Of a DNA stretch of 64,000 nt, positions 1-64,000 are shown one piece after another. The DNA is taken from assembly GCF_000829395.1 (NCBI RefSeq), contig NZ_AP014680.1, positions 124,001 to 188,000 of the forward strand. The letters are read 5' to 3'. The number at the start of each line of letters is the position of its first letter. Position 1 is the stretch's first letter. Source of the stretch: Paucilactobacillus hokkaidonensis JCM 18461 (lineage in GTDB: Bacteria; Bacillota; Bacilli; Lactobacillales; Lactobacillaceae). The notes under the pieces are model-generated. The model made no database searches. It was not told where the DNA came from and was given only the letters and a program-made list of their open reading frames with translations. The position numbers and the translations under genes were made by a program.

Positions 1-2
1 AA

Positions 3-374
3 TGGTTAGAAGTATTAAATGTATTGCCACATTCAAAGTTGGGACGAGCAGCCGAATATGCGGCCAAACAACGTGATGGAATTCTTCAGGTACTTAATGA
101 TGGTCGTCTGGAATTTTCTAATAATAAAGCAGAACGCATGATTAAAGAACTAGTTATGGGTCGTAAGAATTGGTTGTTTTCAACTAGTTTAAAGGGTGCC
201 CATTCTAACGGCGTAATTCTAAGTATTATGAAAACTGCAGAATTACAAGGGTTGGATGTGCGTAAATATCTGAACTATTTATTTAGACAAATTCCCAACC
301 TAAAGATCGTAGATCACGATGCACTAATAAAATACATGCCGTGGTCTAAAAACATACAAATGAACTGCAAATAA
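3..374 (+). CDS. IS66-family transposase, C-terminal part (cut by window edge)
   Basis: The reading frame is open from the first bases of the window, so the gene starts upstream. The visible 123 residues contain the end of the IS66 TnpC catalytic domain: the stretch around LEFSNNKAERMIKELVMGRK with its catalytic-region Glu (NKAE), and the C-terminal tail ending in a short helical segment. IS66 transposases are normally about 500 aa, so roughly the last quarter is seen. The matching IS66 right end follows at 450-464. Whether the complete element is functional cannot be judged here. Confidence 0.85.
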   Translation, partial: WLEVLNVLPHSKLGRAAEYAAKQRDGILQVLNDGRLEFSNNKAERMIKELVMGRKNWLFSTSLKGAHSNGVILSIMKTAELQGLDVRKYLNYLFRQIPNLKIVDHDALIKYMPWSKNIQMNCK

Positions 375-449
375 GAAGACAACTGTCCACCAAATGAAAA
401 ATTTAGTAGATAGCTGCCTATTTGTGGTGTCATTAGATTTAGTACTACA

Positions 450-464
450 CTATCCGGCGCTTAC
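450..464 (+). repeat. IS66 right terminal inverted repeat
   Basis: Read inward from the right, the sequence is GTAAGCGCCGGATAG, which agrees with the GTAAGCG... ends typical of IS66 elements. It lies 75 bases after the transposase stop and marks the right border of the element. The left end is outside the window. The following 465-667 is AT-rich and shows only the presumed promoter region of the next gene. Confidence 0.6.
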
Positions 465-667
465 TTTTATTTTTCATTTTTCTGTCTTTTCATGGTTAAT
501 AATTATTTTGTTTAAAACATTTGAAAAGCTTCTCTAATCTATTTTGGACCGTCAAAAGAATCTTGGCAACACTTTTTATATAGAGTGAACCTATCCACTG
601 GCTTATTAATAATAAAACCGATATACTGGCTTTTGTGTTTCAAAAAGTATAGTAAGGAAGTGTTGTT

Positions 668-1852
668 ATGACAGGAAAAACAAAGCGCGCCATTTTTATT
701 TTAATTTTCAGTGAATTTCTAGTCTGTTTGGGGATTAGTCTAGTTATTCCGGTGATGCCGTTCATTAAAAATGAGCTTCATTTAACGGCCACTGATATGG
801 GGATTATGACGTCGTTATTTGCCCTGGCACAATTTATCGCTTCGCCGATTATTGGCCGGCTATCGGACAAGATTGGGCGTAAACCAGTCTTGGTTGTTGG
901 ACTATTCCTATACATGATCTCCGAAATTTTATTTGCATTAACGAATCAGTTATTTATGTTTAACATCTCACGAATTGTCGGTGGCCTTTCTGCTGCAATG
1001 GTGGTGCCCACCTCAATGGCGATGGCGGCAGATATCACTACTAAACGACAACGAGCTAAAGTGATTGGCTGGTTGTCGGCGGCCTTTAGTGGTGGCTTAA
1101 TTCTAGGACCTGGGATTGGCGGTATTTTAGCTAAAATTGATTATAAGGCGCCATTTTGGATTGCGGGTTTAATGGGCTTATTCAGTACCATTGCACTAGC
1201 TACCATGTTGCCAAAAGAAGACGAACTCGGCCACAACGATGGTGGGCCGGCCCGTGCCGAACTGGAGCCACCAACTAAAATGCTGCATTTTCTAACCAAA
1301 CCCGTCATTATCTTGTTTGTGTTGATCTTAGTATCATCGTTTGGACTACAAGGGTTTGAAAGTATTTACAGCATCTATGTGAATGAAGTGTTTAAGTTTA
1401 GCCTAGATAATATTGCGCTGGTATTGACGTTAAATGGAATCATTTCCTTAATCTTGCAAGTTGTCCTATTTGACCGGCTAGTTATTTGGTTGAAAGAAAC
1501 CAAAGTCATTCGCTACTGTTTTTTCCTCAGTTTCGCCGGTACCATTTGGATTGTGCTAGCCCATAGTAAGTGGGAAGTGATTGTGGCGACCTTAATTGTC
1601 TTTTCAGCATTTGATTTGCTACGGCCAGCCATTACCACCATGCTGACTAAAATCAGTACGAAGAATCAAGGCCTGATTAATGGACTGAATATGTCACTAA
1701 CCAGTGTTGGAAACGTGATTGGCCCGATCATGTCTGGGGCATTGCTAGACATGAACTATCACTATCCATATGTTGTCGTGGCCGTGTTCTTGATTATTTC
1801 GTTTGGGATGACTTATCTGATTCGAGATCGGACTAGTATGAAAGTAATTTAA
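668..1852 (+). CDS. MFS multidrug exporter (NorA/Bmr-like, 12 TM)
   Basis: A 394-residue protein with about 12 hydrophobic segments. It has the MFS motif A loop GRLSDKIGRKPVL between TM2 and TM3 and motif C in TM5 (GLILGPGIGG), which marks proton-driven drug/H+ antiporters of the DHA1 group. A ribosome site (AAGGAAG) precedes the ATG. Substrates cannot be told from sequence. It stands alone, followed by a structured repeat and terminator and then a convergent aminotransferase gene. Membrane exporter is secure; the drug specificity is family inference. Confidence 0.88.
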   Translation: MTGKTKRAIFILIFSEFLVCLGISLVIPVMPFIKNELHLTATDMGIMTSLFALAQFIASPIIGRLSDKIGRKPVLVVGLFLYMISEILFALTNQLFMFNISRIVGGLSAAMVVPTSMAMAADITTKRQRAKVIGWLSAAFSGGLILGPGIGGILAKIDYKAPFWIAGLMGLFSTIALATMLPKEDELGHNDGGPARAELEPPTKMLHFLTKPVIILFVLILVSSFGLQGFESIYSIYVNEVFKFSLDNIALVLTLNGIISLILQVVLFDRLVIWLKETKVIRYCFFLSFAGTIWIVLAHSKWEVIVATLIVFSAFDLLRPAITTMLTKISTKNQGLINGLNMSLTSVGNVIGPIMSGALLDMNYHYPYVVVAVFLIISFGMTYLIRDRTSMKVI

Positions 1853-1863
1853 TGGAAAAAAGA

Positions 1864-1973
1864 GTGGTAAATAAGGCGGTTAGATTCTGAGCATAGCCTA
1901 GATTAACGAATGATCCGCACTTTGGATCGTTTGTTAATCGTAGCTAAGCGGAAGAATTTGCCTTATTTACCAC
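1864..1973 (+). repeat. Structured repeat copy A (nested hairpin)
   Basis: The closing stem is a perfect 14-bp pair: GTGGTAAATAAGGC at 1864-1877 with GCCTTATTTACCAC at 1960-1973. Inside is CGGTTAG, then a second partial stem (AGATTC with AGAAT), then a long inner hairpin (GATTAACGAATGATCC paired with GGATCGTTTGTTAATC). The flanks are AGA on the left and GTTTTAGCAATAA on the right, which recur in the other six copies. It lies between convergent genes, directly before a bidirectional terminator. Confidence 0.85.
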
Positions 1974-1984
1974 GTTTTAGCAAT

Positions 1985-2012
1985 AAAAAGTCGCCCAGAT
2001 GGACGACTTTTT
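1985..2012. terminator. Bidirectional terminator
   Basis: The hairpin AAAAGTCGCCC-AGAT-GGACGACTTTTT has A/T tracts on both sides. It can terminate the exporter transcript on the plus strand and the patB-like transcript on the minus strand. It directly follows repeat copy A. Confidence 0.8.
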
Positions 2013-2026
2013 TAGTTAGCATGTTT

Positions 2027-3175
2027 TTATTTAAATGCAGTGATAATCCGTTTAATTGCAGCGATCATTTGTTGTTTAGGCGTCGCAAAGTTCATGCGGA
2101 ACCAATGTTCACCATTTTCACCGTATTGAGCGCCTAAGTTAAGCTGCACTTTAGCGTCATTAATCAGTTTCTGATCAATTTCACCATCTGACAACCCTGT
2201 TTTAGAGAAGTCCAACCACATCAAGTAGGTAGATTGGGGCAGCATGGGAACAATGCTACTACCTGTGAACAATTTATAGGCCGTATCACGGTTGTCTCGT
2301 AAATATTCGATTAATTCATCGTGCCACCGTTCCCCTTTGCTCATGGCGGCCGTGGTGGCATTTAATCCCATTGTACTAATCTCAGCCCCAAATTCAGATT
2401 CGATTAGCGCATTAATTTGATTAGCCAAGTATTCATCCTTCACAAACATGTAGGCGTTTTTAACGCCAGGCATATTAAATGTTTTGGTGGCAGCTGAAAT
2501 AACCAAACTGATTCCCTCTGTGTCGGGTAACTCTAGTAAAGAAGTGAATGCGGCTGGTTGATAAACTAAGTCTTGATGAATTTCATCAGAAATAATAAAC
2601 GTGTGATATTGTTTTGCCAGGCTGACTAATTTGGTTAAATCAGCTTTTGTCCAAAGATGGCCACTCGGATTTTGTGGGTTACATAAAATCATTAACGGAA
2701 CACGCTGAGTGGCTAAAGCATGTTCCAATTTATCAAAATCAATGCAATATTGATCTTCATTATCAATTGTCAGATCAGAATTGATAATGTGGCGACCAGA
2801 ATTACGAATGGCGCTGGAAAATGGTGCGTAGACCGGATCAAAAATTAACACATTGTCGTTTGGTTTAGTGACTGTCCGGATTGCAAAGGATAAGCCAGGC
2901 AGCACACCAGTTAATGGAATGATCTGGTCAGGGGTTAATGTCAAATGGTGATGTTTGGCCTGCCATTTGATAATGCTATCAAAATAAGTTTTGGGCGTAC
3001 CAATGTAGCCTAAAATTGGTGATGTTGGCAATAAACTATCACGAATAAAACTAGGTGTAGCAAAGTCCATATCAGCTGTGGTCATTGCAGTAACCTCACG
3101 ATGCTCTGCTTGATCGGTGATTGCCCATTTGGCACTATCAGTATTTACACGATTGATGATTGTATTAAAATCCAT
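2027..3175 (-). CDS. patB: PatB/MalY-type aminotransferase (C-S beta-lyase)
   Basis: A 382-residue fold-type I PLP enzyme of the MalY/PatB subgroup, which usually cleaves cystathionine or other cysteine conjugates to a thiol, pyruvate and ammonia. The PLP-binding Lys is K231 in SAATKTFNMPG; ISDEIHQD around D197 contacts the pyridine nitrogen, and CNPQNPSGHLW carries the conserved Asn. The N-terminus (ADMDFATP) is typical. It is monocistronic on the minus strand, with an AGGAGAT site just upstream of ATG. The exact substrate is not visible; C-S lyase is favoured over a true aminotransferase because of the MalY-type motifs. Confidence 0.85.
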   Translation of the reverse strand: MDFNTIINRVNTDSAKWAITDQAEHREVTAMTTADMDFATPSFIRDSLLPTSPILGYIGTPKTYFDSIIKWQAKHHHLTLTPDQIIPLTGVLPGLSFAIRTVTKPNDNVLIFDPVYAPFSSAIRNSGRHIINSDLTIDNEDQYCIDFDKLEHALATQRVPLMILCNPQNPSGHLWTKADLTKLVSLAKQYHTFIISDEIHQDLVYQPAAFTSLLELPDTEGISLVISAATKTFNMPGVKNAYMFVKDEYLANQINALIESEFGAEISTMGLNATTAAMSKGERWHDELIEYLRDNRDTAYKLFTGSSIVPMLPQSTYLMWLDFSKTGLSDGEIDQKLINDAKVQLNLGAQYGENGEHWFRMNFATPKQQMIAAIKRIITAFK

Positions 3176-3254
3176 GGTTTAGATCTCCTTTGAATGTATT
3201 GTTGGGGTCATTTTAACATTCCAACATAGGTAAATGCATTAAAAATGGTGATGC

Positions 3255-3270
3255 TGTTTCACGTGGAACA
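3255..3270. promoter_or_regulatory. parS site 1 (ParB binding)
   Basis: TGTTTCACGTGGAACA. Its reverse complement is TGTTCCACGTGAAACA, identical to the Bacillus subtilis parS consensus as I know it. It lies between patB and the IS4 element, in the region upstream of the patB start. Confidence 0.8.
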
Positions 3271-3288
3271 ATTATAATTGTTGGAATT

Positions 3289-3317
3289 TTGAAACTTATG
3301 ATTGCTTAAGGTATGAT
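3289..3317 (+). promoter_or_regulatory. Promoter, now separated from the PLD-ATPase gene by IS4
   Basis: TTGAAA at 3289-3294 and TATGAT at 3312-3317 with a 17-bp spacer. Without the IS it would lie about 45 bp upstream of the ribosome site at 4926 of the PLD-ATPase gene. The IS begins only 32 bp after the -10 box. Confidence 0.65.
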
Positions 3318-3378
3318 ATACTTTAAAATATAAGTTAATTACAGTAAACTAAAGGTTGAAAGTTAATTATTCCTAATT

Positions 3379-3402
3379 AGCCCCGTTAATTCGGGGCTTT
3401 TT
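3379..3402 (+). terminator. IS-internal terminator against read-through
   Basis: AGCCCCGTTAATTCGGGGCT is followed by T residues, 30 bp inside the left IS end. It would stop transcription entering from outside, including from the promoter at 3289-3317. Confidence 0.8.
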
Positions 3403-3482
3403 CGTATAAAAATAGACACGAATCACTCCATGTCGGTATAATTGAATTACCACAAAACAATATACGAAGGAGTTTTCGTGTC

Positions 3483-4838
3483 ATGTCTACTATACAACAT
3501 TCTGCTACTGATATTCACCTTGCAATGCAACATTTTACCAAATTGGTACACTTACCTGTCATTCTTCGACGGGCAAATATTCATAAGACTCGTGGAATTG
3601 GAGTCCCAATCCTGTTTGAATGGTTAATTACCACCATTTTTGCTCGTTATTCTATTTCCCGAGCCCAAAGAAATCCTAAATTTACGAAAAAGACTGTTCG
3701 AAATTGTTTAAATGATTCGCACACGAATTGGCAAAAACTTGTTATTTTACTAGCCATTTATTTGATTCAGTATGTTGAACACTTTACGGATGCCCGTCGG
3801 GCACAAGCCTTTATTCTAGATGATTCTTTATTTAAACGTGAATTTTCCAAAAAAACAGAATTATTATCAAAAGTTTTCGACCACGATAAGCAAAAATTTT
3901 ATCGTGGTTTTCGTGGTCTAACCTTAGGATGGAGCGATGGGAATACTTTTCTACCCGTTAATTTTGCACTAATGTCATCTAATAATTCCAAAAACCGTTT
4001 TAATCAATTAAAACACTTTGATTGTCGATCCCTAGCCGCTAAACGTCGTTTTCAGGCACAACGTAAAATGAATGATGTTGCGCTGGAGCTCATTGATGAG
4101 GCACTTAAAGCGGGTCTTAAAACCAAATATGTCCTTTTTGACAGCTGGTTTTCTTCACCGCGCATGTTTTTTGAGCTTTTGCAGCGCGGCCAATTTGGCA
4201 TTGGCATGTTAAAACGCAGTAAAAAAGTATATTTTCGCTATCGTGGTCGTCAAATGGATGTTAAATCTCTATATACAATGTTAAGCCGTAGTAAACGGCC
4301 CACCCATACGACTTATCTTTACAGTTCGATCGTTAATTTTATTATTGATGGACATAAAATGAAAATTAAACTAGTTTACGTTGCCAACCGTAATAAAACT
4401 AATCAGTATTTAGTCCTTGGGACTACTAATACAGCACTGCAACCTAACCAAATCATTCAAATGTACGGACGTAGATGGCAAATTGAGGGGTATTTTAAGG
4501 TTGCCAAACAGTACCTTCAATACGATCATACACAGGTTCAGAGTTATGACGGACTTTGTGGTCATATGGCAATGGTTATTATGAGTTATGACATTTTAGC
4601 TCTTGAGCAGCGACAACAAGTTGATGATCGGACTTTAGGAGATTTGTTTTATCATTATGGTCAGTCATTACCTGATATTCGCGTCGTCGACGCGCTTAAT
4701 TGGTTGATGGAACAATTAAGTGGTCTAGGTGAAGCCTTGGGTAGTGCAGAAAGTATTATCAACGAAATATTTGATCACTTTATGCAAACATTACCTAATA
4801 ATTTAATTCAGTTGCTAGATACTACAAATAGATGTTAA
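3483..4838 (+). CDS. IS4-family transposase
   Basis: 451 residues, full length for IS4 transposases. It has the DDE catalytic triad: first Asp in ILDDSLFKR, second in LFDSWFSSP, and the Glu in the family signature YGRRWQIEGYFKVAKQYL (Y-R-E-K pattern). The gene starts at ATG after an AAGGAG site. It moves the surrounding element by cut-and-paste. No frameshift or stop is seen, so it may be active. Confidence 0.92.
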   Translation: MSTIQHSATDIHLAMQHFTKLVHLPVILRRANIHKTRGIGVPILFEWLITTIFARYSISRAQRNPKFTKKTVRNCLNDSHTNWQKLVILLAIYLIQYVEHFTDARRAQAFILDDSLFKREFSKKTELLSKVFDHDKQKFYRGFRGLTLGWSDGNTFLPVNFALMSSNNSKNRFNQLKHFDCRSLAAKRRFQAQRKMNDVALELIDEALKAGLKTKYVLFDSWFSSPRMFFELLQRGQFGIGMLKRSKKVYFRYRGRQMDVKSLYTMLSRSKRPTHTTYLYSSIVNFIIDGHKMKIKLVYVANRNKTNQYLVLGTTNTALQPNQIIQMYGRRWQIEGYFKVAKQYLQYDHTQVQSYDGLCGHMAMVIMSYDILALEQRQQVDDRTLGDLFYHYGQSLPDIRVVDALNWLMEQLSGLGEALGSAESIINEIFDHFMQTLPNNLIQLLDTTNRC

Positions 4839-4937
4839 TTTACTAAATTTAAGGACTAAATTCGTTATCACGCCTAAGCTGACAGCTCTTTTTGTGCTTT
4901 CAACCTTTAGACAGTAAACAATACAGGAGTGAAATCA

Positions 4938-6488
4938 TTGGGATTAATAACGAGTCATGTAATTTATAATGATGAAAATGTGGATTGGTCGATTGAAGAT
5001 ATTTTTGATGTCACTAAATTTGATCAGTTATTGGGCGTTACGTATTCTGTTTCGGCCAAGTTTATCCAAACGTATCTTGAGAAATTTGAACAAACAAAAT
5101 TAGTTGTTGGGATTAATAATGAGTCTGTTCAAAAAGCCGCAAATGGTGAAATTAACAAAGCAACTTTTAAAAATATGATGATTAATGTTTTAAAATCATC
5201 ATCAACCAAACTATTTGACCAGTTGGACGATAAGAGTCGAAATAAAGTGATTAATCATCAAATTGAGTTAAAAGTTCCATCGATTGGTTACGAAATTCAT
5301 TCGAAGTTTTACCTGCTTAAAAATAGTGAAACTGGTGCTACTAGAACAATTATCGGTTCTGCCAATTTGTCGCAGGCGGCATTTGATAATTCGTTGAACC
5401 AATTTGAAGAGATTTTTATTTTTGATGATAGTCCCCTGTATGCGAATTTAACCAAACATTTTGAGCAAAATATTGCACCGATTTTGACGGATTATTTTCC
5501 AAACGAATTATTTAAAGTTGTACAGGAAAAACAAACAGATTTGGATTTACAGGTTAATTTTGCCGCTCAAGGGGATGCCAATCAAATTAGTGGTATTACT
5601 GTAATTACAGAGGATGATTTAGATCGTATTAAAAGTCACGATGTGCTTGACCGGATGGAGGATGTTCAAGGTAAGATCCAACTAGGGTTACTAGATGATG
5701 ACATTGCTAGCGATATTAAGGACCTGCCTGAAGAACAATTTTTAGAACGGAATAAACATAAGGATGAAACGCAGTTAACTGAAACAACGTACAAAATTGC
5801 TAAGGATGTCATTTCTCCACGCAGTAAGACGCCCCAAATTGTTACACCACAAACGATGAAAAAGAAAATTACGCAACATTTAACAGTTAAGGTCACCAAT
5901 AGTGTTAATGAAGAGGTACCACAACGACCATGGCTAGTCCGCAAGGATACGATGATTGATACAGTCAATGGTAAGTCAGGACTGTTAGTTAAGGATGCAC
6001 TTAATCCAGATATTTTAGTTAATTTTGGGCATCGGGCTTCTCTGGATGAAATTAAAAATAGTTTTAAAAATATTAATCATCTATTGAATAATTATCAGAA
6101 ATATACTGTTAATTACAACGATGACTACGGTTCTAGAATTATGGAAACTATATTGTATGCTTTTTCAGCACCGTTTATTTCAGTTATGCGTGCGCATGCA
6201 CGTTCCAAAGAGGAACGAAATGACATTCCACAATTCTTATTTTTAGGTGGCATTGCTGGCTCGGGGAAATCGAGTTTATTACGTATTTTAGCTAAAATGA
6301 CACAGGTTTCCACTAAAACAGAAGATTATATTAACTACAATACAATTTTGCCACGTGGGGTGCATAATAAAAAATCTCAAACTATCACGCAATTAGGTAA
6401 TTGGTTACTAGAATCCAATGTCTATCCATTACTAATTGACGAAATTCCAGGTGAGTTTTTAGCAGTGCAAAGTATGGTGAGAACTTAA
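4938..6488 (+). pseudogene. PLD-nuclease/P-loop ATPase, N-terminal part before frameshift
   Basis: The best start is TTG at 4938, eight bases after AGGAG; the upstream GTG at 4929 overlaps that site. The N-terminal 180 residues resemble a phospholipase-D-type nuclease module: IHSKFYLLK and, 20 residues on, IIGSANLSQ, the HxK and GSxN signatures of the NgoFVII/PLDc_2 group. A linker of about 230 residues leads to a P-loop NTPase with Walker A GGIAGSGKSS near residue 437 and Walker B PLLIDEIP near residue 498. Translation then runs into TAA at 6486. The continuing frame at 6482 onward gives NLIVNMTNEIDEAYD, so a one-base change near 6482-6486 broke the gene. The promoter has been cut off by the IS. 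Function is unknown; nuclease plus ATPase suggests defence. Confidence 0.7.
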
Positions 6489-6496
6489 TCGTTAAT

Positions 6497-7174
6497 ATGA
6501 CTAATGAAATCGATGAAGCTTATGATACTTACCCAGCACTAATTGGTACCACTAATAATGATGCCTATTCGTTACCGGAACGAGCACGCCGGCGTAGCTA
6601 TTATTTGAAAAATGATAAGCCATTTGACGAGGAGTTTCGTGAAGATTCAGTTCAAGCATACAAGGAAGTTCTTGATGGCGCCAATAATGTTTTATTTCAG
6701 GATTTTGTTTTGCGATTCGCTGAAAAAATTGAAGATGAAAATACCAAATGGTCAGTGTTTGAACATGGCGGGAAGGTTGACTTTTTAAACGTTAGTCGTA
6801 ATATTTTTAAAGATTATTATCATGAAATGGATCAACCACTGCCAATCTATTTCCCCCAGCATCGGTATGATGATTCGCAAGAGTCTAATCAAGAAAAATG
6901 GCGAAAATTATTCCTAGGTTCTAGTCGTGATGATTTTACTTACAATAAGGAAAGCCAAACGCTGTTGTTTAAAATCACTACATTAGATGAAAATGCCAGT
7001 CGATATGGTGATGATAAGCCGTCGCGGATTTATAAGGACGCATTATCACCTAAAGTAATCGTGGGAACAGCTGATGGCATTGATATTGAGTTAAATGCAC
7101 CATTATTTTTTGACTGGGTTGGGATTGATAATCCGTTTGAACATCAGTCAATGTGGCAAAGATTTTTTAATTAA
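6497..7174 (+). pseudogene. PLD-nuclease/P-loop ATPase, C-terminal part after frameshift
   Basis: 225 residues in the shifted frame complete the ATPase region (TYPALIGTTNND resembles sensor-type residues after Walker B, and PERARRRSYYLK could carry an arginine finger) and a C-terminal domain ending in DPFEHQSMWQRFFN-like sequence that I do not recognise. The first ATG has no ribosome site, so it is not an independent gene. Joined to the preceding part the protein would be about 745 residues. No partner gene lies next to it, so it looks like a single-gene system. Confidence 0.65.
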
Positions 7175-7193
7175 CTGAACAAAGTATTAGAGA

Positions 7194-7399
7194 GTGAGAA
7201 AAAAGGCGGTTAGATTCTGAGCATACTCCGTTGTCCAAAGAACTAACTGCTAAAGCAGTAAGTTCTCATGGCAGCCTAGACTAACGAATGATCCGTACTT
7301 TGGATCGTTCGTTAGTCGTAGCTAAGCGGAAGCCATTATTACTTGCCGGTTTTCGGCTTAGTAATATGGACATCGAAGAGAATCTGCCTTTTTTCTCAC
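7194..7399 (+). repeat. Structured repeat copy B (with extra arms)
   Basis: The 14-bp closing stem GTGAGAAAAAAGGC / GCCTTTTTTCTCAC has a different sequence from copy A but is fully paired. The inner hairpin GACTAACGAATGATCC / GGATCGTTCGTTAGTC also shows paired changes. Two additional hairpin arms are present: AGAACTAACTGCT with its complement at about 7237-7265, and one around CTTGCCGGTTTTCGGC at about 7333-7370. This is the longest copy. Confidence 0.85.
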
Positions 7400-7429
7400 G
7401 TTTTAGAAATAACATTCGTAAAATATAAC

Positions 7430-7465
7430 GAGGCCGTAACAAAAACACAGTTTTTGCCCGGCCTC
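7430..7465 (+). terminator. Terminator-like hairpin following repeat copy B
   Basis: GAGGCCG ... CGGCCTC with an A-rich/T-rich second stem segment (AAAAAC with GTTTTT). The same hairpin follows copy C (8829-8864) and recurs without the repeat after nhaC (36499-36536). The rest of 7466-7591 holds the leader of the formate dehydrogenase gene. Confidence 0.55.
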
Positions 7466-7591
7466 TTGTTTGTACATAAGTATAAGATCGTTATTACACA
7501 AGCATAAAATTTGTAAACGTTTTCTTTTACGAATAAACTACGCGTGGAGATGACAGTAGGCCAGGTTAAACACAGAAAGAAGAATGGCAAA

Positions 7592-8785
7592 ATGGCAAAA
7601 ATTTTATGCGTATTATACCCAGATCCAATTGATGGTTATCCAACGGATTATGCGCGAGATTCAATTCCACAAATTACTCATTATCCCGATGGTAGCAGTG
7701 TACCAACGCCTAGTGCAATTGATTTTACACCAGGGCAATTGCTGGGGAGTGTGTCTGGTGAATTGGGATTACGTAAATTTTTAGAAGCAAATGGTCATGA
7801 ATTAGTAGTAACTTCTGATAAGGAAGGCCCTAATTCTGTTTTTGAACGCGAGTTACCTGATGCTGACATTGTGATTTCACAGCCTTTCTGGCCGGCATAT
7901 TTAAATGCAGAGCGGATTGCGAAAGCCAAAAAGTTAAAATTAGCCATTACGGCGGGAATTGGTTCGGATCATGTTGACCTAAACGCTGCTAATGAACATA
8001 ACATTACGGTTGCCGAAGTCACATATAGCAACAGCATCAGCGTTGCTGAGCATGATGTGATGCAAGTGCTAGATTTAGTTCGTAATTTTGTTCCAGCTCA
8101 TGATGTTGTGCGAAAAGGCGGTTGGAATATTGCTGATATTGTTTCTCATTCATACGATTTAGAGGGCATGACTGTTGGGGTTGTTGGTGCCGGCCGGATT
8201 GGACGTGCTGTGTTAAAACGATTAAAACCATTTGATGTTAAGTTGGTCTATACGAAGCGACATCAGTTGACCAAAGAAGTGGAACAAGAGCTTGGGGCAA
8301 CGTACATTCAAGATGTACACGAACTAGCACAGCTAGTGGATATTGTAGTTTTGTGTCCGCCATTACACAGTGAAACCTATCATTTATTCGATGAATCAAT
8401 GATTAAATCAATGAAACGTGGTGCATATATTGTGAATGATAGTCGTGGTGAATTGGTCGACCGTGATGCAATTGTTGCAGCCTTAAATTCTGGTCAACTA
8501 GCTGGGTATGCCGGGGATGTTTGGTATCCACAGCCAGCACCAGCCGACCATCCTTGGCGCACGATGCCTCATGAGGCGATGACACCGCATATGTCTGGTA
8601 CCAGTTTGTCGGCGCAAGCACGTTATGCAGCTGGTACACGAGAAATACTGGAAGATTTTCTAGCCAATCAACCGATTCGACCTGAATATTTAATTACGCA
8701 AGGTGGTGGACTGGCTGGCGTTGGTGCTGAGTCATATACTGTTAAAAAAGGGCAAGAAAGTCCAGGCAATAGCGAACAAAAATAG
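7592..8785 (+). CDS. fdh: Formate dehydrogenase, NAD(P)-dependent
   Basis: 397 residues, closely resembling Pseudomonas sp. 101 FDH, a D-2-hydroxyacid-dehydrogenase-family enzyme that oxidises formate to CO2 and delivers hydride to a nicotinamide. The start chosen is ATG at 7592 after AGAAAGAAG, giving MAKILCVLYPDP as in homologues; ATG at 7544 would add 16 residues. Active-site residues are present: QPFWP (97-101), N147, R285, Q314 and H333. The Rossmann motif is GAGRIG (199-204). The position equal to Asp221 of the Pseudomonas enzyme, which repels the NADP phosphate, is K222 (YTKRHQ), so NADP use is possible. It is monocistronic. Related enzymes occur in the L. buchneri group. Confidence 0.9.
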   Translation: MAKILCVLYPDPIDGYPTDYARDSIPQITHYPDGSSVPTPSAIDFTPGQLLGSVSGELGLRKFLEANGHELVVTSDKEGPNSVFERELPDADIVISQPFWPAYLNAERIAKAKKLKLAITAGIGSDHVDLNAANEHNITVAEVTYSNSISVAEHDVMQVLDLVRNFVPAHDVVRKGGWNIADIVSHSYDLEGMTVGVVGAGRIGRAVLKRLKPFDVKLVYTKRHQLTKEVEQELGATYIQDVHELAQLVDIVVLCPPLHSETYHLFDESMIKSMKRGAYIVNDSRGELVDRDAIVAALNSGQLAGYAGDVWYPQPAPADHPWRTMPHEAMTPHMSGTSLSAQARYAAGTREILEDFLANQPIRPEYLITQGGGLAGVGAESYTVKKGQESPGNSEQK

Positions 8786-8828
8786 CGTGCCCAGATATCA
8801 AGGGGGCACAGCTCATATAGAACTAAAA

Positions 8829-8864
8829 TGGGGCTGGGTAAAAACTACGTTTCTGTTACGGCCT
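8829..8864 (-). terminator. Terminator-like hairpin following repeat copy C
   Basis: Read on the minus strand: GAGGCCGTAACAGAAAC, loop, then GTTTTTACCCAGCCCC with weak tail. It is homologous to the hairpin at 7430-7465 and lies in the same place relative to its repeat. Confidence 0.5.
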
Positions 8865-8895
8865 CATTATATTTTCTGAATATTATTGCTAAAAC

Positions 8896-9053
8896 GTGGG
8901 CAATAAGGCAGATTCCTCCGCTTAGCTACGATTAACAAACGATCCAAAGTTCGGATCATTCGTTAATCTAGGCTGCCATGAGAACTTACTGCTTTAGCAG
9001 TTAGTTCTTTGGACAACGGAGTATGCTCGGAATCTAATCGCCTTATTGCCCAC
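8896..9053 (-). repeat. Structured repeat copy C (with one extra arm)
   Basis: On the minus strand the closing stem is GTGGGCAATAAGGC / GCCTTATTGCCCAC, fully paired. It has the inner hairpin and one additional arm (AGAACTAACTGCT hairpin) shared with copy B, but not copy B's second arm. It sits between the convergent fdh and DHA2 exporter genes. Confidence 0.85.
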
Positions 9054-9077
9054 TCTTATTTGTCACATGACCTAATT

Positions 9078-10556
9078 TTATTTAGTATTTTTTAACTTAT
9101 TCGAAAGCAATATAGTCGGTAAAATAATAATCAAGGCGGCTATTGAAATAATTAAAAAGCCATACTGAAATGACTCAAGTCGAATATCAACTAAGTGTTG
9201 GTGCGTAAATGATTGTAAGTGATTAGCGGCTACATTGAATTTTCCAGCAGCAAGTTTAGTTTCAAATGTTTTAACTCGGGATGCTGAATAGGCAGTCACT
9301 GCGGTTGTGATGATTGCTGAACCAAAGGCGCTGCCAATGTTTTGGATAATCCGAGCGCCAATGGTGGCAGCAGGGACTTGATTGGTCTTCATGCCAGTGT
9401 AGGAATCAGCCATCAATGGCATTAAAATGCCGCCGGCACCAATGCCGCGAACGAATAAGACGATGGCAATGAGCCAAAATGAAGTGTGTTGATCAATCCA
9501 AAAAAACGGTAAGGTGCCAATAAATGTAATAATGACGCTGGCTAAAACCACATATTTGGCACCAATACTATCAGTTAATCGACCAGTTAATGGTCGTGAT
9601 ACGAGCATCCCTAATCCTTGTGGAACTAAGGCTAAGGCTGCCATAATCACACTCATTTCGCGAACATTTTGGAAAAATAGCGGCAATAATAACATTGCAC
9701 CGTTAAGCACGGTTCCTGCAAGGAAAAGCCCAATAACGGAACCATTAAATGATTTAAATGTGAAGAGTTTGGCTGGCAGGACTGCTTTGTCTTTACGAAT
9801 AAATGCCCAGCCAACGTAAAGTAGCAATGTGACCAATCCGGCAGTGAGAAAAGAAATTGTTGTATGATTACTAAAATTAGCTGCATGTGCTGCCTTCACA
9901 ACACCATAAATGATACTGCTGGTTGAGGCAATTAACAGCAGAATGCCGATAAAATCCATTTTTGCTGTTTTATTTTGTGCGGGATAATTGGGCATTTTCC
10001 AAATTATGAGTCCCAGAGAAATTAAAGTAACGGGTACATTAATCCAAAAAATCCAGTGCCACGATAGAAATTTGATAATAACGCCACCTAAAACGGGTCC
10101 TAATAATGGGCCCAAAATCATTGGTAATCCAACGGTTGCCATCATGCGGCCCATAATTTCAGGCCCGGCCGTTTGCACTAGTAATGTGGTGAGTAATGGC
10201 ATAATTAATCCACCGGCAAACCCTTGAATTAAACGAGCACCAATTAAAAATTGGATGCTGGGAGCAATGGCTGACAAAACTGAACCAATGCCAAACAAAA
10301 TTTCACCAGTCATGAAGACATATTTACCGTTAAATTTATTTAGGAGCCAGCTAGAAAATGGGACGGCGATTCCAGTGGCTAATAAATAGCACGTGATCGT
10401 CCATTGAACAGTGGTCACCGAACTGTTGAAACTATGAACTAAATTATTGATAGCAATGTTGATCATTGTTGAGTCAAGCAAAGGGGCCATGGCGCCGAAC
10501 ACAACGACCCAAGCAATTGTTAAAATAGATTTTGGAATTTCATTTTGTTTTTGCAT
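9078..10556 (-). CDS. MFS multidrug exporter, DHA2 family (14 TM, EmrB/QacA-like)
   Basis: 492 residues with about 14 hydrophobic segments. TM1 has the DHA2 motif LDSTMINIAINN, and TM5 has the antiporter motif C (GPLLGPVLGG). It should export amphipathic drugs using the proton gradient. It is divergent from the TetR gene at 10687; an operator copy sits 26 bp upstream of its ATG and a second lies before tetR. This suggests derepression when TetR binds a drug. The substrate is unknown. Confidence 0.9.
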   Translation of the reverse strand: MQKQNEIPKSILTIAWVVVFGAMAPLLDSTMINIAINNLVHSFNSSVTTVQWTITCYLLATGIAVPFSSWLLNKFNGKYVFMTGEILFGIGSVLSAIAPSIQFLIGARLIQGFAGGLIMPLLTTLLVQTAGPEIMGRMMATVGLPMILGPLLGPVLGGVIIKFLSWHWIFWINVPVTLISLGLIIWKMPNYPAQNKTAKMDFIGILLLIASTSSIIYGVVKAAHAANFSNHTTISFLTAGLVTLLLYVGWAFIRKDKAVLPAKLFTFKSFNGSVIGLFLAGTVLNGAMLLLPLFFQNVREMSVIMAALALVPQGLGMLVSRPLTGRLTDSIGAKYVVLASVIITFIGTLPFFWIDQHTSFWLIAIVLFVRGIGAGGILMPLMADSYTGMKTNQVPAATIGARIIQNIGSAFGSAIITTAVTAYSASRVKTFETKLAAGKFNVAANHLQSFTHQHLVDIRLESFQYGFLIISIAALIIILPTILLSNKLKNTK

Positions 10557-10581
10557 ATTATTTCCTCCGCATATTTCAAAT

Positions 10582-10604
10582 ATAAGAAACTATTAGTATC
10601 TTAT
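10582..10604. promoter_or_regulatory. TetR operator 1 (exporter side)
   Basis: ATAAGAAAC...GTATCTTAT, 23 bp, an inverted repeat with 5 central bases. It is almost identical to the site at 10645-10667, and the two lie 63 bp apart in the divergent intergenic region. Confidence 0.75.
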
Positions 10605-10644
10605 GAATACGAATGCTATAATACTCTTTGAAATGAAAAAGTCA

Positions 10645-10667
10645 ATAAGAAACTTTGGGTATCTTAT
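10645..10667. promoter_or_regulatory. TetR operator 2 (tetR side)
   Basis: ATAAGAAAC...GTATCTTAT, 23 bp, 19 bases before the tetR start codon. The same half-sites as operator 1, in the same orientation; binding would block tetR itself (autoregulation). Confidence 0.75.
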
Positions 10668-10686
10668 TTCTTGAGGAGGATGCGTA

Positions 10687-11295
10687 ATGGCACAAAAACG
10701 ACGGCGTGGAACTGAATTAACAGAAGCAATTTATGAAGCAACGCGCGAAATATTAGAAAATGATGGGTTATCAGCGTTAACTTTTCCCAAAGTTGCAACT
10801 GCTGCTGGAACCAGTAAACCGGTAATTTACCGTCGTTGGGATTCACCGTTTGCGTTAGCCATTGCGGCCGTCCAAGATAAGATCAAGCTAGAGAACCACG
10901 GTCGGATGGATGAACTCAAATTGACGGGAACATCCTTACGAGCAGACTTGGCTCAATTACTACAGCGTTTTATTGTTAGCATGAATGCGTTTGGTCAGTC
11001 TTACACGAACACTTTTTTTAGTGGTATGAGCAAACAACAAAATGAAGTTATTCAAAAGATGATCAACGAAGCGACCGAAATTGATATTAGCGCACTTGAT
11101 CGGGTGCTTAAACGTGCTAAAAGTCGGGGTGAATTGGCAACGACTGAAATGTCTAATGATTTAAAATTATTACCGTTTGATTGGCTGCGGTATCATTTGT
11201 TCATTAATAAAAGTGTCAGTAAGGTGAATCTAACTGCATTGATTGATGATGTGCTGATTCCGTCATATCGCCATGCAACTGAAACACTAAAGTAA
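10687..11295 (+). CDS. TetR/AcrR-family repressor of the divergent exporter
   Basis: 202 residues. The N-terminal TetR helix-turn-helix spans about residues 12-60 (LTFPKVATAAGTSKPVIYRRW is the recognition region). The C-terminal ligand domain has no assignable specificity. The start follows a TGAGGAGG site. Two identical 23-bp operators flank the divergent promoters, supporting control of the DHA2 exporter and itself. Confidence 0.88.
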   Translation: MAQKRRRGTELTEAIYEATREILENDGLSALTFPKVATAAGTSKPVIYRRWDSPFALAIAAVQDKIKLENHGRMDELKLTGTSLRADLAQLLQRFIVSMNAFGQSYTNTFFSGMSKQQNEVIQKMINEATEIDISALDRVLKRAKSRGELATTEMSNDLKLLPFDWLRYHLFINKSVSKVNLTALIDDVLIPSYRHATETLK

Positions 11296-11303
11296 CAGGC
11301 CAT

Positions 11304-11349
11304 AAAAAAACGGATTACCAAAATGCATAATTTCGGTAGTCCGTTTTTT
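11304..11349. terminator. Bidirectional terminator
   Basis: AAAAAACGGATTACC ... GGTAGTCCGTTTTTT, long stem with A and T tracts on both sides, between convergent tetR and the SDR gene. Confidence 0.85.
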
Positions 11350-11391
11350 AATAGTTGGACTAACCTGCTCCACAAGTTGGTTCGACTTGAA

Positions 11392-12429
11392 CTAGTCCAG
11401 TAGGCTGTATTTTGCTAAATAGTCTACTGTGGCTAGGATCACAGCTTCGTTATTATTAGCTGGTTGCCAGTTAAGGAATTTCTTGGCCTTCTGGTTGCTT
11501 ACGTGTCGATTCATCTGCAAAAGTAACTGAGCCTCTTTGGCTTGTTTACTGAAAGGGGCGGCCACATTAATTAACCAATCAGGCATTGTTTTAGTTGAAA
11601 TTCTTTTTGCTAATTGTGGTCGCTGACGACGAATTAAATTAGCAATTTCTGGAAAGGAGATTTGACCATCAGCGGATGCGATAAATCGTTGACCGTTAGC
11701 TTTTGGATCGGTCATGGCTCTGATATGCAGATCCGCAACGTCCCTGACGTCAATAACATTGAGCGCAATGTTAGGCAGTCGTTTCATTGAACCAGTTACA
11801 GTTACAATGCCTTTAATGATCCCAAAACTACCGGAGATATGTTGATTTAGTGATGGCCCTAAGATGGCTACTGGGTTAATCGTCGTAAATTCCATGGCAC
11901 TATTAGTCGATTTAATAAATTGCCAGGCTGCTTGTTCGGCTAGTAATTTCGATTTTTCATATGGAGATAGACCCGGTTCATCTGGATTTGTCCAGTCAGC
12001 TTCAGTTGTGATTGATTGCTTATTTTTATTGCTAAATCCAACCGCACCAAAGTTGGCTGTCATGACTATCCGCGTTACTTGTGCGGCATCAGCAGCTTTC
12101 AAGATGCGAATAATACCTTTTTTTGCAGCCTGGTCCATTTCTTCTGGGTGGCGGGGAATATCCATAAAGACAGGTGAAGCCACACTTAATACATATGTGA
12201 TCCCCTGCATAGCATCATTCCAGCCAGCATCTTGTGATAGGTCAGCCTGGACAAAATTAAGTTGATCCAACCCAGTGATCTTATTTTGTTTCAGCGTATT
12301 GATGACTTCTGTTTGCTTGTCTAGATTACGTAAGGTTGTGCGGACGGCATATCCATGAGTTAAAAGTTGTGCAATAATGTTGAGTCCCAAAAAGCCATTG
12401 CCACCAGTTACTAATACTGTTTGTTTCAT
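11392..12429 (-). CDS. Extended SDR NAD(P)-dependent reductase (epimerase/dehydratase fold)
   Basis: 345 residues from ATG 12429, which follows GGAGG; the upstream ATG at 12441 overlaps that site. It has the Rossmann motif TGGNGFLG at the N-terminus and the catalytic YxxxK as YEKSK near residue 160. The overall pattern fits dihydroflavonol-4-reductase-like aldehyde/ketone reductases. The usual catalytic Ser region reads TANFGAVGF, with Asn/Phe where Ser is typical. The divergent MerR gene and MerR-type promoter suggest induction by a reactive carbonyl or electrophile, which is inference. Confidence 0.8.
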   Translation of the reverse strand: MKQTVLVTGGNGFLGLNIIAQLLTHGYAVRTTLRNLDKQTEVINTLKQNKITGLDQLNFVQADLSQDAGWNDAMQGITYVLSVASPVFMDIPRHPEEMDQAAKKGIIRILKAADAAQVTRIVMTANFGAVGFSNKNKQSITTEADWTNPDEPGLSPYEKSKLLAEQAAWQFIKSTNSAMEFTTINPVAILGPSLNQHISGSFGIIKGIVTVTGSMKRLPNIALNVIDVRDVADLHIRAMTDPKANGQRFIASADGQISFPEIANLIRRQRPQLAKRISTKTMPDWLINVAAPFSKQAKEAQLLLQMNRHVSNQKAKKFLNWQPANNNEAVILATVDYLAKYSLLD

Positions 12430-12479
12430 AATTTCCTCCATTAACGTTTGAAAAATATATTTTTTAGTTTATGATATGT

Positions 12480-12510
12480 AGCATAAACCCTAGAGAACAC
12501 TCTAGGACAA
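12480..12510 (-). promoter_or_regulatory. MerR-type promoter with 19-bp spacer
   Basis: On the minus strand: TTGTCC (-35, at 12505-12510), a 19-bp spacer, then TATGCT (-10, at 12480-12485). The spacer region contains the perfect palindrome CCTAGAGAACACTCTAGG (12489-12506). Over-long spacers with this TAGAG...CTCTA dyad are characteristic of MerR/NmlR/AdhR-type activation. It drives the SDR gene. Confidence 0.75.
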
Positions 12511-12536
12511 CTAAAAATTAAAAAAAGGTGATTTTA

Positions 12537-12983
12537 ATGACATATACAATCAAAGAAGTGGCGGATAAAGTCGGTTTATCTATCTACACATTACGCTTTT
12601 ACGATAAGGAAGGGTTGCTCCCATTTGTGGTAAGAAATCAGGCCGGGTATCGGGAATTTACTGATGGGGATCTGAATCTGATTCATACGATCTGTTGTTT
12701 AAAAAATACGGGGATGAAGATTAGCGAGATTCGTAGCTATATTGAAGATGTGATGGCTGGTCCGGCAACGATTGAGCATCGTAAACAGATTTTGTCGGCC
12801 CATCGATTAAAAGTAGTCGCTGAACAACAAAAAATAGCTGAAAACCTGGAAGAAATTGATTATAAATTGAATATTTATTCGGCACCAGACGCTAACGAAC
12901 AGGTTAAGCAAGAATTGCAGTACGCTGTAGCAGACAAAGTAAATAACCATTTGGAAAATCCATATGGTGCAATTGATGGCTAA
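12537..12983 (+). CDS. MerR-family regulator
   Basis: 148 residues from ATG 12537, preceded by AAAGGTG; the GTG at 12528 is too close to this site. The N-terminal winged HTH (TIKEVADKVGLSIYTLRFYDKEGL) is followed by the dimerisation helix (about residues 75-115). No Cys pattern for metal binding is seen in the short C-terminus; two Cys (ICCLKN) lie near residue 55. It is divergent from the SDR gene and probably binds the dyad at 12489-12506. Confidence 0.88.
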   Translation: MTYTIKEVADKVGLSIYTLRFYDKEGLLPFVVRNQAGYREFTDGDLNLIHTICCLKNTGMKISEIRSYIEDVMAGPATIEHRKQILSAHRLKVVAEQQKIAENLEEIDYKLNIYSAPDANEQVKQELQYAVADKVNNHLENPYGAIDG

Positions 12984-13006
12984 AATATGGTAACCGGTAA
13001 TGGCTT

Positions 13007-13022
13007 TGTTTCACGTGGAACA
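13007..13022. promoter_or_regulatory. parS site 2 (ParB binding)
   Basis: TGTTTCACGTGGAACA, identical to site 1 and in the same orientation, in the gap between merR and repeat copy D. Confidence 0.8.
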
Positions 13023-13133
13023 ACTTTGATGGAGTACAATAACCTGTAAATTATTGGTATTAATAAATATTAAAATGAGGATGGGCTGCTGCTCTGGTCC
13101 TCTTTATTATTTACGAACTTTTATTGCTAAAAC

Positions 13134-13243
13134 GTGGGAAATAAGGCAGATTCTTCCGCTTAGCTACGATTAACAAACGATCCAAAGTCCGGATCATTCG
13201 TTAATCTAGGCTATGCTCAGAATCTAATCGCCTTATTGCCCAC
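13134..13243 (-). repeat. Structured repeat copy D
   Basis: On the minus strand the closing stem is GTGGGCAATAAGGC with GCCTTATTTCCCAC (one mismatch). It has the inner hairpin as in copy A and no extra arms. A weak hairpin (GAGGACC...ATCCTC, about 13076-13103) follows in place of the terminator seen after B and C. It lies between convergent merR and the lipoyl-protein gene. Confidence 0.8.
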
Positions 13244-13264
13244 TCCCTTTTTATGTGTACAAGT

Positions 13265-13621
13265 TTAATTAGATTTAATTGTAACCAGCCACTGTTGTGA
13301 CTGCTCTGACAAGTTATTTGGATGATCAATTATCGCTGAGTTAAGAGCAACGATTTTACCATTTGTCGGTGCTGGAAAGGTCTCGACAACTTTTCCGCCT
13401 TCAACATCAAGCAATTGATCGCCTTGATTAATTTGATCATTTAAATCTGGACTTTTAATAAAACTAATCTCACCGACTTCTTCTAAAATTTGATTGGTTA
13501 GGCCAACTTCAAATAAACCATTTTTTTCAGTGATTTGCAGACCGTTTTGTTGATAAGTTTCACTGGAATGATGATTAAATATAGCTAAAAATTGCTGCAA
13601 TATTTTTTTCAATTGATTCAT
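13265..13621 (-). CDS. GcvH-like lipoyl-carrier protein
   Basis: 118 residues with a hammerhead/lipoyl domain: the lipoylation site is the Lys in LDVEGGKVVETFPAPTNG, and NQILEEVGEISFI matches the glycine cleavage H-protein core. A 25-residue N-terminal extension precedes the domain. No other glycine-cleavage gene is nearby, so it may be one of the stand-alone GcvH-L proteins linked to lipoate scavenging or protein modification in Gram-positives. A macrodomain gene occurs 25 kb away, not adjacent. Monocistronic with an AGGAG site. Confidence 0.75.
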   Translation of the reverse strand: MNQLKKILQQFLAIFNHHSSETYQQNGLQITEKNGLFEVGLTNQILEEVGEISFIKSPDLNDQINQGDQLLDVEGGKVVETFPAPTNGKIVALNSAIIDHPNNLSEQSQQWLVTIKSN

Positions 13622-13795
13622 AATATTTATTCTCCTCTGTTTAAATCGATTGTATTATAACATGGAAATTAACAAAAATGAAAACGCTTAAGTTACCAAT
13701 TGATATTATAAAAGTGCAATATTTTTTCATGTGATTTTAATCTAGTTTCTGTATAATATGGCCTTAATCATTATTTATCATCTTGGAGGCATGTT

Positions 13796-14719
13796 ATGCA
13801 GTCAAATTCACATCCCCAAAACATCACCAAGGGACTCCTATGGGCCACTTTGGCATCCGAATTATGGGGAATTTCCGGGACTGTTCTACAATATATTTCA
13901 CAAAATTTAGCAATTCCAGCCACTTGGTTTTTATCAGTCCGAACGCTCAGCGCGGGGATAGTACTATTAATTATCGGAGCAATTATTGAAGGCAAGCGAA
14001 TTTTTGCCATTTTCATTGATTGGAAACTAGTCGGTTGGCTGATAGCGTACAGCCTATTCGGACTGATGGCCAACTTATATACATTTTATATGAGTGTCCA
14101 AAAAGGGAATGCGGCCGCAGCAACGATTTTGCAGTATCTGAGTCCATTATTCATTGTATTAGGCGGTTTAGTAATCTTGCGACGCCCCATGCGCAGTGAC
14201 TTGATTGCGTTTGCAATTTCTCTAGTTGGATTATTTTTGGCAATTACAAAGGGGAATATTCACGAATTATCAATTCCAATGGATGCACTCATCTGGGGGA
14301 TTCTATCCGGAGTTACGGCGGCTTGTTATGTGGTGTTGCCGCGCAAAATAGTTGAAGAACATTCACCGATTGTAGTACTGGGTTGGGGGATGCTGATTAG
14401 TGGTGTGTTATTTAATATCTGGCACCCCGTGTGGGTCGATGCACCACAACTTAATTTTAAACTGGTGTCTTCACTAGCCGTTGTTGTAATTGTTGGTACC
14501 ATTCTGGCATTTTCAGTTTTGCTATATAGTTTAAATTTTGCACCTTCGGCAGTAATCAGCATCGTGGACGCGGTCCAGCCAGTAGTAACATTTATCCTGA
14601 GTGTAATCTTTTTGCACGTTAAGTTAAGCTGGATTGAGGTATTGGGATCAGCATTAATTATTTTGGCGATCTATGTACTGCAGCACTTTAGAGAAGGAAA
14701 TGTAGAAGAAAACATATAG
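13796..14719 (+). CDS. EamA/DMT-family transporter (10 TM)
   Basis: 307 residues with ten hydrophobic segments arranged as two EamA repeats (LLWATLASELWGISG... and LIWGILSGVTAACYV...). The family exports or imports amino acids, nucleotides or other small metabolites; the substrate is unknown. ATG follows TTGGAGGC. It is monocistronic with its own terminator. Confidence 0.85.
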   Translation: MQSNSHPQNITKGLLWATLASELWGISGTVLQYISQNLAIPATWFLSVRTLSAGIVLLIIGAIIEGKRIFAIFIDWKLVGWLIAYSLFGLMANLYTFYMSVQKGNAAAATILQYLSPLFIVLGGLVILRRPMRSDLIAFAISLVGLFLAITKGNIHELSIPMDALIWGILSGVTAACYVVLPRKIVEEHSPIVVLGWGMLISGVLFNIWHPVWVDAPQLNFKLVSSLAVVVIVGTILAFSVLLYSLNFAPSAVISIVDAVQPVVTFILSVIFLHVKLSWIEVLGSALIILAIYVLQHFREGNVEENI

Positions 14720-14762
14720 ATTCTGAACATTAATGCAACTCGATTAATAAAAATAATAAATA

Positions 14763-14806
14763 AAAAACGGAATTATGACAAAAATATCATAATTCCGTTT
14801 CGTTTT
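14763..14806. terminator. Bidirectional terminator
   Basis: AAAAAACGGAATTATGA ... TCATAATTCCGTTT with A and T tracts. It serves the transporter on the plus strand and the vanX-like gene, whose stop adjoins it, on the minus strand. Confidence 0.8.
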
Positions 14807-15364
14807 TTATAAAATGTAGTCATTTGGATCAGCGCTAGCTGGTCCATACGTATCCATCTCGCTATCACGATAGTCCCACCATTCTTCACTATAGCCAATA
14901 AATCCGGCTGCAGTCATGGCATCATTTAAAATTCGATAGTTGTGTTCTTGATACGGCTTACGCGAATAATCACGTTTAGCCTTGTCACCAAATTCATCAA
15001 ATTTACTTTGCATTGGAATTTCAGTGCCATCCGGCTCACATAGTGTCAGATCAAAGGTGACGCCCTTTTGATGGCTGGAGTTTGGATTAGGTGGCAGTAC
15101 CCAGTTTGGATCAGGATATACTTCAAACAATTTTTTTTGTGCTGCGACTGGTCGATAAGCATCCCAAACTTTGAGACGAAATCCATGTTTTTTAATCAGT
15201 TCACTGGCCTTAGCAAGTTTTTTAACCGTGCCAGTGCGGGCAATAGCAGTGGTGAAATCGTAAATTTTTTTACCTGTAAAATTATTTTCAGTTGCATACC
15301 GAAGATCGACAAAAATTTCAGGATCTAAGGATTGGACGTTTAAAAATCCGTTTGATTCACTCAT
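14807..15364 (-). CDS. VanX/Aad-like D-Ala-D-Ala dipeptidase (M15D)
   Basis: 185 residues from ATG 15364 after AGGAGG. The family cleaves D-alanyl-D-alanine in the cytoplasm. The zinc-site motif SSHQKGVTFDL has the first His and Asp ligands, and SEEWWDYRD has the catalytic Glu. The position that is the third zinc ligand His in VanX (EWWH) is Asp here. Asp can bind zinc, but activity or specificity may differ. It forms an operon with ogt (11-base gap). Confidence 0.75.
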   Translation of the reverse strand: MSESNGFLNVQSLDPEIFVDLRYATENNFTGKKIYDFTTAIARTGTVKKLAKASELIKKHGFRLKVWDAYRPVAAQKKLFEVYPDPNWVLPPNPNSSHQKGVTFDLTLCEPDGTEIPMQSKFDEFGDKAKRDYSRKPYQEHNYRILNDAMTAAGFIGYSEEWWDYRDSEMDTYGPASADPNDYIL

Positions 15365-15375
15365 AATTATGCCTC

Positions 15376-15882
15376 CTAAAATGCTAAAGTGGTGAGCGTG
15401 TTTTCCATTTTTAATAATGCAGTTTTTAGCGGGAGACCGCCGCGATAGCCACCCATTGTGTGATCGGTTCGAATGACGCGATGACATGGTACGACCATCA
15501 TCCAGGGATTACGTCCAACTGCACTAGCAACTGCACGAATGGCAGTTGGCCGGTTAATTCTTTGTGCCAGCTCTTGGTAGGTGATGGTTTCACCGTATGG
15601 AATTGTAGCTAACGTGTGCCAAACTTTTTGTTGTAATGCTGTTCCAAATTGTGGATCAAGTGGCAGATCAAAAGATTGTCTGATCCCATTTAAAAATTCC
15701 AGTAATTGTTTTTTAATTAAAGCTAATTTTGTAGGGTCACTCGGCAATTTATCAGTGGAGAAAAATTCGTTAACCTCAGATAAAGGTGCATCTGGTGAGC
15801 CGACAAAGCATAAACCGGCATTACTAGCTATTAAATAATACCGATGATCATTGAATTGAAGTGAATCATAATAAAATTCCAT
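15376..15882 (-). CDS. ogt: Methylated-DNA-protein-cysteine methyltransferase
   Basis: 168 residues from ATG 15882 after GAGG; an upstream ATG at 15915 lacks a site. It has the acceptor motif VVPCHRVIR and the helix-turn-helix region YGETITYQELAQRINRPTAIRAVASAVGRNP. It repairs O6-alkylguanine by suicide transfer to Cys. It is first in a two-gene unit with the dipeptidase gene. Confidence 0.92.
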   Translation of the reverse strand: MEFYYDSLQFNDHRYYLIASNAGLCFVGSPDAPLSEVNEFFSTDKLPSDPTKLALIKKQLLEFLNGIRQSFDLPLDPQFGTALQQKVWHTLATIPYGETITYQELAQRINRPTAIRAVASAVGRNPWMMVVPCHRVIRTDHTMGGYRGGLPLKTALLKMENTLTTLAF

Positions 15883-15940
15883 CGTAATTACCTCACATTG
15901 TTTGAGTTTAAGCACTTTGATTATACCCTAAAGACACAAA

Positions 15941-15966
15941 AAAAGATGGCGGGGAAGCCATCTTTT
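15941..15966. terminator. Hairpin with T tract
   Basis: AAAAGATGGC-GGGGA-AGCCATCTTTT upstream of ogt on its opposite strand. What it terminates on the plus strand is unclear, since no plus-strand gene is seen after the EamA gene. Confidence 0.5.
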
Positions 15967-16243
15967 GAGGAGTATTACGAAAATCTTGGGGGGATTTCGT
16001 AATTATTTTTCGGTTACTATTGGGAGGAGTAATTGAAAAATATAGGTTTATGTCGTAATAGGAATACTTCGTTCCTGATTACAATTAACATACTAACAGC
16101 AGTTTGTGAAAAAAGTGTGACGATTTTTTTAATCTTAACCATAATTTTATAAAATTCCTAGTGTAATCGTGTTTAACGAGCAAATATTTTTTTGAACTGC
16201 CATTGAAAAGTAATCCAATAATCGGTAAACTAGTTAGTGTAAA
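15967..16243. other. Intergenic stretch with a G-rich hairpin
   Basis: No gene is seen. A hairpin at about 15974-16003 (ATTACGAAAATC, G-rich loop, GATTTCGTAAT) is followed at about 16020-16040 by GGGAGGAG; a similar GAGGAG precedes the hairpin. The two purine-rich tracts look like ribosome sites but have no credible reading frame after them. Confidence 0.4.
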
Positions 16244-16315
16244 GCGCCCTTAGTGTAATGGATAGCACATGAGATTTCGGTCCTCATGATCCGAGTTCGA
16301 CTCTCGGGGGGCGCA
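16244..16315 (+). tRNA. tRNA-Arg (anticodon TCG)
   Basis: It folds as a cloverleaf: acceptor GCGCCCT/GGGGCGC, D-stem GTGT/GCAC, anticodon arm TGAG(A) TTTCGGT (C)CTCA with one A-C mismatch, T-arm CCGAG TTCGACT CTCGG. The loop gives anticodon TCG for CGA arginine codons. The CCA end is not encoded. It is followed at once by a decayed integrase, so it was probably an integration site. Confidence 0.85.
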
Positions 16316-16316
16316 T
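16302..16316 (+). other. attL candidate in the tRNA 3' end
   Basis: TCTCGGGGGGCGCAT at the tRNA 3' end is echoed at 19641-19653 with two G residues fewer. These would be the left and right edges of the former element. The match is short. Confidence 0.45.
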
Positions 16317-16422
16317 AGGCCGTCAGGCCTAGTATAGTAAGGCTTTTAGAGTGCACCAGTTCCAGAACGTATTCTGTTCATTTTAAAAAATTTGTACGAA
16401 ATTTGTACGAAATTATGATAAA

Positions 16423-17374
16423 TTAGTTTGCGTTGCGTTCTTGGTCGAGCCGAATCGCAAACTTTTTTTGTGCACTGAGATCGACCACATTAGGCTCATC
16501 TACATATAATCTTGTTGTTTTTTCATCAGAATGAGTCAACGCCTTGGAGATGTCTTCCATTGTTGCTCCACCTTCTTTTGCTAATGTTGCGAAAGTGTGT
16601 CGCAGCGCATGTGGATGCGTTTTGGCAAGCTCAGGATGATGTTTTTTGATTGTATTAAGCCTGTTGTTGAGGTATTCTGGGATCACAGGTTGATTTATTT
16701 CACCTTTTGAATTTGTAAACGTGAACACGAGTTGATCATCATTTTGCTCAATATCGAATTGATCTAATTCACGGTTTTGATAATCTTTCCAAATTTGAAG
16801 TTTTTGGGCTAGTTCTGGAGTAATCTGGAATCTAGTCTTTTTGTTTTCCTTCGTGGATTGAAGATTTTCGTCTCGATCCAGCGAGTGGATAACGTTAATG
16901 AAGTGATGGACTAGATCTAGATCAATGTCACGTCATTGCAGGCCGTACGTTTCACTCTTACGATCACCAATTGCAAGTGTAACGTGGAACATGGTGTAAT
17001 CTTGCGTTGTCAATGTTCCATTGTTGTGATCTTTCTCAATCGCATCAAGCCAAGCAAGTAATTGCTTGGCGGTTAAGGCATCACCACCAGCTTCTTCACG
17101 TTGCCGTTTGAGCTGCAGCTTTTTGGTTGTTACAGACTCGATACAGTTCTGATGTGACGTTATTTGAGTCAATATACTTTCTAGAGAACGCCTCACTCAT
17201 CATTTTACTAACGTAGCAGGATAGATTTTTAACGTTAGCAAAGTACTTACCAACTTCATTTAGTTTATCAACAACTCTAGCCGGATCAGTATTAAAAGAG
17301 GTGACCAACGTAGCTTTTGTTTTGCTAAAGCTCATTAAATCAACGTTTGAATTAATAATTATAAAAAAACACAT
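16423..17374 (-). pseudogene. Phage-type tyrosine integrase, degenerate
   Basis: The 3' part keeps the catalytic domain: PHALRHTFATLAKEG, THSDEKTTRLYV with the Tyr nucleophile. The frame continues upstream in register, but after ETYGLQ a TGA at 16933-16935 replaces the Trp usual in YGLQW, so it is a nonsense mutation. Further upstream (about 17150-17165) the frame shifts, with the SAM-like core-binding domain in another frame up to 17374. The N-terminal arm-binding domain is missing. The original enzyme would have been about 370-390 residues. It points toward the tRNA-Arg site, as is normal for such elements. Confidence 0.8.
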
Positions 17375-17387
17375 TCAAATTTATTTA

Positions 17388-17490
17388 TTGGAATTTTTTC
17401 GTTAATCATGTTAATATACTTAAAGAGTGAGAAACATCTGTGGCACCACAATAACAGTCACGTCTGCTAGCGTAACTGTTATTTTTTTAC
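17388..17490 (+). ncRNA. Antisense RNA of type I toxin locus 1 (predicted)
   Basis: Promoter TTGGAA (17388-17393) and TAATAT (17412-17417), 18-bp spacer; start near 17424; terminator AATAACAGT...ACTGTTATT plus seven T (17451-17488). The RNA would be about 65 nt. Its first bases (17424-17446) are a direct repeat of the toxin start region at 17623-17647, so the RNA can pair with the toxin ribosome site. Confidence 0.6.
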
Positions 17491-17534
17491 AAAAAAAGCG
17501 AGCCCTGCTAGAGACTCGCCGTGCGTACCTGACA

Positions 17535-17639
17535 TTACTTGCGATTATTAAGCCAGTAGGTGAATGTAACCGTGGACAAGCTGACAATAAGCCCTACGGC
17601 TAAAGGGAACAGCAAATATTTGAGAGTGAAAAACATCAT
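17535..17639 (-). CDS. Small membrane peptide, type I toxin candidate 1
   Basis: 34 residues: a short N-terminal segment, a hydrophobic helix (KYLLFPLAVGLIVSLSTVTF) and a charged tail (WLNNRK), the layout of Fst-type toxins. GGAGG at 17646-17650 is six bases before the first of two ATGs. The leader holds a hairpin CCGGG...CCCGG just before the ribosome site. A terminator (GCGAG...CTCGC plus T7, 17491-17520) follows. A convergent antisense RNA with a complementary repeat lies downstream. Confidence 0.6.
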   Translation of the reverse strand: MMFFTLKYLLFPLAVGLIVSLSTVTFTYWLNNRK

Positions 17640-17806
17640 ATAGCACCTCCTTCCCGGGATTCTCACTCCACTAATGAGCCCGGTACGGTGCCAGATAGCA
17701 CTTAATCATTATCGCTTAATTTTGCACAAAACAAAAGACCTTAACAGACCTTTTTTGGCTCTTCGTCAAGAAGTACTGATAACATATTTTAAGGACGTAG
17801 TCCTTG

Positions 17807-18582
17807 CTAAGCAACTAGTTTTCCTTCGGGAGGATTAGTTGTTTTTTTATTTTGTAGTTTTAAATTACTTTTATAGTTTATAGAATAGAAACTAATCGAG
17901 AATGCTACAAGAATCCTTAGCCTGAAATTGGTGAAGTTTCTAAAACCATATGCCGTTCGTTTTATTACTTTTATTTTATTATTGCATCCTTCCACGGGTC
18001 CATTTGTGAAGCCTCTATAGTTTTCAATAAAATTGTTAGCTATTTCATGATAATGCCTTCTTAGAGTCAGCTTCGCGCGATTCATCTCTTTTGGGAAATT
18101 ATCATATTGCGGATCATTTTTATCTGGATATATGTTTTGATGTAGTAGTTCAGCGTCCTGTCGTTGAATGGAAAACAAGATATCTTGATAAAAATTGTAA
18201 GCAGAACTAAGTTCTGGAGAAAGTGTTAAAAGTCTTTGAACAATTTCTTTCGACGTTCTCGTGAACCTTGATTAAAGCTTTTCATTATACGAATTCGTAC
18301 TTGTTGTAAGGCTGTATGGGCTTGTACTACCGCATGAAAGTGATCAGCTAGGATAAGTGCATTCGGGAACACGTTAGCTATTATTGGCCGATACGGTGAA
18401 AATAAATCAACAGTAACCGTTATGACCGCTTCGCGGGCCTTCCTTGAATAGCGAAGAAAATTTTTTTCTAGGCTTCCGCCTCCTCTATCAACTATTACAT
18501 CGATAGTTCTGTGAGTACTTATATTAACTAATTTTATTGTTTCATCCCCTGAAAGGGGTAAGCACGACAGTATTTCAATCAA
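17807..18582 (-). pseudogene. ISL3-family transposase remnant
   Basis: Two frames together give about 260 residues of an ISL3 transposase: VNISTHRTIDVIVDRGG, FPNALILADHFHAVVQ and, near the end, GPVEGCNNKIKVIKRTAYGFRNF. A frameshift lies at about 18210-18226 (KKLFK continues in the other frame as RLLTLSPELSSAYNF). The N-terminal third with the zinc finger and HTH is missing. No terminal repeats were found. Confidence 0.75.
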
Positions 18583-18635
18583 TCAGTTTAATGCTGACGT
18601 TTGGTTTGCTTGTTGTTGCCATTGTGAACATAAAA

Positions 18636-18678
18636 AAATAACCGTCATAGCTTTGGCCGGCTGACGGTTATTATTTTA
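18636..18678. terminator. Hairpin between transposase remnants
   Basis: AAAATAACCGTCA ... TGACGGTTATTATTTT. It can terminate the ISLre2-type fragment on the minus strand. Confidence 0.6.
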
Positions 18679-18683
18679 AAGTA

Positions 18684-18929
18684 TTAACTTGCTGGCCACC
18701 GTCTTAAACGGAAACCTAAGAACTCTGGCACACAGCTAGGGTTATTTTGTACACCTATACTAACATCAACACGCCTAGTTTTCAAATAATAAGTTTCGTC
18801 TAATTGAATTAAGTATTTAAATACAATTTCTTGAAACATTTCCCGCAAACAACGAATAACTTGTTCCTCCAAATCAAATAAACTATCTAAATTCTTCAAT
18901 GAATCAATAAAATCTGCTAAAATAAACAT
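18684..18929 (-). pseudogene. ISLre2 (UPF0236)-type transposase, N-terminal fragment
   Basis: 81 residues resembling the start of ISLre2 transposases (DSLKNLDSLFDLEEQVIRC, LIQLDETYYL), then diverging into an unrelated tail before the stop. Full-length members are 400-500 residues, so most is gone. Upstream (18930-18983) is a strong hairpin, AAAGACCTG ... CAGGTCTTTT, probably from the element's end. Confidence 0.5.
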
Positions 18930-19879
18930 GAAAGACCTGCATCCTTTCTTTTAATCTTGGTCGATTAAAAGGCTACAGGTCTTTTCTTATATATTCAATC
19001 TAAAATGAATATTCCTAGAAATATGTTGACCATCTAGGAAAACCTTACACTAACTATTTTTAGTACTAATTGTTTTTATTCTTGCAGCAGATTTTTTCTA
19101 GCTTTCATTCCTTCATTTTTTTAATAGCGTATTTAAAAAAATATATAGAAATCAGTCCAACGACAGCTAATGGAACACTGGTAACTGTCTAGCAGTTACA
19201 TGTTGGTAACAATTAAGGCTCGGATTACTCAGTCGGGCCTTTTTATGTACAAAAAAGCAGTGACTAGTCAGTTCACTGCCTAGTTGGGTAAAATCCTCAG
19301 AAACTTTCGCACGGTTATTGTATCATTTTCAATATTTTGGATCTTATAGCAGCATATAGCGGTCACATCTGTGGTTGTTAACAATCAGTCAGTTATCTAG
19401 TTAGATAATACGGCGATTACAGTAGCATATTTTGAATTGATGGCAAATTGACATGTAAATGCATAAAAAACACTATTCATTTAAGAATAGTGTACGGTCC
19501 CGCCCGCCTAACACAAAGATAAAAAATGAATACGTTCAGCTTGTTTTTTATTAAGATGTTAAAAATTAATTTAGTTACAAAACGATGTTATACCAGCGGC
19601 TTGATGGCAAAAACAAATATTTGTTTTTTGCTAAAATAATTCTCGGGGCGCATTGGGCAGCAAATCTGGTATGAAAATTTTTATATATATTAATTGCATC
19701 GAGCTTGGATAGCTAACTAGCTGCTCAGGCTTTTTATTTGCTCATTTTGAGTTAATTTTATTAAATTCAAATGTAATAGGATCTGAGATACCACTGAATT
19801 ATAATTTAGTCAGTGGCATCTTTTGTTATAATGATAAATGCCGCTTGCTGCTCCGCGGCTAGATAGGAGGTAGAACCTA
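18930..19879. other. Gene-free decayed stretch with broken toxin-antitoxin copies
   Basis: No intact gene. 19202-19346 is an older copy of the toxin-3'-end/antisense part of locus 2 (19966-20126), and 19355-19390 is a copy of the toxin 3' end alone. On the minus strand 19102-19190 encodes VPLAVVGLISIYFFKYAIKK without a start codon, resembling toxin candidate 1. The att remnant is at 19641-19653. The rest shows nothing I can name. Confidence 0.55.
19641..19653 (+). other. attR candidate
   Basis: TCTCGGGGCGCAT, equal to the tRNA-Arg 3' end (16302-16316) apart from two G residues. It bounds a 3.3-kb segment holding the dead integrase, toxin locus 1 and transposase remnants. Toxin locus 2 (19880 onward) lies just outside. 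Confidence 0.4.
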
Positions 19880-19975
19880 TTGAAAAGAAACTTTCGCAAG
19901 TTTGGAGTAGCGCTACTAAGTAGCATTATTGCAGGCTTAGTAGTGGCATATATCAGTCACATCTGTGGTTGGTAA
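19880..19975 (+). CDS. Small membrane peptide, type I toxin candidate 2
   Basis: 31 residues: basic N-terminus (MKRNFRKFG) and one hydrophobic helix (VALLSSIIAGLVVAYISHI) ending in CGW. The TTG start is nine bases after a perfect AGGAGG (19866-19870). The sequence AAACTTTCGCA at codons 3-7 is repeated at the 5' end of the convergent antisense RNA. A terminator with stem AAGG..CGG/CCG..CCTT and T7 (19981-20008) follows. Too short for routine ORF calls; the arrangement makes it credible. Confidence 0.62.
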   Translation: MKRNFRKFGVALLSSIIAGLVVAYISHICGW

Positions 19976-20017
19976 CAATCAAGGTTCGGACTAGTCACCC
20001 GGGCCTTTTTTTATGTA

Positions 20018-20113
20018 CAAAAAAAGCAGTGACTAGTCAGTTCACTGCTTAGGTGGGTAAAACCTTTAAAAACTTTCGCACATTCATTATAACATGTTCG
20101 GTAGCATTTTCAA
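20018..20113 (-). ncRNA. Antisense RNA of type I toxin locus 2 (predicted)
   Basis: On the minus strand: TTGAAA (20108-20113), 16-bp spacer, TATAAT (20086-20091), start near 20079, and terminator GCAGTGAACTGACTAGTCACTGC plus T7 (20048-20018), giving about 63 nt. The first bases are complementary to toxin codons 3-7. Its terminator hairpin and that of the toxin mRNA both carry GACTAGTC, which would allow loop-loop pairing. Confidence 0.62.
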
Positions 20114-20300
20114 TATTTTGGATCCATTGAGTTACTGTATAAAATTGCGACGGCGGTATCTAAATTCTTGTGTACCAATGGACGATCCAAATAAAGAAAA
20201 CAAGGTGTCGAAAACAACATTGGCACTATGGTATTTTTCCATCAAGACACAATAATTACAGATGAAGATTAGAAAAAAATAGTCCTGAATTTAATTAGAA

Positions 20301-20570
20301 CTATTTCTGTTCATAGTGTGACCAAGCTGATATTATTCTAACTATTTTGGTTTCTTTATCAATAGTGTATACAACTCTATGTTGACCGTTTAGTCTCCTT
20401 GAATATAGTTGAGAAGCTAGTGGAGTTAATTTTTCGAATTGTTGTGTAGGCTCGTAAGGATTGCTTTCTAGGGTTGTTAGTATTTCTTGAAAAGAACTTC
20501 GAAGCGGACTTTTTAGAATATTTTTTAAATCATGTTCGGCCGCTGGTTTTATCATTATTATCCAAGTCAT
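20301..20570 (-). CDS. yoeB: YoeB/Txe-family mRNA interferase toxin
   Basis: 89 residues matching the RelE/YoeB fold: FEKLTPLASQLYSRRLNGQHRVVYTID with conserved Arg/His, and the C-terminal SAWSHYEQK (YoeB ends typically in ...SHY). It cleaves mRNA at ribosomes when released from its antitoxin. It overlaps the antitoxin stop/start by one base, a coupled operon. Confidence 0.9.
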   Translation of the reverse strand: MTWIIMIKPAAEHDLKNILKSPLRSSFQEILTTLESNPYEPTQQFEKLTPLASQLYSRRLNGQHRVVYTIDKETKIVRIISAWSHYEQK

Positions 20571-20863
20571 TATGATTTATTTTTCTTTTCGTTAGCAATT
20601 TCAGTATCAATTTCAGCCATCATATCATCGATGTCAACATCATCTTTGTCATTTTCGTGAGCCATGGCAAATTGAAGTTGTCCGTTAGCAAGTAATGCCA
20701 TGGTTTCTTGGTATGCTTCCCAATCTTTTTTTCCAATTACTACAGCGGATTCACTATCATCACCATTAGCCTTAGTAATGATGACAGTTTTGCTGTTACT
20801 ATTAACATCCTTCAAGATAGAAAAGAGATTTTTACGAAAGTTCGTCGGTGTGTAGATGTCCAT
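20570..20863 (-). CDS. yefM: YefM/Axe-family antitoxin
   Basis: 97 residues of the Phd/YefM type: N-terminal DNA-binding/dimer domain (TPTNFRKNLFSILKDVN, SAVVIGKKDWEAYQETMAL) and an acidic disordered C-terminus that would wrap the toxin. Start ATG at 20863 after AAAGGGGAG. First gene of a two-gene operon; it should repress its promoter by binding 20908-20927. Confidence 0.9.
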   Translation of the reverse strand: MDIYTPTNFRKNLFSILKDVNSNSKTVIITKANGDDSESAVVIGKKDWEAYQETMALLANGQLQFAMAHENDKDDVDIDDMMAEIDTEIANEKKNKS

Positions 20864-20901
20864 GTTCTCGCTCCCCTTTTTATTTTCTTTATCACAGTTA
20901 T

Positions 20902-20927
20902 ATTATAACGTACGACTTTATGTACGT
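20902..20927 (-). promoter_or_regulatory. yefM-yoeB promoter and operator
   Basis: Minus-strand -10 TATAAT (20902-20907) directly next to the perfect inverted repeat ACGTAC-GACTTTAT-GTACGT (20908-20927), which holds two GTAC cores like known YefM sites. Binding would cover the -35/-10 region. Confidence 0.65.
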
Positions 20928-20974
20928 CGAAACAAATATACAACGGATAGGGATTTTTTATGGATAAATCACAA

Positions 20975-22315
20975 TTACCAATTTCGGAATGCTTTCCCAT
21001 TTTTACCAAAATCCTTCCGGTAAAGCACGAATCCGATTGCTGCAGTGATAATATCGGCAATTGGTTGTGAAACAATAACACCTTGATATCCCATCATGGT
21101 GGCAACGATGAAGATAACGATCACAAATACCACACCTTGTCGCGATATTGACATCACGAATGCATCCAACGGCTGGTTAACCGACTGGAACATGGTGGTA
21201 AACACAAGCGATATTCCAATAAATGGAGTAGTGATTAAGAACCATCGTAGCATGTAACTGGCAGCATTCACGACCCCTTGATCATGCATAAATAATCCGC
21301 AGAGTGCTGGGGCAATTGCAATCAGTATTAGTGCAATTACAAAGGCAAAGCCAGCATTTACCAAGATATCAAATTGGATAATCTTTTTTAGTCGTTCCTT
21401 ATTTTTAGCACCGTAATTATATCCGATTAGTGCTTGGGAACCAAAACAAAAACCGACCAACACCATTGTGACAATCGTTTCAATTTTGGTTGCAATTCCA
21501 AATCCAGCCACTTTATTGGCACCATAAACAATCAAAAAATTATTCATGATGGCCGTCCCAAGCATGGTCATAAAGTTGGTTACAGATGCAGGAATACCAA
21601 TCATTAACACATCTTTGATCTCAATCTTTGGAATTTTCATCTTATGAATATTAATGTGAATGTAGCGTGCTCGACGAACCGTGTAGCCAATTAAAATTGA
21701 GTCAGTTACTAAGTATCCGACCACAGTTGCCAATGCCGCGCCGGCTGCACCTAAGTGGAAACCAAAAATAAATAATGGATCTAGGAATATTTTTAAAATT
21801 GTCCCTGAGGCGGTTCCAATCATTGATTCGGTGGCTAATCCTTCTGTTCGAAGTGTATTAATTGGTACCAGGGAGATAATGATTAAAATACCAGCAGCTG
21901 CCATGATTTTATAATAAATGGCTGCGTACTGATAGGTAGCTTGAGTGACACCTAGCCAATTTAAAACGTGCTGTTTAAAAATGAAGAGGCAGGCAGTTAC
22001 AATGATGGCTAACAAAGTGGTGCTATAAAAGCAAAAACTATTAACTCTACCAGCTAGATCATATTTTTTCTGGCCCAACAATCTTGAAATTGCTGAACTG
22101 CCACCTAAACCAAACATATCACCTAGTGCAATCATCATTGAAAATAATGGTGTACAGAGAGTTATGCCGGCAACTAAGTTAGCATTTTGCGTTTGTGCAA
22201 CGAAAAATGTATCGGTTAAGTTGTAAATCATCGAGACCACGGTTCCTAAAACCACTGGTAACGCTAATTTAAAATATGCTTTTGGGATTGGAGCTTTTTC
22301 AAATAATTCTAGAAT
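20975..22315 (-). CDS. MATE-family multidrug exporter with apparent ATT start
   Basis: 446 residues if begun at ATT 22315, eight bases after AGGTG (22324-22328). This gives ILELFEKAPIPKAYFKLALPVVLG, the normal MATE N-terminus with TM1. The first ATG/GTG-type codon within the frame is near 22255 and would remove most of TM1. Twelve hydrophobic segments, with two MATE repeats (NLTDTFFVAQ and GFCFGSQALIGYNYGAKN). It exports cationic drugs in exchange for Na+ or H+. Either ATT is used or the start codon has been mutated. Confidence 0.8.
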   Translation of the reverse strand: MLELFEKAPIPKAYFKLALPVVLGTVVSMIYNLTDTFFVAQTQNANLVAGITLCTPLFSMMIALGDMFGLGGSSAISRLLGQKKYDLAGRVNSFCFYSTTLLAIIVTACLFIFKQHVLNWLGVTQATYQYAAIYYKIMAAAGILIIISLVPINTLRTEGLATESMIGTASGTILKIFLDPLFIFGFHLGAAGAALATVVGYLVTDSILIGYTVRRARYIHINIHKMKIPKIEIKDVLMIGIPASVTNFMTMLGTAIMNNFLIVYGANKVAGFGIATKIETIVTMVLVGFCFGSQALIGYNYGAKNKERLKKIIQFDILVNAGFAFVIALILIAIAPALCGLFMHDQGVVNAASYMLRWFLITTPFIGISLVFTTMFQSVNQPLDAFVMSISRQGVVFVIVIFIVATMMGYQGVIVSQPIADIITAAIGFVLYRKDFGKNGKAFRNW

Positions 22316-22428
22316 TGTATCATCACCTGACTTATTACACGATAATAATTATACTACCACAACGAGTTTCTAAAGTTGGGATAAGCTGCAAAAAGTATAA
22401 TAGTCAGGAAAATGATTTTTTGTTGCTG

Positions 22429-23061
22429 CTAAGCTATATCATACGTTCCCATATCATCAGCGATAGTAACGTTACCTGCATATGTGGGTCCAGCGACAAT
22501 AGTTAAGCCAATTTTATTAAAGGCAAAGGTAACGGTGGCCGTTGCTTTAACGGCAGTTCCCATCAATTCACCAGTATCTGTATTGATGCCAGAGGGCATA
22601 TCAACTGCAATTACTGGAGTATTGGATTGATTAATTTTATCAATTGCAGTCGCCTGTGCTCCCAGCACTGTACGGTCAATTCCGATCCCAAAAATTGCAT
22701 CAACGACTAATGTGGCATGTTCCAACGCAGCCAATTTTGCGTTCAAATCAATCTGATAATATTGGCAAATCTTAGATTGAGTGGCATGTTCAACAGATTC
22801 ATGGTCAGAATTGCCGACCGGAACAACACTGACATGGACTCCAGCAATTTTTAACAACCGGGCAACGCATAGTCCATCGCCACCATTGTTGCCATAACCG
22901 GCAACGACAACTACATTGGTCAAATCATAATTGCTATTCAAAATAAAATCACGAACGGCCAGGGATGCGCGTTCCATTAATACTAATGATGGAATTCCAA
23001 TCGTATTGATGGTGTAACTGTCAAAATGTTTCATTTCACTTGCGGTAACTAGTTTATTCAT
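22429..23061 (-). CDS. nnrE: NAD(P)H-hydrate epimerase (YjeF N-terminal domain)
   Basis: 210 residues with GYGNNGGDGLCVARLL, VVDAIFGIG and AVDMPSGINTDTGE, the YjeF_N signatures. It epimerises damaged R-NADHX to the S form for repair. The dehydratase domain usually fused or adjacent is not here. It overlaps the preceding hydrolase gene by four bases (ATGA), so the two are co-translated. Confidence 0.9.
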   Translation of the reverse strand: MNKLVTASEMKHFDSYTINTIGIPSLVLMERASLAVRDFILNSNYDLTNVVVVAGYGNNGGDGLCVARLLKIAGVHVSVVPVGNSDHESVEHATQSKICQYYQIDLNAKLAALEHATLVVDAIFGIGIDRTVLGAQATAIDKINQSNTPVIAVDMPSGINTDTGELMGTAVKATATVTFAFNKIGLTIVAGPTYAGNVTIADDMGTYDIA

Positions 23062-23990
23062 TTTAATTCCTCCATGTTAAAAATATGAGTCGTGGCATAA
23101 TTATTAATTGCAGTTTCAAGTGTTGTAATTATAATTTTATTGTTGGCGGTATTTTTGAACCAATAAGTTAATGAATTGACATCAATCACGCTCTCGTAGT
23201 GTGTATAGTCATGGCGATCATTTTCTTTCGGGATCCTGACGGTTTCTAAAAAGTTAAATAGTGTGTTTTTACCATTTGCTACATTTGTGGGCTGGCTTTT
23301 CCAACGAGTAATGGCTGCTTGGATAAACCGATCTGTGGGGATATGTTTACTTGGCAATGGACCATTGAAATTTTGGATGGCACTAATCGTAGTTTCGTCA
23401 AAATGGTTGCCGTGCAACTGGAGAAACTGGTTTAAGTTTGAGATATGTTTTTCGATCGAAGGGGTGTTAGTTAGAACATTGACTGGATCGCTTTGTAAAT
23501 GGAGAGTTAGTTTAGTTGGTTCAACGATGGCTGTTTGCCCAGTTTTATCCGTGAGTAGCCAGTGGAATGGATAGATGCCATCGTGATCGTACCAGTCAGT
23601 GCCAATTAACGCAATTTGATCTAATTTACTATTAATTTCTGCGATCGAACTGTTTTCGCTTAACAGCCAATTGGTGAAATCTTGTGGTGATAAATTTAAT
23701 TTGCCATTAACCGGACTGGAATGGTAATTAGCTTCAATTGGAAAATATAATTCTGCACAACATAAACCAGCTTCGTTAATGCCATCGCCAATTAAAAAAT
23801 GATTTGCGATATGACGCATCCCACCTAAAATCGAGTATTTACTATTAAATACTTGCGATGATGTATACGGTTGCCACTGGTGCTGACTAGGTAAGAAAGT
23901 TAGCTGCCACGGAGTTTTGGTTGGGAAATCCATTGTCCGGCCGAATAGTTGATGGTGATCTTGAGTGTTCATTGTTAAACTAGTACACAT
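23058..23990 (-). CDS. Choloylglycine hydrolase/penicillin acylase-family enzyme
   Basis: 310 residues from ATG 23990, preceded by AGAAGG; this places the nucleophile Cys directly after Met (MCTSL), as the Ntn-hydrolase mechanism requires. Further family residues: FGRTMDF (Arg and Asp), DGINEAGL (Asn), LTNTP (Asn). Such enzymes hydrolyse bile-salt amides, penicillin V or acyl-homoserine lactones; which one cannot be told. The longer open frame to 24089 is only the untranslated leader, into which repeat copy G extends. Confidence 0.8.
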   Translation of the reverse strand: MCTSLTMNTQDHHQLFGRTMDFPTKTPWQLTFLPSQHQWQPYTSSQVFNSKYSILGGMRHIANHFLIGDGINEAGLCCAELYFPIEANYHSSPVNGKLNLSPQDFTNWLLSENSSIAEINSKLDQIALIGTDWYDHDGIYPFHWLLTDKTGQTAIVEPTKLTLHLQSDPVNVLTNTPSIEKHISNLNQFLQLHGNHFDETTISAIQNFNGPLPSKHIPTDRFIQAAITRWKSQPTNVANGKNTLFNFLETVRIPKENDRHDYTHYESVIDVNSLTYWFKNTANNKIIITTLETAINNYATTHIFNMEELK

Positions 23991-24075
23991 TTGCGCGCCT
24001 TCTTTTGTTGTTTTGACATCTATACCGGCAATGATAGCATGAATAATTAGATTTGAAAGCGGTTTTATTTGAAAC

Positions 24076-24191
24076 GTGCTCACAGCCACAGAAGTTTACG
24101 TCTAACAATAAAATATACAACATAATTCAAAGACCGAATCATCTTGTATATTTTACCGTTAGACTCCAACTTCTCTCGTGGCTGTTCGCAC
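24076..24191 (-). repeat. Structured repeat copy G
   Basis: On the minus strand: AGA, then GTGCGAACAGCCAC ... GTGGCTGTGAGCAC (14-base arms, 4+7 paired with a small internal loop), then GTTTCAAATAAA. Inside are AGAAGTT/AACTTCT and a long stem GTCTAAC...TATAC with its complement. Sequence differs from copies A-D, but flanks, stem length and nesting agree. Confidence 0.7.
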
Positions 24192-24258
24192 TCTGAAATT
24201 CATTAAGTGACATTTAGCCTAAAATACCTTATGATGTAAGGTGAAACGGGGTGATCAA

Positions 24259-24651
24259 ATGGACTTACAAAATTATGTAGGTTACTTTAAAGAAATGCGT
24301 AACCGTGAAATTGAATGGACGGCGACTGATCGCGAGGATGGAATCTTACAAATGGGCTATCCCAAGTATGATTCATTGATGCTGAAGTTTAGTCAGGAGT
24401 TCTTAGAAAGTTCGTATTGTGATCCTCACTACAGAAAAACGCTCAAACAGCATCATATTAAATTAAAAGTGAACCATTCTACTGTGGGAAAAGTAATGTT
24501 GGCAAAGGAACGTAAATTAATCGAAGCAATGCTGACACTGATTATTCGATCGGAGCCATTCGATGAAGGTAGTTGGGCTAAGGCGTTACAAGAAGGGTAC
24601 TTTTATCGACTAACTGATGCTTTGATCAGTTTAGAAGAAGAGAAAGTTTAA
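24259..24651 (+). CDS. Conserved hypothetical protein (possibly DUF6508)
   Basis: 130 residues from ATG 24259 after GGGGTG; no signal peptide or membrane segment. Helical and rich in charged residues; the pattern GYPKYDSLMLKFSQEF ... EGYFYRLTDALISLEE recalls DUF6508 but I am not certain. It begins a run of plus-strand small genes of unknown role. Confidence 0.65.
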   Translation: MDLQNYVGYFKEMRNREIEWTATDREDGILQMGYPKYDSLMLKFSQEFLESSYCDPHYRKTLKQHHIKLKVNHSTVGKVMLAKERKLIEAMLTLIIRSEPFDEGSWAKALQEGYFYRLTDALISLEEEKV

Positions 24652-24797
24652 GCTTTTTAATGTATCTAGTTAGCCATTATTTTCAAATAATTATCTACAA
24701 AACCATTAACAAATGTTTGTTGTTGCATGGTCAAAGTTATGCACACCCGACTATGACAGAAGCGTTAAATGATGTGTTTTCCAGCCTTTAAAACGTA

Positions 24798-24833
24798 TAT
24801 AATAGGTTTGAATCGACTATGATTCAAATCTAT
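24798..24833 (+). terminator. Terminator or attenuator hairpin before the 105-aa gene
   Basis: ATAGGTTTGAATC-GACTAT-GATTCAAATCTAT followed by TTTTTT (24802-24839). A TATAAT (24798-24803) overlaps its left base. It ends about 12 bases before the next gene, so it either terminates the preceding gene or attenuates the next. Confidence 0.6.
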
Positions 24834-24851
24834 TTTTTTAGGAATTAAATA

Positions 24852-25169
24852 ATGAAAAATAAATATGAAGTTCAACGCTATATTGGACTACCTGTGGTTA
24901 GTGACAATTCAGGCCATTATATGTTTAAAGCGGATGAACAGGGGAACACCAAGGCTCATTCGTGGCGTACTGGTAAGCATACCAAGGGTAAATTTAAACA
25001 AGTAGGTCAATTATTATTGACGGAAAATAATTTATTAGTAGCAATTATTCACGCTGAACCAATGGCATTTAAAGATCGTCATTCTGAGGTACCATTACAA
25101 CGTTTTACAACTGAATTTATTAGTGCTGAATTATTGGCACAGGGACAGGAAATTATTGCGGGCAAATGA
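24852..25169 (+). CDS. Hypothetical protein
   Basis: 105 residues, ATG after AGGAATTAAATA. Mostly beta-prone (YEVQRYIGLPVV, HYMFKADEQGN) with a basic middle (SWRTGKHTKGKFKQ). No family recognised, no membrane segment. Good coding character and spacing to neighbours support a real gene. Confidence 0.65.
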   Translation: MKNKYEVQRYIGLPVVSDNSGHYMFKADEQGNTKAHSWRTGKHTKGKFKQVGQLLLTENNLLVAIIHAEPMAFKDRHSEVPLQRFTTEFISAELLAQGQEIIAGK

Positions 25170-25232
25170 GTTCGGCAAATATCACAATCAGTGGTATATT
25201 ACTAGCAACATTAAGTTATGAGGAGTGAGAAA

Positions 25233-25559
25233 ATGTTAGATGTATTTACCATGCTTAAAATGATCAATGTTAATCACCGTCATGTTGCAAATTCTCAAAT
25301 TGTGGTAACTGATGAGAATGGCAAGCCTAATTCATTATTAACCGATTTGATTCGTGATGTTGTCAGTAGTATCAACATATTTATTGATATTAAAGATGTA
25401 TATTCGGTTGACGAACTAATTGCTGCATTTTCCAATCACACTCCGCTACCAGACGATGTGTTGGATGAGTATAAAAAAATTTTAAACCAGACTATTTTGG
25501 GAATTAACTTTGCGACTAAGAAAAATCAGATTGAATTGATTTTTGGAAGGACTATGTAA
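25233..25559 (+). CDS. Hypothetical protein
   Basis: 108 residues from ATG 25233 after GAGGAG. N-terminal VFTMLKMINVNHRHVANSQ, acidic C-terminal half, soluble. Not recognised. It ends one base before the flavodoxin-fold oxidoreductase gene, so the two are probably one operon. Confidence 0.65.
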   Translation: MLDVFTMLKMINVNHRHVANSQIVVTDENGKPNSLLTDLIRDVVSSINIFIDIKDVYSVDELIAAFSNHTPLPDDVLDEYKKILNQTILGINFATKKNQIELIFGRTM

Positions 25560-25560
25560 G

Positions 25561-26250
25561 ATGAAAACGTTAGTTATCGTTGGACATCCCAAGGTTGCGG
25601 AATCTACTACGCAACAGTTATTTAAAGCAGGTGTTGCTAGTAGTGATGATATCACGTGGCACCAATTAACTGAGACGCTTGATGTCAATCTTGAGCAAGC
25701 TTTATTATTGCAAGCAGACAGAGTGGTTTTTCAATTTCCATTATACTGGTATAGTGCACCAGCATTGTTGAAACATTGGCAAGATACGGTTTTAACGACT
25801 AAATTTTCTGTAGGAACGGCTTATTCGTTAGCTGGTAAAGAATTAGGCCTGGTTATCTCTACTGGTGCAGCCAAAAAAGAGTTTCAGTCGGGCGCTGACG
25901 AACAATTTACAATGTCTGAGATTTTACGACCATATGAGGCGCTGGCAAATAAGACTAAGATGAAATATCTGACACCGTTAGTAGTTTACCAATTTCCGTA
26001 TTTAACTAAATTGCAGCAAGAACGACTATTTATTAATTATCAACGGTATTTAACTGATCCAAAATTTAATCATTTTGTAGGCCAGGAAAAATGGATTACA
26101 CAACGGTTACTACAAAAAATTGATGCAGAAGAAAATGCAGAAAAACGGGAAACGCTGCAACAAATTCAGTCTGTTTTACAAGATAATGTTGATGAACTAA
26201 TTGATTTAACTATGACGGCCGACATGATCCGGCAAGACGAGGATGAATAA
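25561..26250 (+). CDS. NAD(P)H:quinone oxidoreductase, flavodoxin-like fold
   Basis: 229 residues from ATG 25561. Flavodoxin_2 features: IVGHP at the N-terminus, FQFPLYWYSAPALLKHWQD (quinone/flavin site) and LGLVISTGA. The KefF/MdaB group uses FMN/FAD to reduce quinones with two electrons. The C-terminus (about 60 residues) is longer than in most members. Flanked by unknown genes with almost no spacing. Confidence 0.82.
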   Translation: MKTLVIVGHPKVAESTTQQLFKAGVASSDDITWHQLTETLDVNLEQALLLQADRVVFQFPLYWYSAPALLKHWQDTVLTTKFSVGTAYSLAGKELGLVISTGAAKKEFQSGADEQFTMSEILRPYEALANKTKMKYLTPLVVYQFPYLTKLQQERLFINYQRYLTDPKFNHFVGQEKWITQRLLQKIDAEENAEKRETLQQIQSVLQDNVDELIDLTMTADMIRQDEDE

Positions 26251-26427
26251 ATGGAAACGCAAGAATGGGTAAACCAGCAGGTAGCAAAATTAATTGATCA
26301 GAGCACTGATTTTCAAGAGCAGTCGTTTTATCAGGCACTACAAGATACGTTGACAGAGCAGTTTAAGCGAATTGAACAACTGCAAGGTGAGGTTGATGGT
26401 AGGATGTGGAATGTGGGAAAATGGTAA
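26251..26427 (+). CDS. Hypothetical 58-residue protein
   Basis: Starts at the base after the oxidoreductase stop, with GAGG eight bases before ATG inside the preceding gene, so translation is probably coupled. Sequence is polar and helical (QEWVNQQVAKLIDQST ... FKRIEQLQGEV), perhaps coiled coil. Unknown function. Confidence 0.55.
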   Translation: METQEWVNQQVAKLIDQSTDFQEQSFYQALQDTLTEQFKRIEQLQGEVDGRMWNVGKW

Positions 26428-26434
26428 AAATAGA

Positions 26435-26544
26435 GTGCGGAGCATCCCGGTTAGCTTCCGTGGTATAAGGTAAAAATATTGATGGCCTGATCTTGGTCAT
26501 TAATATTTTTACCTTATACGATAGGAAGCTGGGATGTGCAGCAC
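26435..26544 (+). repeat. Structured repeat copy E
   Basis: AGA, then GTGCGGAGCATCCC ... GGGATGTGCAGCAC (14-base arms, two mismatches), then GTTTCAGCAAT. After the left arm come CGGTTAG and AGCTTCC/GGAAGCT, then the long stem GTATAAGGTAAAAATATT with its complement. It starts eight bases after the 58-aa gene. Confidence 0.78.
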
Positions 26545-26582
26545 GTTTCAGCAATGTTGCATATATGGCTGTAGTCAGAACA

Positions 26583-26598
26583 TGTTCCACATGAAACA
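26583..26598. promoter_or_regulatory. parS-like site 3 (one mismatch)
   Basis: TGTTCCACATGAAACA, differing from the consensus by A for G in the central CACGTG. Directly downstream of the DUF488 gene. Confidence 0.55.
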
Positions 26599-26602
26599 AA
26601 AA

Positions 26603-26965
26603 TTAGTCCAACGTGTTCAACAAATATTCTCGCAATACAACAGCCTGATTATGCTCTTCGTCTTTAGCACCAAATAAGAAAATTACGTTCTCTGTTTTTA
26701 AATGGTCACTAACGATTTGCTGGAATTTGGAGAAATCATGATTTTGCTGTAGTTCTTGAATGTAACGTTGCTTAAATTCAGGATATTTTTCAACTTCATG
26801 ATTAAACCATTTCCGAAGATCATTGGATGGGCCAATCTCTTTGTACCATTGATCTAATTTAGCGTTTACTTTAGAAATTCCACGCGGCCATAAACGATCA
26901 ACCAAGATTCGATAGCCATTTGTATCAATTGGTTTAGTGTATATACGTTCAATTTTAATTTGCAT
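26603..26965 (-). CDS. DUF488 family protein (YeaO-like)
   Basis: 120 residues with the DUF488 signatures RIYTKPIDTNGYRILVDRLWPRGISK and IFLFGAKDEEHNQAVVLREYL. Function unknown in the family. Monocistronic; ATG after GAGGTG. Confidence 0.88.
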   Translation of the reverse strand: MQIKIERIYTKPIDTNGYRILVDRLWPRGISKVNAKLDQWYKEIGPSNDLRKWFNHEVEKYPEFKQRYIQELQQNHDFSKFQQIVSDHLKTENVIFLFGAKDEEHNQAVVLREYLLNTLD

Positions 26966-27023
26966 TTTGTGATCACCTCAAATACATAATACCGCATTTT
27001 ATTGATAAGGGAAGGAATCATAA

Positions 27024-27650
27024 GTGACTAATTATCAGTCTTTTTATACAAATCGAGAAACAACAGCCATCGCCAAGGATTTATTGGGCAAAGTCCTGAG
27101 TTATCGTAGTGAACAAGGCGTTGTAAGCGGCTATATCGTTGAAACTGAGGCCTATCTTGGACAACAAGATTCAGCAGCACATGCTTTTAATGGAAGAAGG
27201 ACTGCGTTTACAGAAGCATTATATGGACAACCGGGGACCATTTATATTTATCAATTGCGGCAACAATATATGTTTGATGTTGTTGTGCAAGACGAAGGTA
27301 ATCCACAAGGTGTTTTGATCCGCGGTATCGAGCCACTACTTGGACGGTCGATCATGCTACGTAATCGTGTAATTGATGGTGTAAATTTAACCAATGGACC
27401 TGGAAAGCTTATGCAGGCGTTTGGGATCCAGTCTAAACAGATGAATATGCAATTATTGGAAAATGCTGACTTAACCGTTAAACTGACAACGGATCATTAC
27501 CCCGCTCAAATTGCTGCAAGTACCCGGATTGGTGTCAATGCGAATGGAGCAACTGGACTACAACCTTATCGCTTTTATGTTGCTCACAATCCATATGTTT
27601 CTCGAATGAAAAAAAGTGAAATGGACTTAAAGAGGCATGGATGGAGTTAG
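27024..27650 (+). CDS. mpg: 3-methyladenine DNA glycosylase (MPG/AAG type)
   Basis: 208 residues starting with GTG after GGGAAGGA. It has the AAG fold motifs: VSGYIVETEAYLGQQDSAAHAFNG with the catalytic Glu, GTIYIYQLRQQYMFDVV, and LTNGPGKLMQAFGI. It excises alkylated bases. It precedes the MoxR operon by 52 bases with a parS-like site between. Confidence 0.92.
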   Translation: MTNYQSFYTNRETTAIAKDLLGKVLSYRSEQGVVSGYIVETEAYLGQQDSAAHAFNGRRTAFTEALYGQPGTIYIYQLRQQYMFDVVVQDEGNPQGVLIRGIEPLLGRSIMLRNRVIDGVNLTNGPGKLMQAFGIQSKQMNMQLLENADLTVKLTTDHYPAQIAASTRIGVNANGATGLQPYRFYVAHNPYVSRMKKSEMDLKRHGWS

Positions 27651-27666
27651 ATAAGAATAGACAATT

Positions 27667-27682
27667 TGTTTCACGTGAAACT
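27667..27682. promoter_or_regulatory. parS-like site 4 (last base differs)
   Basis: TGTTTCACGTGAAACT, a full CACGTG-centred parS except for the terminal base. It lies between mpg and the MoxR gene. Confidence 0.7.
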
Positions 27683-27702
27683 TAAATTTGGGAGGAATTA
27701 AA

Positions 27703-28917
27703 ATGTCACTTACATATCAATCATTATTATCGGCGGTACCACTGGTAATTCAAGCGGGTAACGTACCAAACATTGTTGGTGAAGCGGGAATTGGTAAATC
27801 TGCGTTAGTAAGTGACGTTGCCACTAAAATGGGAGCTCAACTTTTTACAACCGTAGTTAGTTTGTCTGAAAAAGGAGATTTGGCAATTCCAGTACCACCA
27901 TTGACGAAGGAATCATTTGTTCAGACTAAAAATTATGGTTCGCTAGCGGACGTACAATTTGGATATTCACACACATTAGTTAGTATCATTGAATACGCGG
28001 AAAAACATGTGGACCAACCGATTATTTGGTTTTTAGATGAATTTAACCGTGGGACCCAAGCGGTTCAAAGCGAACTAATGAACTTAGTACTACAACGTGA
28101 AATTAATTCGTTAGTATTACCAAAACAGGTTCATATTGTGATTGCTGAAAATCCAGACAATACGATGGCTGGGTTTGAAGAGACTAGCTATGGTGTTACG
28201 GCAGGTGATGATGCAATTAAAGACCGGACTGTGCGGTTGGTGATGCGAGTGGATGTTAATGATTGGCTGGACTGGGCCAAACAAGTGCAGGGCACACATG
28301 CCCAGATACATCCGTTGGTGCAACAATATATTGCGAGCGATCCAACAATGTTGCACCCACAAGTAAGAGAAAATGATCTATATCCAACTCCACGAGCTTG
28401 GAAGCGAGTTTCAGATAATTTATTTGAATTGGATAATGTCACGGATGAACTTAGAAGAGCGATGCAATTAGATCTACTTCAGGGTGATTTGGGTGAAATC
28501 GTGGGAATTGCATTTAATCAATTTATCAAAGAGCAACATGATTTACTGACGCCGAGCAATGTTTTTACCCAATTAGATATTGCAGATGATCAGCAAGTTA
28601 TTGATAATTTTAAGCAATTGAATGAAGTTGCCAAACTACAATTACTTAGAAATTGCGTTGGTCAATCAAAGCAATATTCATTTGCTGATTCGGCAATTGC
28701 ACGACGATTTATGCAGCTGCTTAAATTAATGAGTCTGGATGGGCAATATGCAATTATTCAAGCTATCGGAACCGTGGCTCATCAAAAAGATATGCTTGAA
28801 CCAATGTATGCGGTAATTGAGGGACAAGATGCTGATTCAGCAGTTAGTGAACTGTATCGATATTTTGGTGAGCTTGCAACTCGAAGTGAATTTGAAATGA
28901 GTGGTCATAGTGAATGA
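27703..28917 (+). CDS. MoxR-type AAA+ ATPase
   Basis: 404 residues from ATG 27703 after GGGAGG. Walker A GEAGIGKS (about residues 26-33), Walker B IIWFLDEFNRG (about 109), sensor IVIAENPDN. The MoxR group acts as chaperone with a VWA partner, as in RavA-ViaA. The stop overlaps the start of the DUF2201 gene, which supplies the VWA partner. Confidence 0.88.
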   Translation: MSLTYQSLLSAVPLVIQAGNVPNIVGEAGIGKSALVSDVATKMGAQLFTTVVSLSEKGDLAIPVPPLTKESFVQTKNYGSLADVQFGYSHTLVSIIEYAEKHVDQPIIWFLDEFNRGTQAVQSELMNLVLQREINSLVLPKQVHIVIAENPDNTMAGFEETSYGVTAGDDAIKDRTVRLVMRVDVNDWLDWAKQVQGTHAQIHPLVQQYIASDPTMLHPQVRENDLYPTPRAWKRVSDNLFELDNVTDELRRAMQLDLLQGDLGEIVGIAFNQFIKEQHDLLTPSNVFTQLDIADDQQVIDNFKQLNEVAKLQLLRNCVGQSKQYSFADSAIARRFMQLLKLMSLDGQYAIIQAIGTVAHQKDMLEPMYAVIEGQDADSAVSELYRYFGELATRSEFEMSGHSE

Positions 28918-30280
28918 AAGTCAGTTTAAGGATGCACGCGATGAAGCACTAACTGCGGTGTCTAAAAATGAATTTACAATGGACCAACTGCAAAAGTATG
29001 CTGAACAAACTTTGAGTGGGGCTGTTATTGAACTACTCCAAACTAATCGTTTATTTGGTGAAGTTTTGATTCAGATTCCGCGCTATTATAATACAAATTT
29101 AAATGGTGCAATGGGATTCAAATGGAGTGAGACCCAATTAAACTTAACGATTAATCCAATGAATTTACTCATATCTGTAAGATATTGGCATGAACTAATC
29201 GCGTTGTTAAAACACGAAGTACTACATGTAGTCTGGCAACATCCGTTGCGATATCAAGGTAGTATTAATCAAAATAACGTTGCATTAGCAACAGATGTAT
29301 CTGTTAACCAGTATTTAGCTGAAGTTCCTCGTGGAACGGTTACTTTAAAAGATTTGGAAAAATTACTAGATAAAAAATTGCCTCAGAATGCAGATTCTGG
29401 CACATATTTACAAATAATTCAAAGTAACAAAATTAACAGTCATGATGATGGTAAAAAAGGTGACAATAAGCTAGATACAGATCAAAGATTTAAAAAAGAA
29501 AAGCAAATTTCAGGGTCGGGAGCTGGCGTTAGTCTTGATGTGCACGATGGTTGGAGCAATAATACTGAGCAGCATGATTCATTGACCCAGCAAACTGCAC
29601 AATTAAAACAAATTTTGTCACAGGCATGGCAATCTACACCGGATCGTGACCGAGGATTATTACCTGGGAAATTAAAACAACAGTTAGAGCAAGTGGATCA
29701 AACCACTGTTTTTAACTGGAAACAACTGATTAAACGGTCAATTGGTAATTTGCCGCAAGGGAAACGGCCTTCTTATAGCCGGTTTAACAGAAGACAACCA
29801 TTGCGAATGGACTTACCTGGGCAGGTAACTAATTTAGTAACTAAAATTGATGTTTTTGTCGATAACTCGGGTTCAATGGGAGATAAAGAAATTTCTTTTT
29901 TACTAAATCAGATTAAAGGGATTGTGGAAGCCACAGAAACCCAGACGACGGTTTTCACCTTTGATGCAAAGGTCCATTCTGACGAGTCCTACGAATTACA
30001 AAGTCAAAATCAAATTCAATTTAAGCGTATTGGTGGCGGTGGAACGAGTTTTCAAAGTATTTTTACTTATTTAAAGGCCAATCAGCGAACTAACAATGAT
30101 ACGCTGGCCATTATTTTAACTGATGGTTGGGGCGAAGAATCAATTAATAATTACCATTTTACAAATGTTATTTGGGTGCTAACGACATCAATAGATCAGT
30201 TTTCCATTAAGCACAGTATAGGGAAACTGACAACGGTGGTAGATGATGTCAATTACAAAAGGGTGGTTGGAATAAAATGA
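28910..30280 (+). CDS. DUF2201 metallopeptidase-like/VWA protein
   Basis: 456 residues if GTG 28910 is used; GTG 28901 is also possible. The N-terminal domain has LLKHEVLHVVWQHP, an HExxH zinc motif at about residue 101. A polar linker (about 165-230) leads to a VWA-like domain with DVFVDNSGSMG (MIDAS) near residue 318 and the second MIDAS Thr in GGGGTSF. It overlaps both neighbours, so it is one operon with the MoxR ATPase. Confidence 0.85.
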   Translation: MNESQFKDARDEALTAVSKNEFTMDQLQKYAEQTLSGAVIELLQTNRLFGEVLIQIPRYYNTNLNGAMGFKWSETQLNLTINPMNLLISVRYWHELIALLKHEVLHVVWQHPLRYQGSINQNNVALATDVSVNQYLAEVPRGTVTLKDLEKLLDKKLPQNADSGTYLQIIQSNKINSHDDGKKGDNKLDTDQRFKKEKQISGSGAGVSLDVHDGWSNNTEQHDSLTQQTAQLKQILSQAWQSTPDRDRGLLPGKLKQQLEQVDQTTVFNWKQLIKRSIGNLPQGKRPSYSRFNRRQPLRMDLPGQVTNLVTKIDVFVDNSGSMGDKEISFLLNQIKGIVEATETQTTVFTFDAKVHSDESYELQSQNQIQFKRIGGGGTSFQSIFTYLKANQRTNNDTLAIILTDGWGEESINNYHFTNVIWVLTTSIDQFSIKHSIGKLTTVVDDVNYKRVVGIK

Positions 30281-30573
30281 CAAATACTAAATTGCTTAAG
30301 CCTGCAGATTTACAATCAGTTTTGAGTCACGATAAAACCTATCGACGAGCTGTTAACCTATTACTTGAAAAGTGGGATCCGGCCGAAAACCATTTGTTTA
30401 GTGATTTGGTTAAAAGCAGTGATGTATTGTTTGCTAAGAAACTACAGGTAGCTGGATTAGTACCAGGCAAATTTCAGCTAGATAATTATCAGCAAGTACA
30501 ACAATTCATCAGTGCACATGATCAGTGGTTAACTGCAGCTGCCAAAAAGGAATTAATGCAGTCATTTACATAA
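30277..30573 (+). CDS. Hypothetical protein, third gene of the MoxR-VWA operon
   Basis: 98 residues, start overlapping the previous stop by four bases (ATGA). Helical, soluble (LLKPADLQSVLSHDKTYRRAV). No family recognised. Context suggests an accessory factor or adaptor of the MoxR/VWA pair. Confidence 0.7.
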   Translation: MTNTKLLKPADLQSVLSHDKTYRRAVNLLLEKWDPAENHLFSDLVKSSDVLFAKKLQVAGLVPGKFQLDNYQQVQQFISAHDQWLTAAAKKELMQSFT

Positions 30574-30638
30574 ATATGGAAATCCCTATTTACATTCAAA
30601 CACGAATATTATATGATTGATGCTGTTCTTTTGTTCGG

Positions 30639-31979
30639 ATGGCATTTTGGAGAAATGGGGATAATAAGTTGTCAGCAATTAAAAAATATTTTCAGCTAGA
30701 TGAGTTACACACTACATTTCGGCGTGAACTTTTAGCCGGATTCACTACGTTCATTTCAATGGCGTATATTTTATTCGTTAACCCAAGTGTTTTAGGTGCT
30801 TCGGGGATGGATAAAGGAGCTGTTTTTACTGCAACCGCGATTGCTAGTGCACTGGGATGTATCCTAATGGGAGTGCTGGCAAAGTATCCAATCGCTACTG
30901 CTCCGGCACTTGGAATTAACGCATTCTTTTCTTATTCAGTTGTAATTGGAATGGGAATTCCTTGGCAAACTGCTTTAGCAGGTGTGTTTGTAGCTTCGTT
31001 AATTTTTATCTTGATTACAATTTTTAAATTACGTGAATTGATTATTGATGCCATTCCGAGTGATTTAAAGTACGCTATTTCTAGTGGTATTGGTTTATTC
31101 ATCGCCTTTTTGGGGCTTAGTGATGGTGGCATCATTACAGCTAATAAATCAACGATTATTGGGCTTGGATCATTTAGTGTTGGAACGACTTGGCTAACAA
31201 TTTTTGGCCTGGTTGTTACGGCTATTTTGATGGTTAAAAAGGTTCCTGGTGGGATTTTTATCGGCATGCTGTTAACGTCAATTTTAGGATTAGTAACTGG
31301 ATTAATTGCGATGCCAAAAAGTATTATTTCTGGTGCACCAAGTTTGGCACCAACGTTTGGTGTTGGGGTGATGCACATTGGTGATATTAATACTATTCAA
31401 CTATGGGTGGTCGTATTAACGTTCTTGCTGGTAACTTTCTTTGATACCGCTGGAACACTTGTCGGACTAGCTCAACAAGCTGGATTTATGAAAGACAATA
31501 AAATGCCACGAGTTGGTAAGGCATTGATGTCGGATTCAACCGCAATGCTTGCTGGTTCAGTTTTAGGAACTTCGCCTGTGGGTGCCTATGTTGAATCATC
31601 TGCCGGAATTGCAGTTGGTGGCCGTTCAGGACTTACTGCTGTCTTTACTGGGATATTGTTCGTGTTTGGCATGTTCTTCTCGCCACTGTTATCTGTAGTG
31701 ACTAATCAAGTTACTGCACCAGCTTTAATTATTGTTGGTGTGTTGATGGCCCAGTCGTTGAAGTACATTTCATGGAATAAAATGGAAATTGCAATTCCTT
31801 CATTTTTGATCGTAATAGGGATGCCACTAACTTATAGTATTTCAGATGGAATTGCATTGGGAGTCATCATGTACCCAATTACAATGATCGCAGCTAAGCG
31901 AGGTAAAGAAGTCCACCCAATTATGTATTTATTGTTCTTTATTTTCTTAGGGTTTATGTGGATTTTAAATGTTGAATAG
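30639..31979 (+). CDS. NCS2/AzgA-type purine permease (adenine/guanine/hypoxanthine)
   Basis: 446 residues from ATG 30639; the TTG at 30669 (MSAIKKYFQLDELHTT) gives a more usual N-terminus. About 12-14 TM segments, with family motifs FTTFISMAYILFVNP, ATAPALGINAFFSY, TFFDTAGTLVGLA and AGSVLGTSPVGAYVESSAG. AzgA-like permeases import purine bases with protons. No riboswitch is seen in the 65-bp gap before it. Confidence 0.88.
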   Translation: MAFWRNGDNKLSAIKKYFQLDELHTTFRRELLAGFTTFISMAYILFVNPSVLGASGMDKGAVFTATAIASALGCILMGVLAKYPIATAPALGINAFFSYSVVIGMGIPWQTALAGVFVASLIFILITIFKLRELIIDAIPSDLKYAISSGIGLFIAFLGLSDGGIITANKSTIIGLGSFSVGTTWLTIFGLVVTAILMVKKVPGGIFIGMLLTSILGLVTGLIAMPKSIISGAPSLAPTFGVGVMHIGDINTIQLWVVVLTFLLVTFFDTAGTLVGLAQQAGFMKDNKMPRVGKALMSDSTAMLAGSVLGTSPVGAYVESSAGIAVGGRSGLTAVFTGILFVFGMFFSPLLSVVTNQVTAPALIIVGVLMAQSLKYISWNKMEIAIPSFLIVIGMPLTYSISDGIALGVIMYPITMIAAKRGKEVHPIMYLLFFIFLGFMWILNVE

Positions 31980-32010
31980 AATGTAAATAGTTGTGTTTAA
32001 AAGTCGCAGC

Positions 32011-32118
32011 ATAAGATAAAACCAGTGTTAATCCGTTTTATGGATTGGTGCCGGTTTTATTTTATGTCTAGACTTCATCGGCTTGTACTTCCCGGTTTTC
32101 GGGATAGTAGAATCTAGA
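32011..32118. repeat. Pair of hairpins before pepO
   Basis: Hairpin 1 at 32011-32065 (ATAAAACC..AATCC with GGATT..GGTTTTAT); hairpin 2 at 32067-32118 (TCTAGA ... TACTTCCCGGTTTTCGGGATAGTA ... TCTAGA segments). Neither has the AGAGTG/CACGTTT flanks of the A-G repeat family, though the CCGGTTTTCGG loop also occurs in an arm of copy B. Confidence 0.55.
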
Positions 32119-32229
32119 TCAAATCAAAAATTTCCTTTTTTGGCTGGCTACTTTTGTATGGATTAATATCTAATCACTGACAGAACAGTTATAATTATCA
32201 AATAGGTACTAACACAAGGAGGATGTTTT

Positions 32230-34134
32230 ATGGCAGTCAACGAAAAATTAATTAAAAGCGATTTGTATGAAGCCGTTAATGGTGAATGGATTAAAACAGC
32301 TAAAATTCCAGACGATAAACCAGCCACTGGTGGTTTTAATGATTTGGTAGATGAAATCGACAAGCTTCTAATGGGTGATTTTGACCAAATGGTTGATAAT
32401 AAAATTCAGCCTGACAACGACATGATGAAAGAATTCATTAAATTGTATCAATTAGCTAGTGATTTTGATCGACGTGAACAAGAAAAAACTGAACCACTAG
32501 ATCAATATTTAACCAAAATTGATGGATTACAGTCATTTAGTGACTATCAAGCAATTTATGTTGATTGGATTAAACATGGGCTACCATCGCCGATTGCATT
32601 TGATATTGATGCGGATATGAAAAATGCTCGTGTAAATGCATTATTTACCGCAGCACCTAATTTGATTTTGCCAGATAAAACTTATTATGAAGATGGCAAT
32701 CAAAGTGCGCCCGCACTGATTGCAGTATTTAGTAAAATGATGACAGAATTACTGAGTAAACTAAACTATTCCGATCAACAAACTAAGCAAATAATTGAGC
32801 AGGGATTAAAATTTGACCGTTCATTAGTTCCATACGTTAAGAGTGCGGAAGAGTCCGCAGACTATAGCAAAATGTACAATCCTAAAACTAACGCTGAATT
32901 TGTTGCTTATAGTTCAACCCTTGATTTAGGTGCTACAATTAACGACTTAGTTGGAGCACAGCCTGAAAAAATTATAGTGACTGAACCAAAGTATTTTGAA
33001 GCATTGGATAAAATTATTAATGATGATCATTTTGCAGAATTTAAAAGTTGGCTGATTATCCAAACAGTTCGCGGATTGAGTAGCTATTTAAGTGAAGATT
33101 TCCGAGTCATTAGTGGGCAATATAGTCGTGCACTGTCTGGCAGCAAGGCACCGATGAAACAAAAAAAGTTTGCGTATTATTTGGCTGCAGGTACATTTGA
33201 CCAAGTAGTTGGTGACTATTATGGGCATAAGTACTTTGGTGAAACAGCTAAAAATGATGTTCATCAAATGGTTGAAAAAATGATTAGCGTTTATCAGCAT
33301 CGTTTGGCCAATAATACTTGGTTAAGCAAGGAGACTCGCGATAAGGCTGTTTTAAAATTAAGTAAATTGGGGATTCAGGTTGGGTTCCCGGACAAAATTG
33401 ATGCACTTTACCAAAAATTACATGTTGATTCAACTAAAACTTTACTGGCAAATGAGTTAATAGCAACTAAAGTGGCACGCGAAGATATGTTTGCTAAGTG
33501 GAATCAACCAGTTGATCGTAACCAATGGGAGATGAGTGCAGCGACCGTTAATGCATATTACCATCCATTCCGAAATATTATTGTTTTTCCAGCTGCTATT
33601 TTGCAGGCACCATTCTATAGTTTGAAACAAAGTAGTAGTGAAAACTACGGTGGAATTGGTGCGGTTATCGCACATGAAATTTCACATGCATTTGATAATA
33701 ACGGTGCTTTGTTTGATGAATATGGTAACTTAAATAATTGGTGGACCACTGCCGATTTAGACCACTTTAAAGCATTGTCGCAAAGCATGATTGCTGAGTT
33801 TGATGGGCTAGAATATGCTGGACAAAAAGTTAATGGTAAATTGACGGTATCTGAAAACATTGCCGATGCAGGTGGGTTAAGTTGTGCACTAGAGGCCGCC
33901 GAAAGTGAAGCAGATGTCGACACTAAGGCATTCTTCATTAACTGGTCAACCATTTGGCGGATGAAAGCGACAGAACAATACATGCAATTATTGTTGTCAA
34001 TTGATGTGCATGCACCTGCTAAATTACGAGCTAATGTTCAAGTTAAAAATTTGCCTGAGTTTTACCATGCATTTGATATTCAACCAGGAGATCCGATGTA
34101 CCTGGAACCCGAAAAGCGGGTTAATATTTGGTAA
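32230..34134 (+). CDS. pepO: M13 endopeptidase PepO
   Basis: 634 residues, the length usual for lactobacillar PepO (neprilysin family). Zinc motif AHEISHAFDNNG at about residue 482, third ligand in ENIADAGG at about 542; NAYYHPFRNIIVFPAAIL is the conserved substrate-binding stretch. No signal peptide: it is a cytoplasmic oligopeptidase for peptides taken up from protein breakdown. ATG after AAGGAGG. Confidence 0.95.
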   Translation: MAVNEKLIKSDLYEAVNGEWIKTAKIPDDKPATGGFNDLVDEIDKLLMGDFDQMVDNKIQPDNDMMKEFIKLYQLASDFDRREQEKTEPLDQYLTKIDGLQSFSDYQAIYVDWIKHGLPSPIAFDIDADMKNARVNALFTAAPNLILPDKTYYEDGNQSAPALIAVFSKMMTELLSKLNYSDQQTKQIIEQGLKFDRSLVPYVKSAEESADYSKMYNPKTNAEFVAYSSTLDLGATINDLVGAQPEKIIVTEPKYFEALDKIINDDHFAEFKSWLIIQTVRGLSSYLSEDFRVISGQYSRALSGSKAPMKQKKFAYYLAAGTFDQVVGDYYGHKYFGETAKNDVHQMVEKMISVYQHRLANNTWLSKETRDKAVLKLSKLGIQVGFPDKIDALYQKLHVDSTKTLLANELIATKVAREDMFAKWNQPVDRNQWEMSAATVNAYYHPFRNIIVFPAAILQAPFYSLKQSSSENYGGIGAVIAHEISHAFDNNGALFDEYGNLNNWWTTADLDHFKALSQSMIAEFDGLEYAGQKVNGKLTVSENIADAGGLSCALEAAESEADVDTKAFFINWSTIWRMKATEQYMQLLLSIDVHAPAKLRANVQVKNLPEFYHAFDIQPGDPMYLEPEKRVNIW

Positions 34135-34150
34135 TTATTTCCCGAGAAAT

Positions 34151-34201
34151 AAAAAATCGATATTTACTTAGATTATGTGTCTGAGTAAATATCGATTTTT
34201 A
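34151..34201. terminator. Bidirectional terminator
   Basis: AAAAAATCGATATTTACTT ... AGTAAATATCGATTTTT between convergent pepO and menG. Confidence 0.85.
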
Positions 34202-34909
34202 TTGTGGCTTAATACCAGTATGAATTGCTGCAGCACCTAGCATAATACGACGGTAGAAAATTTGTTTGAAACCAGCTTGTTTAAACATTGCTGCTAGTTG
34301 CTTATAGTCAACAAAGTTGTGTGTTGAGTCGGTTAGGTACGTATATTCTTGTTGCTCATTAACTAGTGTCTTACCCAACAATGGCACAATGTGACCGAAA
34401 TATAATTCCCATCCTTGTTTGATAATAGGGGCTGTTGGTTGAGAAGTCTCCAGGCAAACTAGTTGTCCTCCCGGTTTTAAAACACGTAGCATTTCTCGTA
34501 ATGTCGAGGAAGCATCCGCCACGTTACGGAGGCCAAAACCGATAGTGACAATATCAAATTGATTTGATTCAAACGGGAGCTGCATTGCATCCCCTTGAAT
34601 GAGGTTTATTTTTTCAGTTAAATCATATTTTTTTACTTTTTCTGTAGCAACAGTCAGCATGCTATCACTGAAATCTAGGCCGGTAACATGACCCTTATGA
34701 TTAATCTGGTTGGCCAGCTTAATTGTCCAATCACCAGTCCCGCAGCAAACATCTAAAATTTTGCTATTAGGGCGTAATTTTATCAGACTGGTAGCTCGAT
34801 TACGCCATGATTGATGTGTTCCGAGACTGATAATCGAGTTCATTTTATCGTAGCTGGGTGCAATTTTTTGGAAGATGGTGTGTACTTGATTGGATTTATC
34901 GTTAGCCAT
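34199..34909 (-). CDS. menG: Demethylmenaquinone methyltransferase
   Basis: 236 residues with UbiE/MenG motifs: VHTIFQKIAPSYDKMNSIISLG, LDVCCGTGDW (SAM site), GFGLRNVADASSTLREM and RVLKPGGQLVCLE. It performs the last step of menaquinone synthesis. No other men genes in the window; many lactobacilli keep only part of the pathway. Together with the fumarate reductase at 48.5 kb it hints at quinone-linked electron transfer. Confidence 0.93.
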   Translation of the reverse strand: MANDKSNQVHTIFQKIAPSYDKMNSIISLGTHQSWRNRATSLIKLRPNSKILDVCCGTGDWTIKLANQINHKGHVTGLDFSDSMLTVATEKVKKYDLTEKINLIQGDAMQLPFESNQFDIVTIGFGLRNVADASSTLREMLRVLKPGGQLVCLETSQPTAPIIKQGWELYFGHIVPLLGKTLVNEQQEYTYLTDSTHNFVDYKQLAAMFKQAGFKQIFYRRIMLGAAAIHTGIKPQ

Positions 34910-35093
34910 ATTAATACCTCTGATTGATTGAATTAGTCTTATTATACATTAAAGATTTTAAAATAAGCTAATAGCCGGTTATTTAATTGCCACATTAGAA
35001 TTGGATTATATTTTAGGCCAGCAGATTGACTTTATTTTCCTAATCATCAACACTAGAGATGGTTGTATCAATTGATGTGATGGAGGTCCAATA

Positions 35094-36485
35094 ATGAACT
35101 CGAAAGCAACAAATTCAGATAATAGAATGCATTTGTGGGAAAGCATCTGTATCATGATTTTTATGTTCTTGGTGTTAGGAATATTGATTATTAAATATAA
35201 AATGGATCCTCAAATCCCATTATTGTTAGTATTTACGGTTTTGCTATTTTATGGTTACTTACGACATTTTACTTGGGATGAAATGTTTGCTGGTGTCGTT
35301 GAAGGCATTACTCCTGGAATTATTCCCATCATGATCTTCTTACTGATTGGATTATTAGTTGCTACGTGGCTAGCTTCCGGAACAATTGCTACCATCATGG
35401 TAATTGGTATTCATATTCTATCAATTCGGTTTTTTCTGCCAACTATTTTTATTATTTGCGGGTTAGTGGGGATGACAATTGGTAGTGCGTTTACTACTAT
35501 TTCTACAGTTGGGATTGCACTGCTTGGAATTGGCCATATTTTTGGCTTTCCAGCACCATTGACTGTTGGTGCGATTGTTTCTGGGGCTTTCTTTGGAAAT
35601 AATATGTCGCCTTTGTCCGATACATCCAATCTGACAACGAGTATTGCCGGAGTTAATTTGTATGATCATTTAAAGAATATGGCTTTTACTGCTGTTCCAG
35701 CTGCGCTAATTACAATTGTAATTTATCTATTTGTTGGTGTTCCAACGACTGCAGTGAACTCTGCTAAAATTCAGTTAATGAGTAGTGAATTAAGCGGTCA
35801 TTTTCAGGTTAGCGCTTGGCTGCTTTTACCAATGTTGGTGGTTTTGATATTAGCTTGGATTAAAGTGCCGGCAATTCCAACATTGCTGGCAGGATCACTG
35901 ACTGCAATTGGTATTTTTGTGGTTAATCATCCCCACTTTAGTATTGCTAAAATCGGTGATATTTTAATGAATGGTTATCATGCTCATTTTGGTGATGCTA
36001 CGGATGGCATTATGTCGGGCGGAGGAATCACGGGAATGCTTAGTTCCATTTCGCTGATTCTTTGTGCACTCGCATTAGGTGGACTATTAATTAAAATGGG
36101 TGTAGTCAATACGTTGATTAATAGTATTATGCAATTGGTTAGTCGACCAGGTAACTTAATTTTAATGACTTCATTAAGTGGAATTGGTGTTAACTTACTA
36201 GTTGGCGAGCAGTATTTATCAATTATTCTGCCCGGCTCTGCGTTTAAACAAGCTTTCCATCGACAAGGAATTGATTCAAAATATTTATCACGAACATTGG
36301 CAACTAGCGGTGCGGACGTTAATGCATTAGTGCCGTGGGGGGTTAGTGGTATTTTTATCGCGGGAACACTAGGTGTTGATCCATTCCAGTATATTCCATT
36401 GGCCTTTTACCCGTACTTGAATCCGTTAATTACCATTATTTTAGGATATACGTTTGTTTCATGGAAGTATCGAAAACAGGGATGA
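35094..36485 (+). CDS. nhaC: Na+/H+ antiporter, NhaC family
   Basis: 463 residues, about 11-12 TM segments. NhaC signature stretches: GAFFGNNMSPLSDTSNLT and ATSGADVNALVPWGVSG. It exports Na+ for H+, or in some members malate-lactate exchange. ATG after GGAGGTCC. Confidence 0.88.
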   Translation: MNSKATNSDNRMHLWESICIMIFMFLVLGILIIKYKMDPQIPLLLVFTVLLFYGYLRHFTWDEMFAGVVEGITPGIIPIMIFLLIGLLVATWLASGTIATIMVIGIHILSIRFFLPTIFIICGLVGMTIGSAFTTISTVGIALLGIGHIFGFPAPLTVGAIVSGAFFGNNMSPLSDTSNLTTSIAGVNLYDHLKNMAFTAVPAALITIVIYLFVGVPTTAVNSAKIQLMSSELSGHFQVSAWLLLPMLVVLILAWIKVPAIPTLLAGSLTAIGIFVVNHPHFSIAKIGDILMNGYHAHFGDATDGIMSGGGITGMLSSISLILCALALGGLLIKMGVVNTLINSIMQLVSRPGNLILMTSLSGIGVNLLVGEQYLSIILPGSAFKQAFHRQGIDSKYLSRTLATSGADVNALVPWGVSGIFIAGTLGVDPFQYIPLAFYPYLNPLITIILGYTFVSWKYRKQG

Positions 36486-36498
36486 GAGTTGGAAAATA

Positions 36499-36536
36499 TA
36501 ACGAGGTCGCAGCAAAACAGTTTGCCCGGCCTCGTT
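36499..36536 (+). terminator. Terminator after nhaC
   Basis: CGAGGTCG ... CGGCCTCG then T7. It belongs to the same hairpin type that follows repeat copies B and C, including the preceding AAAATATAA, but no cloverleaf repeat is attached here. Confidence 0.75.
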
Positions 36537-36547
36537 TTTTTATATTT

Positions 36548-37885
36548 TTACTTGTTATTCAAAGTTGTCTTAGGTCGATTCAAAATTAAATTCAGTACGA
36601 CCGCAGTTACACTCCCCACCACGACACCATTGCTTAACATGATCTGTAATTCTTGTGGCAAATGCTGAAAGATTTGAGGATAGACGGTGACACCCAGTCC
36701 CAATCCGATTGACATTGAAGCGACTAGTAAATTACTGTTTTTACTGAAGTCAACTTGTTTTAAAATTTGGATTCCTTGTAGGCCAACCATCCCAAACATG
36801 ACAATCATAGCACCACCTAAGGTAGCGGATGGAATGATTGTTGCTAAGGCACCCACTTTTGGTAGTAGTCCTAGAAAAATTAGAAATACGGCCGCAAAGT
36901 ATACTGGTTTACGAGTTTTAACGCCAGATAGTTTTAGAACTCCGACATTTTGTGAAAAGGTTGAATATGGGAAGGTATTAAAAACACCACCAAGCATGGC
37001 TGCAATTCCTTCAGCGCGATAGCCGCGCTTTAGATCTTGATTTGTCAGCTTTCGGCCGGTGACTTCGCTTAAAGCAAAGAAAACTCCAGTGGATTCAATC
37101 ATGGTAGTCAGAGAGATTAGGATCATGGTAATAATGGATGAAGCATTAAAGGAAGGAACGCCAAAGTAAAATGGTTGTGGTAAATGAAACCAAGTGGCTT
37201 GTGAAACTGGCTGAAGGGACACTAAGCCAAAGGAACCGGCAATCAACGATCCAGCTAAAATACCAATTAGGATTGAGATTGAGCGAATAAAGCCCTTTGT
37301 AAAAGCGTTGATTGCTAAAATAATGATAATGGTTAAAAAGCCAACTGCTAAATTAGGTAAACTTCCGAACGATTTAGCGGCAATGTCGCCACCACCTAAA
37401 TTTTGAAAGCCAACTGGAACAAGTGTGAAACCGATGACGGTGATTAATGATCCAGTGACAACAGGGGGAAATAAGTTCCTAATTTTTGCAAACAGACCAG
37501 CAATCAAGAAAACAAAGAATCCAGCACAGATAATGGCGCCATACATATATGTAATACCTAGTGTCCCTCCGATGGATTGCAACGGTGCTACTGCCTGAAC
37601 AGCACAGCCCAGAACAACGGGCAAACCAATCCCAGTTAGCGCAGTCTGCTTAAGTTGTAAGAGGGTTGCGATACCACACATAAAAATATCAATGGATACC
37701 AGATAAGTCATTTGAGCAGCAGTAAAGTTGAGTGCTCCGCCAATTAGCAAGGGAACTAGTACATCGCCAGAGTACATTGCTAACAGATGCTGTAGTCCTA
37801 AAATAGCAGCTTTCCAGTTTGATACTTCGGTCTTTTTTGGTTCCACAACAGTTGAAAATGAATCTAGCGTATTTGCAGCTTTCAA
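36548..37885 (-). CDS. pbuX: Xanthine/uric-acid-type NCS2 permease
   Basis: 445 residues, about 14 TM segments, with the NCS2 stretches LLAMYSGDVLVPLLIG, PLQSIGGT, LLTTMIES-like LTTMIESTGVFFALSEVTGRKL and FSQNVGVLKLSGVKTR. It imports xanthine or related oxidised purines with protons. The leader carries a guanine-class riboswitch, so expression falls when purines are plentiful. No xpt gene follows. Confidence 0.88.
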   Translation of the reverse strand: MKAANTLDSFSTVVEPKKTEVSNWKAAILGLQHLLAMYSGDVLVPLLIGGALNFTAAQMTYLVSIDIFMCGIATLLQLKQTALTGIGLPVVLGCAVQAVAPLQSIGGTLGITYMYGAIICAGFFVFLIAGLFAKIRNLFPPVVTGSLITVIGFTLVPVGFQNLGGGDIAAKSFGSLPNLAVGFLTIIIILAINAFTKGFIRSISILIGILAGSLIAGSFGLVSLQPVSQATWFHLPQPFYFGVPSFNASSIITMILISLTTMIESTGVFFALSEVTGRKLTNQDLKRGYRAEGIAAMLGGVFNTFPYSTFSQNVGVLKLSGVKTRKPVYFAAVFLIFLGLLPKVGALATIIPSATLGGAMIVMFGMVGLQGIQILKQVDFSKNSNLLVASMSIGLGLGVTVYPQIFQHLPQELQIMLSNGVVVGSVTAVVLNLILNRPKTTLNNK

Positions 37886-37930
37886 AATGGTTCCTCCTGT
37901 TTTGCAACTGGCCTATACAAAAACAGCGAC

Positions 37931-38044
37931 AAAAAAACTCCTTTTGCATAGGCAAAAAGAGTTAGTGGTGCACTCAGTTTGCTTATAGTCCAAAGTTTAC
38001 GGCTTTGGGTAGAAACTCGCCGACCATATCACGGCATTATATAG
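37931..38044 (-). promoter_or_regulatory. Guanine-class purine riboswitch with terminator
   Basis: On the minus strand the aptamer (38044-37981) contains TATAATGCC, GATATGG, GAGTTTCTACC, CCGTAAA and GGACTATA, the conserved purine-aptamer elements. The C in GACTATA (position 74 of the B. subtilis xpt aptamer) indicates guanine/hypoxanthine/xanthine rather than adenine. A terminator (AACTC...TTTTGC-CTAT-GCAAAA..GAGTT plus T7) lies at 37963-37931, before pbuX. Confidence 0.92.
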
Positions 38045-38184
38045 GCAATTGCGATTTAATTTGTAACTGAATGTTACCATCAAAATGATAGCAAAACAAC
38101 CTGGATTCACGAAATTATAAAATGAATGCGGATTCAATCCTAAATGGAAAATGTAGTATCATTGATTTAAATGGAGGCAATATT

Positions 38185-38694
38185 ATGGGTACAGTAAAAA
38201 TTATTCAAGGCGATATTACTAAAATAAAAGTTGATGCAATCGTAAATGCGGCTAACACAACCTTGCTAGGTGGTGGCGGTGTTGATGGGGCAATTCACCG
38301 GGCTGCCGGGCCACAACTGTTAGCAGAGTGTCGAACATTGCACGGTTGTGAAACTGGAGAAGCTAAAATTACTAAGGGATATTTACTGCCAGCACAACAT
38401 GTCATTCACACGCTCGGTCCAGTTTGGCAGGGTGGTACTCAACGTGAAGCCCAATTACTACATAATTCGTATTTAAATAGCTTGAAGCGGGCGGATGAAA
38501 ATAATTGTGCAACGGTTGCTTTTCCATCAATCAGTACAGGTGTCTATCACTATCCACTGAAAGCAGCAGCTGAGATTGCGTTGACGACTATCCATGAGTT
38601 TATGCGAAAGACCAAGGTTGTCAAAGAAGTGACGATGGTTTGTTTTGATTCAGCAACATTTACGACGTATCAACAAGTTGAACAGAAATTTTAA
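38185..38694 (+). CDS. Macro-domain protein (ADP-ribose/O-acetyl-ADP-ribose hydrolase)
   Basis: 169 residues from ATG 38185 after GGAGG; the longer frame to 38122 lacks a ribosome site. Macrodomain motifs IVNAANTTLLGGGGVDGAIHRAAG and FPSISTGVYHYPL, as in MacroD-type enzymes that remove acetyl or ADP-ribosyl groups. It stands alone, convergent with the kinase gene. It is not adjacent to a sirtuin or lipoyl-carrier gene. Confidence 0.9.
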   Translation: MGTVKIIQGDITKIKVDAIVNAANTTLLGGGGVDGAIHRAAGPQLLAECRTLHGCETGEAKITKGYLLPAQHVIHTLGPVWQGGTQREAQLLHNSYLNSLKRADENNCATVAFPSISTGVYHYPLKAAAEIALTTIHEFMRKTKVVKEVTMVCFDSATFTTYQQVEQKF

Positions 38695-38701
38695 ATAGTC
38701 G

Positions 38702-39553
38702 TTAAATATCCCAAGTTCCGGTTTGTGCATATTTACTGATTTGGATTAGTAGTTTTGACAGGTCGACGCCAAAACGTCGTTCTAGTGGTGATCTATTGGT
38801 AGTTTGGAGTGCTAAGAAGGTTCCATCGGTGGCATGTTGAATTGCTGTTCCAAGCGATTCTTGTTGAAGTAAAAAGCCGGTTAATAATGCAGCGAAGACG
38901 TCACCACTACCGTAGAAATGGCCGGATAAACTGGGGTGACCATAAAAATGTAGTTTGTCATTTTCCAACCAAATACAACCAAGTCTTTCACCAACGGCAA
39001 CTCCAGTAATAATTGCATGTCCACCAGTTGGCATTTTATTTGTCAGTGTAGTCAATAGTTTTCGTTTTTCATTTTTCGTGGGATAATCGCTGACTGTAAT
39101 TCCAGTTAGCAATTGGGCTTCAGTAATATTGGGGACAGTTATTGATGCACGGGATAAAAGTGAATTCATTGCTTGTGGATAATCGTTAGTTAAACCAGGA
39201 TAAAGTTTGCCGTGATCGCCCATGACAGGATCAAAAATGGGCGACGGTAACGCATCATGATTAATAAAGCTAACTAATTGATCAACTAACTGAGTATTAC
39301 CTAAATAACCGATTAGACCACCACTAAAATGAATATGTTCTTGCTGCCAGTGGTCGAATGTTTGCTCAATCCAGGGACTTAAGTCTTGTTTTACAGGCTG
39401 TTGGAAGCCTTCTGTCTGAGTGGATAAAAGCGTAGTCGGCAATAGCGATATCCGGATACCAAATGAACTTAAAATGGGAATTGCAACCTTCATCGAGAGC
39501 GTGCCCACAGCTGATAAATCTTGTGCTATTAGGATGGGGGTGTTTGAGTGCAT
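38702..39553 (-). CDS. Pyridoxamine/pyridoxal kinase-like (PdxY/PdxK family)
   Basis: 283 residues of the ribokinase superfamily: IAQDLSAVGTLSMKVAIPIL at the N-terminus, FDPVMGDHG and, near the end, GSGDVFAALLTGFLLQ with the catalytic Asp. It phosphorylates B6 vitamers. A 29-base gap to the upstream S-component gene suggests one salvage unit for uptake and trapping of vitamin B6. Confidence 0.85.
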   Translation of the reverse strand: MHSNTPILIAQDLSAVGTLSMKVAIPILSSFGIRISLLPTTLLSTQTEGFQQPVKQDLSPWIEQTFDHWQQEHIHFSGGLIGYLGNTQLVDQLVSFINHDALPSPIFDPVMGDHGKLYPGLTNDYPQAMNSLLSRASITVPNITEAQLLTGITVSDYPTKNEKRKLLTTLTNKMPTGGHAIITGVAVGERLGCIWLENDKLHFYGHPSLSGHFYGSGDVFAALLTGFLLQQESLGTAIQHATDGTFLALQTTNRSPLERRFGVDLSKLLIQISKYAQTGTWDI

Positions 39554-39582
39554 ATTGATAATTCTCTCTTTCTAATAGTATG

Positions 39583-40074
39583 TTATCGGTTAACGTATTT
39601 GCGTAGCCTAATTGATACTGGCCACGCGATGACAGCACCAACTAGTCCTTGTACTAAGTTCATTGGAATTCCAAGTAAACCAGGAGTTAATGAGTACAAA
39701 ATGGTGTCAGAAACAAAATAGCCACCAACCATGATGATCGTACCAATGAATAGAGCTAAAAATTGCATTTTACGACTAGCATGATATCCCAACCATCCGG
39801 CAATAAAGCCTTCTAATCCATGGACGATTAATGAAAAAAACATATACTGCGAGTAGCCTGAAATTAGATCTAAAATAAAACCGCTTAGCCCACCGACGAT
39901 TAAGCCATCGCGACGGCCAAATAGGAGTGCAGCCATGAAAATACCTGCATCGCAGAGATTTATATTTCCGTGAGTCATGGGCACTGGAATAATGAAAAAA
40001 CGTGAAATCACAACTGTTGCGGCAACAAACATTGCCGGCATAATAATTTGACGAACTGAATGACTAGCCTGCAT
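39583..40074 (-). CDS. ECF transporter S-component, probably pyridoxine (PdxU type)
   Basis: 163 residues from ATG 40074 after AAGGAGG. Five to six TM segments with FFIIPVPMTHGNINLCDAGIFMAALLFGRRDGLIVGGLSGFI, typical of S-components. It binds the vitamin and works with the shared EcfAAT module encoded elsewhere. The substrate is inferred from the adjoining pyridoxal kinase gene. Confidence 0.78.
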   Translation of the reverse strand: MQASHSVRQIIMPAMFVAATVVISRFFIIPVPMTHGNINLCDAGIFMAALLFGRRDGLIVGGLSGFILDLISGYSQYMFFSLIVHGLEGFIAGWLGYHASRKMQFLALFIGTIIMVGGYFVSDTILYSLTPGLLGIPMNLVQGLVGAVIAWPVSIRLRKYVNR

Positions 40075-40288
40075 AATGGCAGCCTCCTTAATATGTATGG
40101 CATTCAATGAAAAATGTCTTAACGTCTATTATAACTACTTTCAAGTTAACTGCATCATTAAATTGGGAATTTTGGTTAGTTGAATGAAAGGTGTTTCGAA
40201 ATAGATCACATTTCTTTACAGGTAGTTATGGTTAATATAAGATAGTAGTTAAGACAACGACACTTATTTGACTAAGGAGGCTGATTAA

Positions 40289-40489
40289 ATGGCATTAGAA
40301 GATAAAAAGGATCAATTGGCGGGCAAGGCTAAAGAAAAAGAGGGTCAAGTGACCGGTGACAAATCACGTGAGGCTCAGGGTAAGGGTGAACAGGCTGCTG
40401 CCAAAGTCAAAGATACAGTCAAGGATGCTAAAGATTCAGTGAAAGATAAACTTGAAGAGACTAAAGATAAGTTGAAGAAAAAATCATAA
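40289..40489 (+). CDS. CsbD-like small stress protein
   Basis: 66 residues, very hydrophilic, made of Lys/Glu/Asp/Ala repeats (KDQLAGKAKEKEGQVTGDK, VKDTVKDAKDSVKDK) as in the CsbD family. Probably an abundant stress-related protein of unknown mechanism. ATG after AAGGAGG. Confidence 0.85.
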   Translation: MALEDKKDQLAGKAKEKEGQVTGDKSREAQGKGEQAAAKVKDTVKDAKDSVKDKLEETKDKLKKKS

Positions 40490-40491
40490 TA

Positions 40492-40527
40492 AAAAATGAG
40501 CCTTCCATTTCTGGAAAGCTCATTTTT
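40492..40527. terminator. Bidirectional terminator
   Basis: AAAAATGAGC...TTCCATTTCTGGAA...GCTCATTTTT between csbD and the convergent toxin gene. Confidence 0.8.
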
Positions 40528-40542
40528 GATTGTAAATTGATT

Positions 40543-40887
40543 TTAATGAGTTTTGATAAATGTTTCAAATCTAAAAATATCGTTTTCAGATAGATGGTCA
40601 AAGTGTTTCAGTCCATTGTAAAATTCACTTGGTTTATCAATTGAATACGGATGGTTTATATCGATCCATGACTTTTTGCGTAGTCCAGCATAGTGCCAGT
40701 CATTAATTTCAAAGTAATTTTTTTTGATATTGACTGATTTATTTACGTACTTGGATGTAATTTTATAAAATTTCAACATTTCATCACTATCACGAATAAT
40801 TAGTATTGGTCTTTTTTTACCATTATTTGGGTCGTTAATATATTGTACGAATATATAACCAATGTCATTTCTATTCATCATCTTCAT
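40543..40887 (-). CDS. PemK/MazF-like toxin
   Basis: 114 residues with an SH3-like interferase pattern: NDIGYIFVQYINDPNNGKKRPILIIRD (the KRP-V/I-LI stretch of MazF/PemK) and YFEINDWHYAGLRKKSWIDI. The start may be the third ATG at 40878 (MNRNDIG). It overlaps the antitoxin gene, so it is a coupled toxin-antitoxin operon. Confidence 0.72.
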   Translation of the reverse strand: MKMMNRNDIGYIFVQYINDPNNGKKRPILIIRDSDEMLKFYKITSKYVNKSVNIKKNYFEINDWHYAGLRKKSWIDINHPYSIDKPSEFYNGLKHFDHLSENDIFRFETFIKTH

Positions 40888-41164
40888 CAGCCCAAATTTT
40901 TGCTAGTTGGTCCGCACTAGTAATGTGAATAGTTTTCTGACTATCTGCATAGTTTTGAATTGTTAATTCGGCCCGCTGCATTTTACTCAGTTTTGCTTGG
41001 AATGGAATGCCACCTTCGCTAATGACGGCTCTATAAAGCATATTAATTAAGTTGGTAGGATTTGTGCCGACTTCAGACATGATGGTTTCGGCCTCTTTAG
41101 CTACATTTTTGTCTACAGCCACTTGAATACGTTTTTTTTCATGATTATTTTTGAGTGAGTCCAT
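40871..41164 (-). CDS. RelB/DinJ-type antitoxin
   Basis: 97 residues from ATG 41164 after AAAGG; the longer frame to 41218 is less likely. The N-terminal ribbon-helix-helix is RIQVAVDKNVAKEAETIMSEVGTNPTNLINMLYRAVISEGGIPF, typical of DinJ/RelB. The acidic end (WADEDDE) would bind the toxin. DinJ antitoxins usually pair with YafQ; the pairing with a PemK-like toxin is less common. Confidence 0.8.
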   Translation of the reverse strand: MDSLKNNHEKKRIQVAVDKNVAKEAETIMSEVGTNPTNLINMLYRAVISEGGIPFQAKLSKMQRAELTIQNYADSQKTIHITSADQLAKIWADEDDE

Positions 41165-41303
41165 GTTCAACATCCTTTCGTTATCCAGGCTATATTCGTA
41201 ACATCTCTTCAAACTCATAATATACTGTTAATGTAGTGCTGTAAAGAGTTAAGCAACATAATATTTGAGTCATAGCTAAAAAGAAATCCATAATAAAAGC
41301 CCT

Positions 41304-41331
41304 AGCATAATTAGTGCTGGGGCTTCATCAA
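41304..41331 (-). terminator. Terminator of the xyn operon
   Basis: On the minus strand: AGCCCCAGCACTAATTATGCTAGGGCTTTTATT, 11 bases after the xylosidase stop. Confidence 0.8.
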
Positions 41332-41341
41332 CGTACTATAA

Positions 41342-42964
41342 TTAGTCGTCCAATTCCTTATAATCAAAGTAATCAAATGTTGCTGGTTGTTCATAGCCGG
41401 AATAATCGACAGCAGCTAATCCAACGAATGCTCCGGTGAAGAAGCCACCGTAGTTTTGCAATACATAATCATCTGACAAGATGGCAGCGTCTAATTTGAC
41501 GTCGATTTCATTCCATTTTTGGCCATCAAATGAGTATTCATAAGTATAATATGACTTACGAACCTTAGTCCTGAACCAAACATAGTCTGTACCGTCAGGA
41601 ATCTTAATCGCATCATCTTTCAAGAATGAAGTGTAGTCATTGTTATCGTTTTGGGCAACTTCAATAACGTGACCTTTCTTTTCATCCCAAGTGATAAAGA
41701 TCCAAGACCAGTGTTTGTCATTATAGAAGTTAGACAAACCAGCCATTTGTTGGTAAGTAAATGGATCAAATTTAACTTTGGTTTCTGCATCAAAGTTGAA
41801 TGCTTGCCAACGTTGAGCAAGAAACGAAGTATTGAACGTACTTGCTAATGAATCGCGGCCAATTAATTTGAGTTGACCATCACCAAATGATCCCATCTCT
41901 TTAGAGAATGGTACCCGTAATGTATTCCAGTCAATGTCTAGTTTTGGTTGATCGAATTCATCATGACGTGAATGATTAGCAGGAGCCTTTGTTTCAATAG
42001 CATCTTTTGGTGCGTCAACTTCAACTTGACCACCATGACCACCAACAACTCGTGGCCAGCCTTGATCATCCCATTCAACTTTTTGAATTGATGTTTCGCG
42101 ACCTAATGTACTCCAGCCACGTGGATCGTGTGATGATTCATTTTCATGATTCCAAGGACGAGAAACTAATGAAGCGTAGTACCACTCGCCACCTGGGGTA
42201 TCAACTAAGGCACCATGACCTTGTTTTTGGAGATAAAAATCAGGAGTATCAAAGTTGGTAATGAATGGCCCATCTGGTTCTGATTCAAATGATAATTTAT
42301 CAAGTGATTTAGAACGAGCAACCACTTCTTCATGGGTGAAGACAGTCCCACCTTGAGCAGCAAATAGATAATATTCATCATTAATTTGGTACAAATGTGG
42401 ACCTTCAACTAATTTAACTTCAGTTCCATTATAAATATTACGAGCAGTTTCTGGTTTGAGCTTCATTGTAGAAGTATCAAATTCAGTTAGTGTAATACCG
42501 TTAAATGGTTGGCGATATTCACGGTGATCCCAAGTCTGTTGAACCAGATATTTACGACCATTTTTGTCATGGAAGAGGGATGCATCGAAGCCGACACCAT
42601 TAACTTTAATTGGATCTGACCAAGGACCATGAATGTCTGTAGCGGTTGTCAGGTAGTTGGTCATATCTTTAAAGGCGCCTTCAGTAATTTTAACATCAGT
42701 ATAAATCAGCCAAAATTTACCATCAGCATAGGACAGATCAGGAGCCCAGATACCACCAGACGAAGGATTACCCTTCATATCAAGCAATGTAGTCGTTGAT
42801 AATGGTGATGGAAGTAAATTCCAGTGAACCATATCCTTAGATTCATGAAGTCGAACACCAGGGAACCATTCAAACGTTGAGTTAGCAATGTAGTAAGTGT
42901 CCCCAACCCGAATCATACTTGGGTCAGCATTAAAACCAGTTAAAACAGGATTCTGAATTTTCAT
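41342..42964 (-). CDS. xynB: GH43 beta-xylosidase 1
   Basis: 540 residues from ATG 42964 after AAAGGA, the usual length of GH43 subfamily 11/12 XynB. The five-blade propeller begins with PVLTGFNADPSMI (catalytic base Asp); pKa-modulating Asp is in GFDASLFHD and the general acid Glu in LVEGPHLY. The C-terminal beta-sandwich follows from about residue 330. It releases xylose from short xylo-oligosaccharides. No signal peptide, so it acts on imported sugars. Last in an operon with the GPH transporter and a 28-aa peptide. Confidence 0.93.
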   Translation of the reverse strand: MKIQNPVLTGFNADPSMIRVGDTYYIANSTFEWFPGVRLHESKDMVHWNLLPSPLSTTTLLDMKGNPSSGGIWAPDLSYADGKFWLIYTDVKITEGAFKDMTNYLTTATDIHGPWSDPIKVNGVGFDASLFHDKNGRKYLVQQTWDHREYRQPFNGITLTEFDTSTMKLKPETARNIYNGTEVKLVEGPHLYQINDEYYLFAAQGGTVFTHEEVVARSKSLDKLSFESEPDGPFITNFDTPDFYLQKQGHGALVDTPGGEWYYASLVSRPWNHENESSHDPRGWSTLGRETSIQKVEWDDQGWPRVVGGHGGQVEVDAPKDAIETKAPANHSRHDEFDQPKLDIDWNTLRVPFSKEMGSFGDGQLKLIGRDSLASTFNTSFLAQRWQAFNFDAETKVKFDPFTYQQMAGLSNFYNDKHWSWIFITWDEKKGHVIEVAQNDNNDYTSFLKDDAIKIPDGTDYVWFRTKVRKSYYTYEYSFDGQKWNEIDVKLDAAILSDDYVLQNYGGFFTGAFVGLAAVDYSGYEQPATFDYFDYKELDD

Positions 42965-42996
42965 TGTGTATATCCTTTCTTTCTTTAACATTATTT

Positions 42997-43083
42997 TTAA
43001 TTATTAGCGTTGCAGGAACATGGTTTACAAGCATAGATGCCTAATTTACTTAGCCCACAGACTTCTACATGCTTGTTGCACAT
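42997..43083 (-). CDS. 28-residue cysteine-rich peptide
   Basis: The ATG at 43083 lies one base after the transporter stop TAG, and AAGGAG eight bases upstream lies inside the transporter's last codons. Translation is therefore probably coupled. The peptide has five Cys (positions 2, 9, 19, 22, 24; CKPCSC near the end) and no hydrophobic segment. It ends 33 bases before xynB. Not recognised; a small metal- or thiol-binding peptide is possible. Confidence 0.5.
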   Translation of the reverse strand: MCNKHVEVCGLSKLGIYACKPCSCNANN

Positions 43084-43084
43084 T

Positions 43085-44551
43085 CTATAATTCTCCTTGA
43101 ACCTTACGATCATTGATTTCATGGTTAATCTTAACGACATCTTTATCACTCAATGGGTAACGGCTCATAATCCAAATAGCTACAATAGCCAAAATAATTG
43201 GTAACCAGATCATTGACCAAGTGATACCTTGGAGTGCGTTGGCACTTTGAGTTGCTTTTGTACCATCAAATTTAAAGAAGGCGTTGATATATCCAGGGAT
43301 AATTCCACCAAGTGCAAGACCAATCTTGAAGAAGAGTCCCATGATGGCATTAATCAATGCAGCAACTCGTTTCTTTGATTTCCATTCGCCATAAGAAACA
43401 ACTTCTGGAACTAATGCCCACATATAACCAGTGGCAGATGTGATACCCCATTGTTGTAAGAAACGACCAACATAACCAAGAACTGGACTGTTATGGAATG
43501 CTGGGAATGACCAGACCCATAATACTAATGAACCAACCACAAATAGTGATAGGAAAATGTAGAAGAATTGTTTTTTACCAATTCTTTTACGAACGATTGG
43601 CCATAAGAAGACTAAGAAAATACCAGGGATTGAACCAATTAAACCAATTGAAGCCATCCATTCTGGATGTCCAACATTGTATTGCATGTAAAATGGCCAT
43701 ACGGTGTTACCAAAGAACATAAATGTGAAACCAATTAAGAAGAACATACCCAAAACTTGGAGTGGTTTATTGCGTTTAATTTCACCAAATAAATCACTGT
43801 ATTTAACTTTACTGGTTTCTTCCTTAGTTGGTAAAACCCGTTCTTTAACGCCAAAGAATGTTGTCATCAGTAGTATAAAACCAATGACCATGTAGATTGA
43901 CATAACTAAGAAGTAGGCACCACCAGCTTTAGGTGAAGCATAATTACCAAGATTCATGTGAATGCCAAAGAATCCAATATCTTTAGATTGTTTGTCTGGT
44001 GAAGCTAATTGAACGAATAATGGCAAGAAGGTATAAACTAATAAGTTACCAATATTTGCTTCAGTCATCCGCACAGTTGTCAATGTAGAAACTTCATCAT
44101 TATCACGTGTTAATGATGCGTTTAAGGCACCATAAGGAATATTAACTAGTGAATAAATCATAGCAGTTAACAAGTATGCAATGAATGCATAAGGAATGCT
44201 TCCACGAACAGCTGGATTAGGGAAAAACAGCATTGCACAGAAGAAGGTTAGCGGAATACCAAAGTACATTAGGTATGGTCGATATTTACCTAATTTAGGA
44301 TTACGTTTATCAACAAACGCACCTACCCATGGATCCCAGAAGACATTGACCCACCGAACAACTAAGAAAATTGTTGCCCCGGCGGCTGCGGAAATGCCGT
44401 ACACAGTTGTTAAATAAAATAAAAGCATGGAACCAACAGTACCAAAAATTAAGTTTTGTGCCAGATCACCAGCACCATAACTTATACGCTCTCCCCAAGA
44501 GAGCTTTGCGAATTCATCGTTCTTTACAGTTGCTTTAGGATTAGATGCCAT
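43085..44551 (-). CDS. GPH-family xyloside/xylo-oligosaccharide:cation symporter 1
   Basis: 488 residues from ATG 44551 after AAAGGGG. Twelve TM segments with GPH motifs: GDLAQNLIFG, VVRWVNVFWDPWVGAFVDKRN, SLVNIPYGALNASLTRD and, late, EVVSYGEWKSKKR. The family (XylP, UidB, LacS core) brings in glycosides with H+ or Na+. Placement before xynB indicates xylo-oligosaccharides. First gene of the operon. Confidence 0.9.
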   Translation of the reverse strand: MASNPKATVKNDEFAKLSWGERISYGAGDLAQNLIFGTVGSMLLFYLTTVYGISAAAGATIFLVVRWVNVFWDPWVGAFVDKRNPKLGKYRPYLMYFGIPLTFFCAMLFFPNPAVRGSIPYAFIAYLLTAMIYSLVNIPYGALNASLTRDNDEVSTLTTVRMTEANIGNLLVYTFLPLFVQLASPDKQSKDIGFFGIHMNLGNYASPKAGGAYFLVMSIYMVIGFILLMTTFFGVKERVLPTKEETSKVKYSDLFGEIKRNKPLQVLGMFFLIGFTFMFFGNTVWPFYMQYNVGHPEWMASIGLIGSIPGIFLVFLWPIVRKRIGKKQFFYIFLSLFVVGSLVLWVWSFPAFHNSPVLGYVGRFLQQWGITSATGYMWALVPEVVSYGEWKSKKRVAALINAIMGLFFKIGLALGGIIPGYINAFFKFDGTKATQSANALQGITWSMIWLPIILAIVAIWIMSRYPLSDKDVVKINHEINDRKVQGEL

Positions 44552-44616
44552 CAAAGGTATCCCCTTTCTAAAATAAAATACCAAATATAATAAATGTGCC
44601 CAAAGGTTGTGATTTA

Positions 44617-44632
44617 AATAACAATTGTTATT
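44617..44632. promoter_or_regulatory. 16-bp palindrome in the xyn leader
   Basis: AATAACAATTGTTATT, perfect. Close by at about 44638-44656 is the hairpin CTCACTTC-AGC-GAAGTGAG. Both lie between the promoter and the symporter start, so they would be in the transcript leader. Confidence 0.5.
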
Positions 44633-44688
44633 CGGACTCTCACTTCAGCGAAGTGAGTTTTTCCCAGCTAGCTAAGCTATAGATAAAT

Positions 44689-44742
44689 TGTATCCGGTTA
44701 CATTGGTTTCGTCTAGATTCGTTCTTAACGGCTTTTTGTCAA
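44689..44742 (-). promoter_or_regulatory. xyn operon promoter with cre-like site
   Basis: On the minus strand: TTGACA (44742-44737), 17-bp spacer, weak -10 AATCTA (44719-44714). The weak -10 fits activation by the neighbouring AraC protein. Just downstream is TGTAACCGGATACA (44702-44689), one base from the cre consensus TGWNANCGNTNWCA, indicating carbon catabolite repression. Confidence 0.6.
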
Positions 44743-44762
44743 ATCGTGAACTAAAAGTAGAT

Positions 44763-44802
44763 AAAAATAATGCTCACCAAAGTTATAGAAACCTAGTGAG
44801 CG
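44763..44802 (-). terminator. Terminator of the araC-type gene
   Basis: On the minus strand: CGCTCAC...GTGAGCATTATTTTT, separating the regulator from the xyn promoter. Confidence 0.75.
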
Positions 44803-44838
44803 TTACGATGTTAACGTTAAGTTAATGGCTTAATTTAG

Positions 44839-45744
44839 CTATTCGAAATAACCACTTTTATTGATAGCGGTTACTTTTCGTTTGTGCAAAACTTGCTGTT
44901 GGTATTTGCTAGGGGTTAGGCCCGACCATTTTTTGAATTGTTTGCTGAAGTTTGATAGGCTGTTTGAACCAGTCATGTAGGAAATTTCCTCGATTGAGTA
45001 TTCAGGACTACCTAGTAGTAATTTAGCTTTACGGTATTTTTGCTCCTCAACGAAATGAAGCGGGGTAATACCATAGACCTTTTTAAATACCCGATGACCA
45101 TAGCCACTGCTAATATTAAGCGAGTGACAAATTTGGCTAATATTTAAGATATGATCGGGATTGTCTTCAACACTGTTTTCAATAATTGTCGCAACAGATC
45201 GTGCGACTTTAGCTTCTCTTTCCGAGTATTTAGGATTAGATTTAAAGTTTAATCGGGTAAAATTATGAGTTAAAAAGTATAGAAAATTCAACAAAATAAT
45301 TTGCACTCTGAGATTGAGTTCCTCAGCATTCAGACGCTTGTCAGCACTGCAGGTTACCATTTCCTTGGCCGTTTTAACGGCCGTCTGTGCCAATTCATTG
45401 GTGGAGTCTATTTTGGTATTCGCAATGCTGCTAATGATTTCAGACTTTAGCTCTAAGCTCTCAATATTAAAATGAAAACAAATATATGTCATTGGCTCAG
45501 TGCTACTGGTATTGAAGTTTATGTGTAATGTACCGGGTGAAATAATTAAAGCATCACCAGGACCATAAACAACTGGCTTTAAATTACCAATTTGGGTGGT
45601 TTGATGTCCTTCGATAACGCACATTAGTTCAAAGGCCTGGTGTTTTTGCTCAAAAAAGCTCCAACCGCCGGCAACTGTGCGCATATGTCCCCCAAATAAA
45701 CGTAAACTGGATTCAACTGATGGTAATGGAACAAATTTTGCCAT
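44839..45744 (-). CDS. AraC-family regulator of the xyn operon
   Basis: 301 residues: N-terminal cupin-type sugar-binding domain (ELMCVIEGHQTTQIG, GPGDALIISPGTLHINF) and C-terminal double HTH (LNISQICHSLNISSGYGHRVFKK; YSIEEISYMTGSNSLSNFSKQFKKWSGLTPSKY). It lies directly upstream of the xyn operon on the same strand. Activation by xylose or xylo-oligosaccharide is inferred. Confidence 0.88.
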   Translation of the reverse strand: MAKFVPLPSVESSLRLFGGHMRTVAGGWSFFEQKHQAFELMCVIEGHQTTQIGNLKPVVYGPGDALIISPGTLHINFNTSSTEPMTYICFHFNIESLELKSEIISSIANTKIDSTNELAQTAVKTAKEMVTCSADKRLNAEELNLRVQIILLNFLYFLTHNFTRLNFKSNPKYSEREAKVARSVATIIENSVEDNPDHILNISQICHSLNISSGYGHRVFKKVYGITPLHFVEEQKYRKAKLLLGSPEYSIEEISYMTGSNSLSNFSKQFKKWSGLTPSKYQQQVLHKRKVTAINKSGYFE

Positions 45745-46060
45745 GCCACTGCCCCCTCAATAAAAATAGTGACGGTTGATTGAAAAAACATTATAATTAG
45801 GCTAGTTTACATACTATACAAACTGTATTCTAGTCTGATTTTATAATTTGGTCTATGGCTAATAGTAATCTAAATTTGTCAAATTGTAACCTAAAAAGAC
45901 TTGGAACAAGATTTTGATAAAATAAGGTCTAATTCAACGAAATGTTAACAGATTCAATTGTGAATGATTTCATTATTGAATTTGAAATCTGATAGTATTA
46001 AAACTGATGTAAAAAGTAGTAGGATAAGAACAGGTAACACTTAGTGGAGGAAATTGATTA
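45745..46060. other. Divergent intergenic region
   Basis: 316 AT-rich bases between the araC-type gene and the MFS gene. It must hold both promoters, but I see no clear -35/-10 pair, palindrome or repeat. Confidence 0.4.
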
Positions 46061-47257
46061 ATGAAAAAGTATCGTCTACAGGCAATTGTCATGGTACTCG
46101 TGGCTTTCATGCTTGGATGTAATGAATTTATCGTCGTTGGAATTTTATCTGATCTGGCCAAACAGTTTAATGTTCCACTGGCGACGGTTGGGTACTTGGT
46201 AACCATCTTTGCAACGGTTTATGCGATTAGTACACCGGTTATTACTATTTATACCAGCCGTTTTAATCGGTATAAAACATTACTGGCTTTGATGTTGGTA
46301 TTTTTAATTGGTAATACTTTTACGGGCTTTGCCACCAATTACGTTATGTTAATTATCTCGAGAATTATTACGGCCGTTGTTGCCGGCTCAATCATTTCAT
46401 TGATTATGACATTTGCGAGTACAATCGCGCCACGTGAAAAGAGAGCCGGCTTAGTTTCGTGGATTTTTGCTGGTTTTAGCATTGCGTCTGTTTTCGGAGT
46501 ACCGCTTGGAACGGCAATTAGTACAAGTTACGGTTGGCGATATACTTTTTTCATTATTTCCGTGATTAGTATCATTACGTTTTTCCTACTAGTTTGGCTG
46601 TTACCAAAAAAGGTCGATCAAGTGCAGGGGTCAATTGGAAAACAATTAACCTTGTTGAAGGATCGGCGAATTTATTTGGGCATCGCGTTAGTTTTATTCA
46701 CTGCTGCAACAATGTACTCATACTATACTTATATCCGTCCTTTACTGACAACCGCACTTGGCTTTAGTACAGCAAGCTTAAATTGGTTACTATTCTTAAT
46801 TGGAATTATGAGCATTATCAGTAACCGATTATCGGGGATGCTGGCTGATAATAATGGATTGAAAAAAATGCCATATTTTTATGTTGCTGATATAGTCTTG
46901 TTAGTATTATTACCAATTAGCTTAAATACAAAGGTAACTGGAATGATTGTGTTATTAGCGCTTACTTTGATTGTGACCATTTTAAATTCTCCGATTCAAA
47001 TTCATTTTTTAAATGTGGCCGAATCTGATTATCCGCAATCACTTGTACTTGCTTCGTCATTAAATTCAATCTTTTTTAATTTTGGTATTTCGTTGGGCTC
47101 GGCTACGGCTTCAGCAATGGTTGGATTAGTCGGCTTATCTAAAATTGGTTTAGGCGCGGCAGCATACGCAGCAATTTCATTGGTGTTATCAATTATGTTA
47201 TATGCAGCAATTAAACAGCATCGGCGCGTAGCCGTTAAAAAAAGCTCCGACCTATAA
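46061..47257 (+). CDS. MFS transporter, DHA1 family (AraJ/YdhP-like)
   Basis: 398 residues, 12 TM segments. Motifs GCNEFIVVGILSDLAKQFNVP in TM1 and RYKTLLALMLVFLIGN after TM2, with motif C in TM5 replaced by FGVPLGTAIS as in sugar/purine efflux members. Substrate unknown. ATG after TGGAGG. Confidence 0.82.
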   Translation: MKKYRLQAIVMVLVAFMLGCNEFIVVGILSDLAKQFNVPLATVGYLVTIFATVYAISTPVITIYTSRFNRYKTLLALMLVFLIGNTFTGFATNYVMLIISRIITAVVAGSIISLIMTFASTIAPREKRAGLVSWIFAGFSIASVFGVPLGTAISTSYGWRYTFFIISVISIITFFLLVWLLPKKVDQVQGSIGKQLTLLKDRRIYLGIALVLFTAATMYSYYTYIRPLLTTALGFSTASLNWLLFLIGIMSIISNRLSGMLADNNGLKKMPYFYVADIVLLVLLPISLNTKVTGMIVLLALTLIVTILNSPIQIHFLNVAESDYPQSLVLASSLNSIFFNFGISLGSATASAMVGLVGLSKIGLGAAAYAAISLVLSIMLYAAIKQHRRVAVKKSSDL

Positions 47258-47273
47258 TGATCGAAGCTTTTTT
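47237..47273. terminator. Bidirectional terminator
   Basis: AAAAAAGCTCCGA ... TCGAAGCTTTTTT at the end of the MFS gene, convergent with pnuC. Confidence 0.75.
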
Positions 47274-47281
47274 GCTGCACT

Positions 47282-48037
47282 TTAGTTTTGATTTAAGTTC
47301 AACTTAGCTGCATATTTTGTTTCTTGTGAAACAACCCGTGCACGTTCCTTTTTGTTATACCAAGGGGAAATGGTAAACGCTAAGACATCATTAATTAAGT
47401 AGATTGAACTATTAATGAACATAGCCAGTGTGGCCGATCCTTGTCGGAACGACACGAACCAAAGAACCATTTGTGCCAAACCAGAAGCGACCCACCAGAT
47501 ATATTGATTGTTGAACCGTAAGAAACAGATGACCCCAGCTGATAGGCTAATTGAAAAGCTGATTGCATCGATCCATGGTCGTGGATCATCTGTCAGTAGA
47601 CCAATTAAATAACCTGAAATTCCGTACACAATGAGCGTTGAAATAATAGCGATTGTCCAACTGTTGGCGGTAAATTTACGAATTTTAGCGGCCATATTCA
47701 CGTTCCAATTGGCACTGATTAATACTGGGATATCGAGTGTAACCATATAGGCTAACTGTTCACCAATACTTAAGTAGTTTTTAGCGGCATAGCCTGTCAA
47801 AATAAAACAAATGGCAGATAAAATTCCCAGCCAACCATTGACTGATTTGGCGGCATTGATAGCCAAAACGCATAGGACTCCTAATGTGGTTCCGATAAAT
47901 GTTAAGATAGTTAGCCAAGTGATTTTGGTGCCAACTAAAGTCATAACCTGACAGCCCAAACTAAAGAAAAAAAGATAGTAGTTTTGTTGTGGCCAATCCC
48001 TTAATTGGTGTGATAAAAATTTAATGTAATTACTCAT
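47282..48037 (-). CDS. pnuC: PnuC-type nicotinamide riboside transporter
   Basis: 251 residues from ATG 48037 after AGGGG. Seven to eight TM segments; PnuC features VLCVLAINAAKSVNGWLGILSAICF, FRFNNQYIWWVASGLAQMVLWF and the C-terminal SSIYLINDVLAF. It takes up nicotinamide riboside as NAD precursor. Two palindromes precede it. Confidence 0.85.
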   Translation of the reverse strand: MSNYIKFLSHQLRDWPQQNYYLFFFSLGCQVMTLVGTKITWLTILTFIGTTLGVLCVLAINAAKSVNGWLGILSAICFILTGYAAKNYLSIGEQLAYMVTLDIPVLISANWNVNMAAKIRKFTANSWTIAIISTLIVYGISGYLIGLLTDDPRPWIDAISFSISLSAGVICFLRFNNQYIWWVASGLAQMVLWFVSFRQGSATLAMFINSSIYLINDVLAFTISPWYNKKERARVVSQETKYAAKLNLNQN

Positions 48038-48059
48038 TGTGTGTTCCCCTCTCAAATAA

Positions 48060-48123
48060 ATATTAGCCACCATATATAGTGGCTAATATGTAATTCTATG
48101 AAAATAAACACAACATGTTGTGT
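48060..48123 (-). promoter_or_regulatory. pnuC promoter region with two palindromes
   Basis: ATATTAGCCAC-CATATATA-GTGGCTAATAT (48060-48089) begins 22 bases before the start codon, and ACACAACATGTTGTGT (48108-48123) lies farther out. A candidate promoter on the minus strand, TTGTGT with 17-bp spacer and CATATT, overlaps both. Operators for an NAD-related repressor are possible. The remaining 48124-48473 shows nothing else I can name besides the fumarate reductase promoter area. Confidence 0.5.
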
Positions 48124-48473
48124 ATCTTTTGTTCGCGACGTGTTTTAGTATAGCACTGATTTTTTATCGCTGACAGGTCAAATTTAGAATAAAAACGGGG
48201 TAATCATTTGATTAATTAATGTGATGGTTATTCTGGCGGTGGTGAAATCGTTTTACCAAAAAGCTAAAAAATATTGATTAGTAGTTGAATCTTACTTTTT
48301 GTCCTTTTGACGAAACTGTCTTAGATGCTTAAGTGAGTTAAAATACTGATATGGCAGTGCTGTTAACCGGTTATCAATCAATAAAAAATAATTTTTAAAG
48401 TAAAAAACGGCCCTAAAAATAATAGTTAATGGTATATTATTTAGTAACGTCGCAGACGAAAACAAGGAGATTA

Positions 48474-49868
48474 ATGATGGCAGAGACCTTTCAATTTCAA
48501 GCAAATAAAATTACAGAGCTAGACGAGCACTACGATTTGGTGATTATCGGATCGGGTGCAACTGGACTCACCAGTGCAGTGCAAGTTGCAGAATTAGGAT
48601 TAAAGCCAGTTATCCTAGAAAAAATGGATAAAATTGGTGGCAATACTACGCGGGCTTCTTCTGGAATGAACGCTGCTGAAACAATGCCGCAGTTACAGCA
48701 TCATATTGTTGATAGCATGGACGAGTTTTATGACGATACATTCGCAGGTGGCGGTAAACAAAATGATCCACAATTATTGCGATATTTCACTGACCACAGT
48801 GCCTTAGCAATCGAGTGGCTAGCACGACATGATATTAACTTAGATGATGTGACCATTACTGGTGGCATGAATATCAAACGGACGCATCGGCCAAACTCCA
48901 TGCAGCCAATTGGTGGTTTTTTAGTAACTGAATTGTTAAAACAAGTAACTAAAAATAAAATCCCGCTATTTATCGGGATTCACGTAACAGATTTATTAAA
49001 AGATTTAACTGGAAAAATAAATGGTGTTCAAGCACAAATTGGTGACAAAACGGTTAAGATTAGTGCTAAAGCCGTCATTTTAGCAACTGGTGGATTTGGG
49101 GCCAATGCTAACTTGGTTGCTAAATATCAGCCAGAATTTAAAAAATACCCCACGACCAACCAACCTGGTGCCACGGGGGATGGGATTCAATTGGGAACTG
49201 CAATTGGTGCCCAAGCTGTGTCGATGGATCAAATTCAGGTTCATCCCACAGTAGCGAAAGTTGATGATCATGCATTTTTGATTGGCGAAGTACTGCGTGG
49301 CGAGGGCGCCATTTTAGTTAATCAAGCGGGTCAACGGTTCGTCAACGAACTTGATACTCGCAAAACGGTTACCAATGCAATTGAAACATTAAATGAAGGT
49401 GGTGCTCAGCTGATATTTAATCAGTCTGTTCGTGATCGTGTTAAAGCGGTTGAGTTTTACGATCGTATTGGATTAGTTCAGAGTAGTAGCAATTTAAACC
49501 AATTAGCCACACAAATAAAAATTGATCAAACAAAAATAGAGCAGACGGTTGCTACCTGGAATCAGGCAGTTGCGCAACGGTCGGATTTACAATTTGGTCG
49601 AACGACAGGAATGGAACGGCAATTAAATGTTGGTCCATACTACGCTATTCATATTTCACCAGCAGTCCATTACACAATGGGTGGACTAAAAATCAATGCA
49701 CAAACACAAGTGCTTGATCAAAATAATCATCCAATTGAAGGCCTATTTGCTGGTGGAGAAGTAGCTGGGGGTCTTCATGGTAATAATCGGATCGGTGGAA
49801 ATTCAATTGCTGAGACAGTTATTTTTGGTCGTCAGGCGGGACAACAAGTGTACCGGTATTTAATGTAG
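48474..49868 (+). CDS. Flavocytochrome-c-type fumarate (or related enoate) reductase
   Basis: 464 residues from ATG 48474 after AAGGAGA. FAD-binding GSGATGLTSAVQ at residues 25-36; ILEKMDKIGGNTTRASSGMNA; active-site region ending GGLHGNNRIGGNSIAETVIFGRQAG. This soluble single-subunit form lacks the heme and FMN-attachment domains. It reduces fumarate or a similar 2-enoate as electron sink in the cytoplasm. The exact substrate is inferred. Confidence 0.87.
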   Translation: MMAETFQFQANKITELDEHYDLVIIGSGATGLTSAVQVAELGLKPVILEKMDKIGGNTTRASSGMNAAETMPQLQHHIVDSMDEFYDDTFAGGGKQNDPQLLRYFTDHSALAIEWLARHDINLDDVTITGGMNIKRTHRPNSMQPIGGFLVTELLKQVTKNKIPLFIGIHVTDLLKDLTGKINGVQAQIGDKTVKISAKAVILATGGFGANANLVAKYQPEFKKYPTTNQPGATGDGIQLGTAIGAQAVSMDQIQVHPTVAKVDDHAFLIGEVLRGEGAILVNQAGQRFVNELDTRKTVTNAIETLNEGGAQLIFNQSVRDRVKAVEFYDRIGLVQSSSNLNQLATQIKIDQTKIEQTVATWNQAVAQRSDLQFGRTTGMERQLNVGPYYAIHISPAVHYTMGGLKINAQTQVLDQNNHPIEGLFAGGEVAGGLHGNNRIGGNSIAETVIFGRQAGQQVYRYLM

Positions 49869-51083
49869 TTCATGGAGCTTATCGGTAAGCGATAATAGCC
49901 GTTTGTTGAAAATAAATCCTAATAAGATTAGTAATAGACCAGTCGCGATTAAGATATACTTGATCGCAATTTGATCTGATAGCGGTCCGTAAACTAGCAT
50001 GGCAATTGGATAAATACCTGTTGAAAGAATTTGAAGAATTGAAAAGACGCGGCCCATTTTATTAGCGGGGATGTTTTCTTGAATTAAAATATTGGCCGAA
50101 GCTTGAATAATTGGCATACAGATGCCGGAAAAGAACATGAATAATAGATATACCCAAAATGGTTCTGGAATGCCCATAACAGCAAAACTAATTCCCGAAC
50201 CAATGAATCCAACTGTGATTAATTTAATTTTATTAGGTAATTTTTTATGGGTGGTAATGTACAGACTACCTAGTAATGCGCCAATGGTCCAAAGCAGTTC
50301 ATTCAATGTCAACCGCCAAACTCCAGAGCCAAATGTGCGCTTTACAAATAAAGTGGATAATTGAGATGATGGCGCAACAAGAATGAATGCCCCCATGATG
50401 AATAGCATGAAGTTACGTAAATATTGCCGTGAAAAAGTAAATTTAATTCCATCCCAAATACCAGGTAAAACGGCACTATGAGTGGTGATTTTATTTTCTG
50501 ATCCGTACACATGAACTAGTGACATTAAAATAATTCCAGTAGTAGCAGTAATTAGGTCTACTACGAAAATAAAAATGATCCCAAGTTTTCCTAGAATAAG
50601 GCCACTTAGAATTGGAGAAATTAAAAGTAGGGCGGAACTGATGAATTGATTTAAGCCATTAATCCGAGATAGTTCAATTTTAGGTGTAATTTCTGGCAGG
50701 AGTGCATTTCCGGCTGGAGTCTGTACTCCTGATCCTAATGAACGAATTGCTGCGATTAACAATAGTAACCATAAACTGCGGACTTCAAAAAAGTATAATA
50801 ACGCGGTACCAAATGTAAATAAGGTGACAAAAGAGCTGGAAAAAATAATCAGCTTTTTGCGGCTATACTGATCCGCCCAAATGCCAGCCCATAGTGAGAT
50901 GAGGATTTGGGGCAATGTAGTAGCCATAGTGGCCAACATGATCCAGGTTCCGGATGAAGTTTGAAGCGCAATGTACCATAAAATCGCAAAATAAACTGAT
51001 GAAGAACCAAACAAAAAGAAATTTTGAGCGGCTAAAAAGTAACCGATGTTTTTCTTCCAAGTTGGTTGTATGCGTGAATCCAA
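49860..51083 (-). CDS. MFS transporter (EntS/drug-type)
   Basis: 407 residues, 12 TM segments, with WAGIWADQYSRKKLI (motif A) and GSGVQTPAGNALLPEITP, typical of the MFS_3/TetA-like macrolide or siderophore exporters. Its 3' end overlaps that of the reductase gene by nine bases, convergent. Confidence 0.82.
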   Translation of the reverse strand: MDSRIQPTWKKNIGYFLAAQNFFLFGSSSVYFAILWYIALQTSSGTWIMLATMATTLPQILISLWAGIWADQYSRKKLIIFSSSFVTLFTFGTALLYFFEVRSLWLLLLIAAIRSLGSGVQTPAGNALLPEITPKIELSRINGLNQFISSALLLISPILSGLILGKLGIIFIFVVDLITATTGIILMSLVHVYGSENKITTHSAVLPGIWDGIKFTFSRQYLRNFMLFIMGAFILVAPSSQLSTLFVKRTFGSGVWRLTLNELLWTIGALLGSLYITTHKKLPNKIKLITVGFIGSGISFAVMGIPEPFWVYLLFMFFSGICMPIIQASANILIQENIPANKMGRVFSILQILSTGIYPIAMLVYGPLSDQIAIKYILIATGLLLILLGFIFNKRLLSLTDKLHELH

Positions 51084-51137
51084 GTTATGTCATCTCCTCT
51101 GTGTTGATTTTAACGCATTGAGCCTCCAAAATATATG

Positions 51138-51187
51138 CAAAAAAGCACTGTATTTAGCGAAATCAAATCGTAGAATACAGTGCTTTT
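51138..51187 (-). terminator. Terminator of the hydrolase-amidohydrolase operon
   Basis: AAAAGCACTGTATTCTACG ... TAAATACAGTGCTTTTTT on the minus strand, six bases after the amidohydrolase stop. Confidence 0.85.
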
Positions 51188-51192
51188 AATTA

Positions 51193-52137
51193 CTAAAGGT
51201 TTAACAATTTTTGTGCATTTGTTTTAAACATTTTTTGCTTAAACGCATCCGATAACATATTGGTATCTTCGAGCTGATTAGCTAAACTTAGTACAGCCGG
51301 AGTTGGAGTGTAGGGAGTATCAGAAGCAAAGACTAATTTATCAGAATCAATTAGTTGTAACAATGCTGGCAATTGCTGTGGTAATACTGATCCTGCAACG
51401 TCAAAATACTGATTGCTGAGGACACTTTTAATGTCAATTTGATCGTTCGTTAAATTGGGGTTCAACTGCTTAGCCAGCGGCACGCGACTAGCAATAATTG
51501 GTAAAACAGCGCCCGCATGGGGAATGATAAATTTGATATCAGGATAACGAGCAAAAATACCATGTTGTAACATATTAATAACAGCACGTGTAGTATCAAA
51601 GAAAAATTCCACAATTGGCGCTGGAATTTTATCCATTACCGTTGCGTCAAAAGTTCCCGGTGCATTTGGATGAAGAGCTACCAAAGCGTGACGTTTGTTT
51701 AGTTGTTGCATAATTGGATCCAATTTTGGATCACCAAGATAAGTACCACGAGAGTTTGTTGGTAAAGTGAATCCAGTAGCGTTTTGTTGGTCCAATGCGT
51801 GATCGATGGTCGTGATACTTTCAGCTACATAAGGAATTGGTAGTGAAGCAAAAAAGCCAATTTTATCTGCATATTTTGCATGTTGCGTAGCACCATATTC
51901 ATTAACTTCATCGGCCAATTCAATTGTGCTGGATTTTTCACCCGTGTTGATGTGTGGTGATGAAATTGATATGACGGAGTAATCAATATTGACTTGATCC
52001 ATAATTTGCAAGGTTGTATCAATATCGTATGCGGGAGTTTTAACACCATCACCCATGTCGTTAAATTGATCTTTTAAAAAACGTTTATATCCTGGAGAAA
52101 GGTAGTGCGCATGTAAATCTATTTTTGAATATTTCAT
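51193..52137 (-). CDS. Amidohydrolase 2/ACMSD-type metal-dependent hydrolase or decarboxylase
   Basis: 314 residues from ATG 52137 after AGGAGA; the long upstream extension is the 3' end of the preceding gene in another frame. TIM-barrel motifs: DLHAHYLSP (metal His pair), ALHPNAPGT, IIPHAGAVLP (metal His) and FASDTPYTP (metal Asp). ACMSD-like enzymes decarboxylate aromatic or enol acids. The substrate is unknown. Confidence 0.82.
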   Translation of the reverse strand: MKYSKIDLHAHYLSPGYKRFLKDQFNDMGDGVKTPAYDIDTTLQIMDQVNIDYSVISISSPHINTGEKSSTIELADEVNEYGATQHAKYADKIGFFASLPIPYVAESITTIDHALDQQNATGFTLPTNSRGTYLGDPKLDPIMQQLNKRHALVALHPNAPGTFDATVMDKIPAPIVEFFFDTTRAVINMLQHGIFARYPDIKFIIPHAGAVLPIIASRVPLAKQLNPNLTNDQIDIKSVLSNQYFDVAGSVLPQQLPALLQLIDSDKLVFASDTPYTPTPAVLSLANQLEDTNMLSDAFKQKMFKTNAQKLLNL

Positions 52138-52154
52138 AATTTTGTGTCTCCTAT

Positions 52155-52991
52155 TTAAAGTAAAACAGCTGCAAGCGTTGTTCCGAATCCTTCTTGTTTT
52201 TGGGCATAGCCAAGATGAGCACCCGGAATATTGTAGATAGTAACATCCCAATATTTAGCTAAGAAATCATTGACATCTTGTGGATATGAGCCACGAGAAT
52301 CGGTGCCATCTAATAAGCTGATTCGATCACGATATTGTTTTAGTTGATCAATATCAATTTTGCGACTAGTGTATTGACGAATTTCATATTGGAACCAGTA
52401 TTTCATTCCTTTGACGGCAGGATCTTCGTTACCATCTAAACTAACAGCGGGTTTGGACATTGCCTTAGCATCCATATCAGAAATCCGCATTGCTTTACCA
52501 AACTTTTGCATTGCGACACCCATGTTTTGCTCAAAAGCTGCTTTAACGATTTCGTTGTTGTCTGCCTGGTCCTGCTTAGCAGTTGGTAAGAAGCTATTAA
52601 TTGGTGGTTCATGGAATACGATTCGTTTTACGATATTAGGATAATCTTGCAATGTTTCCATGGCAACGATTGATCCGGAGCTGGTTCCCATGATATAAAC
52701 GGGTTCGTTTGGACTTAGTTCCTTAGCTAACGCTGCAACATCAGTAGCATCAGTTTTAATTCGGTAAGTACTATCAATATTTTCAGCTTCTGGTGGCAGT
52801 GGTTTGGTTAGTTCACTTTTACCATAACCACGGCGGTCAAACATCACAACTTTAAATTTATCTTGCATAAATTTGGCCGCTTGCCCAAAGATATTTCCGG
52901 TACCGTTAGCACCAGGGATAAAAATAAATACTGGACCTTCACCTAATGTTTCATAATATAATTTTGCATCGTCTCGATTTAAATAACTCAT
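52155..52991 (-). CDS. Alpha/beta hydrolase
   Basis: 278 residues. Oxyanion-loop FIPGANGTGN, nucleophile MGTSSGSIVA (GxSxG), and C-terminal His in IPGAHLGYAQ. It is co-transcribed with the amidohydrolase (17-base gap). With the divergent TetR and quinone oxidoreductase genes it forms a small catabolic or detoxification cluster of unknown substrate. Confidence 0.85.
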   Translation of the reverse strand: MSYLNRDDAKLYYETLGEGPVFIFIPGANGTGNIFGQAAKFMQDKFKVVMFDRRGYGKSELTKPLPPEAENIDSTYRIKTDATDVAALAKELSPNEPVYIMGTSSGSIVAMETLQDYPNIVKRIVFHEPPINSFLPTAKQDQADNNEIVKAAFEQNMGVAMQKFGKAMRISDMDAKAMSKPAVSLDGNEDPAVKGMKYWFQYEIRQYTSRKIDIDQLKQYRDRISLLDGTDSRGSYPQDVNDFLAKYWDVTIYNIPGAHLGYAQKQEGFGTTLAAVLL

Positions 52992-53014
52992 AATGAACCT
53001 CCTATTTTGTAAGA

Positions 53015-53125
53015 GTGTTAATTCAACCGGTTAGTGTTCGTAAGCTAAGTTAACTATCTCGTATTCGCGTTTTTGGCGAGCAGGAGATAGTTGACTTAGC
53101 TCTAGAACCCTGGTTGAATTAACAC
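53015..53125 (+). repeat. Structured repeat copy F
   Basis: AGA, GTGTTAATTCAACC ... GGTTGAATTAACAC (perfect 14-bp stem), then GTTTCAA. CGGTTAG overlaps the left arm edge, as in copies A and E. The inner stem pairs AGCTAAGT.AACTATCTC with GGAGATAGTT.ACTTAGCT. It lies in the leader of the hydrolase gene. Confidence 0.78.
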
Positions 53126-53181
53126 GTTTCAACTATAATAAATGCGATGAGCCATACTTGCTAACTCATGAAATGTAGTAT

Positions 53182-53200
53182 AAACTCATGATATGAGTTT
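53182..53200. promoter_or_regulatory. TetR operator candidate
   Basis: AAACTCATGATATGAGTTT, 19 bp, perfect dyad with 3 central bases. A further half-site AACTCATGA is at 53163-53171. It lies 33 bases before the tetR start in the divergent region. Confidence 0.65.
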
Positions 53201-53232
53201 TGCAACTAAAAAGTTTTTGAAGAGGTGACCTA

Positions 53233-53784
53233 ATGAAAAAAGGGAGTTTAAATCGACAAGTTGTGCTAGAGCAGGCCTTACTACGAGCAAGCGAGGGTGG
53301 TTTTAGTAAATTAACTTACAATGGATTAGCACGCTCATTAAATGTCCAACCACAATCACTTTATCGTTATGTGGATAATATTGCTGATGTTAAGGGCGGC
53401 GTAGTAGCACTATATATTAAAAAATTAACGGAAAGTTTATATCACGATTTGCTACCGTATTCAGGAAAAGAGGCGTTGCATCAATTAGCGGTTTTGTTTG
53501 TTTCATATACTGCAGTCGGCTTGCCATTTACGGATATGGTGGGGGGCTTAACAGCCTACGCCAATGACCAACATGTTAAACAAGAAATGGATCAATTACG
53601 TGATCTATCAACTAAATTAGTTGCAGCAGTGACGAATGATAAAGAGAACATTGATAAGAATGAACAATTATTCTTGAACTTCATTGTTGGAAACCTAGCT
53701 TTAGTAACGGCTGGAGCACCTGATAAGATTGAAAACCATAAAATCTTTGAAGAAAATATTGATCGATTGTTGAGCTTATTTTAG
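53233..53784 (+). CDS. TetR-family regulator
   Basis: 183 residues. N-terminal HTH: FSKLTYNGLARSLNVQPQSLYRYVDNIADVKGGV. Helical C-terminal domain resembling TetR_C/WHG types (LFVSYTAVGLPFTDMVGGLTAYAND). ATG after AGAGGTG. It precedes the oxidoreductase gene by 17 bases and is divergent from the hydrolase operon, so it probably controls both. Confidence 0.87.
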   Translation: MKKGSLNRQVVLEQALLRASEGGFSKLTYNGLARSLNVQPQSLYRYVDNIADVKGGVVALYIKKLTESLYHDLLPYSGKEALHQLAVLFVSYTAVGLPFTDMVGGLTAYANDQHVKQEMDQLRDLSTKLVAAVTNDKENIDKNEQLFLNFIVGNLALVTAGAPDKIENHKIFEENIDRLLSLF

Positions 53785-53801
53785 GTAGGGAGGATAAAAT
53801 A

Positions 53802-54758
53802 ATGAAAGCGATAGTATTGAGCAATCCTGGGGATGCCAGCGTATTGGAATATAAAGAAGTGGCAACACCCACAGTGAAACCGGGATGGTCTCTAGTGAAA
53901 ATTAAAGGTTTTGGAATTAACCGTTCTGAGATTTTTACCCGTAATGGATGGTCGCCCAGTGTGAAACTACCCCGCATTTTAGGAATTGAAGGAGTTGGTG
54001 AAATCGCTGAAACAAGTGATCCAACTCGATTACCACAGGGGCAAAAAGTTGCCTCGATTATGGGTGGAATGGGACGTGTTTTTGATGGCAGTTACGCTGA
54101 GTATGCACTCTTGCCCAACAAGCACATTTATCCAGTGTCTACTAGACTAGATTGGGCAGATTTTGCTGCCATTCCAGAAACATATTTTACGGCCTATGGT
54201 TCATTATTAAATTTAAAGTTAAACGAAAATGAAACGTTGCTTATCAGAGGGGCAACAAGTGGGGTCGGAGTTGCTGCCGTCAAATTAGCTAAAGCAATGG
54301 TTCCAAGCATAAAAGTAACTGGAACAACCAGAAATCTTGCTAAAACTGATGATTTAAAACAAGCGGGTTTTGATGATGTAATTGAGGACAAAGACAATCA
54401 ATTACAAACAAACGGCCAACACTTTGATAAAATATTGGAATTGGTCGGATCGTTGACGCTGAATGACTCCATGAGCATGGTTAATGAAGGTGGTATTTTG
54501 TGTACTACTGGCGAGCTTGGCGGTATTTGGAATATTAAAGACTTTAGTCCCATTGGTGTAATTCCGTCAGGCGCTTATCTAACTGTTTTTAGCTCCGGAA
54601 GTGTTACTGAAGAAAAATTTAATGCGATGCTTAAGGTGATTGATGATCATAACGTAAATGTTGCACCAACCAAAACATTTGATTTGGAACATACCGGCGC
54701 TGCACAAGCATTCTTGGATAGTAAGGGCAGTTTTGGCAAAGTTGTTGTTTTACCTTAA
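53802..54758 (+). CDS. MDR-family NADPH:quinone oxidoreductase-like (zinc-free)
   Basis: 318 residues. GroES-like N-terminal domain (KIKGFGINRSEIFTRNGW, ILGIEGVGEI) and Rossmann domain with LLIRGATSGVGVAAVKLAKAM. The structural-zinc Cys cluster of alcohol dehydrogenases is absent, so it fits QOR or enone reductases. Same transcription unit as tetR. Confidence 0.87.
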   Translation: MKAIVLSNPGDASVLEYKEVATPTVKPGWSLVKIKGFGINRSEIFTRNGWSPSVKLPRILGIEGVGEIAETSDPTRLPQGQKVASIMGGMGRVFDGSYAEYALLPNKHIYPVSTRLDWADFAAIPETYFTAYGSLLNLKLNENETLLIRGATSGVGVAAVKLAKAMVPSIKVTGTTRNLAKTDDLKQAGFDDVIEDKDNQLQTNGQHFDKILELVGSLTLNDSMSMVNEGGILCTTGELGGIWNIKDFSPIGVIPSGAYLTVFSSGSVTEEKFNAMLKVIDDHNVNVAPTKTFDLEHTGAAQAFLDSKGSFGKVVVLP

Positions 54759-54782
54759 TTGTAAATTATTTTGAGCCGTGTA

Positions 54783-54830
54783 AAAAAGAATCCAAGTAGG
54801 CCTGAATTACAGATCTATTTGGATTCTTTT
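54783..54830. terminator. Bidirectional terminator
   Basis: AAAAGAATCCAAGTAG ... CTATTTGGATTCTTTT between convergent oxidoreductase and alarmone synthetase genes. Confidence 0.8.
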
Positions 54831-54837
54831 AGTAGCT

Positions 54838-55521
54838 TTACGATAATGCTTGATGAATTTCTTGCATATGTTTTTCAATATCGGCAAGCTCACTTGCGTA
54901 TGATTTCAGATCTGGACTGTATTTTTCAATTAGCTGAGGATCAGTCTTGGTTTTATAACGTAGTTTGTGTTCCAGACTAGCCCACATATCCATTCCTTCA
55001 GTTCTAATTTGAACTTCAACCGGAGCACTTTGAACTCCATCAGACTGAAATACAGGCACTGAAACGACTAGGTGGAGACTGCGATATCCGCTTTCCTTTG
55101 GATTTTTGATGTAATCTTTTCGTTTAATCAAAGTCACATCACTTTGCTGCAACAATGTTTTTTCAATGTAATAAACATCATTGAGATAGTTAGTGACCAC
55201 ACGGATTCCCGCAATATCGAATATATTTCCTTCAATACTGTCGATATTAACCGGGAGGCCTTTACTTTCTACCTTACGTTTTAAGCTAGAAACTTCCTTC
55301 ATGCGGTTTTCCATGTGATGGATCGGATTATGCGAGTATTTGAACTGAAATTCACTATCAAGGTTTTCCAACTTAGTACTAATTTCGTTGGAACCTTCAT
55401 AGCAGAGGTGATAGTAGTTAGCAAATCTTTCAAGGCCGTGAAGATCTTGTTGACCAGAAATTTCCTGAAAACTTTCCAGTGCTTTATTTAAGTTAAAAAA
55501 ATTAGGTCGTGGTGAGTTCAA
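54838..55521 (-). CDS. Small alarmone synthetase (RelQ/RelP type)
   Basis: 227 residues, synthetase domain only. Motifs: HHMENRMKEVSSLKRKVESKG (ATP site), IEGNIFDIAGIRVVTNY, ESGYRSLHLVVSVPV and VEVQIRTEGMDMWASLEHKLRYK. It makes (p)ppGpp from GTP/GDP and ATP without a hydrolase domain, adding to the main Rel enzyme. Confidence 0.92.
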   Translation of the reverse strand: MNSPRPNFFNLNKALESFQEISGQQDLHGLERFANYYHLCYEGSNEISTKLENLDSEFQFKYSHNPIHHMENRMKEVSSLKRKVESKGLPVNIDSIEGNIFDIAGIRVVTNYLNDVYYIEKTLLQQSDVTLIKRKDYIKNPKESGYRSLHLVVSVPVFQSDGVQSAPVEVQIRTEGMDMWASLEHKLRYKTKTDPQLIEKYSPDLKSYASELADIEKHMQEIHQALS

Positions 55522-55615
55522 TTGACTGCTCCTTAATGAATTATTTTTAATGTTTAAACTGGTGAAATATTATGCCTTATATTTATGTGCGTCAAACTAT
55601 TTACACAAAGGTTAT

Positions 55616-56083
55616 TCATATGCTAATTTCAATAATTTTAACTTGATACTTTCCACTTGGCGCCAAAATGGTGACAGTTGCACCAACTTTTTTATTTGAT
55701 AATGCTTTACCAAGCGGTGAATCAAAGGCTAGTTTTTGTTCAGCTAAATTAGCTTCTTGTTTACCCACTATTTGATATGTGGTTTGTGAATGATCATCTA
55801 AAAATTCGATAGTCACTGTTTTACCTATTTCAATGATTGAATTATTGCTGGGAGAGACAATTTGAGCGTATTGGAGTTGTTTATTTAAAAAACGCAAACG
55901 ACTTTCCACCCGACGGAGATCACGCTTAGCGGAACTGTATTCGGCATTTTCTGATAGATCACCCAGTGCACGTGCTTCTTGGAGCGCCTTAATCTTGGCC
56001 GGGCGACCCAATTTTAATTGTTCAATTTCCGTTTCGATTTCTTGATAACCAGTTTTTGTCATTTTATTGAAGTATGGTTGCAT
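55616..56083 (-). CDS. greA: Transcription elongation factor GreA
   Basis: 155 residues from ATG 56083 after GGAGGAG. N-terminal coiled coil (MTKTGYQEIETEIEQLKLGRPAKIKALQEARALGDLSENAEYSSAKRDL region with the acidic tip DLSENAEY) and C-terminal FKBP-like domain ending APSGKYQVKII. It rescues backtracked RNA polymerase. Possibly a second copy, as the main greA usually sits elsewhere; that cannot be checked here. Confidence 0.9.
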   Translation of the reverse strand: MQPYFNKMTKTGYQEIETEIEQLKLGRPAKIKALQEARALGDLSENAEYSSAKRDLRRVESRLRFLNKQLQYAQIVSPSNNSIIEIGKTVTIEFLDDHSQTTYQIVGKQEANLAEQKLAFDSPLGKALSNKKVGATVTILAPSGKYQVKIIEISI

Positions 56084-56149
56084 GAAAAAAATCTCCTCCT
56101 GCTTCGTCAATTATATGATAAATTGACAATTTTGGAAGAGATTAGGTGA

Positions 56150-57694
56150 TTATTTAGGTAAATAATCAAATGAATTAAACTGTGCTTTGGCACGATTCTT
56201 TTGTGCCATATCAATTACGTCCAAGGCAATGAAATTGCCTGTAAAGCCACCAGATAGGAAGCCCAATGCAACATTATCTTTAACGGTTGTCGTCGTTTTC
56301 CCATCTACAATTTCAAACTTTCCTAGTAGTTCATCAACATCAATTTTTAATGTAAATGTATGGTTCTTGACCGCTATCGGATCATTAATTATGTTGAATT
56401 CACCTTTGACAGATTGTAAAAGGCGGACACATTTACCGACTTTTTCGTCATATGTGATTGCAAGAAACAGGTAGTTATCGATATCAAGATAAAGTGCCAT
56501 TCCGGCAAGTTGCATATAGCTAATTGGACTAAAACTAAGTTCAGTTGTTGCCTGAAACTTAAAGTCTGTTTGTCGTTTGCCAATCAAATGCTGATCAAAA
56601 GTAGATTGTGGTGACTCGCCACCAGTAATTTGCAGGTGAGTTTGTTGGCCCATCTTGAGCCAGCTACTGTTTGGCATTACCCGTAAGGTGTTCCAATGCT
56701 GATAATCTAATGAATCGCTTGTAAAATCATCATGAAATTCATGGGGCATACTAGTTACCTGCGTGTCACTAGAAACTTCGTAATAGTCGGAAGGTTGATT
56801 AGTACCATTTTTCAAGCGAAGCCAGTCATCTGAAGTCCATTCAATATTTTGAATAGAAGTTTCGCGTCCAAGTAGTGGAAATTCACCTTGCAATGGTCTG
56901 GTCATCAAGTGAGCCATATACCATTCACTGTTAGGACCAGCTACAATACTAGCATGGCCGGAGCATTGCAATAGCAAACTGGCATCATCCTTTGCGGTCA
57001 GCATTGGATTTTTAGGATCTACTTCGTAAGGACCGTTGATGTTTTTGGATCTTGCTACAGTTACCATGTGGCCAGCTTCAGTACCACCTTCAGCTGTTAA
57101 CAAGTAATAATAACCGTTGTGCTTATAAATTTCAGGAGCCTCAGTTTTACGCGCCGAAGTACCATTAAATAAAATTTTTGATTGATCTAATAAATCTAAT
57201 GAAGTTGGATCAAGTTGCTGTATCACAATTCCGGCAGATTTATTGTGAGTTTCTAATCGATAATCCCAGTATTCATTAAGAAAATAAGCTTTGTTGTCAT
57301 CATCGAAAAAGATAGAGGGATCGAAACCGGAACTATTGATATATTTGGGTTTACTCCAAGGACCCATGATGCTATCAGATGTAATAATATAATTATTTAC
57401 ATCCTTGAATGGCACGCGAGTACTTTTTACATCGGTATAAATGACGTAGTATTTACCATTGTGATATGCTGCAAATGGTGCCCAGATAGAGCATCCGCGA
57501 CCATTACCACGTAAATCAGTATCGGTTAGAATTGAAGTCTTATAATTCCAGTTGACCATATCTTTTGACTCATATACTCTGATTCCAGGAACAAATTCAA
57601 AGGTAGAGACGAGAATATAATAGGATTCTTTTCCTTTAAACAGACATGGATCGGGGTTGAATCCTGCTAATACAGGATTATTTATTTTGGCCAT
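56150..57694 (-). CDS. GH43 beta-xylosidase/arabinofuranosidase 2
   Basis: 514 residues, related to the first XynB but clearly diverged. Catalytic Asp in GFNPDPCLF, Asp in GFDPSIFFDDD, general acid Glu in KTEAPEIYKHNGYYYL. C-terminal sandwich from about 310. Cytoplasmic. It follows a GPH symporter by 34 bases, copying the gene pair at 41-44.5 kb. Xylosidase or arabinofuranosidase action cannot be separated. Confidence 0.9.
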   Translation of the reverse strand: MAKINNPVLAGFNPDPCLFKGKESYYILVSTFEFVPGIRVYESKDMVNWNYKTSILTDTDLRGNGRGCSIWAPFAAYHNGKYYVIYTDVKSTRVPFKDVNNYIITSDSIMGPWSKPKYINSSGFDPSIFFDDDNKAYFLNEYWDYRLETHNKSAGIVIQQLDPTSLDLLDQSKILFNGTSARKTEAPEIYKHNGYYYLLTAEGGTEAGHMVTVARSKNINGPYEVDPKNPMLTAKDDASLLLQCSGHASIVAGPNSEWYMAHLMTRPLQGEFPLLGRETSIQNIEWTSDDWLRLKNGTNQPSDYYEVSSDTQVTSMPHEFHDDFTSDSLDYQHWNTLRVMPNSSWLKMGQQTHLQITGGESPQSTFDQHLIGKRQTDFKFQATTELSFSPISYMQLAGMALYLDIDNYLFLAITYDEKVGKCVRLLQSVKGEFNIINDPIAVKNHTFTLKIDVDELLGKFEIVDGKTTTTVKDNVALGFLSGGFTGNFIALDVIDMAQKNRAKAQFNSFDYLPK

Positions 57695-57728
57695 TGTATT
57701 TCACTCTTTTCTCCATGCATTTTGGTAC

Positions 57729-59126
57729 TTAATTTTCTTCTGATTCCATTTCTTTTGCATTGCGTGCTTGTAATTCAGCAGAAATTTTTGCGTAAGTGTC
57801 CTTGTCTAAATTGTAGAACTTCATTGAAAAGATAGCGATAAAGTAAATAACGATTGGGACAATGGTAGTAGCGATAACGATTCCGTTAATAGCGCCAGCA
57901 CTTTGATGTTTAACACCTTCAACGTAACCTGACATTGAAAGAACTAGCCCGGGAATCATACCACCTAATGCGTTACCACACTTGAAGACAAATCCAATGA
58001 TGGCGTAAATCATACCACCCATTCGTTTGTTGGTTTTCCATTCGCCGTATTCAACGGTTTCTGGAATTAATGCCCACATGTAAGCACTAATCATTCCATT
58101 ACCAACAGAAGCAATCCCACGTGAAATCAAGATTAGAGTAATCCACTCTGGTTTGCAGAAGAATAATCCTGCCATACCAATGATATCAGCAGAAACTGAA
58201 AGAATGATTAATTGGAACTTGGATAGTTTTCTGGCTAACCAAGGGATCATCGGAATAAATAGAAGTGCGGGCAACGTACCTGCTAATGAGTACCACTTAA
58301 CTAAATCAGCACGGCCAACGAAATATGTTACATAATAAATACCGGTTGAACTAACAATCGATTTAACACCGTAAATAACAAAGAAAAAGATTGCTAATAC
58401 TACTAATGGTCGGTTAACTCTAAACTGAGTCCAGATGTCTTTAACAGAAATTTTTAAATGGTTAGCGGGTGTTTTAACTCGTTCGTGAGTGGAGGCAAAA
58501 CAAATCAGTAGTAGCAAACCACCAATTGTCCCCATAATTACCATTGTTAACTGCCAAGCTTTTGATAATCCAACAGATTTAGTCATTAAATCAGCTAGGA
58601 ATGGTACACCGAAAGCAACGATAACTTGTCCTACGTTTGCTAAGAATGTACGAAATGTGGTTAAACTAACTGATTCTTGTTGATCGTTTGTCATAGCAGA
58701 GGTTAAAGCACCATAAGGAACATTAACAAGTGTGTAACAAACCGAAAGCAAAATATAGGTTGCATAAGCATATAGTAATTTGCTTGCTCCGTGGAGCGAT
58801 GGCGTTGAAAAACATAGAACGGCTAATACTGCGAATGGAATGGCACCATAGAGCAGAAACGGGCGATAACGTCCGAATCGGGTACTAGTGTGGTCAATGA
58901 TAAATCCTGCAATAGGATCAGAAAATGCATCAATGAATCTAACAATCAGGAACATTAATGCAGCTGCTCCAGCACTAATACCGAACACATCAGTGTAAAA
59001 GAATAACAGATAACTTGAGATACTAGCATAAACTAAGTTACAGGCCATATCTCCTAACCCGAAACCAACTTTTTCGCCAACTGAGATATTACCAATTGGG
59101 CGAATCTTTTTGGTACTTGCATCCAT
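57729..59126 (-). CDS. GPH-family glycoside:cation symporter 2
   Basis: 465 residues, 12 TM segments. GDMACNLVYASISSYLLFFY, VRFIDAFSDPIAGFIIDHTS, TLVNVPYGALTSAMTND and ALIPETVEYGEWKTNKR are the GPH landmarks. Expected to import a xyloside or arabinoside for the downstream GH43 enzyme. ATG after GAGGAGG. The promoter carries cre and LacI-type sites. Confidence 0.9.
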   Translation of the reverse strand: MDASTKKIRPIGNISVGEKVGFGLGDMACNLVYASISSYLLFFYTDVFGISAGAAALMFLIVRFIDAFSDPIAGFIIDHTSTRFGRYRPFLLYGAIPFAVLAVLCFSTPSLHGASKLLYAYATYILLSVCYTLVNVPYGALTSAMTNDQQESVSLTTFRTFLANVGQVIVAFGVPFLADLMTKSVGLSKAWQLTMVIMGTIGGLLLLICFASTHERVKTPANHLKISVKDIWTQFRVNRPLVVLAIFFFVIYGVKSIVSSTGIYYVTYFVGRADLVKWYSLAGTLPALLFIPMIPWLARKLSKFQLIILSVSADIIGMAGLFFCKPEWITLILISRGIASVGNGMISAYMWALIPETVEYGEWKTNKRMGGMIYAIIGFVFKCGNALGGMIPGLVLSMSGYVEGVKHQSAGAINGIVIATTIVPIVIYFIAIFSMKFYNLDKDTYAKISAELQARNAKEMESEEN

Positions 59127-59159
59127 AATAAGTCCTCCTCATATACAATAGCAAAATAA

Positions 59160-59230
59160 TAAAAGCGCTTTCAATACACGATAAAAAAATAACAGAGCTC
59201 CGTTATTATAAAAATGTTAGCGTTAACATT
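59160..59230 (-). promoter_or_regulatory. cre and LacI-type operators of the second module
   Basis: TAAAAGCGCTTTCA at 59160-59173 is one base from cre. AATGTTAGCGTTAACATT at 59213-59230 is an 18-bp palindrome fitting both cre and the LacI operators near 60.6 and 60.9 kb. Both lie between the LacI gene and the symporter start. Confidence 0.65.
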
Positions 59231-59373
59231 TTTATCAAGTACATCCTATCACAAATTAATTAACTGTTCAATATACTTTTGTATATTTATTTAATTGCTT
59301 TATAGAATGTTGATATGTAGGAGAATTATGAAATATATTAATATGAAATCAGACTAAAAAATTATAAATGAAA

Positions 59374-59413
59374 AATCACCATTGGATGTTATCGTTAACA
59401 TCCAATGGTGATT
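59374..59413 (-). terminator. Terminator of the lacI-type gene
   Basis: AATCACCATTGGATGTTA-ACGA-TAACATCCAATGGTGATT followed by TTTT on the minus strand, a near-perfect 18-bp stem. Confidence 0.85.
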
Positions 59414-59426
59414 GGTAACACTAAAT

Positions 59427-60437
59427 TTATTTAATATTTGCTAGAGATTCACGAATGATTAATTTTGGTTGTAGGACAACCGAAGTTTGTGGATTATCAT
59501 TATCTGTTTCGTCATTAATGATCGAAATTAATTTTTTGATTGCCATATTCGACATTAACCCGATTGGATTAGAGACCGTGGTTAATGCCGGTGTACTAAT
59601 TTTTGAATAGTCTACATTATCAAATCCGATAATTGAAATATCATTCGGCACATTAATATTATTTTCATAACATGCACGTATTGCTCCAACAGCCATATCA
59701 TCATTAGCACAAACTATGCATGTGGGACGTTGATCGGTTGGTAATTCTAGAATTTCTTCCATTAAGACCTGCCCACTCTCTGGACTGTAATCACCCATTT
59801 TGATGGCAGCAGGTTCTAAGGATAATGCGTTGATTGCACAGCCCGTCTCAACTGCTCTTCGCCTCTTAATGGAAGCAACAAATTCTGGTCGACCACCAAT
59901 CATCCCAATAGATTTATGGCCGTTTTCAGCGATTAATTTGATTTCTTCAAGAATTCCAGTTTCATCGTCACTGTAGATATTATAAATATCATCGTTATCA
60001 ATTGGTCTAAGTATTACCACTGAGGGAATGTGGTTGTCCTTTAGTTGATAAATAAATGTATCGTCGGCAGTAGATTGGCTGACAACGATAACACCATCGA
60101 ATCTGTTTTTAACCTTTTGATTAAAATCGGTAATTCTGTCGATTCCCTCCACTGATAATAGATAGTTGTCAGGTAAGCCGTCATGAATATTACTTAAAAT
60201 ATCAGATAAAAAAGTTGACATGTTAGTATGAATACTTGATAAGAATACACCGATGACGAACTTCTTATTGGTTACTAACCCCCGAGCGCTTAGGTTAGGA
60301 GCATAGCCAATATCTTTGGCAATACTAAAAATTTTTTGTCTGGTAGATTCTTTAATTACGGATTTAGGATTATAGGCTCGGGAAACTGTAGTCATTGAGA
60401 CTCCAGCAAGTTTAGCGACTTCTTTAATTGTTACCAA
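59427..60437 (-). CDS. LacI-family regulator
   Basis: 336 residues from TTG 60437, eight bases after GGAG; the GTG at 60446 overlaps that site. HTH: TIKEVAKLAGVSMTTVSRAYN; hinge RQKIFSIAKDIGYAPNLSARGL; periplasmic-binding-like domain with FDGVIVVSQST, IIGFDNVDYSKI. It is divergent from the third symporter/uxaE unit and upstream of the second GH43 module. Palindromes of the same type lie at its own promoter, so it may control all three units. Confidence 0.9.
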   Translation of the reverse strand: MVTIKEVAKLAGVSMTTVSRAYNPKSVIKESTRQKIFSIAKDIGYAPNLSARGLVTNKKFVIGVFLSSIHTNMSTFLSDILSNIHDGLPDNYLLSVEGIDRITDFNQKVKNRFDGVIVVSQSTADDTFIYQLKDNHIPSVVILRPIDNDDIYNIYSDDETGILEEIKLIAENGHKSIGMIGGRPEFVASIKRRRAVETGCAINALSLEPAAIKMGDYSPESGQVLMEEILELPTDQRPTCIVCANDDMAVGAIRACYENNINVPNDISIIGFDNVDYSKISTPALTTVSNPIGLMSNMAIKKLISIINDETDNDNPQTSVVLQPKLIIRESLANIK

Positions 60438-60472
60438 TAAGTTCACTCCAATATGAAAATTTTCGTTTTAAG

Positions 60473-60482
60473 TTAACGTTAA
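60473..60482. promoter_or_regulatory. Operator half of the lacI promoter
   Basis: TTAACGTTAA palindrome 36 bases before the lacI start, the same core as the operators at other promoters of the region. Suggests autoregulation. Confidence 0.45.
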
Positions 60483-60600
60483 ATAACTAAATTAAAAGTG
60501 TCAGGCGTTAATTGTAATGTTAAGTATATCATTTCAGGACAATATTTAAATTGAAATAACTGTATATATTGATATTGATGAACTTTTAATTCAGTTAAAA

Positions 60601-60648
60601 AGTGTAGTGGTGTTTAATGTTACCGGTAACATTAAACACCACTACACT
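60601..60648. promoter_or_regulatory. Perfect 48-bp palindrome with operator core
   Basis: Both arms are 24 bases without mismatch or loop; the left arm starts AGTGTAGTGGTG and ends AATGTTACC. The centre TGTTACCGGTAACA matches cre fully, and TTAATGTTACCGGTAACATTAA is repeated in variant form at 60898-60919. It lies between divergent lacI and the third symporter. Confidence 0.75.
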
Positions 60649-60757
60649 ACGTTTGAATGATCTGAGGCTAAAGTGAATTTGTGATCAATTGCTATTATCA
60701 CTTGATATAATTTTAAAAAATAAATGTGATTATCAAAAAGATTTTATTAAAAGGTTG

Positions 60758-60798
60758 TTGACAAAATCTTTATATGCACTAAAATGAAACCGTTAACA
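60758..60798 (+). promoter_or_regulatory. Promoter of the symporter-uxaE unit with cre
   Basis: TTGACA (60758-60763), 16-bp spacer, TAAAAT (60780-60785). A full cre match, TGAAACCGTTAACA, starts at 60785, so CcpA would block initiation. The leader to 60943 is long (about 150 bases). Confidence 0.75.
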
Positions 60799-60897
60799 AA
60801 AACTAATTAGATTTTCGAGACGCGTCGATTAATTTACAATTTACTTTTTGTTATTTTAAATAATTTATTCACAACTGATTTGTTTTTTATTTATCGT

Positions 60898-60919
60898 TTA
60901 ATGTTACCGTGTGCATTAA
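60898..60919. promoter_or_regulatory. LacI-type operator in the leader
   Basis: TTAATGTTACCGTGTGCATTAA, perfect outer arms TTAATG/CATTAA, 25 bases before the symporter start. Close to the centre of the 48-bp palindrome. Confidence 0.6.
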
Positions 60920-60943
60920 GCGACTTTAAAAGGGAGTGACAAA

Positions 60944-62413
60944 ATGAGCGACAATCAAACTACGGAGCACCATCGTGAACCGTCGATGCCTCAAAAAATG
61001 ACAGATGCTAACTATAGTAAGCAAATTCCAGTTAGCCAAAAGATAGCATATGGATTTGGTGACTTTGGTAATGGGTTCATGTTCGATTTAGGGCAAGCCT
61101 ATCTAACTAAGTTCTGGACTGATGCAGCTGGAATCGGCGCTGGTATTGTTGCAGGTATCTTCGCATTTACTAAAATATTTGATGCCTTTATGGATCCAAT
61201 TGCTGGATCAATTATTGATAATCGTAAGAATATTGGGCCGCAAGGTAAATTTCGGCCAACGATGATGTTTTCAGCGATAATTCTAGGTATTATGACCGTG
61301 ATTACGTTCACCATGCCAATGGGATTATCATCAACGGGTAAAGTTATTTACGCATATGCTGCTTACATGATTTGGGGCTTGGTATATTCATTTACCAATG
61401 ATCCTTATGGGTCACTTGCTTCAGTAATGTCGCGTAACCCGCAAGATCGTAGTTTTATGGCAACATCGCGGCAGGTTGGTTCTGTCGCAGCACAATTTAT
61501 TGCCGGGGTTGCATTTATTCCACTGATGGAATTACTAGGTGGAGGTATGGGTAGTGGTAACGAACGTCATGGTTATTTCTGGGCTGCCGCAATTTTCGCG
61601 GTACTTGGAGTAGTAATGTTCTTGATTTGTTTCTTAGGAACAAAAGAGAATGTTAAGGTTCACCGTGACACCGCTGCTAAGCCTGAAGGATTTAAAGACT
61701 ATTTCAAAATTGTCTTTACCAATGGTCCATTGTTTGCAATCATTTTGATGACATTGTTCACTATTTCAGCAATGAATACGAACAACACGATGATGGTTTA
61801 CTTTGCTCAATATAATTTAGGTAATATTAATTATCAACCACTTGTTAACTCAATTATGATGGGTGTTTCAATTATTGGGATTTTCTCGATTCCAATACTG
61901 ACAAAATGGTTTGGTAAGAAAAAAGTTACTGTTGTTTGTTTAGTAATTAGTGGTGTTGCTAACCTGCTTAACTTTGCGCTACCAACTAATCCAGTTACAT
62001 TTATTGTTTTGATTACGATTGGTTATACAGCATTATGTATTCCTAATGGGATTACATGGGCATATGTTTCTGACGTAATTGATTATGGTGAATGGCACAC
62101 TGGAATGCGTAAAGAAGCAATTACGTATGCCGCATTTAACTTCTCACGTAAATTGGCCCAATCATTAGCTGCTATTGTTAGTGCCGGAATTCTTGCTGTC
62201 ACTGGCTACATTGCTAATGGTCACCAATCTTCAAGTACTTTACTTGGTATTAAAGGCGCTATGACGCTTTATCCTGGTGCATGTATGATTATTGCCGCTT
62301 TTGTCATCGGATTCCTGTACAAGTTGAACGACGAAAGGTTCAAGAAAGTTGCTACAGATCTTGATAATGGCAAATGGGAAAAAGGTAACATTGGCGACAA
62401 AGATACTAAGTAG
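60944..62413 (+). CDS. GPH-family symporter 3, probably hexuronide/hexuronate
   Basis: 489 residues, 12 TM segments, with a 30-residue polar N-terminal extension. Landmarks: GFGDFGNGFMFDLGQAYLTKFW, FTKIFDAFMDPIAGSIIDNRK, FTNDPYGSLASVMSRNPQDRS, YVSDVIDYGEWHTGMRKEAI. Only distantly like the other two symporters. Its operon partner is UxaE, so glucuronides, galacturonides or oligouronides are the likely cargo. ATG after AGGGAG. Confidence 0.88.
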   Translation: MSDNQTTEHHREPSMPQKMTDANYSKQIPVSQKIAYGFGDFGNGFMFDLGQAYLTKFWTDAAGIGAGIVAGIFAFTKIFDAFMDPIAGSIIDNRKNIGPQGKFRPTMMFSAIILGIMTVITFTMPMGLSSTGKVIYAYAAYMIWGLVYSFTNDPYGSLASVMSRNPQDRSFMATSRQVGSVAAQFIAGVAFIPLMELLGGGMGSGNERHGYFWAAAIFAVLGVVMFLICFLGTKENVKVHRDTAAKPEGFKDYFKIVFTNGPLFAIILMTLFTISAMNTNNTMMVYFAQYNLGNINYQPLVNSIMMGVSIIGIFSIPILTKWFGKKKVTVVCLVISGVANLLNFALPTNPVTFIVLITIGYTALCIPNGITWAYVSDVIDYGEWHTGMRKEAITYAAFNFSRKLAQSLAAIVSAGILAVTGYIANGHQSSSTLLGIKGAMTLYPGACMIIAAFVIGFLYKLNDERFKKVATDLDNGKWEKGNIGDKDTK

Positions 62414-62451
62414 TTGTTGGTTTGTTTTAAAAAATTTGGAGGTAATAGGAA

Positions 62452-64000
62452 ATGGATACAAAAAAATTAGTAGCAGATGTTCAAGAAATTTTAGCTGCAA
62501 ATGGTGATTTTTCGAACTTAAGCGATAAAGAAGTTTACGCACCATCAATTCAAGTGGACCGTAAAAATGTTTACTTCATTCTTCATGAAGATGGAAAAAA
62601 ATGTTTAGTTGCTTGTGAGAGTGGCAATACAGTTGGTGATTTTGATGCAGTTGCTACTGAAGATGCTGGTAACGGCAAAACATTAGTTGTTGCAGAGTTG
62701 AACCAAAAGAATAATGAAGCAATTAGTAGTCGTTTTCCATGGGTTAAACCTATCTCACGTCACGGTTACAAATATACATTTGGGTTAGGTGATCGTCTAG
62801 GAACTGCTTCCAACGCACATCTACGTTTATTCAAAGGACGCGGAATTTTCCCTATCTTGGCTCAACAATCAATTCGTGAATTACTATTAACTGACCGGAC
62901 TGAATTAGACGTTGTTCAATCAGCATCATGGGCTGTCTTTGAAGAAGGATACACAACTGGCTGGGGCGCTGATGGTGACCACGTTAAGGAACCTTACGAA
63001 GTTGAATATGCTGTCGAAAGTGGTTGCACAATGATCACATTGGATGCTACCAAGAAGATTCATAACGAAATTGCTGATTTATCTGACTCAGAGTTGGATG
63101 CTAAATTCAATGCTTTGGATCCTGAATTTGTTACTCGTTTCAATAATGACTATCTTGATAAGACATTCAAAATTGGTGATAACTCAGAAGTACACTTCGA
63201 CAAAAAAGATGTTGAACAATCAGTTTTGATTTACTTTGATGCTGTTGTCTATGCAACATATATCTACCATCGTTTCGTTGTTCCAAATAACTTGGACTTT
63301 GAAATTTCAATGGATGAAACTATTGTTCCAACAACACCAGCAAACCATTACTTCTTTGCTAATGAATTGAAGAATAACAACATTACTCCAGAAACAATTG
63401 CACCTAAATTCTATGGCGAGTTCCAAAAGGCAATTGATTATATTGGTGATTTGGATCGCTTCGAACGTGAATATATTGTTCATGAAAGCATTGCCGAAAC
63501 ATTTGGCTACCGTTTGAGTATTCACTCAGGTTCAGATAAATTATCTGTTTACCCAATTATTGGTCGTCTTTCAAAGAAAAATGGTTGGCATGTTAAGACA
63601 GCTGGTACTAACTGGTTGGAAGCATTACGTGTTATTGCCAAGGAAGATCCTAAATTGATGCAAGAAATTTACAAGTATTCATTTGATAATTTGGCTGATG
63701 TTAAACCATTCTACGTATTCCACGCTGAACAGAGCAACTCACCAAAACCAGAAACCATCAATGATAGTAATGTTATGTCATTATTGACAGACGACAATCC
63801 TCGTCAAATTTTGCATACAATGTATGGAAATGTTTTGAACTATCAAGAAAGCTTCAAGTATGTTTACCGTGATCGTTTCTTTGATACTTTGAACAAACAT
63901 CAAGATGAATACGATGACTTCTTGAACCGTCATATTTCTGAACATATTGATTTGTTACAAGGCAAAGCTGCAACTAAAGAAGAAGTCAAAGCTAAGTACG
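62452..64000 (+). CDS. uxaE: Tagaturonate epimerase UxaE (cut by window end)
   Basis: Open from ATG 62452 (after TTGGAGG) to the window end, 516 codons without stop. It resembles the Thermotoga TM0440/UxaE family: SRFPWVKPISRHGYKYTFGLGDRLG, HLRLFKGRGIFPILAQQSIREL, FEREYIVHESIAETFGYRLSIHSGSDKLSVYP with His/Asp residues likely to bind metal, and KTAGTNWLEALRV. The enzyme interconverts tagaturonate and fructuronate, letting galacturonate and glucuronate enter one pathway. It is 38 bases after symporter 3, in one operon. Confidence 0.88.
   Translation, partial: MDTKKLVADVQEILAANGDFSNLSDKEVYAPSIQVDRKNVYFILHEDGKKCLVACESGNTVGDFDAVATEDAGNGKTLVVAELNQKNNEAISSRFPWVKPISRHGYKYTFGLGDRLGTASNAHLRLFKGRGIFPILAQQSIRELLLTDRTELDVVQSASWAVFEEGYTTGWGADGDHVKEPYEVEYAVESGCTMITLDATKKIHNEIADLSDSELDAKFNALDPEFVTRFNNDYLDKTFKIGDNSEVHFDKKDVEQSVLIYFDAVVYATYIYHRFVVPNNLDFEISMDETIVPTTPANHYFFANELKNNNITPETIAPKFYGEFQKAIDYIGDLDRFEREYIVHESIAETFGYRLSIHSGSDKLSVYPIIGRLSKKNGWHVKTAGTNWLEALRVIAKEDPKLMQEIYKYSFDNLADVKPFYVFHAEQSNSPKPETINDSNVMSLLTDDNPRQILHTMYGNVLNYQESFKYVYRDRFFDTLNKHQDEYDDFLNRHISEHIDLLQGKAATKEEVKAKY

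Follow-up and report, generated by a model that had tools for sequence, protein, structure and literature searches.

REP/BIME elements, which are associated with RAYT transposases, are hairpins of extragenic 3' regions that occur in arrays and are recognised in a strand-specific manner, and folding as a single strand, asymmetric ends, a flank preference and the lack of target duplication are traits of IS200/IS605- and REP/RAYT-type systems. Integron attC sites are recognised as a folded single strand as well, with a variable sequence and a conserved structure. The hairpin family described here was found in a window of 64,000 nucleotides of the Paucilactobacillus hokkaidonensis JCM 18461 genome (NZ_AP014680.1, positions 124,001 to 188,000). 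Its likeness to attC sites is a resemblance only, in that variable letters go with a conserved structure. With REP/BIME it shares extragenic hairpins in 3' regions, arrays and strand specificity, but its unit is much longer and the Y1 domain was unmatched in the copy-richest Paucilactobacillus genomes.

Within the Lactobacillales, BOX, RUP and SPRITE of Streptococcus pneumoniae are likewise dispersed hairpin-forming repeats. According to PMC3049150, these repeats seem to insert into each other, and BOX, which can be transcribed, is built of modules, some inner ones being optional. The present family is set apart from them, by description, through compensated stem variation, a left end fitting stop codons and a strand-specific fold. 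ERIC and the Neisseria nemis/Correia elements are also short repeats that form hairpins and lie within or close to transcripts; in a review (PMC10969869) they are treated as MITEs with terminal inverted repeats, Correia-containing transcripts are cleaved by RNase III and ERIC at the 3' ends of Yersinia genes alters transcript levels. As described, the present family differs from these in arm letters that are unconserved family-wide and in that the only empty site that could be read shows no visible target duplication.

Copies in the window and spread across Lactobacillales

The original prediction listed seven copies, A to G, and all of these were present at the predicted positions, whereas the strand had to be amended to minus for copies C, D and G. 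Copy A (1864-1973, plus strand, 110 nt) has P1 arms at 1864-1877 and 1960-1973, a 4-nt bulge, GGTT, followed by P2 and P3, and lacks optional modules. Copy B (7194-7399, plus, 206 nt) carries both optional hairpin modules (7226-7273 and 7333-7380, both plus, with borders set by hand), the first of which behaves as an all-or-none block among A-group copies, and copy C (8896-9053, minus, 158 nt) has module 1 only; the lengths of 110, 158 and 206 nt are thus explained by the addition of one or two 48-base modules. The remaining copies are D (13134-13243, minus, 110 nt), G (24076-24191, minus, 116 nt, with a bulge other than GRTT), E (26435-26544, plus, 110 nt) and the F-type copy F (53015-53125, plus, 111 nt). 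Arms claimed to be perfect in A, B, C and F indeed have no mismatches, and the few mismatches expected elsewhere amount to one in D, three in E and two in G, the last counted by eye. The motif CGRTTAG follows the left arm in six of the seven, being absent from G, as its description as usual implied, but the tail GTTTYAGCAATAA, said to end most copies, is exact in only three (A, C and D). All copies lie between genes as predicted, copy G overlapping the start predicted for an ORF that is too long, as its bile-salt-hydrolase-type Pfam domain does not begin before residue 35.

A covariance model was seeded with 13 genomic copies including A, E and F, which therefore match it by construction. The seven copies score 50.8-115 bits, the maximum being that of the seed copy E and the highest in the genome, and seven other matches in the window reach at most 24.5 bits, three of them being A, E and F read on the opposite strand. 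A genome-wide and comparative search with such a model had been proposed, with the prospect that a family confined to these seven copies might be coincidental. Instead, many further copies were found: at least 150 matches in P. hokkaidonensis, with 145 at E < 1e-7 among the matches listed, and 124, 123 and 124 in the Paucilactobacillus genomes G001, G005 and G006. The left-end motif AGTG-N10-CGRTTAG alone has 52 matches in the genome as compared to 7 for the reversed pattern, with at least two of the 30 read having no matching right arm; with up to one mismatch it occurs 7 times in the window, one occurrence being unrelated, versus 1.03 in shuffles. Tandem units and one copy nested within another were encountered. 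Tandem units of differing subfamilies and 5'-truncated tandem copies also occur.

The family was matched in 104 of 201 sampled Lactobacillaceae genomes and, in an order-wide sample, in 18 of 198 Lactobacillales genomes, 11 of the 18 outside Lactobacillaceae. Reading of 14 stretches taken from nine genomes showed the same nested fold in each, and 12 of these stretches are flanked by AGA and by a GTTT- or ATTT-type sequence. A plasmid search with copy E and two copies of relatives gave no match, nor did a phage search with copy A. A pattern scan of viral contigs returned five candidate stretches. The statement that no named family was known to have this pattern agrees with the searches: literature searches retrieved no description of such a hairpin family, Rfam at gathering threshold reported only a purine riboswitch and tRNA in the window, and at a permissive E <= 1 the element at nine loci was overlapped only by microRNA models far below gathering scores. 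The best reading of the copies is an old, non-autonomous dispersed hairpin family of Lactobacillales, REP/ERIC/BOX-like in kind.

Fold, covariation and strand asymmetry

The unit of about 110-135 nt consists of AGA, the 14-bp closing stem P1, a 4-nt bulge on the 5' side, a 7-bp P2, an internal loop, a long P3 capped by an apical loop near GNNYTTT, the returning arm P1' and GTTTCA. In 135 aligned rows, 89.6% of cells were paired versus 62.6% after shuffling, and the covariation score was 0.702 as compared to 0.191 in shuffles and at most 0.127 in slid controls. One of five covariation measures, pairs changed on both sides, stayed within the shuffle range (19 versus 17.3, a value reached by 40 of 500 shuffles). 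Inner and closing stems both covary strongly, in line with the paired inner-stem changes originally proposed, and the strength of covariation against both kinds of control speaks against the suspicion that the stems are simply decaying. Folding z-scores of the four copies scored (A, E, F and G) range from -9.1 to -13.4. Ordinary MITE copies were expected to share their arm sequence, and the present ones do not: 126 copies have 95 distinct left arms, with pairing kept and letters not, and near-identical arms are common to the A-group only. The freely varying letters with a kept fold point to an unnamed structured-repeat family with its shape under selection.

Judged from the sequences, the fold is that of one strand of the element, since G.T mismatches in the long stem far outnumber A.C mismatches (341 versus 25 in P3). 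The strand carrying the element also gives the more stable fold in 255 of 265 cases. P1, unlike P3, lacks the G.T preference (G.T to A.C 40:40 in non-F copies).

The original prediction offered two sources of the paired changes, selection on structure or repair by template switching. Template switching or inverted-repeat gene conversion would keep the arms complementary without any selection. The symmetric mismatches in P1 (31 G.T and 33 A.C) fit such a process, as does the finding in 28 sister pairs that double Watson-Crick changes about equal single ones in P1 (25 versus 26) and exceed them in P2 (19 versus 13). However, if one arm were copied onto the other, neither the conserved unpaired bulge nor the G.A mismatches at positions 5-7 of P1 would survive, and the conserved G.T pairs, which account for 56 unchanged P3 cells in the same sister pairs, would be lost as well. 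Such copying would also favour neither strand, while P3 is strongly strand-asymmetric. This explanation is thus very improbable, and it was rejected as the source of the paired arms. Selection on structure draws support from the strong covariation, the strand asymmetry of the fold and paired changes at sites shared between species.

Gene boundaries and sites in sister species

By sequence comparison, the left end of the element usually lies at a gene boundary. An in-frame stop codon is found 0-6 nt to its left in 46 of 129 copies in P. hokkaidonensis and 34 of 85 in relatives, as compared to 1 of 155 and 2 of 112, respectively, in the same test at the right end, which shows no fit to gene boundaries. 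In many copies the first bases of the element complete a TAG stop codon. By-eye tallies at 26 gene ends of relatives, 10 of them empty of the element, gave TAG at 12 of the 16 occupied ends, and TAG at none and TAA at nine of the 10 empty ones. By gene coordinates, window copies A-D are located 11-24 nt away from a stop codon, not on it. Some copies instead lie just 5' of the Shine-Dalgarno site of a divergent gene, and copy F precedes the start codon of the divergent gene 52155-52991 by 23 nt. Insertion into the lagging strand was considered and rejected, as orientation relative to the replichores, with the origin assumed near contig position 1, is 80 to 70, a skew accounted for by gene orientation. 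The hairpin was also examined as an intrinsic terminator: it has no direct U-run, being followed mostly by GTTTCA, GTTTTA or GTTTAA.

The fixed distance to a stop codon or Shine-Dalgarno site, together with the strong covariation and the tolerance of G.U pairs, could be expected if the element were a classical RNA belonging to the adjacent gene, cis-regulatory or non-coding (a riboswitch or leader, for example), and merely abundant by chance. We consider this unlikely, since the neighbours look like unrelated housekeeping genes by sequence reading and by Pfam for ten window genes, the element is found in both orientations and shows evidence of mobility, and the strand bias remains at loci with antisense neighbours (78 G.T to 9 A.C in P3 where both neighbours are antisense). 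Counting against a role as an mRNA boundary, at 35 of 117 loci the left gene is divergent, so that the folded strand is absent from the mRNA of that gene. No shared regulon was found among copies upstream of divergent genes, whose neighbours look diverse.

Empty sites, which the original prediction suggested looking for, were found in sister species for copies A, B and G. The sites of A and B are empty in Paucilactobacillus G006, a degenerate copy of A being present at the equivalent place in P. kaifaensis, and that of G is empty in P. kaifaensis. Copy E is common to P. kaifaensis, where its right half is lost, and absent from P. wasatchensis; A and E in P. kaifaensis thus exemplify decay at shared copies. 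Few empty sites have a readable right junction: no target duplication is visible at G, the one readable site, and at the A site an A-run makes it ambiguous.

Positions shared with sister species comprise 38 pairs, distributed over 33 sites. Identity is 72% or more at 15 of these sites, where double Watson-Crick changes number 73 versus 6.9 expected. This test excludes inner units of tandem arrays and is restricted to copies whose preservation suffices for the model, a restriction that favours paired changes. With inner tandem units included (63 of 114 flanks, 51 pairs), 88 double changes in 20 pairs compare with 9.4 expected. The 73 changes argue for selection of the structure in place, beyond spread alone. 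At 20 of the 38 shared positions, element identity does not exceed 0.69, the value below which 95% of random pairs fall, which implies that re-insertion or replacement of units occurs too.

These observations bear on the view that the elements are purely selfish hairpins, in which the fold serves copying and insertion only, re-insertion at preferred sites mimics conservation and the host gains no benefit. Empty sites, decayed copies, the nested copy, tandem units of differing subfamilies and differing subfamilies at one site across species all agree with it. Against it stand the double changes at the 15 sites, by which structure is kept after insertion, and the left flanks of relatives' copies: 42 of 97 with an ordinary left flank share it with a P. 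hokkaidonensis copy, a count that includes a few loci chosen beforehand as orthologous gene ends. On balance, a purely selfish nature seems rather unlikely.

Proposed origin and retention

The reading we prefer, with a probability of roughly one half, is that of an old non-autonomous hairpin family whose copies enter the genome at the ends of genes and are retained there as folded elements bounding the mRNA. Its copies would have spread by insertion without obvious target duplication, in a step needing a folded single strand of RNA or DNA, and would persist where they immediately follow a stop codon or lie a little 5' of a Shine-Dalgarno site because the fold may mark and protect the mRNA boundary, for example against exonucleases. 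Points against this reading are the divergent left genes, the lack of a G.T preference in P1, the one covariation measure within the shuffle range, the decaying shared copies, the 10 empty gene ends of relatives, the selection of intact copies in the in-place test, the low identity at 20 of the 38 shared positions and the distance of copies A-D from the stop codon. The putative spreading enzyme may be gone from the P. hokkaidonensis genome.

A REP/RAYT or IS200/IS605-type system moved by a Y1 transposase would account for the single-strand fold, the asymmetric ends, the left-flank preference and the lack of a visible target duplication at the one readable site. It is nevertheless a most improbable explanation, given that the Y1 transposase domain PF01797 had no match at E <= 1e-5 in P. 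hokkaidonensis (G000), G001, G005 or G006. The reverse transcriptase domain PF00078 (RVT_1), as expected of a retroelement-like family, was unmatched in 12 of 14 genomes, including G000, G001 and G006, and had one match in G005 and eight in G017, so that among the four copy-rich Paucilactobacillus genomes it is present only in G005; both searches covered 14 genomes and detect recognisable domains only.

Less probably, the family could be an ancient Lactobacillales mobile element recognised by its shape, which goes into stop codons and rebuilds them (T^AA to T-AG-AGTG), reached well over 100 sites in some lineages and was co-opted as a standard RNA boundary behind stops, with a putative trans-acting partner that recognises the shape and not the sequence.

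The family, unmatched in Rfam, would represent a structured repeat that is abundant in lactobacilli. The way it fits stop codons and Shine-Dalgarno sites offers an unusual case of an insertion preference tied to translation signals and readable by comparative genomics, and the strand asymmetry together with the in-place compensation makes the reader of the fold a question that can be tested in common laboratory lactobacilli.

Copy number, architecture and spread of the element

The original prediction had proposed seven copies of a nested hairpin repeat in the window (chromosome positions 124001-188000), and all were found (A, 1864-1973; B, 7194-7399; C, 8896-9053; D, 13134-13243; G, 24076-24191; E, 26435-26544; F, 53015-53125). 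In the genome of P. hokkaidonensis LOOC260T (2,400,586 bases in three contigs, with a chromosome of 2,277,985 bases), copy A used as a DNA query gave 58 matches, some being fragments of one copy, and the left-end motif AGTG-N10-CGRTTAG gave 52, as compared to 7 for its reversed control. This motif is also matched by five viral contig stretches (L392-L396). A covariance model (R1), built from 13 diverse copies using only the pairs of the closing stem P1 and of P2, revealed at least 150 matches, 145 with E < 1e-7, 149 with E < 1e-5 and one at 0.048. A second search of the extracted stretches raised this to 168 places, for example through a six-unit tandem array at L234, and because such re-searching kept adding copies beyond the 150 R1 matches, the copy number probably lies above 168 places.

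In agreement with the original prediction, which knew of no named family with this pattern, the element is without an Rfam match and no report of it was found in the open-licence literature searched. In kind, it resembles the BOX, ERIC, nemis and REP repeats (PMC3049150, PMC10969869), and the accessible part of the LOOC260T genome paper does not mention it (PMC4377027). In the available portion of a 2008 survey of stem-loop families, Lactobacillus occurs a single time, as L. johnsonii in a table (PMC2267715). A 2010 survey of structured RNAs (PMC2864571) includes several motifs from Lactobacillales that have Rfam numbers, and none of these motifs is among the Rfam matches obtained here. Within the window, a purine riboswitch lies on the minus strand at 37966-38064 (RF00167, 69.5 bits), and after the tRNA-Arg(tcg) at 16244-16315 comes a series of short ORFs on the minus strand (about 16400-20860), which may be a mobile stretch, either integrated or degraded.

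The element begins with AGA and the P1 left arm (GTG and 11 bases), followed by a 4-base bulge, the 7 bp P2, an internal loop and a long P3, whose apical loop is close to GNNYTTT, after which come the return strands, CAC and GTTTCA or similar. The bulge usually starts with G and is GGTT in 40 of 157 copies. Of 126 copies, 77 have a G.A mismatch at P1 position 5 and 61 at position 6. The A-group carries two optional 48-base hairpin modules, each present or absent as a whole block. Its apical loop G-N-ACTTT shows all four letters at the second base in otherwise near-identical copies, and many members (e.g. L013, L015 and L017) are followed by a linker that is conserved and by a hairpin resembling a terminator, with AAAGAGGACGCAGCAAA.

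A repeat of the 3' half alone stands behind 16/155 copies in P. hokkaidonensis and 27/112 in relatives, starting at element positions 37-63, around the apical hairpin, in 38 of 43 cases. At chromosome positions 1904662, 2042482, 2043889 and 1911001, a single left half precedes several right halves with similar linkers between them, and it could pair with any of these right halves (5'-truncated tandem copies). At L234, L266, L274 and chromosome 658205-658734, four to six units whose stems differ slightly stand in tandem, spaced by about 125-132 nt. In one nested case, an A-group copy (2192494) lies within P3 of another copy of the element (unit after 2192321).

Matches to R1 at E <= 1 number 124 in P. 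kaifaensis, 123 in P. suebicus and 124 in another Paucilactobacillus (G006), and there are none at this threshold in two further genomes (G007 and G010). With at most 17 matches scored per genome, a match at E <= 1e-6 was obtained in 104 of 201 sampled Lactobacillaceae genomes and in 24 of 40 genera. In the order-level sample 18/198 genomes match; of the 11 that lie outside the family, three have 6-14 matches and eight have 1-3. Where another family shows just a single weak match, this may be due to chance. All 14 stretches inspected from nine order-sample genomes (four of the nine in the same family) share the nested hairpin with its bulge, 12 of them have AGA on the 5' side and GTTT or ATTT on the 3' side, several have a further unit behind them, and their first P1 pairs covary (GAG/CTC, GCG/CGC, GTG/CAC).

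Covariation of the stems and the strand that folds

The claim that stem changes preserve pairing was borne out by a covariation score of 0.702 as compared to 0.191 in shuffles, which 0/500 shuffles reached, with slid controls giving at most 0.127. Standard pairs fill 89.6% of cells, versus 62.6% in shuffles (again 0/500), in 135 distinct aligned rows; among these are the seeds of the model as well as three matches on the reverse strand of copies already in the set, and the alignment was fitted to R1, which leans towards P1 and P2. Pairs changed on both sides number 19, versus 17.3 in shuffles, and 40/500 shuffles reached this value. Among 28 disjoint sister pairs of P. hokkaidonensis copies, double Watson-Crick changes amount to 25 in P1, 19 in P2 and 54 in P3. 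The pairing of P3 was assigned by scripts that scored all types of mismatch alike.

Mismatches were counted in the 126 of 139 copies with sequence that had P1 arms in register, the other 13 being excluded whole. P3 contains 341 G.T against 25 A.C mismatches, with G.T prevailing in 119 copies, a tie in seven and the reverse in none. This excess is seen in every gene context, including copies with both neighbours antisense to the element (78 G.T versus 9 A.C). Furthermore, among 265 copies from three genomes, folding is more stable for the element strand in 255 and for its complement in eight, with a mean advantage of 10.4 kcal/mol for the element strand. Thus, the folded strand is a property of the element and is not determined by transcription of its neighbours. 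P1 has no such bias (31 G.T, 33 A.C); speculatively, a protein that contacts P1 might account for this.

Shared, empty and filled sites in relatives

In-place evolution was followed with 114 distinct copies from P. kaifaensis and G006, mostly best model matches plus some orthologous gene-end loci. Setting aside the relative copies that directly follow another unit on the left leaves 97. The left flank of 42 of these matches that of a P. hokkaidonensis copy, and in 38, at 33 P. hokkaidonensis sites, the match extends to within 15 nt of both elements. Median element identity in these 38 pairs is 0.69; random pairs have their 95th percentile at the same value, and 18 of the 38 exceed it. Keeping one pair per site at >=72% identity left 15 sites with 602 paired cells. 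These hold 73 double Watson-Crick changes against 6.9 expected if sides change independently, besides 32 changes that create or remove G.T, 13 A.C and 25 other mismatches; losses are under-counted, because a copy had to be sufficiently intact for recognition by the model to enter the set. Other shared sites often hold a unit of a different subfamily, and hence units are also replaced or newly inserted.

For ten P. hokkaidonensis gene ends with a copy, 27 relative ends were aligned (one of the ten gave none) and tallied by eye; 26 were usable and one stopped short of the gene end. The 16 filled ends, carrying an element or a degenerate one, have 12 TAG and 4 TAA stops, and the 10 empty ends 9 TAA and 1 TGA. 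The simplest reading of these alignments is that the element would insert after the T of TAA, its own AG then completing TAG. A gene without a copy in P. hokkaidonensis ends TGG TAA, and its P. wasatchensis counterpart reads TGG TAG AGTG; one P. wasatchensis copy lies inside a coding sequence, at its 3' end, and the reading frame continues into the element. The copy G site is empty in P. kaifaensis, with no visible target duplication, copy E is common to P. kaifaensis, where its right half is lost, and copy A is missing in G006 and degenerate in P. kaifaensis.

Fit to gene ends and proposed mechanism

Among copies with no tandem unit to their left, an in-frame stop lies 0-6 nt left of the element in 46/129 in P. 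hokkaidonensis and 34/85 in relatives, as compared to 1/155 and 2/112 in a mirror-image control at the right end, which uses all copies. This stop is TAG in 33/46 and 22/34, versus 12/42 window genes without an adjoining element. Window copies A-D do not adjoin the stop but are separated from it by 11-24 nt. After merging tandem units into 128 groups, 117 had enough flank for simple ORF calls, and the left neighbour runs in the same direction in 82, with a stop codon 0-6 nt before GTG in 44 and the gene reading into the element in 16. The remaining 35/117 loci are antisense to the left gene, which speaks against a simple 3'-UTR account. Thirteen opposite-facing cases are 16-27 nt from a divergent start codon, most just upstream of the Shine-Dalgarno sequence, and eight of the 13 are of the F-type, to which copy F belongs. 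By coordinates, the element at chromosome 838180 (L065 1136-1341) lies between a T-box leader and an apparent leuS.

The element is dispersed, was mobile in the past, folds strand-specifically, fits gene ends on one side and persists with compensation. Neither Y1 transposase (PF01797) nor reverse transcriptase (PF00078) domains were found in the P. hokkaidonensis genome, which speaks against a simple mobile-element account. Mechanistically, the folded strand would be required for insertion, and a copy that is kept may work in the mRNA as a stable cap right behind the stop codon.
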